Positions 1 to 40,485 of a stretch of DNA of 40,485 nucleotides are shown piece by piece. The stretch lies in assembly GCA_947643145.1 (NCBI GenBank), contig CANRVD010000023.1:1-40485 (forward strand), read 5' to 3'. The position numbers and the translations under genes are program-made. Under the pieces are notes generated by a model. That model was not told the origin of the DNA and searched no databases. It saw nothing but the letters and a program-made list of their open reading frames with translations. Source of the stretch: an uncultured bacterium (GTDB lineage Bacteria; Bacillota; Clostridia; Lachnospirales; Lachnospiraceae). The number at the start of each line of letters is the position of its first letter. The first letter of the stretch is position 1.

Positions 1-1
1 G

Positions 2-874
2 ACAATGTTAGCAAAAAGAATTCCGGGAATTATGCCGGAGCTGACTTTTGAAGAGCAGATGGAGATATCCAAAGTATACAGCGTGGCAGGTCTGCTTTCC
101 GGGAAGCATCCCTTTATATCGGAGAGGCCGTTTCGGATGCCGCACCATACCATTACACAAAAGGCGCTGATTGGCGGTGGAATTCTGCCAAAACCCGGAG
201 AAATCAGTCTTGCAAGCGGCGGTGTGCTGTTCCTTGACGAATTGCCGGAATTTCAACGGCAGACCATAGAAGTACTGCGCCAGCCTTTAGAGGATGGCTA
301 TGTTACGGTTAGCCGTATGGATGGGACTTACTGCTATCCCGCAAATGTACAGCTTGTTGCAGCAATGAATCCCTGCCGCTGTGGTTTTTTCCCGGATAAG
401 AGGCGATGCAGCTGCACCAGCAGCCAAATTAGAAATTATTTACATAAAATCAGTCAGCCGATGTTAGAGAGGATGGATATCTGTGTAGAGACAGTCCCTT
501 TGGAATATAAGGATTTTCATGTTTCCGGTAAGATTTCGGAAAATGAGTCTTCCTCTGCAATTAGAGAGCGGGTTGCCGCCGTACAGAGAATTCAGAATAT
601 ACGATATCAGAAGGAATCTTTTTTTCACAATTCCGAGCTTCCGCCATCTCTTTTGGAAAAATACTGCCAGATGACAGAAGAAGCAGCAAAATATCTTGAA
701 GATGCCTTCAAAAATCTGGAATTTAGTGCAAGGGTGTATCATAAGGTATTAAAGGTTGGACGAACAATTGCTGATTTGGAAGAGGAGGAAAAAATTCAAA
801 AGAAACATATTGCAGAAGCTGTCTGTTACCGCATGACAGATAAAAAGTACTGGGGGAGCGAGGTGGAATATTGA
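2..874 (+). CDS. comM: YifB/ComM-family Mg-chelatase-like AAA+ ATPase, C-terminal part (5' end outside window)
   Basis: This is the 3' portion (290 codons) of a YifB/ComM ATPase. The reading frame is open at the left edge. The first residues, T-MLAKR, look like the end of a Walker A GKT motif, so the N-terminal Lon-like domain and most of the P-loop are missing only because the window starts here. A Walker B-type stretch, GVLFLDELPEF, lies at about residues 73-83 of the fragment. The Cys-rich NPCRCG...RRCSC segment typical of this family follows, and then the helical Mg-chelatase C-terminal domain. In naturally transformable bacteria ComM is a helicase that extends recombination branches. In Firmicutes the role of YifB is less clear. 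It lies 1 nt from dprA, which supports a DNA-uptake or recombination context. Family assignment is firm; function is inferred. Confidence 0.93.
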   Translation, partial: TMLAKRIPGIMPELTFEEQMEISKVYSVAGLLSGKHPFISERPFRMPHHTITQKALIGGGILPKPGEISLASGGVLFLDELPEFQRQTIEVLRQPLEDGYVTVSRMDGTYCYPANVQLVAAMNPCRCGFFPDKRRCSCTSSQIRNYLHKISQPMLERMDICVETVPLEYKDFHVSGKISENESSSAIRERVAAVQRIQNIRYQKESFFHNSELPPSLLEKYCQMTEEAAKYLEDAFKNLEFSARVYHKVLKVGRTIADLEEEEKIQKKHIAEAVCYRMTDKKYWGSEVEY

Positions 875-875
875 T

Positions 876-1970
876 ATGGAAGAAAAAATTTTTGCATTCT
901 GGCTGTGTAATTTGCCGGGGATTGGGCATCGTAAGAAAGAGTATCTGCTTGCCTATTTTGGTTGTCCCAGAGAAATTTTCTTTGGCAGGGAACATCATTT
1001 TGCACAAATTCAGGGCTTACAGGAGAAGGACAGAAAGCTTCTGTCGCAGAAAAGAACGGAAGATAGTTTGAAAAAGACGTATGAAGAAGTCTGTAAACGT
1101 GGCATTTCCTTTGTTTACCGTGAGGAAGAGAGTTATCCTGAAAAGTTCAGGCAGATGTCCGGTATGCCGTATGGCATTTATTTCAAAGGAAGGCTGCCAG
1201 AGCAGAATATTCCTTCTATCGCTGTAGTGGGAGCAAGGGAAGCATCTTACGGTGGAAGGCAGATAGCAGATAAACTAAGCTTTGAACTGGCGGAAAACGG
1301 CATACAGGTTATCAGCGGACTGGCAAGGGGAATTGATATTGCTGCCCACAGAGGAACATTAAAGGCGGCGAGAGGAAAGACATATGCTGTCCTTGGAACT
1401 GGTGTTGATATCTGTTATCCCGGCCAGCATATTGAAACATATATGATGATGCAGGAAAGAGGTGGTGTTCTTTCAGAATTTCCAATGCAGACGCCGGCGC
1501 TGCCATACCATTTTCCAATGCGCAACCGCATTATCAGCGGACTGTCTGACGGAATTCTGGTCATAGAGGCAGGAAAAAAGAGCGGTTCCCTGATTACGGC
1601 AGAGGCGGGACTGGAGCAGGGAAAAGAAATTTTTGTAGTCCCTGGAAATATTGCAGATTCTCGGTATGAGGGCGGAAACGAGCTCTTAAAAAGCGGGGCT
1701 GTGCTGGTCACTGGCGTAAGGGATATTTTAGATGGTTTGGGACTTTTTTATGACTGTGATGTGATAGAAAGAAAGAAAAAAATAGATGATATGCTTGAAA
1801 CAACAGAAAAAATGGTGTATGCTATGTTAAGTTTGGAACCGGTGCATATTTCTGAAATCATTGAGAAGACAGGCTTAAATCCTGTTTCTGTGATGGAAAT
1901 CCTGCTTTCTATGCAGATGAAGCACTTAGTACAGGCAATTGGTAATAATTATTTCGCAATAAAACTTTAA
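876..1970 (+). CDS. dprA: DNA processing protein DprA/Smf
   Basis: This encodes a 364-aa DprA/Smf protein. DprA binds incoming single-stranded DNA and loads RecA during transformation. The Rossmann-like core is clear from VVGAREASYGG at about residue 111, followed by ISGLARGIDIAAH, VLGTGVDICYP and, further on, PMRNRIISGLSDGILVIEAG and SGSLITAEAGLEQGKEIFVVPG. All of these are DprA signatures. The region after residue 300 fits the small winged-helix C-terminal domain seen in many homologues. The ATG lies 1 nt after the comM stop, so the two are probably translated together. The stop overlaps an upstream in-frame ATG for topA. Length and motifs are complete. Whether the organism is actually transformable cannot be judged here. 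Confidence 0.95.
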   Translation: MEEKIFAFWLCNLPGIGHRKKEYLLAYFGCPREIFFGREHHFAQIQGLQEKDRKLLSQKRTEDSLKKTYEEVCKRGISFVYREEESYPEKFRQMSGMPYGIYFKGRLPEQNIPSIAVVGAREASYGGRQIADKLSFELAENGIQVISGLARGIDIAAHRGTLKAARGKTYAVLGTGVDICYPGQHIETYMMMQERGGVLSEFPMQTPALPYHFPMRNRIISGLSDGILVIEAGKKSGSLITAEAGLEQGKEIFVVPGNIADSRYEGGNELLKSGAVLVTGVRDILDGLGLFYDCDVIERKKKIDDMLETTEKMVYAMLSLEPVHISEIIEKTGLNPVSVMEILLSMQMKHLVQAIGNNYFAIKL

Positions 1971-2002
1971 TGCGGATAAGGGTTGAAAGGCAGGGTATAA
2001 AA

Positions 2003-4075
2003 ATGGCAAAGAATTTGGTGATTGTGGAGTCTCCATCAAAGGCAACGACTATAAAAAAATTTTTAGGGAGCACCTATGAGGTGGTTGCCTCCAATGGTCA
2101 TGTGAGGGATTTGCCCAAAAGCCAGCTTGGTATTGATATAGAGAATGACTTTGAACCAAAGTATATTACAATACGTGGAAAGGGAGAGCTGCTTGCAAAG
2201 CTTCGGCGTGAAGTAAAGAAAGCAGATAAAATCTATCTGGCAACTGACCCGGACCGTGAAGGAGAAGCGATTTCATGGCATCTGGCAAAGGCGCTCAAAT
2301 TAGAGGAAAAGAATACCAAAAGAATTACATTTAATGAGATTACAAAAAATGCCGTAAAGCAGTCGATTAAACAGGCCCGTAAGATAGATATGGATTTGGT
2401 AAATGCCCAGCAGGCAAGGCGTGTACTGGACAGACTCGTAGGTTACCAGATTAGTCCGGTTCTCTGGGCAAAGGTAAAGAGAGGGCTTAGTGCAGGACGC
2501 GTGCAGTCTGTCGCACTTCGGATTATTGCCGACAGGGAAGAAGAGATTAATGCTTTTATTTCCAAAGAATACTGGACGTTAACCGGTGAATTTACGGTAG
2601 AGGGGGAGAAAAAACCTCTGATCGCAGACTTCTATGGGCACAAGGATAAAAAAATGTCTATCGAATCGGAGAAAGAGCTAAATGAAATCATAGAAGAGTT
2701 AAAAAAATCCAAGTTTTTGGTATCTGACTTAAAAGAAACAAAACGTGTCAAGAAGAGTCCTCTGCCGTTTACTACCAGTACGCTGCAGCAGGAAGCGGCC
2801 AAGAGTTTAAATTTTTCTACGCAGAAAACAATGCGTCTGGCGCAGGGGCTTTATGAAGGTGTTGCTATCAAGGGACGGGGAACGGTCGGACTGATTACGT
2901 ATCTCCGTACCGATTCTACCAGAATCTCGGAAGATGCCAAGCAGATGGCATATGAATATATTGAGGAAAATTATGGCGCTGAATATCAGGCACTGGAAGA
3001 GAAAAAGGAAAAGAATGGGAAGAAGATTCAGGATGCCCATGAGGCAATCCGTCCAACTTATGTAGATTTGACACCGGCATCGGTAAAGGATTCGCTCTCA
3101 AGAGAGCATTTTCGACTGTACCAGTTAATCTGGAAGCGCTTTATGGCGAGCAGAATGGCCCCAGCTCAGTTTTCTACAACAACGGTAAAGATTGATTCTG
3201 ATAAGTACCGCTTTACGGCGTCTACTTCTAAAGTCGTGTTTTCAGGATATTTGTCTGTTTACCAGACGGATGAGGACAAGGTGGAAAAGAAGGTCTTGTC
3301 AAAGAAATTAACTTCCGGGACAACGATGAAGGCGGGAGAATTTGAGAAAAAACAGCATTTTACACAGCCTCCGGCCCATTTTACGGAAGCGTCTCTTGTC
3401 AAGACACTGGAGGAGCTTGGAATCGGAAGGCCGAGTACGTATTCACCGACCATTTCTACCATAATTAACCGCCGTTATGTGGCAAAGGAGCAGAAAAATC
3501 TTTATATTACAGAGCTTGGTGAAGTCGTAAACTCCATTATGAAAAAATCCTTTACCAGTATTGTGGATGTAAATTTTACGGCATATATGGAAGGGCTTTT
3601 AGACAGGGTGGAAGATGGCTCTGTTAAATGGAAGACCGTTGTGGAGAATTTCTACCCGGATTTAAATGAAGCTGTACAGGCAGCACAGAAGGAGTTAGAG
3701 GAAGTCAAAATTGAAGATGAAGTAACCGATGTGATTTGTGAGGAATGCGGAAAAAATATGGTGGTCAAGTATGGCCCGCATGGGAAATTCCTTGCCTGCC
3801 CAGGCTTTCCAGAGTGCCATAATACAAAGCCGTATCTGGAAAAAATAGGTGTTCCCTGCCCGAAGTGTGGCGCTGATGTGGTGGGAAGAAAGACCAAAAA
3901 AGGCAGAAGATATTTTGGGTGCAGCAATTACCCGGAATGTGATTTTATGTCATGGCAGAAGCCTTCCAGTGAGAAATGCCCTAGGTGTGGAGGGGCAATG
4001 GTAGAAAAAGGAAGTAAAATTGTTTGTATGGATGAGCAGTGCGGTTATGTCAAAACAGTAGACAAAAAGGTTTGA
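2003..4075 (+). CDS. topA: DNA topoisomerase I (type IA)
   Basis: This encodes a 690-aa topoisomerase I that relaxes negative supercoils by cutting one strand. The Toprim domain opens with VIVESPSKATTIKKFLG and carries the acidic TDPDREGEAISWHL motif. The catalytic tyrosine is in GLITYLRTDS at about Tyr300. Three C-terminal zinc ribbons follow: CEECG...CPGFPEC, CPKCG...CSNYPEC and CPRCG...CMDEQC. I chose ATG 2003, preceded by GAAAGG, because the product then begins MAKNLVIVESPSK as is usual. An in-frame ATG at 1970 that overlaps the dprA stop would add 11 unconserved residues. The gene forms a comM-dprA-topA block that comes just before codY, an order common in this clade. Confidence 0.97.
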   Translation: MAKNLVIVESPSKATTIKKFLGSTYEVVASNGHVRDLPKSQLGIDIENDFEPKYITIRGKGELLAKLRREVKKADKIYLATDPDREGEAISWHLAKALKLEEKNTKRITFNEITKNAVKQSIKQARKIDMDLVNAQQARRVLDRLVGYQISPVLWAKVKRGLSAGRVQSVALRIIADREEEINAFISKEYWTLTGEFTVEGEKKPLIADFYGHKDKKMSIESEKELNEIIEELKKSKFLVSDLKETKRVKKSPLPFTTSTLQQEAAKSLNFSTQKTMRLAQGLYEGVAIKGRGTVGLITYLRTDSTRISEDAKQMAYEYIEENYGAEYQALEEKKEKNGKKIQDAHEAIRPTYVDLTPASVKDSLSREHFRLYQLIWKRFMASRMAPAQFSTTTVKIDSDKYRFTASTSKVVFSGYLSVYQTDEDKVEKKVLSKKLTSGTTMKAGEFEKKQHFTQPPAHFTEASLVKTLEELGIGRPSTYSPTISTIINRRYVAKEQKNLYITELGEVVNSIMKKSFTSIVDVNFTAYMEGLLDRVEDGSVKWKTVVENFYPDLNEAVQAAQKELEEVKIEDEVTDVICEECGKNMVVKYGPHGKFLACPGFPECHNTKPYLEKIGVPCPKCGADVVGRKTKKGRRYFGCSNYPECDFMSWQKPSSEKCPRCGGAMVEKGSKIVCMDEQCGYVKTVDKKV

Positions 4076-4076
4076 A

Positions 4077-4150
4077 GTGTCAGCAAAGCTGGCATGATTG
4101 GAGGAGCGCAGAGTAAATTTTTAGTTACCGGGCACGAAAGGAACAGTAAC
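4077..4150 (+). other. topA-codY spacer with short stem-loops and a recurrent intergenic word
   Basis: Two short inverted repeats lie in the topA-codY gap. CAGC-AAA-GCTG is at 4081-4091. GTTAC (4124-4128) pairs with GTAAC (4146-4150) and is followed by a T-run at 4153-4157. The 24 nt at 4077-4100 match 8182-8205, before fliG, at 20 of 24 positions. The right end, GAACAGTAAC, resembles the ends of the elements at 12693-12718, 17765-17938, 24226-24279 and 39360-39605. The five-pair stem is too weak to call a terminator with confidence. It may be a degenerate member of the same intergenic family. Confidence 0.4.
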
Positions 4151-4175
4151 GATTTTTAAGAAACGGATAGGAAAA

Positions 4176-4955
4176 ATGAGTTTAGAATTATTAGATAAGA
4201 CGCGTCAGATTAACCGTCTGTTGAATGAGCAGGCATCGGAAAAAATTGATTTTACAGAGTTTTGCAGGGTGCTTTCCCAGACATTGGAGGTAAATGTTGT
4301 TCTGGTCAGCCGGAAGGGAAAGATTCTGGGGCTGAAAGAGCGGAAAGAAATTCAGGTGATACCGCAGCTTCATGATATAAAGTACGGGGACTATCTGGAG
4401 GATTCCCTGCAGAACCGCTTTATGAATATTTTGTCAACCAAAGAAAATGTCAATTTGCAGACCCTGGGGTTTTCCTTTGAGGATGCGGCGTCAGACTGCC
4501 AGGCGATGATAGCGCCAATCAGTATGGCAGGAATCAGACTTGGGACTTTATTTGTTTACCGCCAAAAATTTTCATTTTCCATTGATGATATTATTCTGAC
4601 AGAATATAGTACTACGGTAATCGGGCTTGCCATGCAGCGGGCAGAGTCCGAGGAACAGTCAGTAGAGCAGCATAAAGAGCAGGATGTTATGGCTGCGGTT
4701 AAGACTTTGTCAAAATTGGAGATCAGGGCGGTGCTTGCGGTGCTGAATGAACTGGAAGGAAAGAACGAGGGGATTTTGGTGACCAGCCGGCTTGCCGATA
4801 AAGTTGGGATTACACGTTCTGTTATTGTAAATGCATTGAAAAAGTGTGAAAGTGCAGGACTGATTCATACAAAATCTTCCGGAATGAAGGGGACAACAGT
4901 CCAGATTATGAATGATTTGTTTTCTGCCAGTCTGATTATGCAAAATAAATTATAA
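4176..4955 (+). CDS. codY: GTP-sensing global transcriptional regulator CodY
   Basis: This encodes a 259-aa full-length CodY. The N-terminal GAF domain, which binds branched-chain amino acids in the family, covers roughly residues 1-155. The C-terminal winged helix-turn-helix is at about 203-240 and reads SRLADKVGITRSVIVNALKK, followed by SAGLI and a GMKGT segment, a hallmark of CodY. In B. subtilis CodY represses the flagellar operon and many nutrient genes when GTP and isoleucine are high. The gene sits directly upstream of the flagellar operon, as in B. subtilis. A terminator follows it, so the two can be separately transcribed. The start at 4176 has only a modest ribosome site (GGATAGGA). 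Confidence 0.96.
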   Translation: MSLELLDKTRQINRLLNEQASEKIDFTEFCRVLSQTLEVNVVLVSRKGKILGLKERKEIQVIPQLHDIKYGDYLEDSLQNRFMNILSTKENVNLQTLGFSFEDAASDCQAMIAPISMAGIRLGTLFVYRQKFSFSIDDIILTEYSTTVIGLAMQRAESEEQSVEQHKEQDVMAAVKTLSKLEIRAVLAVLNELEGKNEGILVTSRLADKVGITRSVIVNALKKCESAGLIHTKSSGMKGTTVQIMNDLFSASLIMQNKL

Positions 4956-4956
4956 G

Positions 4957-5007
4957 AAGTGTAAGAATTACTATTTAAAGATTATAGTAGTCCTTCGACA
5001 CTTTTTT
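4957..5007 (+). terminator. Rho-independent terminator after codY
   Basis: AAGTGT (4957-4962) pairs with ACACTT (4998-5003), and TACTAT (4969-4974) pairs with ATAGTA (4984-4989) inside it. A run of T residues follows (5002-5007), with a second T-run at 5012-5018. The structure begins 1 nt after the codY stop and ends just upstream of the flagellar promoter, so it probably insulates codY from flgB. Confidence 0.7.
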
Positions 5008-5028
5008 ATAATTTTTTTACTTTTCCAC

Positions 5029-5056
5029 TTGTAATTTGTTTGAAATTCTCTATAAT
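5029..5056 (+). promoter_or_regulatory. Sigma-A-like promoter of the fla/che operon
   Basis: A -35-like TTGTAA (5029-5034) lies 16 nt from a perfect TATAAT (5051-5056). It sits between the codY terminator and flgB, which is where the main operon promoter is expected. Transcription would start near 5063, giving a leader of about 54 nt before flgB. No sigma-28-type sequence (TAAA-N15-GCCGATAA) was seen in this gap. Confidence 0.65.
5033..5047. promoter_or_regulatory. Candidate CodY-binding box inside the fla promoter
   Basis: AATTTGTTTGAAATT is a perfect AATTT-N5-AAATT palindrome. It matches the CodY consensus AATTTTCWGAAAATT at 11 of 15 positions. It covers the end of the -35 element and most of the spacer, so bound CodY would block RNA polymerase. 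CodY control of the fla/che promoter is known in B. subtilis; here it is inferred from position and sequence. Confidence 0.4.
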
Positions 5057-5116
5057 TGTATATGTATGATTAGGTAAGTGTTAACTATAAATATAGAGAA
5101 GAAAGGAGCTTTTTGT

Positions 5117-5506
5117 ATGATTCAATCAGGGGCATACAATTACATAAACGTTCTGGATAAAGCTTTGGATGCAAGCTGGCTTAGAAATTCTGTAATTTCA
5201 AATAACATGGCCAATGTGGATACACCAGGGTTTAAACGTCAGGATGTTCATTTTGAAGAATATCTTATGAATGAAGTAGGGTATACAGATTCTTTAGATG
5301 ATGAAGTGGCAAATGCAGATTTGGACGGGCTGACAGCTTCTACTTATACCGAATATGCGATGGTTGACTACAGGCTTGACGGAAATAACGTAGATATTGA
5401 CACGGAAAGTGCGGAGCTGGCAAAGAACCAAATCAAGTATTACACCATGTTAGATTCTGTGAATCAGGAATTCAACCGCCTGAAATCGGTGATGAAAAGC
5501 AGTTAG
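5117..5506 (+). CDS. flgB: Flagellar basal-body rod protein FlgB
   Basis: This encodes a 129-aa proximal rod protein. Rod proteins are exported by the flagellar type III apparatus and form the drive shaft inside the cell wall. The N-terminal rod motif is visible as ALDASWLRNSVISNNMANVD followed by TPGFKR. The C-terminal helix ends in NRLKSVMKSS. ATG 5117 follows a good ribosome site, AGAAAGGAGC. An in-frame ATG at 5078 would add 13 unconserved residues and lacks a ribosome site. This is the first gene of the operon, and its 67-nt gap to flgC shows no strong structure. Confidence 0.95.
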   Translation: MIQSGAYNYINVLDKALDASWLRNSVISNNMANVDTPGFKRQDVHFEEYLMNEVGYTDSLDDEVANADLDGLTASTYTEYAMVDYRLDGNNVDIDTESAELAKNQIKYYTMLDSVNQEFNRLKSVMKSS

Positions 5507-5573
5507 TATTGCAGTTTAACAGGTAAAGGGTGACAGTGGAGTTAGAAAGTAAATAGAGAAAGGGAGAGAAAAT

Positions 5574-6011
5574 ATGGGAGTTTTTTCAGGTATGGATATT
5601 AGCGCCAGTGGTATGACGGCGCAGCGAACAAGACTTGACATTATTTCGGAAAACATTGCCAATGTCAATACGACAAGGGATGCGAACGGAAATGTATATA
5701 TGAGGAAATCTGTGATTTTTCAGGAAAAGGGGGTTCCAACCTTTGATGAGTTATTAATTGGGACAGCGGGTAACTTTGGGCAAGGTGTAAAAATTACCAG
5801 TATCTTTGAGGATACTTCAACAGAAGGCAGAATGGTTTATGACCCGTCTCATCCAGATGCGGATGAAAATGGATATGTAACGTATCCAAATGTCAACACG
5901 GTTCAGGAAATGACAGATATGATTGATGCCAGTCGTGCATATGAGGCAAATGTTACTGCATTTAATGCTTCCAAAAATATGCAGTTAAAGGCTTTGGAGA
6001 TTGGCAAATAA
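5574..6011 (+). CDS. flgC: Flagellar basal-body rod protein FlgC
   Basis: This encodes a 145-aa rod protein of the usual length. The N-terminal flagellin-fold helix reads MDISASGMTAQRTRLDIISE followed by NIANVNTTRD, the conserved rod/hook signature. The C-terminal signature VNTVQEMTDMIDASRAYEAN is also typical of FlgC/FlgG-type proteins. The ribosome site AAAGGGAG lies 8 nt before ATG 5574. The gene follows flgB and precedes fliE, the standard order. The product is exported and builds the proximal rod with FlgB, FliE and FlgF/G-type proteins. Confidence 0.96.
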   Translation: MGVFSGMDISASGMTAQRTRLDIISENIANVNTTRDANGNVYMRKSVIFQEKGVPTFDELLIGTAGNFGQGVKITSIFEDTSTEGRMVYDPSHPDADENGYVTYPNVNTVQEMTDMIDASRAYEANVTAFNASKNMQLKALEIGK

Positions 6012-6049
6012 ATGACACTATAATGTGATTACATAACCAGGAGGGAATC

Positions 6050-6394
6050 ATGAACATATCATCTTTATCGGACATTAATTTCGACTCTATCTTTCCATCC
6101 CCGAGGATTTCATCATCCTTGGTGGATGAGGCAGACTCTATGTTGATTAATGAAAGGGATCAAAGGACCGCATTTAGCGGGATTTTGGATTCGGCAGTCA
6201 GGCTGGTAAATGAAGCCAATGCTTACAGCAATGCTGCAGAAGAGGAAGAAATCAAATATGCAATGGGAGAGTCTGATAATATTCACGATTTGCAAATTGC
6301 GCAGCAGAAGGCAAATGTGGCATTACAATATACGGTAGCGGTAAGGGATGCTTTCTTGAGCGGATACCGGGAATTGATGAATCTTCAGTTCTAA
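6050..6394 (+). CDS. fliE: Flagellar hook-basal body complex protein FliE
   Basis: This encodes a 114-aa FliE, the adaptor between the MS ring (FliF) and the proximal rod. The C-terminal half is characteristic: an amphipathic stretch containing DIHDLQ-type sequence (here NIHDLQIAQQKANVALQYTV) followed by AVRDAFLSGYRELMNLQF. The N-terminal half is variable and Ser/Asp-rich, as usual. The ribosome site AGGAGGG lies just before ATG 6050. A 41-nt gap leads to fliF. Confidence 0.95.
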   Translation: MNISSLSDINFDSIFPSPRISSSLVDEADSMLINERDQRTAFSGILDSAVRLVNEANAYSNAAEEEEIKYAMGESDNIHDLQIAQQKANVALQYTVAVRDAFLSGYRELMNLQF

Positions 6395-6435
6395 TATAAA
6401 AAACTAAATTTGAAAGATAGTAGGGGAGTATTGTT

Positions 6436-8055
6436 ATGCAAGAGAGATTGAAAGAAATTCCAACAAGGCTAATGGAATTTTGGAAAAAATATTCGAGCAA
6501 ACAGAAGACGATTATTATAGCGGTTATTTGTTTGGTACTGCTTGCAATAGGGATTACTGCATATTTGGTCTCCAGGCCAACATATACAAAATTTCAGGTA
6601 TTTAATGAATTGAAGGATGCCAGTGCTATGGCGGATGCTCTGAATGAACAGGGAATTACATATAAGACTTCGAATGACGGTCTGACAATCTTTGTGAAGC
6701 AGAGTGATATGACAGAAGCTTTTTATACCATGAGTGATAATAATCTGGTGGATACCGGATATACATGGGACAAGGCGTTTGATAATTCCATGTCTACAAC
6801 GGAAAGTGAGAAGTCACAGAAGAGAAACCTTGCGTTGCAGACGGAAATTCAGAAAAGTCTGAATCAGTATTCCTTTATTAGTGATGCAAAAGTATTCATT
6901 GAAGTTCCACAGCAGACATACAGTATTTTAGACGAAGAAGAAAAAACTTCCATTACTGCATTGGTTACTGTCAGAGAAGATAAGAAGCAGGAACTTACAA
7001 CAGATACTTCCCAGGCGCTTGCAGGATGGCTTGCAAATACAGTAGGAACGGATTTAGAGCATGTTCTGATTAATGATACGGATGGTAACTGTATTTTCAA
7101 CGGCGCTATGGCAGATGCCCTCGGCGGAACTTTTACCGGAGGTGCTACAGAGTATTGTGAAAAGCTTCGTGAAACAATTGCCAACAATGTAACAAAAATG
7201 CTTGTAAAGCTGGGATATAGTGATATCCAGCCGGGGACTCAGGGCATTCGTTTTAATATGAGTAAGGTAGAGACTCTGACCAAGAGATATTCTGTGGCGG
7301 AGGGCAGGGAATACGGATATCCTACCAATCTCTATACGTATGCTTCTGAGGGAGGCTCCGGTGATGGTGGTGAACCGGGGACTAATTCCAATGACAACGA
7401 TATTGATTATGTGATGCAGTCAGGAAGCCGCTCCTCCAGCAGTCTGAAAATTGAAAAATATCAGGATTTGCTGACGGATGAGACGATTGAAAATATCAAG
7501 AATGAGACGCCGGCGATACTGTATGATGAATCTTCTCTTGGTATTGTGGCATTGCGTTATAGGGTATATGAGGAAGAGCAGTTAGAAGCGGATGGAACTC
7601 TTGACAATATGACATTTGATGAGTTTATCGCTCAAAACAGCGAGAGGACTCAGATTGATGTTTCAGATGAGGAAATCGCAGTGCTTTCGCAGGGAACAGG
7701 TGTAGACCCTGCAAGAATCTCTATTATGGCATATGAAGTGCCAAAGTTTGTAGAGAAGCCGGATACAACCAGAACAATTGCAGATTATCTGATGATTATT
7801 CTGGCAGTGTTGATTATTGCATTGTTGATTTATGTAGTAATCCGCGGAACAGCTCCGGTAAAGGTAAGCGAAGAGGAACCGGAACTTTCTGTAGAACAGC
7901 TCCTTGCTACAACAAAGGAGAACCAGTCACTGGATGATATTGAATTTAGTGATAAGTCTGAAACAAGAAAGATGATTGAAAAGTTTGTTGATGAGAATCC
8001 GGAAGCGGTTGCACAGTTATTACGTAACTGGCTCAATGATGAATGGGATATGTAG
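6436..8055 (+). CDS. fliF: Flagellar MS-ring protein FliF
   Basis: This encodes a 539-aa MS-ring subunit, anchored in the membrane at both ends. A first membrane helix lies at about residues 24-45 (IIIAVICLVLLAIGITAYLV). Ring-building motifs follow in the large extracellular part, with a Gly/Ser/Asn-rich low-complexity loop at about 309-335. A second membrane helix lies at about 450-472 (YLMIILAVLIIALLIYVV). The cytoplasmic tail ends in NPEAVAQLLRNWLNDEWDM, the FliG-binding tail. The length matches the family. The 174-nt gap after it is highly structured (see that entry), which may separate fliF and fliG expression. Confidence 0.96.
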   Translation: MQERLKEIPTRLMEFWKKYSSKQKTIIIAVICLVLLAIGITAYLVSRPTYTKFQVFNELKDASAMADALNEQGITYKTSNDGLTIFVKQSDMTEAFYTMSDNNLVDTGYTWDKAFDNSMSTTESEKSQKRNLALQTEIQKSLNQYSFISDAKVFIEVPQQTYSILDEEEKTSITALVTVREDKKQELTTDTSQALAGWLANTVGTDLEHVLINDTDGNCIFNGAMADALGGTFTGGATEYCEKLRETIANNVTKMLVKLGYSDIQPGTQGIRFNMSKVETLTKRYSVAEGREYGYPTNLYTYASEGGSGDGGEPGTNSNDNDIDYVMQSGSRSSSSLKIEKYQDLLTDETIENIKNETPAILYDESSLGIVALRYRVYEEEQLEADGTLDNMTFDEFIAQNSERTQIDVSDEEIAVLSQGTGVDPARISIMAYEVPKFVEKPDTTRTIADYLMIILAVLIIALLIYVVIRGTAPVKVSEEEPELSVEQLLATTKENQSLDDIEFSDKSETRKMIEKFVDENPEAVAQLLRNWLNDEWDM

Positions 8056-8065
8056 TGAAAGGAAA

Positions 8066-8205
8066 CCACCGCTGTCGGATGATATGAACAGATAGCGGTG
8101 GATTTCTTAGATTTGGAAAGTGTGAAGTATTTATATTTCACACATGAAGAACGCAAAATCAGCGTTCTTCATTGGTTGTTTGTGTCGGTAAAGCTAGCAT
8201 GAGTG
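8066..8205 (+). other. fliF-fliG spacer: three tandem stem-loops plus recurrent word
   Basis: Three hairpins lie in a row. CCACCGCT (8066-8073) pairs with AGCGGTGG (8094-8101). GTGTGAA (8120-8126) pairs with TTCACAC (8137-8143). GAAGAACGC (8146-8154) pairs perfectly with GCGTTCTTC (8162-8170). None has a clean T-run, so they do not look like ordinary terminators. They may stabilise or process the mRNA. Next comes the 24-nt word at 8182-8205, related to 4077-4100 at 20 of 24 positions. Confidence 0.55.
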
Positions 8206-8229
8206 AAAGAGTGAAAGGATGGTTACGTT

Positions 8230-9240
8230 ATGGCGAAAACGGAAGAAATTACCGGAGTTCAGAAAGCGGCAATTTTATTGATTGCTTTAGGTCCGGAAAA
8301 ATCCTCAAATGTCTTTAAGCATTTGAAAGAGGATGAGATAGAGCAGCTTACTTTGGAGATTGCAAATACACGAAGCATATCTCCATCTATGAAGGATGCT
8401 GTATTAGATGAGTTTTATGAGGTTTGTCTTGCCCAGCAGTATATTGCAGAAGGTGGTATTGCCTATGCCAAGGATTTGCTCGAAAAATCGCTTGGTTCCG
8501 AGCGGGCAAAGGATGTAATTGGAAAGCTGACAGCATCCCTTCAGGTACGTCCGTTTGAGTTTGTACGAAAGACAGATGCCAGCCAGCTTTTGAACTTTAT
8601 TCAGGATGAGCATCCACAGACAATTGCGTTAATTTTATCGTATCTGCCGTCTGGTCAGGCATCTACGATTATTTCGGCACTGACGCCGGATAAGCAGACA
8701 GATGTTGCAAAACGTATTGCACAGATGGACAGAACTTCACCGGATGTGATTAAAGAGGTAGAAAAAGTGTTGGAACAAAAACTTGCTTCCCTTGTGAATC
8801 AGGATTATACCGTTGTCGGTGGTGTAGATTCAATCGTAGAGATTTTGAATACGGTAGACCGCGGTACAGAAAAACATATTATGGAAAGTCTGGAAATCGA
8901 AGATCCGGAGCTTGCAGACGAAATCCGCAAGAAGATGTTCGTATTCGAAGATATCTTGTCTTTGGATGATCGTTCCGTACAGCGTGTACTGCGTGAAGTT
9001 GATAATAACGAACTGGCAGTTGCCTTAAAGGGTTCGAATGAGGAGGTGCAGAATCTTATCTTTAGCAACCTTTCTTCCCGTCTGGCAACCATGATTAAAG
9101 AGGATATGGACTTTATGGGCCCTGTCCGTATGAAAGATGTTGAAGAAGCACAGCAGAAGATTGTTAATATTATCCGTAAGTTAGAGGATTCTGCAGAAAT
9201 TATTATCTCCAGAGGTGGAGGTGACGAGATCGTTGTCTAA
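8230..9240 (+). CDS. fliG: Flagellar motor switch protein FliG
   Basis: This encodes a 336-aa rotor protein that links FliF to the C ring and carries the torque helix facing MotA. The N-terminal domain opens with EITGVQKAAILLIALGPEKS. The middle domain carries EHPQTIALILSYLP (an EHPQ motif that binds FliM). The C-terminal domain contains a charged torque-helix region around SLDDRSVQRVLREVDNNELA and ends with EEAQQKIVNIIRKLEDSAEI. The ribosome site is GAAAGGA. The 3' end overlaps the start region of fliH, which suggests coupled translation. Confidence 0.97.
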   Translation: MAKTEEITGVQKAAILLIALGPEKSSNVFKHLKEDEIEQLTLEIANTRSISPSMKDAVLDEFYEVCLAQQYIAEGGIAYAKDLLEKSLGSERAKDVIGKLTASLQVRPFEFVRKTDASQLLNFIQDEHPQTIALILSYLPSGQASTIISALTPDKQTDVAKRIAQMDRTSPDVIKEVEKVLEQKLASLVNQDYTVVGGVDSIVEILNTVDRGTEKHIMESLEIEDPELADEIRKKMFVFEDILSLDDRSVQRVLREVDNNELAVALKGSNEEVQNLIFSNLSSRLATMIKEDMDFMGPVRMKDVEEAQQKIVNIIRKLEDSAEIIISRGGGDEIVV

Positions 9241-10075
9241 TTTGATTAAGTCCGTATACTTTAATGTAGACCCTGCCAAAGTCAGGGTAATTGACTCGGA
9301 TGAAAGAGTGGAAGAATACATTCCGACGATTTACGATGCGCCAAAGCAGCAGGCGGAAGACTTTGCGTTTCCGTCCTTTGAGGAAGGTATCGTGGCAGAC
9401 GGGGAAGCTTTGGAGTTTGAAGATGGAATGCCCTCCGTCATCTCTATGCGGGATGTGGTAGAGGGAGAAAAGGAAAAGCTTGAAAAGCAGGTATTAGAAG
9501 AGCAGAAAGAAGTAATTGCCCAGACAAGGCAGGAAGCAGAGCAGATAATAGAGCAGGCAAGACAGGAGGCGGAGGCAATCCGTGAAGAGGCCAGTAAATT
9601 GGGGATTGAAGATGGAAGGCGGCTTGGAAGACAGGAAGCAGAACAGGAGCTTATCGAAAAGAGAAGCGAGCTGGAACAGGAGTTTGATATGAAGTCGGAA
9701 GAACTTGATAATCAGATGAGAGATCTTGAGCCGACCTTTGCAAATCTTGTGGTTTCCCTTGTGCGCAAACTGACAGGGGTTGTCTGTGAGGATAAAAAAG
9801 ATGTCATTTTATACCTGATTGGAAATGCCATTCGGAACAAAGAGAAAACAACAAAGATGCTGATTCGGGTTTCCAAACAGGATATGGCAAGAGTGTCCTC
9901 GAAAAAGGCTACTTTTAAGATTCTTGCAGGCGAAGTAGAGGATTTTGGAATTGTTGAGGATGAAAGTTTAACAGAAAATCAATGTATTATTGAGCTTGAT
10001 AATAAGATTATTGACTGTAGTTTGGATGCCCAGCTGCAGAATCTGGAAGAACACGTTAAGATGCTGGTATTTTAA
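9233..10075 (+). CDS. fliH: Flagellar assembly protein FliH
   Basis: This encodes a protein of about 280 aa that acts as stator and regulator of the export ATPase FliI. The middle, at about residues 80-170, is a long charged coiled coil with repeated heptads (EAEQIIEQARQEAEAIREEA). The C-terminal domain resembles the V/F-type ATPase subunit E/delta family. I prefer TTG 9233, which gives MSNLIKSVYFNVDP and sits about 9 nt after GGAGGTG. Upstream GTG codons at 9215 and 9221 lie in or just before that ribosome site. The start is inside fliG (8-nt overlap), so translation is probably coupled. Family identity rests on the coiled coil and on its place between fliG and fliI. Confidence 0.9.
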   Translation: MSNLIKSVYFNVDPAKVRVIDSDERVEEYIPTIYDAPKQQAEDFAFPSFEEGIVADGEALEFEDGMPSVISMRDVVEGEKEKLEKQVLEEQKEVIAQTRQEAEQIIEQARQEAEAIREEASKLGIEDGRRLGRQEAEQELIEKRSELEQEFDMKSEELDNQMRDLEPTFANLVVSLVRKLTGVVCEDKKDVILYLIGNAIRNKEKTTKMLIRVSKQDMARVSSKKATFKILAGEVEDFGIVEDESLTENQCIIELDNKIIDCSLDAQLQNLEEHVKMLVF

Positions 10076-10099
10076 CAGGAAAGTGAGGGGCGTATCTGT

Positions 10100-11455
10100 A
10101 TGTTGGATATTGATGTATCAAAATATAATATGCTTTTAGAACAGTCCTATGAGAAGCGTCTTGGAAAAGTGGCAAAGGTAGTTGGACTGACCATAGAGTC
10201 GATTGGTCCTGCGGCAAAACTCAATGATTTATGTCATATTATTACAAAGGACACAAATCAGGTGATTAATGCAGAAGTTGTCGGATTTCGGGATGACAGG
10301 GTGCTTTTGATGCCGTATGACCAGACTGTGGGTGTGGGACTTGGAAGCCGTGTGGAAAATACAAATGCACCTTTAATGGTCAAGGTTGGGGATGACTTAT
10401 TAGGGAAAACCTTAGATGGGCTTGGCAATCCGATTGATCATACCAAATTGCCAAATATGCCGGGATATCCGGTAGAAGCAGAGCCGCCAGACCCACTGAC
10501 CAGGGAAATTATTGATGAGGTGCTGCCGTTGGGAGTGAAGGCAGTGGATGGTCTGATAACGGTTGGAAAAGGACAGAGAATTGGTATTTTTGCCGGAAGT
10601 GGTGTTGGAAAAAGTACACTGCTTGGAATGTTTGCAAGGAATACCAAAGCGGACATCAATGTCATTGCGCTGATTGGTGAGCGTGGCAGGGAGGTTCGTG
10701 AGTTTATTGAAAGAGATTTGGGGCCGGAAGGAATGGCGCGTTCCGTTGTGGTGGTTGCCACTTCAGACAAACCGGCATTAATCCGTAATAAAGCTGCTAA
10801 GACGGCAACTGCAATTGCAGAGTATTTCAGGAACAGAGGAAAAGATGTTCTTTTGATGATGGATTCTCTGACACGTTTCTCTATGGCGCAGAGGGAAATT
10901 GGTCTGGCTTCCGGTGAACCACCGGTATCAAGAGGATACCCGCCGAGTGTTTATTCGGAAATGCCAAAGCTTTTGGAAAGGGCAGGCCGCTCCAGCAGAG
11001 GGTCGATTACAGGGCTTTATACTGTTCTGGTAGACGGAGATGACTTTAATGAGCCAATTACCGATACGGCAAGAAGTATTTTGGATGGCCATATTATGTT
11101 AAACCGTAAGATTGCACAGAAAAACCATTATCCTGCAATTGACGTTTTGCAAAGCATCTCCCGTGTAATGAGCAGCATTGTAGAAGATGGGCAGAAGGCA
11201 GCGAGCGGACAGTTAAAAAATGTCCTTGCCACCTATGCAGAGGCTGAGGATTTGGTAAATATTGGCGCGTATAAGCCTGGCTCTAATAAAAATATTGATT
11301 TTGCATTATCTAAAATTGATAAAGTAAATGAATTTTTGGTTCAGGATGTTTATGATAAGTACGATTATGACGAAATAATAAATAGGTTACTTGCAATATT
11401 TCATGATGAACCGGATACGCAGGCAAATGAAGCTGTTTTTGGCAGTAAAACGTAA
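10100..11455 (+). CDS. fliI: Flagellum-specific export ATPase FliI
   Basis: This encodes a 451-aa ATPase related to the F1 beta subunit. It energises substrate unfolding and entry into the flagellar export gate. The Walker A is at residues 165-173 (AGSGVGKST), and IALIGERGREVREFIERDLG follows. The Walker B-type DVLLMMDSLTRFSMAQREIG and the SRGYPPSVYSEMPKLLERAG segment are diagnostic of the T3SS/flagellar ATPase group. The gene is flanked by fliH and fliJ, its regulators. Confidence 0.97.
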   Translation: MLDIDVSKYNMLLEQSYEKRLGKVAKVVGLTIESIGPAAKLNDLCHIITKDTNQVINAEVVGFRDDRVLLMPYDQTVGVGLGSRVENTNAPLMVKVGDDLLGKTLDGLGNPIDHTKLPNMPGYPVEAEPPDPLTREIIDEVLPLGVKAVDGLITVGKGQRIGIFAGSGVGKSTLLGMFARNTKADINVIALIGERGREVREFIERDLGPEGMARSVVVVATSDKPALIRNKAAKTATAIAEYFRNRGKDVLLMMDSLTRFSMAQREIGLASGEPPVSRGYPPSVYSEMPKLLERAGRSSRGSITGLYTVLVDGDDFNEPITDTARSILDGHIMLNRKIAQKNHYPAIDVLQSISRVMSSIVEDGQKAASGQLKNVLATYAEAEDLVNIGAYKPGSNKNIDFALSKIDKVNEFLVQDVYDKYDYDEIINRLLAIFHDEPDTQANEAVFGSKT

Positions 11456-11466
11456 AGAGGTGAATC

Positions 11467-11922
11467 ATGGCAAAGTTTAGTTTTAAGATGGAAAACCTCT
11501 TGTCCATAAAGTATAAGCTGGAGGATCAGGCGAAGGCAGAATACGGAATGGAGCTTATAAGGCTTCGGGAAGAAGAAAGAAAGTTAGAGCTGCTGATAGC
11601 AAAGAAGGACGCGTATCAGGCAAGGCTTAAGGATGCCTTGTATGATGATTTGGACCTTCGGGAAATCAAAGATTTGGAAAATTGCGTGGAGCATGCGAAG
11701 TACAATATCAACGTACAGAAATTCATGCTGCAGCAACAGCAGGAGCGGGTAAATCGGGCAAGGGAGAAATTAGATGATGCCATGAAGGAACGAAAGACTT
11801 ATGAGAAGCTGAAAGAAAAAGCCTTCGAACAGTTCAAAATAGAAATAGAGGCACAGGAGAGAAAAGAAGTTGATGAATTAGTCAGTTTCCGCTTCGGTGC
11901 TGCAAAAGAAAGTGAGGAGTAG
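11467..11922 (+). CDS. fliJ: Flagellar export protein FliJ
   Basis: This encodes a 151-aa protein that is almost entirely a charged alpha-helical coiled coil (for example KLELLIAKKDAYQARLKDAL and QQQQERVNRAREKLDDAMKE). FliJ resembles the F1 gamma subunit stalk, sits in the FliI ring and opens the FlhA gate. Sequence conservation in this family is low, so the call depends on length, the opening MAKFSFKMENLLSIKYKLED and its place right after fliI. The gap is 11 nt on the left and 6 nt to the next gene. Confidence 0.9.
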   Translation: MAKFSFKMENLLSIKYKLEDQAKAEYGMELIRLREEERKLELLIAKKDAYQARLKDALYDDLDLREIKDLENCVEHAKYNINVQKFMLQQQQERVNRAREKLDDAMKERKTYEKLKEKAFEQFKIEIEAQERKEVDELVSFRFGAAKESEE

Positions 11923-11928
11923 TAACCT

Positions 11929-12693
11929 ATGGCAAAAAAAAATAAAGATAGCAATGCAATGGTTCAGGAAGAAAGCAGTGGAAATAAAGTTGTTACAGCC
12001 TTGATTATTGTCATTATTATATTAATATGGCTTGCTGTATTTGCTTTTCTGATTAAACTGGATGTGGGAGGCATTGGAAGCAATGTATTATATCCTGTAC
12101 TAAAGGATATTCCTGTGGTAAATCAGGTTCTTCCGGAAGCGTCAGAAGAACAGCAGGCTTCCGAAGGAAATTATAAGTATAATACTTTAAAAGCTGCAAA
12201 TGCAAGAATCAAGGAACTGGAAAGACGTTTGGAGTCGGAAACTGGAACAACGACAGCGAATTCCGACTATATTGCAGAGCTTGAGGCGGAAGTCAGAAAG
12301 TTGCAGCGTTATAAAGATGATCAGGATGCTTTTGCAAAACGTGTGCAGGAATTTGATGAACAGGTAGTCTTTACAGAAAATGCTCCGGATATTACTGCTT
12401 ATAGACAGTATTACGAAGAGATTGCACCGGAGAATGCTGAAAAGATATATAAACAGGTATTGGATGAACTACAGTATAGTGAGCAGGCACAGATGCTCGC
12501 AACAACCTTTACCAATATGGATGCAGCGTCCGCTGCCCAGATTATCACCGATATGCCGGAGGATTTGGATTTAATCTGTGATATTCTCCGTAATATGAAG
12601 GAAAGCAATGCAGCAGCTATTTTACAGGAATTAGACAGTACCTTTGCTGCACAGCTTACCAAGAAAATTTCAGCAGTAAGGGATAATGATTAG
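11929..12693 (+). CDS. YlxF/MotE-like flagellar protein with MgtE-N-type domain
   Basis: This encodes a 254-aa protein. One membrane helix lies at about residues 22-43 (VVTALIIVIIILIWLAVFAF). A coiled coil follows at about 83-125 (ANARIKELERRLESE and ELEAEVRKLQRYKDD). The C-terminal domain, with AAQIITDMPEDLDLICDILR and NAAAILQEL, resembles the helical repeat of the MgtE N-terminal domain. This architecture and the position between fliJ and fliK match B. subtilis ylxF and the MotE/FlbB stator-stabilising proteins. A role in stator or export support is inferred. The stop codon's last base is the first base of the adjacent intergenic element. Confidence 0.8.
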   Translation: MAKKNKDSNAMVQEESSGNKVVTALIIVIIILIWLAVFAFLIKLDVGGIGSNVLYPVLKDIPVVNQVLPEASEEQQASEGNYKYNTLKAANARIKELERRLESETGTTTANSDYIAELEAEVRKLQRYKDDQDAFAKRVQEFDEQVVFTENAPDITAYRQYYEEIAPENAEKIYKQVLDELQYSEQAQMLATTFTNMDAASAAQIITDMPEDLDLICDILRNMKESNAAAILQELDSTFAAQLTKKISAVRDND

Positions 12694-12770
12694 TTGCTGT
12701 TCCATTCGTGACAGTAACAATGATTAGCTGTCTACAGAGAAATCTGTTGACATAGATGCGCATAAGCGCA
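12693..12770 (+). other. ylxF-fliK spacer: GTTAC-family stem-loop plus small hairpins
   Basis: GTTGCTGT (12693-12700) pairs with ACAGTAAC (12711-12718) through 8 pairs, one of them G.T. This is the shortest member of the intergenic family ending in AGTAAC. It starts on the last base of the ylxF stop codon. Two more hairpins follow. ACAGA-GAAA-TCTGT (12734-12747) has a GNRA-type loop, and TGCGC-ATAA-GCGCA is at 12757-12770. GACAG (12710-12714) could instead pair with CTGTC (12728-12732), which gives a competing fold. There is no T-run, so these are not typical terminators. Confidence 0.5.
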
Positions 12771-12795
12771 AAATATTATATAAGGAGGTGAAAAA

Positions 12796-14253
12796 ATGGC
12801 AAGAGTAGAAGCAATGAGCTTTAGTGCCGCTTCTATCCAAAATCTGGCCCTTTCCAAAGGAAAGGTTTCTATGGCAGCTGGAGGCGCAGATGCAAAGCAG
12901 TTTGAGCAGTTTTTAAAGAATGATAACTCACAGAATAAAGTAGAGTTTTCGAAAGAAACTGCTAAGAATGGGACTGCACAGGAAAAGCTGTATGAAGTAA
13001 AAAGCGATTCTGCAAAGCAGGAGAATCTGCAGGCAACCCAGACTACCAGAGGGGAAAGTACACCAGATACAAAAGAGCTTACAGCAGAGGATTTACAGGC
13101 AATAGAAGCAGCCGGAAAGGAGCTTCGCGATATCGTTAAGTCTACTTTGGATATTGACGATAAGACTCTGGACGCAGCAATGCAGAATATGGGAATAGTA
13201 CTGACAGATTTGTTAAACCCTGAAGTATTGCAGCAGTTTGTACTGTTATTAAACGGTGCAGAAGGAAAGGTTGATTTCCTTACCGATGAAGGATTGTTAC
13301 AGGATTTTACAACTTTAATGCAGGCGTTAGAAGATTTTGGGGAAGAAAACCAGAATATCTTATCCCTTATGGAGAAGTTAGATAATCCGGTTTCTTTGGA
13401 TGAATTTCTGATGCAGGAGGGTGTAACGCTTACAGATGAAGCTTCTGAAGGAATGGAAGAGGTTAAGGTAACCGTACAGGTGGCAAATCAGGCACAGTCT
13501 GCACCGGAGAATGTTGCAAAAGATGCCTTACATACCAGTGATGCTGATAAACCAGCAGTAGAAAATATGGTTGTTCAGAACACGGCAAAAGGTGTGGGAG
13601 AAGAAGCACAGGATTCTTTGTCAGAAGAGAAATCTGGGCAGAATGAAAATGAGTTGCTCTTTGCACAGAGGGAAGAAGTTTCAGGAGATGCAGCAAGAAA
13701 TACTGCTACACCGTTGTTTGCAGAAAATTTCAACAACTTTTTAGAAGACGGTGTGCGCTTTTTAAAGCCTGACTTTACGGTTGCACCAAGGATGCAGCAG
13801 ATGATTGATATTGTCAATCAGGTAAGCGAGACAATCCGTAGTTCTGTAAATGCTGATACTACATCTGTAGAGATGCAGTTGAATCCCGAAAGCCTTGGCA
13901 AAGTATTTCTATCGGTTGTATCAAAGGGCGGTACCATGACAGCTACCTTCCATGTGCAGACAGACGAAGCAAAGAATGCATTAGAAAGCCAGATTCTGAT
14001 TCTGCGTGAAAATTTAGAAGCCAAGAACTTAAAGGTAGAATCGGTAGAAGTCCATGTATCTGATTTCAGCTTTACACAAAGCAATCAGGCAGAGGGACAG
14101 AATCCAAATGAGTTTGAAAAGCAGGGTAAGAAAAAATTCCGTTATGATACGGAAGAGGCAGATGGTATGGAGGTTTCGGAAACAGAAAGTGCTGAAGAAG
14201 TCCGCAGGCAGGTAATGCGTGATACAGGCGGAAGTATTGACTTTACGGCATAA
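12796..14253 (+). CDS. fliK: Flagellar hook-length control protein FliK
   Basis: This encodes a 485-aa FliK, the secreted molecular ruler that measures the hook and flips FlhB specificity. The N-terminal two-thirds are low in conservation and rich in Ala, Glu, Gln and Ser, as expected. The C-terminal globular domain (about residues 345-430) has the diagnostic VEMQLNPESLGKVFLSVVSK segment and a stretch ending in NLKVESVEVHVSD. The ribosome site AAGGAGGTG is strong and lies 5 nt from the ATG. The tail after that domain is acidic. Order (ylxF, fliK, flgD) agrees with Firmicutes. Confidence 0.93.
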   Translation: MARVEAMSFSAASIQNLALSKGKVSMAAGGADAKQFEQFLKNDNSQNKVEFSKETAKNGTAQEKLYEVKSDSAKQENLQATQTTRGESTPDTKELTAEDLQAIEAAGKELRDIVKSTLDIDDKTLDAAMQNMGIVLTDLLNPEVLQQFVLLLNGAEGKVDFLTDEGLLQDFTTLMQALEDFGEENQNILSLMEKLDNPVSLDEFLMQEGVTLTDEASEGMEEVKVTVQVANQAQSAPENVAKDALHTSDADKPAVENMVVQNTAKGVGEEAQDSLSEEKSGQNENELLFAQREEVSGDAARNTATPLFAENFNNFLEDGVRFLKPDFTVAPRMQQMIDIVNQVSETIRSSVNADTTSVEMQLNPESLGKVFLSVVSKGGTMTATFHVQTDEAKNALESQILILRENLEAKNLKVESVEVHVSDFSFTQSNQAEGQNPNEFEKQGKKKFRYDTEEADGMEVSETESAEEVRRQVMRDTGGSIDFTA

Positions 14254-14290
14254 GCCTTACATACTTGTTTAAAGTTATATTATAAGAACA

Positions 14291-14366
14291 AATCGGTTTC
14301 CTATAACCGATTGACGGCACAAAACCATGTGCCTTTTATCAGAAATTGCTTTGCAAATTCTGATAA
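14291..14366 (+). other. fliK-flgD spacer: three tandem stem-loops
   Basis: Three hairpins follow one another. AATCGGTT (14291-14298) pairs with AACCGATT (14305-14312). GGCAC (14316-14320) pairs with GTGCC (14329-14333). TTATCAGAA (14336-14344) pairs with TTCTGATAA (14358-14366) and continues inward as TTGC-TTT-GCAA across one A.A mismatch, making 13 pairs. They sit between the fliK stop and the flgD ribosome site. The third is AT-rich and not followed by a real T-run, so it looks like an RNA stability or processing element more than a terminator. Confidence 0.55.
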
Positions 14367-14398
14367 GTTAAATTATTTAATTATGAAAGGAGGAGCTT

Positions 14399-15259
14399 AT
14401 GGCCGATTTAGTTGCACCTATTTTGGAAAACGATAAGGGTGAGAGTTATATAGCGATTTCTGAGACTTCTCAGGAGAAGCAGAGAATTCCAGGTTCTGAC
14501 CTTGGAAAAGAAGATTTTCTGATGCTTTTAGTAACACAGATGCAGTACCAGGATCCGTTGGAGCCAATGGATAATACGCAGTTTGTATCACAGCTTGCAC
14601 AGTTTAGCGAACTGGAGCAGATGTCTAATCTGAATACCACAGTAAATAACAATGTTGCCTATTCTCTGGTAGGAAAGGAAGTCTTAATCAGACAGACTAC
14701 ATCTACAGGAGAAGCAGTGGAATTTCAGGGAAGAGTGGACTATGTTACACTGAAAAACGGAGAAGCTTATGTTTCTGTGGAAGGTTCTGAATATTCCTAT
14801 GATGAAGTTGTTCGGGTCATTGATGATTTATATCTGATATCGCAATATATCCCATCAGTTGGGAAACAAAGCTTTGAATTTATCCATGAGGATCCACAGG
14901 ATATTAAGATTAAGGATATTTCCCTTGGTACAAATGGCTATGAAGCAACCAGCTTTGCTGTTGTTTTGGTTGACTCTGAGAATCAGACGACAGCGATTGA
15001 TCCGAAATATCTTACATATAAGGATAAGGTACTGACGATTGATAAGGCGGCATTAACATCAATGGATGCTGGAAAGTATCATATTGCATTTGTATTTAAT
15101 GATGCAAATAAGACAATGGATTACGACAGTGTTTCTTTGGAGATTAAGGGTATCCCTACTACTGAAAAGGAAGAAGATACGGATACCGACTCCGATTCTG
15201 ATACGGATACTGATAATTCAGGTGAAGGCGGAGAGGAAGGAAATACCGAAACAGTATAA
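14399..15259 (+). CDS. flgD: Flagellar hook-capping protein FlgD
   Basis: This encodes a 286-aa hook cap that guides FlgE polymerisation and is discarded later. The diagnostic N-terminal motif is present: LGKEDFLMLLVTQMQYQDPL followed by EPMDNTQFVSQLAQFSELEQ. The central part (about residues 85-200) looks like the Tudor/fibronectin-type FlgD domains. The last 35 residues are unusual: an acidic, repetitive Asp/Ser/Thr tail (TDTDSDSDTDTD) followed by a Gly/Glu-rich end. The ribosome site AAAGGAGG is strong. Confidence 0.95.
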   Translation: MADLVAPILENDKGESYIAISETSQEKQRIPGSDLGKEDFLMLLVTQMQYQDPLEPMDNTQFVSQLAQFSELEQMSNLNTTVNNNVAYSLVGKEVLIRQTTSTGEAVEFQGRVDYVTLKNGEAYVSVEGSEYSYDEVVRVIDDLYLISQYIPSVGKQSFEFIHEDPQDIKIKDISLGTNGYEATSFAVVLVDSENQTTAIDPKYLTYKDKVLTIDKAALTSMDAGKYHIAFVFNDANKTMDYDSVSLEIKGIPTTEKEEDTDTDSDSDTDTDNSGEGGEEGNTETV

Positions 15260-15283
15260 TTAAAATGGAAAGGTGGAATGGAT

Positions 15284-15673
15284 ATGCAACGATTACAGAA
15301 AAACTACACATCGATTGATTCGATGCGGGGCCAGTTGCTGCAGAATAATCCCCAAGCGGATAATTCCCAAAAACCAGAACTTTCTTTCCAGGATATACTG
15401 AGTTCCAAAAAGGAACAGGCAGTTGACAACCTTAAATTTTCCAAGCATGCCAATGAACGTATGGCAACGAGAAATATTAATCTGTCTGCGGAGCAGATAG
15501 AACGTTTGGAAAATGGAACAACGAAGGCACGGGAAAAAGGAATTCGAGAGTCTTTGATTATGGTAGATGATTTGGCATTTATTGTGAATGTCAAGAACAA
15601 TACCGTTATAACAGCAGTTGGTGATAAGACAGATTCTATTTTTACAAATATTGATGGAGCTGTCATTAGTTAA
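15284..15673 (+). CDS. TIGR02530-type flagellar operon protein
   Basis: This encodes a protein of about 129 aa. The C-terminal half has the pattern of the TIGR02530 flagellar operon family: FSKHANERMATRNINLSAEQ, then a KAREKGIRESLIMVDDLAF segment and IVNVKNNTVITA. Members lie between flgD and flgE in Firmicutes and their role is unknown. ATG 15284 is preferred, 7 nt after AGGTGG; the in-frame ATG 15278 is too close to that ribosome site. The N-terminal 50 residues are Gln/Asn/Ser-rich and look disordered. It may act as a chaperone or regulator of hook assembly, but this is a guess from position only. Confidence 0.82.
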   Translation: MQRLQKNYTSIDSMRGQLLQNNPQADNSQKPELSFQDILSSKKEQAVDNLKFSKHANERMATRNINLSAEQIERLENGTTKAREKGIRESLIMVDDLAFIVNVKNNTVITAVGDKTDSIFTNIDGAVIS

Positions 15674-15770
15674 GGAATGAGATTTGCCGGACCTCACAAG
15701 GAAGCAGATGGGAAGTTCGAATGACAGAGAAGTTCCCAGATTTCATTCCGCATTGAAGGAGGAAAAAACT

Positions 15771-17279
15771 ATGATGAGATCACTCTACTCTGGTGTGGCA
15801 GGATTAAAAACACATCAGACAAAGATGGATGTTATTGGTAACAACATTGCGAACACAAACACTGCAGGTTTTAAATCAAGCAGCGTAAACTTTTCAGATA
15901 CCTTTTATCAGACGATTTCCGGTGCATCCGGTGCAAATGCTGAGACAAGGACAGCCGGAACCAATGCAAAGCAGATTGGTCTTGGCTCTATGGTAGCTGC
16001 GATTCAGACAAATATTACAGATCAGGGTGGTCCTTCCACCACAAATCGCGCATTAGACGTAGCAATCAATGGAGACTCTTTCCTGATTGTACGTTCCGGT
16101 ACGGATACCTGCTTTACAAAATCAGGTGCTTTAAACGTAGATGAAGCTGGTAACCTTTATTGTACCACGAATGGAGCAACCGTGCAGGGATGGCTTGCAG
16201 ATGATGACGGAAATGTCATCAAGGATACTGTGCAGGATTTAAAGGTTATGAGTCCTGATAACCAGTATTATCCACCAGAGGCAACGGGCTCTGTGACTGT
16301 TTCCGGTAACCTTGACCCAAATGACCCAGACGTAAATATTGACACTGGTAAGGGTGAGATTGTAACAGTTAGTTTCTATGATAACGTTGGTGATTCTTAT
16401 ACCATTAAGCTGTCTGTAAAACAGGCTGGTACAGATGCAGCGAGTGCAGGAAAGTACACGGTTTCTGTAGTGGATGTCTTAAACTCTAGTTCCGAGTCCA
16501 TTTTTGTAAAAAAGACAGTCAGTGATCAGGGTGTTGTAACCTATGAAGCAACAGGGGCCACATTCAACTTTGGTTCTAAAACAGGCTGCACGCCTAAGGT
16601 TGATGAAAATACCGGTGAACTGACATGGGATACGCCGGCATCAGAGACACTTACATTTGGTACTTCTTCCGGTGAATTTGTTTCAGTTACACCGGAAAGA
16701 AAAAGAGAAGGCTATGAAGGAGCGATTAACTTCTCTATTACTAAGGATGCAAGAGGACTGGAAGGAGCAAATACGACCTTTCCACAGTATACCGCAGATA
16801 CAGAAACAGGCGGTGTGAATATCTTTTTTGACAGCCTGACACAGTATTCCCAAGGGGGAACTTCTAAGCTTTCCAGTGCAAAAGGTGATAAGAGCGGTTT
16901 GGATGCCGGTAATACAGCAGGAAAGATGAAGGGCATTTCCATTGACCAGGAAGGAAAGATTTGGGGTTCCTATGATAATGGTATGAAGAAGTGTCTTGCA
17001 CAGATGGCAGTTGCAACCTTTGCAAACCCATCCGGTTTGGAATCCGTAGGTACCAGTTTATTTGCAGCAACACTGAACTCTGGTGAGTTTGACGGCGTAG
17101 GACAGGAAATCAGCCTTGACGGTGGTTCCTTTACCGTTGGTGCATTAGAGATGTCAAATGTTGATTTGGCAAACGAATTTACCCAGATGATTACAACACA
17201 GCGTGGATTCCAGGCAAATTCAAGAATCATTACAACATCAGATTCTATGTTAGAAGAGCTTGTTAACCTGAAACGCTAA
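15771..17279 (+). CDS. flgE: Flagellar hook protein FlgE
   Basis: This encodes a 502-aa hook subunit. The N-terminal signature MMRSLYSGVAGLKTHQTKMD followed by VIGNNIANTNTAGFKSS is textbook, and the C-terminal DLANEFTQMITTQRGFQANS plus ITTSDSMLEELVNLKR closes the D0 coiled coil. The middle holds Thr/Gly/Asp-rich outer domains. I chose ATG 15771 because AAGGAGG lies directly upstream. A longer in-frame ATG at 15684 would add 29 residues unlike any FlgE. The gene is followed by a strong terminator, unusual inside this operon. Confidence 0.97.
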   Translation: MMRSLYSGVAGLKTHQTKMDVIGNNIANTNTAGFKSSSVNFSDTFYQTISGASGANAETRTAGTNAKQIGLGSMVAAIQTNITDQGGPSTTNRALDVAINGDSFLIVRSGTDTCFTKSGALNVDEAGNLYCTTNGATVQGWLADDDGNVIKDTVQDLKVMSPDNQYYPPEATGSVTVSGNLDPNDPDVNIDTGKGEIVTVSFYDNVGDSYTIKLSVKQAGTDAASAGKYTVSVVDVLNSSSESIFVKKTVSDQGVVTYEATGATFNFGSKTGCTPKVDENTGELTWDTPASETLTFGTSSGEFVSVTPERKREGYEGAINFSITKDARGLEGANTTFPQYTADTETGGVNIFFDSLTQYSQGGTSKLSSAKGDKSGLDAGNTAGKMKGISIDQEGKIWGSYDNGMKKCLAQMAVATFANPSGLESVGTSLFAATLNSGEFDGVGQEISLDGGSFTVGALEMSNVDLANEFTQMITTQRGFQANSRIITTSDSMLEELVNLKR

Positions 17280-17328
17280 TGTTTTTTAGTGTTTCTCGAC
17301 TGGGCATATAGAAATTGTGCAAAATGTT

Positions 17329-17363
17329 GGGGAGCGAGAACCAAAATCGCTCCCTCGTTTTTT
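17329..17363 (+). terminator. Rho-independent terminator after flgE
   Basis: GGGAGCGA (17330-17337) pairs perfectly with TCGCTCCC (17347-17354) around a 9-nt loop, and a T-run follows at 17358-17363. This is the clearest terminator in the flagellar region. It lies inside the operon, between hook and motor genes, so it may give partial termination and lower downstream transcription. Confidence 0.8.
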
Positions 17364-17427
17364 GGCTTGCAGGAAAGTTCATGATATATGCAAATGCGAA
17401 AAAAGTTGGCTTTGTGCTTTTCTTAGG

Positions 17428-17537
17428 TTTGATTTAGTTCCGTTTAGCATGGTTTTTTCATGCATTAGCGGAACTTCAAACCTTTTTGATTTAGTTCCGT
17501 TTAGCATGGTTTTTTCATGCATTAGCGGAACTTCAAA
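17428..17537 (+). repeat. Perfect tandem duplication of a 53-nt hairpin unit
   Basis: Two identical 53-nt copies lie at 17428-17480 and 17485-17537 (period 57). Each copy folds on itself in three steps. TTTGA pairs with TCAAA, AGTTCCG with CGGAACT, and GCATG with CATGC around a GTTTTTT loop. In copy 1 the AGTTCCG arm is 17436-17442 and its partner is 17469-17475. The translated repeat appears as a duplicated peptide in one frame, but that open frame is not a gene. Exact identity implies recent duplication or strong constraint. It lies between the post-flgE terminator and flbD. Confidence 0.9.
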
Positions 17538-17561
17538 TATTGGGGAAGTGGGTGAGAAAGT

Positions 17562-17762
17562 TTGATTGATGTTACGAAATTAAATGGAAAAGAAGTTACG
17601 ATAAACTGTGAATTAATCGAAATCGTCGAAGAAACGCCGGATACGGTCATTACTTTGACAACCGGAAAAAAAATAATTGTAAAAGAAAGTAGACAGATGA
17701 TAAAAAATCTAGTAAAATTATATAGGAAAGAATGTTATTCTGTGACAATAGCAGATAACTAA
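17562..17762 (+). CDS. flbD: FlbD-family flagellar protein
   Basis: This encodes a 66-aa FlbD/SwrD-type protein. The start is MIDVTKLNGKEVTINCELIE and the middle is VEETPDTVITLTTGKKIIVK, both typical of the family (family pattern IxxTRLNG... TPDTxITL... GKxxxVxE). The start codon is TTG 17562, about 5-10 nt after GGTGAGAAAG; no ATG fits. SwrD/FlbD increases motor power in B. subtilis, probably acting with the MotAB stator. Here it is directly before motA. The structured element that follows starts 3 nt after its stop. Confidence 0.9.
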   Translation: MIDVTKLNGKEVTINCELIEIVEETPDTVITLTTGKKIIVKESRQMIKNLVKLYRKECYSVTIADN

Positions 17763-17764
17763 AA

Positions 17765-17938
17765 TGTTATTGTTCACTCTGTGTCAAGTAACAAACGTAT
17801 TGCATATGCAATACGTCGTGTTTCCTGTATTTATGTACCCATTTTGCAAAAAACAGCAAAATGGCGTCATAAAACTCGTACTTTTGACATAAATTATGCC
17901 AAAAGTCTTCGGATTTGGCCAAAGTGTGAATAATAACA
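17765..17938 (+). other. Structured intergenic element flbD-motA (closing stem plus three hairpins)
   Basis: TGTTATTGTTCAC (17765-17777) pairs with GTGAATAATAACA (17926-17938): 13 pairs with one G.T. Inside are three hairpins. A perfect 22-nt palindrome spans 17795-17816. CCATTTTGC (17839-17847) pairs with GCAAAATGG (17856-17864). ACTTTTG (17880-17886) pairs with CAAAAGT (17900-17906). The whole would form a four-way, cloverleaf-like RNA. It begins 3 nt after the flbD stop and ends before the motA ribosome site. Its ends match the GTTACTRTTC/GAAYARTAAC family. Confidence 0.6.
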
Positions 17939-17965
17939 CTAAAATTACATAAGGTGGTGTAGATT

Positions 17966-18778
17966 GTGGATATTACAACATTAATCGGTTTGATTGGCGG
18001 TGCGGCGGTTATTTTCTTCGGTATCGTCAGTGGTGACGGCGGTATGTCGGCTTTAGGAAACTTCCCGGATGCTCCTTCTTTCATCATTACATTGGGTGGT
18101 GTTTTCATCTGTATGTTGATGCAGGCAAAGGGAATTCCGCAATATTTGGCGTGTCTTAAGTCAATTGGGCTTGCATTTAAGGTTCAGACGACACAGGAGG
18201 CACAGGTTATTTCAGATATTGTAAAGCTTTCCAATGTAGCACGTAAGGAAGGTCTGTTAGCTTTGGAAGAGATGGCAAATAATCTGGAAGATGAGTTCCT
18301 GAAAAAAGGTATTATGCTGATTGTCGATGGTACAGACCCCGAGCTGGTACGAAACATTATGGAGACAGAATTAGCATCTGTTGATACCCGTCATAATGAA
18401 AAGATTGGTTTTTGGGCGAACATGGCCGGAATGGGTCCTGCATGGGGTATGATTGGTACGCTGATTGGTCTTGTTAATATGTTGTATAACATGGAGGATA
18501 TGTCTAAGATTGGTCCAAACATGGCGGTAGCGCTCCTTACAACTCTTTATGGTTCTGTACTTGCAAACTGGATTTGTGTGCCTATTTCCTTTAAGTTAAG
18601 GATGTTTAATGACATGGAGATTACGATTAAGGAAATTATGGTGGAAGGCCTTTTATCCATTCAGGCCGGTGAGAACCCACGAGTAATTGAGGAGAAGTTA
18701 AAGTCTTTCCTGGCACCGGGAGACAGAGAAGGTGTTGGACAGGACCAGAATGGTGCTACTGAAGGTGGTGAAGCATAA
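17966..18778 (+). CDS. motA: Flagellar stator protein MotA
   Basis: This encodes a 270-aa proton- or sodium-channel subunit of the stator. Four membrane helices are visible: about residues 3-21, 35-50, the segment after NEKIGFWANMAGMGPAWGMI (about 148-175), and the segment around MAVALLTTLYGSVLANWICV. The two functional prolines are about Pro158 (in MGPAWG) and Pro206 (in CVPISF). The large cytoplasmic loop contains charged residues that meet FliG. Translation starts at GTG 17966, 7 nt after AAGGTGGTG. The stop overlaps motB by one base (TAATG), so the pair is coupled. Ion specificity cannot be told from sequence alone. Confidence 0.96.
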   Translation: MDITTLIGLIGGAAVIFFGIVSGDGGMSALGNFPDAPSFIITLGGVFICMLMQAKGIPQYLACLKSIGLAFKVQTTQEAQVISDIVKLSNVARKEGLLALEEMANNLEDEFLKKGIMLIVDGTDPELVRNIMETELASVDTRHNEKIGFWANMAGMGPAWGMIGTLIGLVNMLYNMEDMSKIGPNMAVALLTTLYGSVLANWICVPISFKLRMFNDMEITIKEIMVEGLLSIQAGENPRVIEEKLKSFLAPGDREGVGQDQNGATEGGEA

Positions 18779-19581
18779 TGGCAAAGAAAAAAGAGAAAGA
18801 GGAAATTAAAACAGATGGTTGGAAAGATACCTTTTCCGACTTAATGAATCTTCTGCTTTGCTTTTTCGTTTTACTTTTTTCTATGTCAAATATCAATGAG
18901 GTTAAATATGCGGAATTGGTTGCTTCTATGTCAAACAGCTTCAGCATATTTGATGGCGGGGCGCAGGCAATCGGTGAAGGAAAGCTGGTTTCCAGCGGTG
19001 CCAGCCAGTTAAATAATCTTGATGAATATTATTCTGATATGGGTAAGGCTGCGGAATCAGAATCGGAAGACGACCCAATGGTAGAATATGAAAAAGAAAA
19101 GCAGGAACAGAAAAGAAAAGAAGTGGAAGAAATGTACAGTGAGGTAGTGGAAAAGACAGAAGTAGCCCGCATGGAAGATTCTGTAGATGTTACAATAGAT
19201 GATAATTATAATTACGTGATGATATCGTTAAGCGGCGGCGTGTTGTTCCAGTCTGGAAGTGCTGAGATACAGTCTGGAGCAAAGCAGATTCTTAACAGGG
19301 TGGCAAGTATTTTGAAGTCCTATACGGATAGGCGCATTAAGATTGAAGGTCATACCGATAATGTTCCAATAAGTAATGCAGCATATAATAGTAATTTATG
19401 GCTTTCCACTGCAAGAGCAACAAAGGTGCTGGAGCATTTGGTGGAAAAGAACAACTTGAACCCAAAACTTATGGAAGCCTCAGGAAGAGGGGAACTTGAC
19501 CCGATTGCCAGCAATAATACGGCTGAAGGAAGGTCAAAGAACCGAAGAGTAGAAATTAAAATCTATAGTGATTCGGAGTAA
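18778..19581 (+). CDS. motB: Flagellar stator protein MotB
   Basis: This encodes a 267-aa stator subunit. A single membrane helix at about residues 22-40 (SDLMNLLLCFFVLLFSMSN) starts beside the ion-binding aspartate Asp21. A linker rich in Glu/Lys at about 90-130 is followed by the OmpA/MotB peptidoglycan-binding domain with IEGHTDNVPISN and the RSKNRRVEI end. ATG 18778 overlaps the motA stop. After it comes a 200-nt gap with several hairpins. Confidence 0.96.
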   Translation: MAKKKEKEEIKTDGWKDTFSDLMNLLLCFFVLLFSMSNINEVKYAELVASMSNSFSIFDGGAQAIGEGKLVSSGASQLNNLDEYYSDMGKAAESESEDDPMVEYEKEKQEQKRKEVEEMYSEVVEKTEVARMEDSVDVTIDDNYNYVMISLSGGVLFQSGSAEIQSGAKQILNRVASILKSYTDRRIKIEGHTDNVPISNAAYNSNLWLSTARATKVLEHLVEKNNLNPKLMEASGRGELDPIASNNTAEGRSKNRRVEIKIYSDSE

Positions 19582-19621
19582 AAAGTGTACCGGCTTCGTT
19601 GCTGCACTAGCAAAAAAAGCC

Positions 19622-19743
19622 AAGAATTAAAGTTCTTCGTATTACGAATCCGGGGGATTCTATCAGTTAAGAAAGCGCACCGCCTGCGCTGGTGTGTCAG
19701 CAAAAGCCATAAAAGGATTTGTGGGATGACCACCACATTTGGC
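19622..19743 (+). other. motB-fliL spacer: cluster of stem-loops
   Basis: Several inverted repeats lie in a 203-nt gap. AAGAA (19622-19626) pairs with TTCTT (19633-19637). GAATCC (19646-19651) pairs with GGATTC (19655-19660). AGCGC (19674-19678) pairs with GCGCT (19686-19690). GCCA (19706-19709) encloses TGTGG (19720-19724), which pairs with CCACA (19733-19737), and closes with TGGC (19740-19743). GTGTCAGCAAAAGC (19694-19707) resembles the word at 4077 and 8182. No T-run or good promoter was seen. Confidence 0.45.
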
Positions 19744-19784
19744 GTAGTTTTCAATAAAAAATAATCAATGGAAAGGTGAGAATG

Positions 19785-20303
19785 ATGAAAAAAAATATTT
19801 TTAGCGTATTGATTACTGCATTGACGGTGATTAATGTTGTTTTAACTGCGGTTATGTTCTTTGTAATGCTGCCAACATTTCAGAAAACAAACAATCTGAT
19901 TACACAGGTGGCTTCTGTATTAAATCTGGAGCTGAATGGGGATGATGAGGCAGATCCGGATTCTAATTATACGATTAAAGATATGCAGTCCATTCCGGTT
20001 GCTTTTGAGGAAGATGAAACCTATAACCTGCAGTCAGGTACCGATGGAAAAGCTCATTACGCTATGTTATCCGGTTATGTTATTTATCTGAATAACAAAT
20101 CAGAAGATTTTGATGACATTAATGAACTGCTGACAGCGGATCAGTCACAGATTACCGGTATTGTCAGAAATGTAATCCAGAGTCACACCTCAGAAAATGG
20201 TGCACAGGATGTTATTGAGAAAGAATGTTTGGAAAAAATAGAAGCTTTATTGGATTCTAAGGTTGTAGTGCAGATTAATTTAAATGGTTATGTGAGACAG
20301 TAA
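19785..20303 (+). CDS. fliL: FliL-like flagellar basal body-associated protein
   Basis: This encodes a protein of about 172 aa with an N-terminal membrane helix at roughly residues 2-27 (NIFSVLITALTVINVVLTAVMFFV). The extracellular domain ends in VIEKECLEKIEALLDSKVVVQINLNGYVRQ, consistent with FliL. FliL forms a ring around the stator and supports motor output. ATG 19785 (or 19782) follows GAAAGGTGAG; a GTG at 19776 lies within that ribosome site and is unlikely. Conservation of FliL is weak, so the call leans on position between motB and fliM and on the topology. Confidence 0.85.
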   Translation: MKKNIFSVLITALTVINVVLTAVMFFVMLPTFQKTNNLITQVASVLNLELNGDDEADPDSNYTIKDMQSIPVAFEEDETYNLQSGTDGKAHYAMLSGYVIYLNNKSEDFDDINELLTADQSQITGIVRNVIQSHTSENGAQDVIEKECLEKIEALLDSKVVVQINLNGYVRQ

Positions 20304-20335
20304 AACTATTTTGGTGTAAAAAACTCTTTAAATTA

Positions 20336-20363
20336 TTATGGAAATATGTTATCATAGTATAAT
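20336..20363 (+). promoter_or_regulatory. Weak candidate internal promoter before fliM
   Basis: A perfect TATAAT (20358-20363) lies in an AT-rich stretch before fliM. The best -35 with 16-nt spacing is TTATGG (20336-20341), a poor match. If used, transcripts would start near 20370 and cover fliM onward. No sigma-28 pattern was seen. Confidence 0.3.
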
Positions 20364-20431
20364 GAAAAAACTGAATTGCCTTTCGTGATGGGATTATCAT
20401 GGCGAAAAAATTCAGGTGTGAGGTGAAAATT

Positions 20432-21409
20432 ATGGGAGATACCTTATCTCAAGCTGAGATAGATAATCTGCTCAATGCATTAAGTTCGGGTGAATTAAAT
20501 CCGGACGAGCTGGATGAAAATCAAGAAAAATCCGTTAAAGGTTATAATTTTGCAAGACCATCAAAGTTTTCAAGGGATCATCTAAGAACTTTAGAAATTA
20601 TTTTTGAAAATTATGGCCGACTATTATCTACGAATTTGCCGGCTTACCTGCGGAAACAGGTAACGGTTGAGGTTATGAATGCCGAGGCAAATACATATTC
20701 TGAATTTTCTAATGCATTATCAAATCCGGTGTTGTTAGGAGTAGTAAATTTTGCTCCACTGGAAAGTAATGTGATTGTCGAATTAGCTGCAAATCTTGGT
20801 TTTACAATTGTAGACCGTATGCTTGGTGGCTTTGGTAATCCTTTAGATAAAAGCAGGGATTTTACGGAAATAGAATTGGTGATTTTGGAGCGTATTTTAG
20901 AAATATGTACAAATTTGCTGATTGAGCCGTGGGAGAATGTGGTTGCTATTTCTCCTAGACTGGAGCGAATTGAGACGAATTCGCAGTTTGCCCAGTTTAT
21001 TTCGCCGACTGAGATGACAGCTATCATTACCATGAATATTAAGGTTGGTGATATTGAAGGGTTGATGAACTTCTGTATTCCGTATTCCTGTGTGGAATCC
21101 GTAATTGACAGGCTGAATACAAAGTACTGGTATGCGGCGATGAAAGAGGATGCTTCCGGCAAATATCAGGAAACGATTCAGGGGGTTCTTGACCATGCTT
21201 TGATTCCGGTACGGGCAATGCTGGGAAGAAGTTCAATCTCTGTAAATGATTTTGCTAATTTACAGTTGGGAGATATTATAAAGTTAGATACGAAGGTAGA
21301 TGATGAACTGGATGTATATGTAGGAAATATTAAGAAGTTTACTGCGTTACCGGGTGCTACTTCAAAGTCTTATGCAGTCAGAGTCACTTCGATTATAAGG
21401 GAGGAGTAA
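20432..21409 (+). CDS. fliM: Flagellar motor switch protein FliM
   Basis: This encodes a 325-aa C-ring protein. The N-terminal CheY-binding peptide is clear (LSQAEIDNLLNALSSGEL). The middle domain carries the FliG-binding GG-type segment (DRMLGGFGNPL), and the C-terminal SpoA/FliN-type domain begins around DFANLQLGDIIKLDTKVDDE. ATG 20432 is preferred because GTGAGGTG lies 6-12 nt upstream and the product starts MGDTLSQAEID. The longer ATG 20399 has no ribosome site. Its CheY-binding peptide implies a CheY encoded elsewhere, since none lies nearby. Confidence 0.96.
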   Translation: MGDTLSQAEIDNLLNALSSGELNPDELDENQEKSVKGYNFARPSKFSRDHLRTLEIIFENYGRLLSTNLPAYLRKQVTVEVMNAEANTYSEFSNALSNPVLLGVVNFAPLESNVIVELAANLGFTIVDRMLGGFGNPLDKSRDFTEIELVILERILEICTNLLIEPWENVVAISPRLERIETNSQFAQFISPTEMTAIITMNIKVGDIEGLMNFCIPYSCVESVIDRLNTKYWYAAMKEDASGKYQETIQGVLDHALIPVRAMLGRSSISVNDFANLQLGDIIKLDTKVDDELDVYVGNIKKFTALPGATSKSYAVRVTSIIREE

Positions 21410-21416
21410 TAGGATT

Positions 21417-22556
21417 ATGGATGGAATGTTATCTCAGGAAGAAATTGATGCATTAACTGGCGGAGATTCTTCCTCTAACAGTGCGGCAACGGAAAGTCTA
21501 AGCGATGCAGAGAGAGATGCGGTAGGCGAGATTGCGAACATTAACATGGGAACAGCTGCGACGACATTATCTACACTGTTAAATAATAAAGTTACAATTA
21601 CTACACCGAGAGTGTCGTATGTAACAGTTAACGAACTGTCACAGCAGTATGACAGACCGTGTGTCTTTATTCATATTTCTTATATTGAAGGTATTGATGG
21701 AAATAATATCCTGATTTTGAAGGAAGATGATGTTAAGATTATCACCGATTTGATGATGGGTGGTGATGGTACAAACACTGATGGAGAGCTTTCGGACTTG
21801 CATTTAAGTGCGATTAGTGAGGCGATGAACCAGATGATGGGTTCTGCTGCAACCTCTTTGTCGTCTATGCTGGAAAAGAAAGTGGATATCAGTCCGCCTT
21901 CAGCAAGTCTTATTGATTTGAATGATACCATAGAAGATTCTGAAATTTCCACATTTTTAAATAATGTAGTTGTTCAGGTTGCTTTTGATATGAAGATTGG
22001 CGATTTGATTGACAGTCAGATTATGCAGTTGTATCCATTTGATTTTGCCAGAGAGTTATTTGAGAGATTTATGGGAAGCAGCAATAAGAAAGCTGCTGAG
22101 GCAGAAGCTGTACCTGCTGCAGAACCAGTGCCTGCTGCGCAGCCGCAGATGGCTCCTCAGGCAGGAGCGCCACAGATGGCAATGGCACCGCAAATGGCTC
22201 CTCAGATGATGGATCCTAATATGATGCAGATGCAGCAGCCATATATGATGCCGGGAGCTAATGTCAATGTACAGCCGGCACAGTTCCAGCAGTTTAATGC
22301 AGGAATCAGTCCATTGTTGCAGCAGGAGAATATTGACTTGATTTTGGATGTACCTTTGGAAGTTACGGTTGAGCTGGGCCGCTCCAATAAATCCATTAAG
22401 GAAATTCTTGATTTTGCGCCAGGAACGATTATTGAGTTAAATAAGCTTGCAGGAGAACCGGTAGACGTTTTAGTCAATGGTAAGTATGTTGCAAGAGGAG
22501 AAGTTGTAGTTATTGAAGAAAATTTTGGTATTCGTTTAGTGGAAATTACAAAATAA
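21417..22556 (+). CDS. fliY: Flagellar switch phosphatase FliY (CheC-like plus FliN domain)
   Basis: This encodes a 379-aa fusion of a CheC-type phosphatase domain and a C-terminal FliN domain. It begins MDGMLSQEEIDALTGG, a FliM-like CheY-binding peptide. Two phosphatase motifs of the D/S-x3-E-x2-N type are visible: Asp34/Glu38/Asn41 and Ser131/Glu135/Asn138. A linker of about 60 residues (about 222-285) is very rich in Ala, Pro, Gln and Met. The C-terminal FliN part reads IDLILDVPLEVTVELGRSNK then IKEILDFAPGTIIELNKLAG. FliY removes phosphate from CheY-P at the switch. The cheY that usually follows is missing. Confidence 0.95.
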   Translation: MDGMLSQEEIDALTGGDSSSNSAATESLSDAERDAVGEIANINMGTAATTLSTLLNNKVTITTPRVSYVTVNELSQQYDRPCVFIHISYIEGIDGNNILILKEDDVKIITDLMMGGDGTNTDGELSDLHLSAISEAMNQMMGSAATSLSSMLEKKVDISPPSASLIDLNDTIEDSEISTFLNNVVVQVAFDMKIGDLIDSQIMQLYPFDFARELFERFMGSSNKKAAEAEAVPAAEPVPAAQPQMAPQAGAPQMAMAPQMAPQMMDPNMMQMQQPYMMPGANVNVQPAQFQQFNAGISPLLQQENIDLILDVPLEVTVELGRSNKSIKEILDFAPGTIIELNKLAGEPVDVLVNGKYVARGEVVVIEENFGIRLVEITK

Positions 22557-22578
22557 GTAAAACGCTGGAGGTGTAGTT

Positions 22579-22956
22579 ATGCTTTTGATTTTATCTGAGT
22601 TTTCTACGCTTGCCAGCGCTTTTAAATTAATTTTACTTCTGGTTGTATTTTTTATATTGTTATATGCGGCACATTTGTTTACAAAATGGTATGCAAAATC
22701 AAATTTTGTCAATGCGAAATCTTCCAATATTTCTATTATTGAATCGCAGCAGGTTTCCCCGGGAAAAAGTATTGTTATTGCAAAAGTAGGAGAGAAGTAT
22801 GTTTCTTTTCTTATGATGAAAGAAAATGCGGTATTCTTAACGGAGTTAGAGAAAGAAGAAATTACCTTTTCGCCTCCGAAGGAACAGAATATATCTTTTT
22901 CAGAAGCATTGAAAAAAGTAGCAAATGCGAAGAAGAAAAATAATGGAAATATTTAG
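22579..22956 (+). CDS. fliO: Flagellar biosynthetic protein FliO/FliZ
   Basis: This encodes a 125-aa protein. A single membrane helix lies at about residues 10-33 (LASAFKLILLLVVFFILLYAAHLF). A cytoplasmic domain follows with the FliO pattern ISIIESQQVSPGKSIVIAKV, then GEKYVSFLMM. FliO helps FliP form the export gate. The gene sits between fliY and fliP. The ribosome site GGAGGTG is good. In B. subtilis a cheY gene separates fliY from this gene (there called fliZ), but here the gap is 22 nt. Confidence 0.9.
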   Translation: MLLILSEFSTLASAFKLILLLVVFFILLYAAHLFTKWYAKSNFVNAKSSNISIIESQQVSPGKSIVIAKVGEKYVSFLMMKENAVFLTELEKEEITFSPPKEQNISFSEALKKVANAKKKNNGNI

Positions 22957-22976
22957 AAAAGGAGTAGTATTTTACC

Positions 22977-23810
22977 ATGTTAAATAACATAAGAAAGAGT
23001 AAGAAAAAGTCAGTGATTCGTTTTTGTGTCACAATGTTTATATTCTGTTTTATCTTCTTTGCAGGAAGCCCTGCGGTTGCAAGGGCTACTGGAACAGGTT
23101 CCAATGAGAGCAGCTCCAATCTTCAAAATGAAGACGGGTTTCATTTGAATATTACTTCGAATGCAGGAAGCACGGAACTGGAATCTACTTTACAGATTCT
23201 GATTCTTTTAACTGTTTTGTCTCTTGCTCCGTCTATTCTGATTATGGTAACGTCCTTTACCCGTATTATTGTGGTTTTTCATTTTGTAAGGACGGCGCTT
23301 GGAACGCAGACGACACCACCCAATCAGGTTTTGGTAGGTTTGGCGCTTTTTATTACTCTGGCGATTATGTCTCCGGTCATGACGCAGGTAAATGATGATG
23401 CCGTTCAGCCCTTTATGAGCGGACGGATGAATCAGGAGGAAGCAATTGAAAAAGGGCTTGCCCCGATTCGGCAGTTTATGCTAAAGCAGACAAGAGATAA
23501 AGACTTAAAACTTTTTATGGATATTAACGGACAAAAGTCTGAGAATATTGAAAGCTATGATGATATTCCGATTACTACGATTGTTCCGGCTTTTATTATC
23601 AGTGAGCTGCGTATTGCATTTATTATCGGATTTGTTTTATATCTGCCGTTTATTGTTATGGATATGGTAGTTGCTTCTACCCTGATGTCTATGGGTATGA
23701 TGATGCTGCCGCCGACTACGATTTCCCTGCCGTTTAAAATACTACTGTTTATTTTAGCAGACGGCTGGAACCTTGTAATCGGAGAATTAGTTCGGTCTTT
23801 TACCGGATAA
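22977..23810 (+). CDS. fliP: Flagellar export gate protein FliP
   Basis: This encodes a 277-aa gate subunit. A cleavable signal peptide is likely, with basic residues at 5-15 and a hydrophobic core at about 17-32 (CVTMFIFCFIFFAGSPAVARA). The mature part has four membrane helices with family motifs ILIMVTSFTRIIVVFHFVRT, then QTTPPNQVLVGLALFITLAI, and later TTIVPAFIISELRIAF and MVVASTLMSMGMMMLPPTTI. The ribosome site AAAAGGAG precedes ATG 22977. FliP with FliQ and FliR builds the helical export channel. The 145-nt gap to fliQ is structured. Confidence 0.96.
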   Translation: MLNNIRKSKKKSVIRFCVTMFIFCFIFFAGSPAVARATGTGSNESSSNLQNEDGFHLNITSNAGSTELESTLQILILLTVLSLAPSILIMVTSFTRIIVVFHFVRTALGTQTTPPNQVLVGLALFITLAIMSPVMTQVNDDAVQPFMSGRMNQEEAIEKGLAPIRQFMLKQTRDKDLKLFMDINGQKSENIESYDDIPITTIVPAFIISELRIAFIIGFVLYLPFIVMDMVVASTLMSMGMMMLPPTTISLPFKILLFILADGWNLVIGELVRSFTG

Positions 23811-23939
23811 TATATGCTGGTATAACTTATAGAACGTTTTCTGGTATCATCCAATCTGATTACTTTACATAAAGGTATGGTTAATTAAGTTGGATGATAC
23901 TGGTAACAGGAAGCTGTTTAAAATGAGTGATGCCATATA
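23811..23939 (+). other. fliP-fliQ spacer with long-stem element
   Basis: TATATG (23811-23816) begins on the base after the fliP stop and can pair with CATATA (23934-23939). Inside, GTATCATCCAA (23844-23854) pairs perfectly with TTGGATGATAC (23890-23900), an 11-bp stem with a 35-nt loop. AACAG-GAAG-CTGTT (23905-23918) makes a small hairpin next to it. The overall closing-stem plan resembles the other structured gaps, but the ends do not carry the GTTAC motif. Confidence 0.45.
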
Positions 23940-23955
23940 GAAATGGGGATTTGAT

Positions 23956-24225
23956 ATGAATGTTGGTTTTGTTGTAGATCTTTCACGTGAGGTGATTTGG
24001 ACACTTGTAGAGGTTGCTTCTCCTCTGTTAATTATTTCACTTATTATTGGTCTGATTATCAGTGTTTTTCAGACAATTACTTCCATTCAGGAACAGACAC
24101 TGACTTTCGTGCCAAAGTTCCTTGCCATCATGCTGGTATTGGTTTTATGTGGGGCATGGATGCTAAATACAGTGTCAGATTTGTTTATCAGTCTGATGGA
24201 ACAGATTCCGGACTTGGTGAAATAA
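23956..24225 (+). CDS. fliQ: Flagellar export gate protein FliQ
   Basis: This encodes an 89-aa protein with two membrane helices: about residues 15-38 (LVEVASPLLIISLIIGLIIS) and 53-75 (FLAIMLVLVLCGAWMLNTVS). Between them is the conserved turn VFQTITSIQEQTLTFVPK. Length and pattern match FliQ exactly. The start is ATG 23956 with a modest GGGGAT ribosome site. The element that follows begins on the base after the stop codon. Confidence 0.95.
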   Translation: MNVGFVVDLSREVIWTLVEVASPLLIISLIIGLIISVFQTITSIQEQTLTFVPKFLAIMLVLVLCGAWMLNTVSDLFISLMEQIPDLVK

Positions 24226-24279
24226 GTACTATTTACAGCTGGTTTTATGCATGGGTTTAGGATAGCTGTAAATAGTAAC
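24226..24279 (+). other. fliQ-fliR stem-loop, 13-bp perfect stem, GTTAC-family ends
   Basis: ACTATTTACAGCT (24228-24240) pairs perfectly with AGCTGTAAATAGT (24264-24276) around a 23-nt loop. It opens with GTACTATTTA on the base after the fliQ stop and ends in AAATAGTAAC (24270-24279). Those ends are shared with the larger element at 39360-39605. There is no T-run, so it is not a standard terminator. Confidence 0.6.
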
Positions 24280-24307
24280 AGAATGATGCATTTAGGGAGT
24301 GAGACAG

Positions 24308-25078
24308 TTGAATTTTACGATAGAATATATTGAATATATGGTGTTAATTTTAGTGCGCATTTCCATGATTGTTTTTATTGCGCCCTTTTTTAACAACCAG
24401 AATATTCCAAGAAAAATTAAACTTTGCATTTCCTTTTTTCTGTCGTTGATTGTTATGAATTTAGTTGATTATACTGCTGTATCTTATGAAGGGATATTCG
24501 GATACAGCATTCTTGTTGTAACGGAAGCGATTACCGGTCTTTTAATCGGAATTGGAGCCGGGATGTGTATGTATATCCTTAGTTTTTCCGGTCATATGAT
24601 AGATATGGAAATTGGTTTTGCAATGGCAATGGAAATGGACCCGAATACCCGAATCCAGACAACCATTACTTCAACATTATTTACTGCTTTTTTTATGTTG
24701 ATTTTTTTGGCATCGGACATGCATTATTTTGTGATTGATGCACTATATGATTCGTATGAGCTGATTCCAATTGGAGGAACCAAAATCCAGCCATCCCTAT
24801 ATCAGATATTTATCAAATATATCACGGATTATTTTGTGATAGGATTTCGTATTATTCTGCCGGTTTTTTCCTGCATTCTGGTAATCAATGTTGTTTTGGG
24901 AATTTTAGCGAAGATTGCACCACAGATGAATATGTTTGTTATTGGTATGCAGCTTAAGATTTATGTCGGTTTGGCACTTTTATATTTTCTGATGTCGTTG
25001 TTTCCGGGAGTTGTAGATTTTATTTTTGAAGAAATGCAGCTGCTTACAAAGTATTTTATGGAATCCATGTCGCCTTAA
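24308..25078 (+). CDS. fliR: Flagellar export gate protein FliR
   Basis: This encodes a protein of about 256 aa with about six membrane segments. It opens MNFTIEYIEYMVLILVRISM. Family motifs include FFNNQNIPRKIKLCISFFLS near residues 27-46 and MEIGFAMAMEMDPNTRIQTT around 100-120. TTG 24308 is the likely start, 8 nt after AGGGAG; a GTG at 24299 overlaps that site. FliR completes the FliPQR channel and precedes flhB. Confidence 0.93.
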   Translation: MNFTIEYIEYMVLILVRISMIVFIAPFFNNQNIPRKIKLCISFFLSLIVMNLVDYTAVSYEGIFGYSILVVTEAITGLLIGIGAGMCMYILSFSGHMIDMEIGFAMAMEMDPNTRIQTTITSTLFTAFFMLIFLASDMHYFVIDALYDSYELIPIGGTKIQPSLYQIFIKYITDYFVIGFRIILPVFSCILVINVVLGILAKIAPQMNMFVIGMQLKIYVGLALLYFLMSLFPGVVDFIFEEMQLLTKYFMESMSP

Positions 25079-25082
25079 AAAG

Positions 25083-25158
25083 TGCCTGCTGATTCTTGCT
25101 ATTTTGCTATAAATAGGGTATTATATAAAATGTATGGTGTTAGGGTTAAAGGCAGGCA
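25083..25158 (+). other. fliR-flhB spacer with 7-bp inverted repeat
   Basis: TGCCTGC (25083-25089) pairs with GCAGGCA (25152-25158). The repeat starts 5 nt after the fliR stop, and the loop is 62 nt long. The candidate promoter below lies in the loop. A stem with so long a loop is weak evidence alone. Confidence 0.3.
25096..25124 (+). promoter_or_regulatory. Candidate internal sigma-A-like promoter before flhB
   Basis: TTGCTA (25096-25101) and TATTAT (25119-25124) are separated by the optimal 17 nt. Four of six bases match the -35 consensus and five of six match the -10. It would serve flhB, flhA, flhF and genes beyond. Confidence 0.35.
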
Positions 25159-25204
25159 GCAATCCAAAGCACCGGTTGCATGAAAAAGAGGGAAAACTGA
25201 GAGT

Positions 25205-26311
25205 ATGCCATATTTAAGATATGATTTACAGTTATTTGCCAAGGAAGGTTCTGGTGGTGAGAAAACCGAAGAGCCAACCAGTAAAAAGTTAGAGGATGCC
25301 AGGAAGAAGGGACAAGTTGCCAAAAGTCAGGATTTAACAATGGCAGTGTCCTTATTGGCGTTTTTCTTTATGTTAAGGATTTATATTGGAATGCTTGGCA
25401 ATGGTTTAATGGCGCAGTTTGCTACGTTTTACCGGCATATATCAGATTATTCCAACGATGAATTTACCTTAAATCAGGCGGGTGTTCTTTTGAGGGATGT
25501 GGTACTCCAGCTTTTTTTGCTGGTATGGCCATTATTCCTTGTCTCATTGCTGGTAGTTATTATTTCGCTGCTGGCACAGGTTCGCTGGAAGGTCTCCTTT
25601 GAGCCGATGAAGCCGGATTTGAATAAATTCAATCCGATTAACGGTGCAAAGAGGCTTTTTTCAAAAGATAAGCTGGTAATGCTTTTTATGTCCATTGCTA
25701 AAATCATTATTATAATCTTTGTCGTTTATGATTTTATAAAGGACAAATGGACATTAGTTTTAGATATGTATCAGTTCAGCCTGTCACAGGCAATTGCGAT
25801 TATAGGAGATATTATTATTAATATTGGCCTTTGTATCAGTATCTTCTTTTTCGTCATATCCGTAGCTGATATACTATATCAGAAATGGAAGTTCCATCAG
25901 GATATGAAGATGACGAAGCAGGAAGTGAAGGATGAATATAAACAGGCGGAAGGTGACCCAAAGGTAAAGGGACAGCAGCGGCAGCGAATGCGTCAGGCGT
26001 CGCAGCGTCGTATGATGCAGGATCTTCCGAATGCAGATGTTGTCATTACCAACCCGACGCATCTTGCAGTTGCGATTCAGTATGACAGGGACAAATATGA
26101 TGCTCCGGTTGTGGTAGCAAAAGGAGCGGATTATCTGGCACAAAAAATCAAGGATGTTGCCAGGGAACATGATATAGAGATTGTAGAAAACAAACCGCTG
26201 GCGCGGATGCTGTATCACAATGTAGACTTAGGGGAGCAGATACCACCGGAGCTGTATCAGATGGTTGCTGAGGTGCTTGCATATGTATATGGCATAAAAG
26301 GAAAGCTGTAA
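25205..26311 (+). CDS. flhB: Flagellar export switch protein FlhB
   Basis: This encodes a 368-aa FlhB. The N-terminal segment DLQLFAKEGSGGEKTEEPTS then KKLEDARKKGQVAKS is the family signature. Four membrane helices follow to about residue 220. The self-cleaving NPTH motif is at residues 283-286 in ITNPTHLAVAIQYD. Cleavage between Asn and Pro changes export from hook to filament type when FliK signals. The ending PPELYQMVAEVLAYVYGIKG is typical. The ribosome site is poor, so coupling or the candidate promoter may matter. Confidence 0.96.
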   Translation: MPYLRYDLQLFAKEGSGGEKTEEPTSKKLEDARKKGQVAKSQDLTMAVSLLAFFFMLRIYIGMLGNGLMAQFATFYRHISDYSNDEFTLNQAGVLLRDVVLQLFLLVWPLFLVSLLVVIISLLAQVRWKVSFEPMKPDLNKFNPINGAKRLFSKDKLVMLFMSIAKIIIIIFVVYDFIKDKWTLVLDMYQFSLSQAIAIIGDIIINIGLCISIFFFVISVADILYQKWKFHQDMKMTKQEVKDEYKQAEGDPKVKGQQRQRMRQASQRRMMQDLPNADVVITNPTHLAVAIQYDRDKYDAPVVVAKGADYLAQKIKDVAREHDIEIVENKPLARMLYHNVDLGEQIPPELYQMVAEVLAYVYGIKGKL

Positions 26312-26358
26312 GGCGTGTAAAGATAAATGGATAAATAGATTGGAGGAAGTAAAAAGCG

Positions 26359-28389
26359 ATGAAAAGAGCAGATTTTTTACTTGGGTTATACATATTACTG
26401 CCGATTATCTTTTTGATTATACCGGTACCAACGGTGCTTTTGGATATTATGATGATTTTAAATATCAGTCTGGCGCTGATTATTCTGTTTACGGCGCTGT
26501 TTTCTACAGAAGCACTTAGTATGTCAGCATTTCCGACGATACTTTTGATGACAACACTGTTCCGTATGTCATTAAATGTCAGTTCTACCCGTAATATCCT
26601 TTTAAAAGGATATGCAGGAGAGGTTGTTGAAACCTTTGGCAACTTTGTGGGCGGCGGTAATCTGGTCGTAGGTATTGTTGTATTTTTAATTTTGATTTTA
26701 ATTCAGTTTATTGTAATTAATAAAGGTTCAGAACGTGTATCGGAAGTAACGGCACGTTTTACACTGGATGCGATGCCTGGTAAGCAGATGGCGATTGATG
26801 CCGATTTGAATACCGGTGCAATTACAGATGCACAGGCAAGGGAACGCCGTGACAAAATTCAGGATGAAGCTACTTTTTTTGGAGCTATGGATGGTGCAAC
26901 GAAGTATGTAAAAGGAGATGCAACAGCCGGCCTGATTATTACGATGATTAACTTTGTTGGTGGATTGATTCTTGGTATTGTAATACAGGGGATGGAAGCC
27001 TCAGATGCTTTGACGAAATACTCCATTCTGACCATTGGTGATGGTCTTGTAAGTCAGATTCCTTCGTTGTTAATTTCATTATCAACCGGTATTTTGGTTA
27101 CGAAGGTATCGAAAGAGTCTGATTTGGGAAATGTACTGTTAAAACAGCTTTTCTCTATTCCGAAGGTATTGTATATTGTTGGAGGAACGCTTGCATTTTT
27201 GGCATTTACACCGCTTCCGACCTTAATCTGTCTGATTTATGCTGTATTATTTATTATAGCAGGGCGTGCTATTGAGGCTAGGCTTGAGGATGTTAATATT
27301 GAAGCAGAAGTGGAGGAAGACGAAGAGAGTGCCGAGGAAATCAGAAGGCCGGAAAATGTGGTTTCCCTGCTTCAGGTTGACCCGATTGAGCTGGAGTTTG
27401 GATATGGTATAATTCCTTTGGCGGATGTCAACCAGGGCGGTGATTTGTTAGACCGAGTTGTTATGATTCGAAGACAGGTGGCACTGGAACTTGGATGTGT
27501 CGTACCAATGATTCGTTTAAGGGATAATATCCAGTTGAATCCAAACCAGTATTTGATTAAAATCAAAGGTGTACCGGTCAGTGAAGGTGAGATTTTGTTT
27601 GACCATTATATGGCCATGAATCCGGGATATGTAGAAGAGGAAATTACAGGTATTCCTACCTTTGAGCCATCCTTCCATCTGCCGGCTATTTGGATTACAG
27701 AGAGCCAGAGGGAACGTGCGGAGTCAATGGGATATACGGTAGTAGATCCGCCTTCTATTATAGCAACGCATTTGACAGAGGTAATTAGACAGCATCTGGA
27801 TGAGCTGCTGACACGTCAGGATGTTCAGAACCTGATTAACAATATTCAGGAAGCGAATACTACGTTAATATCCGATTTGGTACCAAAGCTTCTTGGTGTG
27901 GGTGAAATTCAAAAGGTTTTGCAGAATCTTTTACGGGAAGGGATTTCCATCAGGGATTTGGTTACTATATTTGAAACGCTGGCTGATAATGCCACAACAA
28001 CACGTGATACAGATGTTTTAACGGAATATGTAAGGCAGAGTTTAAAGCGGGCGATTTCTAACAAGTATTTCCCTGCGAATGAGATGACAAGTGTGGTTAC
28101 GTTGGATCCTAAGATTGAGCAGGAGATTATGGGATCCATTAAACAGACGGAGCAGGGTGCCTATATTAATCTTGACCCGGAGACAACACAGGATATTTTA
28201 AATTCTGTGAAGGAAGAGATGGATAAGATGGAGGAGCTTGGTAAAAATCCGATTATTGTTACATCGCCAATTGTGCGGATGTATTTCAAAAAATTGACGG
28301 AAGAGCAGTTTAATGACTTAATTGTTGTATCTTATAATGAAATTGATACTGATGTTGAACTACAATCTATAGGGATGGTGACAGTATAA
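26359..28389 (+). CDS. flhA: Flagellar export gate protein FlhA
   Basis: This encodes a 676-aa FlhA, the proton-driven export gate subunit. Membrane helices cover roughly residues 8-310. The FHIPEP-type cytoplasmic loop is seen as STRNILLKGYAGEVVETFGN and later ERVSEVTARFTLDAMPGKQM then AIDADLNTG. The C-terminal cytoplasmic domain, about 330-676, docks chaperone-substrate complexes. TGGAGG lies before ATG 26359. Its stop codon overlaps the flhF start (TAATG). Confidence 0.97.
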   Translation: MKRADFLLGLYILLPIIFLIIPVPTVLLDIMMILNISLALIILFTALFSTEALSMSAFPTILLMTTLFRMSLNVSSTRNILLKGYAGEVVETFGNFVGGGNLVVGIVVFLILILIQFIVINKGSERVSEVTARFTLDAMPGKQMAIDADLNTGAITDAQARERRDKIQDEATFFGAMDGATKYVKGDATAGLIITMINFVGGLILGIVIQGMEASDALTKYSILTIGDGLVSQIPSLLISLSTGILVTKVSKESDLGNVLLKQLFSIPKVLYIVGGTLAFLAFTPLPTLICLIYAVLFIIAGRAIEARLEDVNIEAEVEEDEESAEEIRRPENVVSLLQVDPIELEFGYGIIPLADVNQGGDLLDRVVMIRRQVALELGCVVPMIRLRDNIQLNPNQYLIKIKGVPVSEGEILFDHYMAMNPGYVEEEITGIPTFEPSFHLPAIWITESQRERAESMGYTVVDPPSIIATHLTEVIRQHLDELLTRQDVQNLINNIQEANTTLISDLVPKLLGVGEIQKVLQNLLREGISIRDLVTIFETLADNATTTRDTDVLTEYVRQSLKRAISNKYFPANEMTSVVTLDPKIEQEIMGSIKQTEQGAYINLDPETTQDILNSVKEEMDKMEELGKNPIIVTSPIVRMYFKKLTEEQFNDLIVVSYNEIDTDVELQSIGMVTV

Positions 28390-29660
28390 TGGTTATCAGG
28401 AAGTACATTGCAATGACAGAGGAGGAAGCAGCGAAACTTGCAGAGGAAGAACTTGGCAAGGACGTTGTAATTATGAATGTCAAGAAAAACACACCAAAGG
28501 GACTTGCAAAGCTTTTCAAGAAGCCGTCTGTAGAAATAACTGCTGCAGTGGATGAAATTCAGAGTGAGGAACAGACGGAAAGTTTTCCTGATTTTAGCAA
28601 GCTGCAGGAAGCCATTCAGGAAACAAATGCAGTGTTAGAGGCAGAAGCCAAAAAGGAGGAACAGGCGCAAAAGGAGGTTTTGTTAGAGAAGGAACCTCCT
28701 GGCAGTAATATTCTTGCGGATGATACAGCCTCTTCCACAGCAGAAGCAAAAGAGGAAGCCAGTAAAAGGGATATCGAAGAGCGTCTTAGCAATCTTCAGG
28801 ATTTGCTGGAAAAGCAGATGTTAGCAGACAAAAAAGAAAAAGCTGAGAAGGATGAAAAGGAAAATACAAATCTGGTATATTTTGACTTAATCCGTAAAAA
28901 GCTCATAGATAATGAAGTAGAAGAAACCTACGTAAACCAGATTTTGGAGGATATCTCCGAAAGCCTTAGTAAGAATGCGAATTTAGACAGTATTCTGGCG
29001 GGAGTGTATCAGAAGATCGTTCTGAAAATCGGGCAGCCACGCCTGATTGATGTAAAGGCGAAGAGGACAAAATATATTTTCTTTATCGGGCCAACTGGGG
29101 TGGGAAAGACGACAACGATAGCAAAAATCGCATCTACCCTGAAACTGACCAGAAAGACCAAAGTCGCTTTAATTACTTCGGATACTTACAGAATTGCAGC
29201 AGTGGAGCAGCTAAAGACTTATGCGAATATACTGGGGATTCCGTTGCAGGTAGTTTATTCTCCTGAGGATATGGAGCAGGCAGTGGAAGAACTCAGAGAT
29301 TTTGACTTGGTATTTATCGATACCGCAGGGCGCTCCCATAATAATAAGGAGCAGCGGGGAGATATTCAGAAGCTTATCGAGACGGTACCGGAAGAAAACA
29401 GGGAAGTGTTCCTTGTTTTAAGTGCAACAACAAAATATAAGGATTTGGTAAAAATTTCTCTGACTTACGCAGAGATTACAAAATATAACCTGATATTTAC
29501 AAAGTTAGATGAAACAGATACCATCGGTAATATTTTTAATATCCATATGCTGACAGGAGCACCGCTTTCTTATACTACATGGGGGCAGAATGTTCCAGAT
29601 GATATTGGAAAGATAGATGCCCAGAGTATTGCAAAGCAGCTTCTTGGAGGGAATAGCTGA
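28389..29660 (+). CDS. flhF: SRP-type GTPase FlhF
   Basis: This encodes a 423-aa GTPase that sets flagellar position or number. The N-terminal basic (B) domain starts VIRKYIAMTEEEAAKLAEEE and a Lys/Glu-rich linker follows to about 155. The NG domain has P-loop GPTGVGKTTTIAK at about residues 234-246, then LITSDTYRIAAVEQL, DLVFIDTAGRSH and FTKLDETDTIGNIF, all SRP/FtsY-like motifs. ATG 28389 shares its first base with the flhA stop, and its own stop overlaps flhG. The three are surely co-translated. Confidence 0.96.
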   Translation: MVIRKYIAMTEEEAAKLAEEELGKDVVIMNVKKNTPKGLAKLFKKPSVEITAAVDEIQSEEQTESFPDFSKLQEAIQETNAVLEAEAKKEEQAQKEVLLEKEPPGSNILADDTASSTAEAKEEASKRDIEERLSNLQDLLEKQMLADKKEKAEKDEKENTNLVYFDLIRKKLIDNEVEETYVNQILEDISESLSKNANLDSILAGVYQKIVLKIGQPRLIDVKAKRTKYIFFIGPTGVGKTTTIAKIASTLKLTRKTKVALITSDTYRIAAVEQLKTYANILGIPLQVVYSPEDMEQAVEELRDFDLVFIDTAGRSHNNKEQRGDIQKLIETVPEENREVFLVLSATTKYKDLVKISLTYAEITKYNLIFTKLDETDTIGNIFNIHMLTGAPLSYTTWGQNVPDDIGKIDAQSIAKQLLGGNS

Positions 29661-30535
29661 TGGATCAGGCTGAACAGTTAAGGAATATCATTAAAAAGCA
29701 GAACAAAAAGCAGCATCTTGCACGGGTAATAACAGTAACCAGCGGAAAAGGCGGCGTGGGGAAATCAAATGTTTCCGTAAATCTGGCAATTCAGCTTAGT
29801 CGTTTAAATAAACGGGTTATCATTCTGGATGCAGACTTTGGCCTTGCAAATGTAGAAGTAATGCTTGGAATTCGTCCGCAGTATAGTTTAGCGGATATGA
29901 TGTTTAGAGGAAAGGAATTAAAAGATATTATCTCACCGGGGCCGGAACGAATCGGCTTCATTTCTGGAGGTTCCGGGCTGCGTGAACTGACAAATCTTGA
30001 CAGAGACCAGATTCAAAGTCTTGTCAGTATGATGTATGCATTAGATAATCTTGCGGATGTAGTAATTATTGATACAGGTGCAGGAATTTCCAATACAGTA
30101 ATTGATTTGGTGTTAGCAAGTTCTGAAGTGCTTCTTGTGGCAACCCCAGAGCCTACCTCCATTACAGATGCATATGCACTGTTAAAGACCTTGTGCAGGC
30201 ATGAGGAATTTTACCAGAATATGGTCAGAATCCATATGATTGCAAACCGTGCAAAAGGGTATGGGGAGGGAAAGGAGCTGTATGACAAGCTCGGCTCGGT
30301 TGTTGAAAAGTTTTTACAGTTAGAGATGGATTATTTGGGATATATCCCATATGATGATAAACTTCCAAAGTCAGTGATGCGGCAAAAGCCGGTTACGGTT
30401 GCTTATCCGGATGCGGTTTCCTCCAGGGCAATGTTAGAACTTGCGATGGTTTTGGAAAATGGCAAGGGAAATTATGAAAATATACGAAACAGAGGGCTTT
30501 CCGGCTTATTTGCGAAAATGTTCCACAGTAAATAA
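29660..30535 (+). CDS. flhG: MinD-like ATPase FlhG (YlxH/FleN)
   Basis: This encodes a 291-aa ParA/MinD family ATPase. The deviant Walker A reads SGKGGVGKS at residues 28-36. IILDADFGLANVEVMLGIRP follows, with VVIIDTGAGISN as the Walker B/switch II region. The N-terminus has a basic, Gln/Lys-rich segment (LRNIIKKQNKKQH). FlhG stimulates FlhF GTPase and limits flagellar number. It may also aid C-ring assembly with FliY in B. subtilis. ATG 29660 overlaps the flhF stop. Confidence 0.95.
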   Translation: MDQAEQLRNIIKKQNKKQHLARVITVTSGKGGVGKSNVSVNLAIQLSRLNKRVIILDADFGLANVEVMLGIRPQYSLADMMFRGKELKDIISPGPERIGFISGGSGLRELTNLDRDQIQSLVSMMYALDNLADVVIIDTGAGISNTVIDLVLASSEVLLVATPEPTSITDAYALLKTLCRHEEFYQNMVRIHMIANRAKGYGEGKELYDKLGSVVEKFLQLEMDYLGYIPYDDKLPKSVMRQKPVTVAYPDAVSSRAMLELAMVLENGKGNYENIRNRGLSGLFAKMFHSK

Positions 30536-30570
30536 CAGGATAGTTATGTACGGGTAATTGGGAGAATGGT

Positions 30571-31293
30571 ATGATAGAAGAACATATTAAAAAGGATGCA
30601 TTAGTGCGAATCTATGACAAGAAGCAGGATTTAGAGGATTATTCCGAAGAAGAGAGGTTTCAGATATGTCAGGGAAAAATCAGGCGTTTTGCATCCGAAG
30701 CAGAAATAGAAATATTGTTAGAGAAGAACATAGAAGTGAATCTTCAAAAGAATGTCTGTTATATTATTTATTTCTTCTGTGGGAAAAAAGTATTTATGTG
30801 CAGTTGCTATTATAAATCTTTCTATGCGGAGGAAGAAGAGCATATTATGTTACTGGAGTTAGTTTCACCGTTAGAGCAGGTTCAGCGAAGAATGTATCAA
30901 AGGGTTTCCTGTCATGCTAAAATTCTATACTGGGCGATTGAAAAAGAACAGGCGATTCAGTACAGGAAAATGGCAAAATTACCGGAAGAAGCAGAGGAAC
31001 CTGAAAGTTCTGTGGAAAATTCACTGGTAGACATTGGTGGCGGCGGCTTACGGTTTACATCCAGAACCTTTGTGCCATTAGATTCTTTCTTATTTGTACG
31101 TTTTGAAATTATGAATGGAAAGAAAACAGAAGGAGTGCAGACAGTCGGACAGGTGGTCTATTCTATGCCTCATCATAGTGATAAGGACTGCTTTGAAATC
31201 CGAATGAAATATATTGGTTTAACAGAAGAAGAGAGAAAACAAATTATACACTTTGTTTTTCAGTTAGAACGTGATAGTATAAGTAAAAGATAA
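30571..31293 (+). CDS. YcgR-like PilZ-domain flagellar brake protein
   Basis: This encodes a 240-aa protein with an N-terminal YcgR-like beta domain (to about residue 95) and a C-terminal PilZ domain. The cyclic-di-GMP motif RxxxR is RRMYQR at about residues 106-111. The second motif, normally D/NxSxxG, reads DIGGGG at 154-159, so the serine is Gly156 here. YcgR-type proteins slow the motor at high cyclic-di-GMP. Location between flhG and cheB supports a motor-control role. The changed serine may weaken but need not abolish binding. The ribosome site is GGGAG. Confidence 0.88.
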   Translation: MIEEHIKKDALVRIYDKKQDLEDYSEEERFQICQGKIRRFASEAEIEILLEKNIEVNLQKNVCYIIYFFCGKKVFMCSCYYKSFYAEEEEHIMLLELVSPLEQVQRRMYQRVSCHAKILYWAIEKEQAIQYRKMAKLPEEAEEPESSVENSLVDIGGGGLRFTSRTFVPLDSFLFVRFEIMNGKKTEGVQTVGQVVYSMPHHSDKDCFEIRMKYIGLTEEERKQIIHFVFQLERDSISKR

Positions 31294-31312
31294 CATCAGG
31301 AGGTGTGTTCAT

Positions 31313-32455
31313 TTGAAAAAAATACTTGTTGTTGATGACTCTGCACTTATGAGAAGGGTTATCTTTGATATAATTAATTCAGATGGTGAACTTCAGGCAG
31401 AACGTTATGCGGTAAATGGACTGGAAGCGCTGGAAATTCTGAAGTCTGGTGAAAAATTTGATGCAATTGTCCTTGATATCAATATGCCAAAAATGAATGG
31501 TATTGAGTTATTGCGTACCATGAAGCGGGAGAACATGAACGAGAAGGTTTTAATCGTCAGCACTCTTGCCAAGGAAGGTGCGAAAGAGACGATTCAGGCA
31601 TTGGAACTGGGTGCATTTGATTTTGTAACAAAACCAGACAGTCTTGCAGAAGCGAAAGGGATGGCTTTTAGTAACCGTTTGCTCAATATGCTGCGTGCAG
31701 CTACGAATCTTCCGGCTATAGCGGTTTCTGATGACGAGAAGTCGGGAAAACCGGAAAAAACGGTTCTTACAAGAACTTCCAAAAATGTGATAAAGGATCA
31801 GGCACCTGTTTTAGCCAGAAAAACATTGAAAGGGGATACTTCCAAGCATTCAAAGGCGCCGCTTGGAAATACCGCTAGAAAGCTGGTGGCATTGGCTTGT
31901 TCTACGGGGGGACCAAAGGCATTACAGTATGTTGTACCGTTTTTGCCAGCCAATCTGGATGCAGCTGTATTGATTGTACAGCATATGCCGGAGGGCTTTA
32001 CTGCTTCTTTGAGTTCACGTTTGGATGAACTGAGCCGGATTAGAGTGCAGGAAGCAGCACATGGAGTTAACATTGAAAAGGGAACAGTTTATATCGCAAA
32101 GGGTGGTTCCCAAATGCGTTTAGTAGAGAAAGGGAAAAAAGAACATAGTCTTTCCGTAACTGTTGAAGCTGCCAGAAATGGTTTGAAACCTTGTGCTGAC
32201 ATTATGTATGAATCATTGATGAAGACAACTTTTGATGAAATTACTTGTGTGGTGTTAACGGGGATGGGAGCTGACGGCACAAAGGGAATACTTCAATTAG
32301 AACAAACAAATAAAATTTATGTTATTGCGCAGGATGAAGAAAGCAGTACGGTATATGGTATGCCAAAAGCAATTGCAGATGCCGGCGCTGTTGATGAGGT
32401 AGTGACGCTAAAAAAAGTCGCCGATGCAATAACGAAGCATGTGGGGGTGCAATAA
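31313..32455 (+). CDS. cheB: Chemotaxis response regulator and methylesterase CheB
   Basis: This encodes a 380-aa CheB. The receiver domain starts KKILVVDDSALMRRVIFDII; the phospho-acceptor is about Asp55 in VLDINMPKMNG. A Lys-rich linker at about 125-190 precedes the esterase domain. Its catalytic residues are about Ser197 (ACSTGGPK), His224 (VQHMPEG) and Asp321 (GMGADGTKG). CheB removes methyl groups from receptors, and also deamidates in some species. The start is TTG 31313, 7 nt after AGGAGGTG, and no ATG fits. The stop is 1 nt before cheA. Confidence 0.95.
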   Translation: MKKILVVDDSALMRRVIFDIINSDGELQAERYAVNGLEALEILKSGEKFDAIVLDINMPKMNGIELLRTMKRENMNEKVLIVSTLAKEGAKETIQALELGAFDFVTKPDSLAEAKGMAFSNRLLNMLRAATNLPAIAVSDDEKSGKPEKTVLTRTSKNVIKDQAPVLARKTLKGDTSKHSKAPLGNTARKLVALACSTGGPKALQYVVPFLPANLDAAVLIVQHMPEGFTASLSSRLDELSRIRVQEAAHGVNIEKGTVYIAKGGSQMRLVEKGKKEHSLSVTVEAARNGLKPCADIMYESLMKTTFDEITCVVLTGMGADGTKGILQLEQTNKIYVIAQDEESSTVYGMPKAIADAGAVDEVVTLKKVADAITKHVGVQ

Positions 32456-32456
32456 A

Positions 32457-34568
32457 ATGGATGTTAGCCAGTATCTTGAGATTTTTATTGATGAAACAAA
32501 GGAACATTTACAGACTCTGAGCGACCAGATTATGATTTTGGAGCAGGAGCCGGAAAATATGGACGTTATCAATGAGATTTTCCGTGCTGCCCATTCCTTA
32601 AAGGGTATGGCTGGTACTATGGGGTTTAAGCGTATGCAGCGTCTGACCCATGACATGGAAAATGTATTTCAGGAAGTTCGTAGTGGGAATATGACTGTCC
32701 AGCCGGAATTGGTTGATGTATTGTTCCGTGGTTTGGATGCACTGGAATCTTATTTGGCAGAAATTTTAGAGACTGCCAATGAGGGAACAGAGGACAATGA
32801 AGAAATTATCAACACTTTGAATGCGATTGCTAAAAAAGCAAGTGGAAAAGAAGAGCCAGCGAAAGAAGAAGCAAAGGCTGAGAATGCAGCCGCTTCATCA
32901 TCGGGTAATGGCACAGAATCAAAATACCAGTCTATTCAGGTTTCTGATTTTGAGAAAAACACATTTGAGAAAGCGAAAAGTGAGAACCAAAATATATTTG
33001 GAATCACGGTATATCTGCAGGAGACCTGTATTCTGAAAGCAGCCAGGGCATTCTTGGTATTTAAGGCATTAGAAGAAATGGGCGAGGTTGTGAAATCAGT
33101 TCCTGACATACAGGATATTGAGGATGAAAAATTTGAATTTGATTTCAGTCTGGTTTATATTACTGCAGAAGAACTGGAAAAAGTAAAGTCTGCGATTGAG
33201 GCTGTTTCTGAAGTAAGAGGAGCAGTGATTGGACCATTTGATATGGGTGAACCTGCAGCAGAAGAAACAAAGGCAGATCCTGCAAAGGAGGAGGCTAAGC
33301 AGGCAGAGGCTGAACCAAAGCCGGCCGGTAATGCAGCAGCACAAAAAGCGGCAGAGCAGAAGAAAGAAACGCCTGCTGCAAAGAAAACACCTGCAAAGGC
33401 TGCAAAACCGACAGTTGGAAGAACTGTCCGTGTTGATATTGAAAAGTTAGATGTCTTAATGAATCTTGTCAGCGAGCTGATTATTGCGAAAAATGGTCTG
33501 GTTTCAACAAGTACTGCGGATGAGACAAGAAATGATTCCGGTTTTAATGAGCAGATTGAATATTTGGAGAGTGTTACTACAAACCTTCATGAGTCTGTTA
33601 TGAAGGTTCGAATGGTACCAATTGAGAGTGTTGTAAACCGTTTCCCGCGTATGATACGTGACCTGAGCAAAAAGCTTGGCAAAAAAATGGAATTACATAT
33701 GACTGGTGAAGAGACAGAGCTTGACCGTACGGTTATCGATGAGATTGGTGACCCATTACAGCATCTGCTTCGTAATTCCGCTGACCACGGACTGGAAGCA
33801 AACGATGAAAGAATTGCTCTTGGCAAAGACGAGGTTGGTCATATCTATCTTGATGCTTATCAGGATGGTAATAATGTAACAATTGAAGTACGTGATGACG
33901 GTGCCGGAATCAATGTAGAAAAGGTTAAAAACAAGGCGATTGAAAAGGGTACTATCACACCGGAGCAGGCAGAAGCAATGTCTGATAAGGAGATTATTGA
34001 CCTCCTGTTTAAGCCAAGTTTCTCAACAGCAGAGAAAATTACAGATGTTTCGGGACGTGGTGTAGGTCTTGATGTTGTTAAAACTAAGATTGAAGGTCTT
34101 GGTGGTAATATTGAGTGTAAGACAGAACTTGGAGAAGGAAGCAGTTTTATTATCCGTCTTCCGTTGACACTTGCTATTATTCAGGCATTAATGGTAGAGC
34201 TTGGCGCTGAGAAATATGCGATTCCTCTTGGAAGCATTCAGACAATTGAGGATGTGGCATTCTCAGAGGTAAAGCATGTTCAGACCAAAGAAGTTATTCA
34301 TCTGCGTGGTTCCGTTATTCCTTTAATCCGTTTGGATAAGATTTTAGAAGTTGAGCCGGGTGAATTTGAGCCGGAAAGCCTTACTGTTGTTATTGTTAAG
34401 AAGGGCGACAGACAGGCCGGGCTGGTTGTGGACAATCTGATTGGCCAGCAGGAAATCGTTATCAAACCAATTGGAGATTACATTCATTGCAGCAAGTTAA
34501 TCAGCGGTGCTACTATTCTTGGTAATGGTGAAATTGCACTGATTCTCGAAGCAAATACTTTAGTATAG
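32457..34568 (+). CDS. cheA: Chemotaxis sensor histidine kinase CheA
   Basis: This encodes a 703-aa CheA. The P1/Hpt domain holds phospho-acceptor His46 in AAHSLKGMAGTMGF. A P2-like CheY/CheB-binding domain is at about 168-260 (starting SKYQSIQVSDFEKNTFE). An Ala/Lys/Pro-rich linker follows to about 320. P3 dimerisation is VRVDIEKLDVLMNLVSELII. P4 kinase boxes are DPLQHLLRNSADHGLE (N), DDGAGI (G1) and GRGVGLDVV (G2). The P5 CheW-like domain is the C-terminal 130 residues. ATG 32457 is preferred; an in-frame upstream ATG at 32439 lies within cheB and has no ribosome site. Confidence 0.96.
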   Translation: MDVSQYLEIFIDETKEHLQTLSDQIMILEQEPENMDVINEIFRAAHSLKGMAGTMGFKRMQRLTHDMENVFQEVRSGNMTVQPELVDVLFRGLDALESYLAEILETANEGTEDNEEIINTLNAIAKKASGKEEPAKEEAKAENAAASSSGNGTESKYQSIQVSDFEKNTFEKAKSENQNIFGITVYLQETCILKAARAFLVFKALEEMGEVVKSVPDIQDIEDEKFEFDFSLVYITAEELEKVKSAIEAVSEVRGAVIGPFDMGEPAAEETKADPAKEEAKQAEAEPKPAGNAAAQKAAEQKKETPAAKKTPAKAAKPTVGRTVRVDIEKLDVLMNLVSELIIAKNGLVSTSTADETRNDSGFNEQIEYLESVTTNLHESVMKVRMVPIESVVNRFPRMIRDLSKKLGKKMELHMTGEETELDRTVIDEIGDPLQHLLRNSADHGLEANDERIALGKDEVGHIYLDAYQDGNNVTIEVRDDGAGINVEKVKNKAIEKGTITPEQAEAMSDKEIIDLLFKPSFSTAEKITDVSGRGVGLDVVKTKIEGLGGNIECKTELGEGSSFIIRLPLTLAIIQALMVELGAEKYAIPLGSIQTIEDVAFSEVKHVQTKEVIHLRGSVIPLIRLDKILEVEPGEFEPESLTVVIVKKGDRQAGLVVDNLIGQQEIVIKPIGDYIHCSKLISGATILGNGEIALILEANTLV

Positions 34569-34580
34569 GGGGGCTAGAAG

Positions 34581-35060
34581 ATGGATGATATAAACGATAT
34601 TCAGAATGTAGAAGTAGCAAGTGAGGGAAAACAGTATATTGTTGTCCGTCTCGGCAGTGAACAGTACGGTATTGATATTAAGTATATTGACAATATTGTG
34701 CGTATGACGAGAATTACCCGTATTCCAAGTGCCCAGAAATATTTTAAGGGTGTAATTAATCTTCGTGGTGAAATTAATCCGGTTATGAGCCTTCGTCTGA
34801 AGTTTGAATTGGAGCCGGATGAATATACAAATTCCACCAGGATTATTATTATTAAACTGGAATCACAGTCACCAATTGGGATTATTGTTGATGAAGTAAA
34901 AGAGGTTGTCACTTTGGACTCTGCTTCTATTGAAAAACCAACAGCGGATGCAGCAAATGATATTGGGATTAAATATCTGAGCGGTATTGGCAAACACGGT
35001 GACGGTTTAATCACATTGTTAAATATAGCTTCTGTCATAAATGAGAAAGAAAATATTTAA
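34581..35060 (+). CDS. cheW: Chemotaxis coupling protein CheW
   Basis: This encodes a 159-aa CheW that couples receptors to CheA. The SH3-like fold is recognisable from KQYIVVRLGSEQYGIDIKYI, then RIPSAQKYFKGVINLRGEIN and the C-terminal IVDEVKEVVTL. A ribosome site (GGGGGGCTAG region) precedes ATG 34581. The gene follows cheA by 12 nt and precedes cheC, an order typical of Firmicutes. Confidence 0.96.
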   Translation: MDDINDIQNVEVASEGKQYIVVRLGSEQYGIDIKYIDNIVRMTRITRIPSAQKYFKGVINLRGEINPVMSLRLKFELEPDEYTNSTRIIIIKLESQSPIGIIVDEVKEVVTLDSASIEKPTADAANDIGIKYLSGIGKHGDGLITLLNIASVINEKENI

Positions 35061-35080
35061 GACAGGGATAAGGAGTTGCT

Positions 35081-35698
35081 ATGCAGAAAAATGATGAAAG
35101 TATGAGCGACTTTGAATTTGATGTATTAACTGAAATAGGAAACATAGGTGCGGGCAATGCAACTACAGCATTGTCCCAACTTATTAATGCCAAGATTGAT
35201 ATGTATGTTCCACAGGTGCAGATGCTGTCATTTTCAGAACTGGCAGAAATTATTGGCGGAGCAGAAACGTTAGTTGCAGGCATTTTGTTGAACTTAACAG
35301 GTGATATTACAGGTTCAATGTTGTTTATTTTGGAAAGCAGAGATGCCAGAAGGATGGTGCATCAATTAATGGGCTATGTGAAAGACGGAGAAGAGCTTTT
35401 TTCTGATTTGGAAGTCTCTGCATTACAGGAAATAGGAAATATTATTTCAGGAGCCTATCTTTCCGCAATTTCTACTTTAACTAAATTAACGATTTCGGTA
35501 TCGATTCCGAGTTTGGCTTTTGACATGGCAGGCGCAATACTAAGTGTTCCTGCAATTGAGTTTGGGAAGCTGGGCGATAAAGCGTTGCTGATTGAATCCA
35601 AGTTTAAGGATATGGATGTAGATATCAGTGGTTACTTCATATTGATTCCGACGATGGAATCGTATGGACGCATATTAGAATCGTTAGGGTTAAGGTGA
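35081..35698 (+). CDS. cheC: CheY-P phosphatase CheC
   Basis: This encodes a 205-aa CheC. It has both phosphatase motifs: Asp14-x3-Glu18-x2-Asn21 in FDVLTEIGNIGAGNAT, and Ser113-x3-Glu117-x2-Asn120 in VSALQEIGNIISGAYL. CheC removes phosphate from CheY-P and partners CheD for adaptation. It overlaps no gene, but its stop lies 6 nt before cheD. Together with FliY the window codes two CheY-P phosphatases. Confidence 0.95.
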   Translation: MQKNDESMSDFEFDVLTEIGNIGAGNATTALSQLINAKIDMYVPQVQMLSFSELAEIIGGAETLVAGILLNLTGDITGSMLFILESRDARRMVHQLMGYVKDGEELFSDLEVSALQEIGNIISGAYLSAISTLTKLTISVSIPSLAFDMAGAILSVPAIEFGKLGDKALLIESKFKDMDVDISGYFILIPTMESYGRILESLGLR

Positions 35699-35704
35699 TT
35701 GGGA

Positions 35705-36190
35705 ATGTCTAAGATGATAAAAGTAGGTATGGCTGATTTGAATATTTGTCATGCGCCGGACGCAATTACAACACTGGGGCTTGGTTCCTGTGTTGGTGTT
35801 GCGTTGTATGACAAAACTACTAAACTTGCCGGGCTGGTACATGTCATGTTACCGGATAGTACCCAGGTTAGGCAAAATCAGAACCGGGCAAAGTTTGCAG
35901 ATACAGGAATCGATTATTTAATAGAAATGATGGTTGCAAAGGGAGCTGGCAGAAGCCGCCTGACAGCGAAAATTGCAGGAGGCGCCCAGATGTTTGCTTT
36001 TAATGGAAACAGTGATATGCTCCGTGTAGGAGAAAGAAATGTAGAATCGGTGAAAAGAAAACTAAATCAACTGAGAATTCCTATTTTGGCAGCGGATACC
36101 GGCCTGAATTTTGGACGGACGGTTGAGTTTTATCCAGAAACCGGTGATTTTGTAATTAAGGCAGTAGGAAAACCAGTAAAAACAATTTAA
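35705..36190 (+). CDS. cheD: Chemoreceptor glutamine deamidase CheD
   Basis: This encodes a protein of about 161 aa. The catalytic Cys29 (GLGSCVGVALYD) and His46 (GLVHVMLPDS) are present, with AKIAGGAQMF at about residue 90. CheD deamidates chemoreceptors and is a target of CheC. ATG 35705 is chosen, about 8 nt after AAGGTG; TTG 35699 is too close to that site. It directly follows cheC, as in B. subtilis and Thermotoga. Confidence 0.94.
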   Translation: MSKMIKVGMADLNICHAPDAITTLGLGSCVGVALYDKTTKLAGLVHVMLPDSTQVRQNQNRAKFADTGIDYLIEMMVAKGAGRSRLTAKIAGGAQMFAFNGNSDMLRVGERNVESVKRKLNQLRIPILAADTGLNFGRTVEFYPETGDFVIKAVGKPVKTI

Positions 36191-36221
36191 GTGGTTAAAA
36201 AATGATGAAGAGAGGGTTCTT

Positions 36222-36527
36222 ATGAAACTGGAATTTATTCCGAAATTTATAACATTATTAGCTGGCTCTGTAGTATGTATTATTACCATTATAAATGATA
36301 TGGAAGTTGTCTATAGTCTTGAATTGTTATTGGCAACTTTGGTAATATTTTATATTATCGGACTCATTGCAAAAAAAATTATCCAAAAGGTTTTGGAAGG
36401 CAATATGTTTGTGAAGAACACAGATGCTACACTGCAGGATATTGCACTTCCGGAACAGGATATCCCGGTAATGGGTGCTGGTGTGAATGGTGAAGGAGAA
36501 TCTGTTTCTGGTGCAGCCGGAGAATAA
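36222..36527 (+). CDS. Small membrane protein of unknown function
   Basis: This encodes a 101-aa protein that I do not recognise. It has two membrane helices, at about residues 6-24 (IPKFITLLAGSVVCIITIIN) and 29-51 (VVYSLELLLATLVIFYIIGL). The C-terminal 45 residues are polar and Gly/Glu-rich and probably disordered. The predicted ribosome site is AGAGAGGG. It lies between cheD and sigD on the same strand, so a link with motility or the membrane step of assembly is only inferred. Confidence 0.75.
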   Translation: MKLEFIPKFITLLAGSVVCIITIINDMEVVYSLELLLATLVIFYIIGLIAKKIIQKVLEGNMFVKNTDATLQDIALPEQDIPVMGAGVNGEGESVSGAAGE

Positions 36528-36556
36528 TCAGATGCGGTATTATAGAACCAGAGCAG

Positions 36557-36602
36557 GGTTAACGGGTTCATTGTAAGTGATAATTCGAAAGGAATGTTAA
36601 CC
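36557..36602 (+). promoter_or_regulatory. Inverted repeat around the sigD ribosome site
   Basis: GGTTAAC (36557-36563) is perfectly complementary to GTTAACC (36596-36602). The sigD Shine-Dalgarno GAAAGGA sits in the 32-nt loop and the second arm ends one base before the ATG. A competing hairpin, GAACC (36546-36550) with GGTTC (36565-36569), would leave the first arm in its loop. Together they could gate sigD translation. Confidence 0.4.
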
Positions 36603-36603
36603 A

Positions 36604-37365
36604 ATGGATGATAAGCAAAAAGAAGAATTGTGGACGCAATATCAAAAGACGAGAAATCCTGCAATCAGGGAACAGTTGATTATTGAGTATGCTGGTCTGG
36701 TTAAGATTGTAGCAGGAAGGCTTGGTATGTATTTAGGCTATACAATTGAATATGATGATTTAGTAGGTTATGGCATATTTGGGCTTATTGATGCTATTGA
36801 TAAATTCGAATTAACAAAGGGCGTTAAGTTTGAAACGTATGCCAGTCTCCGAATCCGTGGTTCTATTTTAGACCAGATTCGTAAAATGGACTGGATTCCA
36901 AGAACACTGCGCCAAAAGCAGAAAAAACTGGAAAATGCTATTCGGGAATTAGAGGTAAAATATGGAAGGCAGGCTTCAAACGAGGAGCTGGCGGGGGAAC
37001 TGGGAATTTCAGTAGAGGAACTGGAGGAACTTGTTAACCAGACGCAGATTGCTAATTTGGTTTCCTTAGATGAATATTTAGAGCAGGGAAGTGAAGTAAG
37101 GGTTGAATTTGGCAATACGCCACGCTTTGAGCAGCCGGAAAAGATTATGGAGCGGCAGGAATTAAAGAAGATTCTTGCACAAGCTATTGATTCCCTGACG
37201 GAAAATGAGCAAAAAGTAATTGCATTTTATTATTTTGAGGAGTTAACTTTAAAAGAGATTAGTAAAATATTAGAAGTTTCCGAATCAAGAGTTTCACAGC
37301 TTCATACAAAGGCTCTTCGTAAAATGAAAGAACGTATGGGAAGTGATATCTCCTTTTTTGGATAA
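36604..37365 (+). CDS. sigD: RNA polymerase sigma factor for flagellar late genes (sigma-28/SigD/FliA)
   Basis: This encodes a 253-aa sigma-28 of full length. Region 2 has YDDLVGYGIFGLIDAIDKFE and the -10-reading SLRIRGSILDQIRKMDWIPR. Region 3 reads RQASNEELAGELGISVEELE. Region 4 is LTLKEISKILEVSESRVSQL then HTKALRKMKERMG. It directs late flagellar genes such as flagellin and motor-related regulons in this clade. No clear sigma-28 promoter was seen in the window. In B. subtilis the gene is near the end of the fla/che operon, as here. Confidence 0.96.
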   Translation: MDDKQKEELWTQYQKTRNPAIREQLIIEYAGLVKIVAGRLGMYLGYTIEYDDLVGYGIFGLIDAIDKFELTKGVKFETYASLRIRGSILDQIRKMDWIPRTLRQKQKKLENAIRELEVKYGRQASNEELAGELGISVEELEELVNQTQIANLVSLDEYLEQGSEVRVEFGNTPRFEQPEKIMERQELKKILAQAIDSLTENEQKVIAFYYFEELTLKEISKILEVSESRVSQLHTKALRKMKERMGSDISFFG

Positions 37366-37388
37366 ATGAATAAGACTGGAGGAGCGCA

Positions 37389-38996
37389 ATGAAGAGAAAT
37401 GCCTTTTTTCAATTAGTTCAAAAAAGCGATGGCACATATTTGAAATCCTATCCAGCAGTAGACGGTGGAGAACCGCTTAAACCGGACGATATCATTTCTT
37501 ATCTGAACAGTAAGAAGTATGGTGATATAACAGTAGAAGAAGTTAAGAAATTTATTGAAGACGCAGGAAAAAATAGGAATGCAGAGCTGCGGATTACGGT
37601 TAAAACTACACTGCCGGAAAATGAAACTATTGTTGTCACGATAGACCCAAGACGTTTGTATGCAAAAGTAAGAATGTATCCAAATTCCAGTCATGGCTCA
37701 AGAATTACGGTTGCTGATATCAAGAACTTACTGGAACAGCATGGCATCCGTCATGGAATGATAGAAAAGAATCTTGAAATTATGCATAAAGCCCGTCTTT
37801 ATTGTACGGATATTCTGGTAGCAAAGGCAACAATGCCCATTCATGGAAAAGATGCTGTTATTACATATCATTTTGATGTGGATAAGACAAATAAACCTGC
37901 AGTGAGTGAAAATGGACAGGTAGATTTCCATAAACTGGATATGATTGAACCGGTATCAGACGGACAGCTTTTAGCAACACTGGAACCGGCTGATTTTGGT
38001 ACTCCGGGAACGGATGTTATGGGGGAAGAAATTAAGCCAAGGAAGGTTAATGTTAAGGTGTTGAAACATGGAAAACATATTCATTTGTCAGAGGATGGAT
38101 TAAATATGTATTCTGATGTTTCCGGTAATGTTACTTGTGTAGATGATACGGTCTTTGTATCGGACTGCTATCAGGTGCCTGCAGATGTAGGACCTTCCAC
38201 GGGTGATATTGACTATGATGGAAGTGTAAATGTCAAGGGAAATGTTTTAACAGGCTATACGGTAAAAGCAACAGGGGATATCTATGTTACCGGTGCTGTT
38301 GAGGGTGCGACTTTAATTGCCGGCGGTAAGATTGTTCTGAACCGAGGAATTCAGGGAATGGGAAAGGCTGTTATGGAAGCTGGAGGCGATGTTATTTCTA
38401 ACTTTATTGAAAGTGCAAAGGTAACAGCCGGAGGCAAGATTATTACAGATGCAATTATGCATAGCGATGCCATAGCAAATGAGTCCATAGAGGTGAATGG
38501 TAAAAGAGGTATGATTGCCGGTGGAAGTGTCCGTTCTGCCCAGAAGATTGAGACAAAGATAGCAGGCTCATCTATGGGAACACAGACAGAATTAGAGGTT
38601 GGTATTGACCCTAAGGTAATCGACAGATATCATGAAATTGAAAAATTGATGGAAGATTTCGATGATGAGAAAGAAACAATCAACCAGACTCTTGAAATTT
38701 TAAAGAAGCGTTTTAAAGCTGTTGGCTCTTTGGAGCCTGAAAAACTGATTATGCTTAAGGAAAATAAGGCTCGTTTGGCATTTATTGACGGTGAAATGGA
38801 AAAACTAACAGAAGAATACGATGAGCTGGAAGGAGTTTTGGAAAGTGCTTCCGGCCGTGGTAAAATTGTAGTATACGATATTGCTTATTCAGGTGTTAAG
38901 CTTACCATTTCTAATATTACGAACTATCTGCATAGTGAAGTACATCACAGTACCTTTGTACGTGATGGTGCAGATATACGTGTTCGCGGCATATAA
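37389..38996 (+). CDS. FapA/DUF342 domain protein
   Basis: This encodes a 535-aa protein of the DUF342/FapA family. The N-terminal 180 residues are mixed. The centre (about 185-400) has the beta-helix repeats typical of polymer-forming FapA proteins (DIDYDGSVNVKGNVLTGYTV and GAVEGATLIAGGKIVLNRGI). A coiled coil follows at about 410-490. Members often lie beside sigD in flagellar loci and some regulate motility or cell polarity. The ribosome site GGAGG is good. Role here is inferred from position. Confidence 0.85.
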   Translation: MKRNAFFQLVQKSDGTYLKSYPAVDGGEPLKPDDIISYLNSKKYGDITVEEVKKFIEDAGKNRNAELRITVKTTLPENETIVVTIDPRRLYAKVRMYPNSSHGSRITVADIKNLLEQHGIRHGMIEKNLEIMHKARLYCTDILVAKATMPIHGKDAVITYHFDVDKTNKPAVSENGQVDFHKLDMIEPVSDGQLLATLEPADFGTPGTDVMGEEIKPRKVNVKVLKHGKHIHLSEDGLNMYSDVSGNVTCVDDTVFVSDCYQVPADVGPSTGDIDYDGSVNVKGNVLTGYTVKATGDIYVTGAVEGATLIAGGKIVLNRGIQGMGKAVMEAGGDVISNFIESAKVTAGGKIITDAIMHSDAIANESIEVNGKRGMIAGGSVRSAQKIETKIAGSSMGTQTELEVGIDPKVIDRYHEIEKLMEDFDDEKETINQTLEILKKRFKAVGSLEPEKLIMLKENKARLAFIDGEMEKLTEEYDELEGVLESASGRGKIVVYDIAYSGVKLTISNITNYLHSEVHHSTFVRDGADIRVRGI

Positions 38997-39055
38997 TATG
39001 TTATTATTTACGGCTGCGCCGCTCATAGCAGCTTCTTTAGAAAGGGGGAAGGAAA

Positions 39056-39358
39056 ATGTCAATTACATTTGATATTGTGACAATGCCACCAAAATCCCAA
39101 GAGGTTTCCCAAATTCAGACGAATGAAATTAATCGTCTTCAGCAGGAAAACCAGCAAATGGCTGCACAGTTTGAAACAGAGATAAAAAAGAATTCTGAGC
39201 AGACAATCCGTAGAAATAAGGCGGAAAACGAAGAGCTAAAAAATGAAGAGAGAAGACAGCAGCAAAGAAGGAAGAAAAAGAATGCGCAGGGCAAATCCGG
39301 TGATTCCAATGAGGATGAGAAGGAAGAAAGAGTTCCTCATTTTGATATGCGGGTATAA
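39056..39358 (+). CDS. Small charged coiled-coil protein of unknown function
   Basis: This encodes a 100-aa protein that I do not recognise. The start ATG 39056 follows AAAGGGGGAAGG. Residues 18-75 are rich in Gln, Glu, Lys and Arg and form a probable coiled coil (QTNEINRLQQENQQMAAQFE and the RRQQQRRKKK basic patch). The acidic stretch EDEKEE precedes a short end PHFDMRV. No signal or membrane helix is present. It is between the FapA gene and the membrane coiled-coil gene. Confidence 0.72.
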   Translation: MSITFDIVTMPPKSQEVSQIQTNEINRLQQENQQMAAQFETEIKKNSEQTIRRNKAENEELKNEERRQQQRRKKKNAQGKSGDSNEDEKEERVPHFDMRV

Positions 39359-39359
39359 A

Positions 39360-39605
39360 GTACTATTCAAGGCTGATTACAGAAAAGAGTCAGACTCGTC
39401 GTGTTTGCACGTAAGAGAATGATTATTTTCTGTAACCAGCGTGTAGGCTGTTCTAAACGATATGAAGTAAAACATAAGCTGCTGGTTTTGCAACGGTGCC
39501 AAGCGTCACAGGCGTTTGTTTAGCACAGAACGAAGCGGAACAGAGACCTGACAGCGAAGCTGGATGGTTTTATATAAGTTGCATAGAAATGCCATGAATA
39601 GTAAC
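39360..39605 (+). other. Large structured intergenic element with GTTAC-family ends
   Basis: This 246-nt element starts 2 nt after a stop codon. TACTATTCA (39361-39369) and TGAATAGTA (39595-39603) are perfect inverted ends. GCTGATTACAGAAAA (39372-39386) pairs with TTTTCTGTAACCAGC (39426-39440) except one A.C. Inside that arm are GAGT-CAG-ACTC (39387-39397) and CGTG-TTTG-CACG (39400-39411). Further hairpins are GTGC/GCAC enclosing CAAGCG/CGTTTG (39496-39526) and CAGC-GAA-GCTG (39552-39562). No open frame or promoter was seen. Its size and terminal inverted repeats resemble a MITE-like unit or a structured RNA. Confidence 0.6.
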
Positions 39606-39638
39606 GCTAGAAAATAGAAGCATGGATTGGAGAATACA

Positions 39639-40485
39639 ATGATTTTTTTAGAAATAGCAATGATAGTAATTGGATTAGGTGCTGTAGTTGTCAGCCTTCG
39701 AGTTTCTACGAATGTAGAAAAAGAAGAGACAAAGGAGATGGAAGTAGATACACAGCGGGAAATGGTGCATATGCGTTCTGTTTTGGACTCTTTTACATCA
39801 AAAGCAGAAACCGTGTGTGACAATCTGGAAGACAAAATGGAGCAGTTATCCAATGAAAAAATTATGGGAATCAGTGAGTATTCTGATCAGGTTTTAGATA
39901 AAATCCAAAAAAACCATGAAGAAGTTGTCTTTTTATACGATATGATGAATGGAAAACAGGAGGAACTAAAAAGTCTGGTACATGAAATAGATACCCAGAA
40001 GGCAGAGTTTCAGAATGAGGCGGCTATAGAATACCAGAAGATGAAGGAGCAGGAGAAGATTTTGGACGAGATGAAAAAGAGCCTTGAAGTGGATTTTCTA
40101 CAGTTCCAGTCTGAACAGAGGGATTTTCGGAAAGAATTTGAGAAGCTGCGGGAGGACTATGCTGCTTTAGCGGGAGAGATTACAAATTCCCTTGCTCATA
40201 TGCAAAATGATTTTGACAGTGATTTTGATAAGGATTTTGAAGCGGAAATTATATCGGGAAATGCGGATTCTGTGGATGATGAATTAGATGATGATTTTAG
40301 TAAGCTGTTAGAAGAAACTTCATCTAACGATTTATCTGTGGATGAGCCGGTACCGCCTTTTGAAGATTCTGTAGATGAAGAGTCGACAGAAGAGTTTTCT
40401 TTCGACAGTTCTGTATTTGATGCAGAAATTGCCCGGATTGAGGAAGAGGAGACAAAGGCACAGGAGGCTGTTGCAGATACAGATG
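39639..40485 (+). CDS. Membrane-anchored coiled-coil protein, SwrB-like position (3' end outside window)
   Basis: The open frame from ATG 39639 runs off the right edge with at least 282 codons. A membrane helix lies at residues 2-20 (IFLEIAMIVIGLGAVVVSLR). The next 165 residues are charged coiled coil. The rest is very acidic, with repeated Asp/Glu and Phe (FDSDFDKDFEAE). One N-terminal helix plus coiled coil just downstream of sigD is like SwrB of B. subtilis and DUF6115-type proteins, but the diagnostic C-terminus is outside the window. The ribosome site TGGAG is 9 nt upstream. Confidence 0.7.
   Translation, partial: MIFLEIAMIVIGLGAVVVSLRVSTNVEKEETKEMEVDTQREMVHMRSVLDSFTSKAETVCDNLEDKMEQLSNEKIMGISEYSDQVLDKIQKNHEEVVFLYDMMNGKQEELKSLVHEIDTQKAEFQNEAAIEYQKMKEQEKILDEMKKSLEVDFLQFQSEQRDFRKEFEKLREDYAALAGEITNSLAHMQNDFDSDFDKDFEAEIISGNADSVDDELDDDFSKLLEETSSNDLSVDEPVPPFEDSVDEESTEEFSFDSSVFDAEIARIEEEETKAQEAVADTD

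Follow-up and report, generated by a model that had tools for sequence, protein, structure and literature searches.

The small palindromic elements described here are very probably non-autonomous, MITE-like transposable elements of Lachnospiraceae-like bacteria that would be moved in trans, judging from sequence comparisons within and between genomes. They were first seen in a 40,485-nucleotide stretch of DNA (the window) that carries a flagellar and chemotaxis gene cluster, as read from its open reading frames, and that belongs to a 3.32-Mb draft genome (G000). Among the named sequences closest to its FliP, many come from assemblies of Lachnospiraceae type. Elements with common ends occur there in three forms, which we term the bare hairpin, class B and class A. 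An earlier note on this DNA had proposed a dispersed palindromic family that might be MITE-like, and this proposal is borne out: the elements are multi-copy and non-coding, have inverted ends, lie between 8-bp direct repeats, and are missing from matching sites in relatives.

All five elements listed in that note are present in the window, the second in its list at 17766-17937, which is one base further in on each side than had been supposed. A 27-bp bare hairpin, GTTACCGGGCACGAAAGGAACAGTAAC, lies at 4124-4150 (no strand assigned) between AATTTTTA (4116-4123) and GATTTTTA (4151-4158), which agree at 7 of 8 positions. The bare hairpin at 12693-12718 (26 bp, likewise without an assigned strand) is enclosed by perfect 8-bp copies of AATGATTA (12685-12692 and 12719-12726). 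The open reading frame at 11929-12693 takes the last base of its TAG stop from the start of this element, and TTAG is read again in the downstream copy of the repeat. The class B element at 17766-17937 (172 bp, minus strand) is bounded by perfect 8-bp copies of ACTAAAAT (17758-17765 and 17938-17945), and a class B covariance model that was not trained on it (R1) recovers it with exact ends at 100.2 bits (E = 1.9e-23). Between fliQ- and fliR-like genes, a 54-bp element at 24226-24279 (no strand assigned) has a weak flanking repeat (4 of 8) and scores 14.5 bits with R1, which is chance level; from sequence likeness we read it as a probable shortened class A form, comparable to 56-bp forms at two other loci (L009 and L016). 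Finally, the class A element at 39360-39605 (246 bp, plus strand) is flanked by GGTATAAA (39352-39359) and GCTAGAAA (39606-39613), which are identical at 6 of 8 positions. This repeat rests on the choice of end, because an automatic search that starts the element one base further to the left scores only 3 of 8. The score of this element with the class A model (R2), 87.9 bits, is high by construction, the element being part of the training set.

In window order, flank identities are 7, 8, 8, 4 and 6 of 8, such that the target-site duplications envisaged by the earlier note are seen as 8-bp direct repeats, two of the five being perfect. When the window is scanned for end pairs whose flanks agree at 7 or more of 8 positions, the elements at 4124, 12693 and 17766 are recovered and no others, against an average of 0.1 in first-order Markov controls. 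Empty sites, which the note had also anticipated, are found in relatives. Specifically, the element at 17766 is absent from the matching place in L030 and also in L029, where other sequence is present, and the fliQ-fliR gap, 73 nt in the window, measures 19, 28 and 19 nt in L029 through L031.

The end motif GTTACTRTTC occurs 167 times (82 + 85) in the 3.32 Mb of G000, versus 26 times (14 + 12) for the same pattern read backwards, in keeping with the supposition that it is commoner than a control. Seven of 24 other genomes of the genus (G001, G006, G007, G008, G019, G020 and G024) are also rich in the motif, with 63-314 copies versus 14-40 for the reversed pattern, and two more lean the same way (G005, 43 versus 23; G022, 35 versus 19); the remainder lie near background. 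Enrichment is patchy inside the genus, and in the 16 genomes that represent the order's other families the motif is at or near background, the top excess being 12 versus 6 (41 genomes surveyed). In other genera, GTWACWRTTCAS outnumbers its reversed pattern by 145 to 2 (G145), 133 to 1 (G101) and 299 to 14 (G292). The inverted ends are kept as GTTAC/GTAAC...RTTCAC, and paired ends recur together in a sample of G000 and in other genera, as the note's proposal implied.

The 8-bp repeat was assessed with mismatched flanks as the control for chance identity. In the G000 sample (823,712 bases including the window), 19 of 208 loose end pairs, a count that includes overlapping alternatives, have flanks identical at 6 or more of 8 positions, whereas 2.35 are expected from reshuffled flanks. 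When the same 208 pairs are examined at 75% identity, repeat lengths of 3-7 and 9-14 yield 0-7 pairs, versus 19 at length 8. Among 20 end pairs from two other genera, which were chosen from a list of ends with their flanks unseen, 15 carry a repeat of at least 7/8, versus 0 of 380 mismatched flanks. Model matches to class B give a similar picture: after seven antisense or fragment matches were left out of 88, repeats of at least 7/8 flank 63 of 81 copies and exact repeats of length 8 flank 50 of 81, versus 16 of 6,476 mismatched flanks. For other genera the fraction is 27 of 35, a set made up of all loci from L277 to L303 and six copies picked by their ends, with six rows common to the 15-of-20 test; flanks played no part in how these copies were found. 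The corresponding figure for the same genus, 36 of 46, is biased because these loci were chosen after their ends had been seen. Copies without a repeat of at least 7/8 amount to 18 of 81 in class B and 16 of 25 in class A.

Bare hairpins measure 26-28 bp in G000, and copies as short as 24 bp occur overall. Of 13 genomes, 7 contain the 27-mer type GTTACTGNTCACGNAGTGAACAGTAAC (up to three mismatches allowed), in species-specific versions, and the reversed pattern gives 0. Many of these 27-mers form the right end of class B elements; others are solitary. The class B right end in G000 and its relatives is a hairpin of about 27 bp in which the inner arm repeats the left tip; we read its inner GTTACTG as a second left end. 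Palindromes of 24-30 bp number 22 in G000, versus 3 for the reversed motif, and 8 of the 22 lie between flanks that agree at 7 or more of 8 positions (control, 0 of 462). The equivalent counts in G101 are 34 versus 11, with such a repeat in 2 of 34 (control, 3 of 1,122), and many of the G101 palindromes belong to the termini of longer copies or arise by chance.

Class B elements are mostly 142-172 bp long, and copies from other genera are mostly about 142 nt. With a 152-bp G000 copy as query, matches are present in at least 12 of 28 genomes of the genus, which is a floor count because about 30 candidates were scored per genome. We aligned 24 copies over their full length, hand-picked among repeat-bearing copies (34 non-redundant of 49), and obtained a consensus fold in which the tips form a closing stem and the interior forms three hairpins. 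With this fold 97.2% of alignment cells are paired, a value reached by 0 of 500 shuffles, and slid controls give 31-52%. Double-changed cells number 49, versus 15.0 in shuffles, and 11 pairs change on both sides, versus 7.4 in shuffles, of which 6 of 500 reach 11. A single copy has a folding energy of -72 kcal/mol, versus -41.5 for its shuffles. When applied with strict filters, the covariance model finds class B in 17 of 397 genomes and 16 of 334 genera of the sampled family, which is presumably Lachnospiraceae. Most copies from other genera share CGCGAGG...CCCGAG and GCGC...TGTGCA motifs in addition to flanking repeats. Rfam scans of class B loci returned nothing above a gathering score, only chance-like matches. 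The class B model matches 17766-17937 and not 39360-39605, and the class A model does the reverse; the two cores are therefore treated as separate. The existence of two core classes, each of which may be shortened, accounts for the varied internal content remarked on in the note.

Class A elements are about 195 bp or longer. The window copy and the 195-bp copies of G000 and G101 have in common a long hairpin with highly changed stem sequence, and a conserved apical module, TCGTCGTG..TTGCACGTAAGAG, of which variants occur. Among nine sequences, 17 of 25 pairs of this hairpin covary, and a model of the first hairpin finds matches in 91 of 397 genomes and 83 of 334 genera. Thirty class A loci were fetched, and 25 had resolvable ends; of these, 9 carry a repeat of at least 7/8 (control, 1 of 600) and 12 a repeat of at least 6/8 (control, 8 of 600).

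Class A resembles the Clostridiales-1 RNA (RF01699) in its long hairpin, CUUG-type apical loop and second structured domain, and both occur in several copies per genome in the same bacterial family; RF01699 loci often lie between direct repeats of 7-9 bp and have a hairpin at the right end. The tips of Clostridiales-1, GATGCCAGGGTCAAAAGG / CCTTTTGACCCCAACATC, differ from those of the window family. The RF01699 model gives eight matches in 7 of 15 class A loci, the best at 40.9 bits (E = 1.1e-5). Because all of these scores fall below the cut-off of 48 bits, class A is filed as an apparent relative of RF01699 rather than as a member. Window positions 39368-39490 score 16 bits against the gathering score of 48 (E = 0.41), which is chance level. 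RF01699 itself is found in 215 of the 397 family genomes, with 176 of them scoring above the cut-off, and 14 control genomes gave no match. Of 32 strong loci, 30 were read, the other two being without a flank, and a right-end hairpin that terminates in an ACATC-like motif is present in 25 of the 30. Exact flanking repeats of 7-9 bp occur at 15 of 25 end-resolved loci, versus 5 of 600 mismatched flanks. Two closed genomes contain 32 and 29 RF01699-type ends, respectively, when one mismatch is allowed, and these ends combine into pairs that span about 200 and 76-91 bp; further forms of 57-205 bp lie in 15 stretches of 5 kb taken from the surroundings of unpaired ends. A 1.4-kb pair of such ends in the closed genome G361 was resolved as two separate hairpins of ~36 bp.

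The variable base pairs of both classes are not symmetrical between strands. G-U exceeds A-C by 169 to 41 in class B (79 distinct rows, model-fitted alignment), by 40 to 14 in a plain MAFFT alignment of 24 class B copies, and by 15 to 2 in class A (8 rows). A fold of duplex DNA would show no strand preference, and thus one sense seems to be under selection, either as RNA or as single-stranded DNA. Among the 49 of 81 class B loci that were long enough, raw counts from simple ORF calls place the element in sense to both neighbours in 21 cases, against both in 8, between divergent genes in 12 and between convergent genes in 2, with one neighbour unknown in 5 and one element inside an ORF. The strand-specific wobble bias, the covarying cores and the predominance of sense over antisense insertions between co-directional genes would all suit RNA-mediated copying, in which a transcript folds, is reverse-transcribed and is inserted, the fold being the mobile form. 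We regard this as unlikely, however, given that the repeat is fixed at 8 bp and the inverted tips are conserved. Moreover, shortened forms of 45 bp (L142), 53 bp (L151), 114 bp (L132), 66 bp (L345) and 106 bp (L346) retain the two tips along with the repeat, an outcome typical of cut-and-join DNA transposition, which argues against copying through RNA.

A MITE-like nature agrees with terminal inverted repeats whose tips are enriched over the reversed control, with a target-site duplication of fixed length (8 bp), and with multiple copies of 24 to about 250 bp that have no coding capacity. Described bacterial MITEs (bcr1, QMITE2, RUP, NEMIS and EFAR) are likewise small and non-coding, with inverted ends and flanking repeats; they often adjoin genes, their transcripts fold, they span 70-300 bp, they are moved by end-recognising transposases and, in the case of QMITE2, they have repeats of 7-9 bp (PMC3733652, PMC10969869). 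Unlike these, the window family reaches down to 24-28 bp, has a core fold that is conserved across genera, and has no parent in the parts searched. REP/REPIN elements, which a RAYT (Y1 HUH) transposase would move, are also high-copy palindromes of 20-40 bp, and the bare, imperfect, multi-copy hairpins of 24-30 bp resemble them. Even so, this identity is very improbable, and the REP-like option of the earlier note fits poorly, because 8-bp repeats flank the elements, bare hairpins included. HUH transposition is not known to leave such flanking repeats. The hairpin feet differ as well, reading GTTAC/GTAAC and not GTAG or CGTC, the tags given for REPs (PMC3733652). We assign an equally slight chance to the view, which is that of Rfam for Clostridiales-1, that the elements are non-mobile host cis-regulatory RNAs or RNA genes. 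Covariation is indeed strong, and a 2010 list has Clostridiales-1 as probably a biological RNA, although probably not a cis-regulatory one (PMC2864571). Nevertheless, RF01699 is itself repeat-flanked at the rate given above (15/25 versus 5/600), insertion sites are unrelated, and distribution is patchy between members of one genus, class B being present in at least 12 of 28.

If the family consists of MITE-like elements, they would be moved in trans by a DDE-type recombinase whose gene lies elsewhere and is not itself flanked by the tips. This enzyme would bind the tips and connect them to target DNA cut with an 8-bp stagger. The inner tip of the class B right end would permit this recombinase to mobilise the end hairpin alone. 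The core may have been kept because, as RNA or single-stranded DNA, it assists mobility or allows operons to tolerate an insertion.

No gene-carrying element with the family tips was found at 236-5000 bp with a repeat of at least 7/8 in 1,161,350 bases of G101, or at 320-4000 bp with at least 6/8 in the G000 sample, where a single 2783-bp pair has 5/8. The 15 stretches of 5 kb with unpaired RF01699-type ends from the two closed genomes likewise held no gene-carrying pair. The search for a helper covered the IS256, DDE_Tnp_1 and IS66 families, and no autonomous relative with the same ends appeared in the parts of genomes and the transposase families examined. Specifically, the loci examined were all 19 of IS256 and 30 of the 62 of DDE_Tnp_1; around these 49 no end pair has a repeat of at least 7/8, and L208 alone has a 6/8 pair, with three end mismatches. 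The 24 IS66 loci also gave no end pair with at least 7/8, and single exact ends in four. Derivation from IS66 is not supported, since its transposase was not found in the drafts G000, G001, G004, G020, G022, G024, G043, G101, G130, G153, G305 and G342; it is present in G006, G007, G008, G019, G145, G292 and G436. The IS256 transposase, not supported as a source in the same way, was not found in the drafts G000, G007, G019, G020, G022 and G043 and is present in G001, G004, G006, G008 and G024. An IS4-like transposase in G101, encountered when transposase-locus ORFs were compared with sampled ORFs by phmmer, was set aside because its boundaries read as different.

A more elaborate arrangement, possible but doubtful, is that the folded RNA is part of the transposition machinery, with a host recombinase that is not tip-flanked recognising both an RNA core (of the class A, class B or Clostridiales-1 type) and the DNA tips. 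If so, an RNA-dependent transposition system would extend across a bacterial family, Clostridiales-1 would be among its RNAs, and the hairpin of 24-28 bp would be its smallest substrate.

As far as we have seen, the flanking repeats of the orphan Rfam RNA RF01699 and of its putative relative class A are new, as are class B, with its own structured core, and the occurrence of hairpins of 24-28 bp between repeats of their own. Searches for Clostridiales-1 or RF01699 by name or accession met mobility in no title or opening portion of an abstract, with sparse coverage of subscription journals, and searches of literature text for the 12-base tip sequences returned only papers with unrelated titles. 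An orphan RNA carried by 215 of 397 genomes of a large gut family thereby gains a testable transposon identity, and the repeat-flanked elements of 24-28 bp open both a minimal transposase substrate and the hunt for its helper to direct experiment. Other intergenic sequences called as RNAs or regulatory hairpins in these bacteria may be insertions. One study of human microbiomes describes 250 candidate RNAs that are palindromic (PMC8040213).

Possible carriers were also surveyed. Neither the class B copy L281 nor the RF01699 copy L439 has a plasmid match, and the class B copy L162 has none in faecal phage records. A core pattern found no match in viral contigs, a result that proves little because the pattern had an odd gap. 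Matches in unannotated faecal phage records number three for L281, of which one spans just 29 bases, and eighteen for L439, of which six cover at least 80%.

The tips of class A and class B elements occur in two types, GTTAC..TTCAC and GTAAC..TTCAG, which coexist among the sampled genomes (for example, the window's own genome, G000, versus G006, G008 and G145). Tip positions 3 and 12 usually covary between the two types, with exceptions, and this paired change looks as if two enzyme specificities were involved. GTAAC-type tips also bound a 132-bp element (L344; G292:C1:119661-119792) that is flanked by a perfect 8-bp direct repeat. When compared by eye, its core is assignable to neither class A nor class B, and it could possibly represent a third class or a strong derivative.

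Some copies depart from the usual architecture. On the minus strand of G024:C17 (1501-1797), a 297-bp chimera (L155) joins a left part of class A to a right part of class B; its flanks share 3/8 identity, without a clear repeat. A class B copy on G006:C18 (L178/L273) measures 242 bp and has additional sequence, apparently hairpins, inserted within its core; its flanking repeat is 8/8.

The fliQ-fliR gap that holds the window element at 24226-24279 carries its own element in a related genome (L032), with ends GCTGCTATTCACAG / CTGTGAATAGTAGC. Separately, one class B insertion is apparently common to two species at a single site (L137 in G008 and L240 in G000): the flanks of both copies are similar and the repeat is not clear. 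This apparent sharing suggests that some copies may be inherited vertically. Class B or RF01699 elements are also present in unannotated faecal phage records, including MT836813.1 and MT837121.1, and phages might thereby carry them from one genome to another.

A short window ORF (17317-17565), which follows the flgE-like gene on its downstream side, encodes the peptide FDLVPFSMVFSCISGTSN twice, almost in tandem, and is perhaps non-coding repeat DNA.
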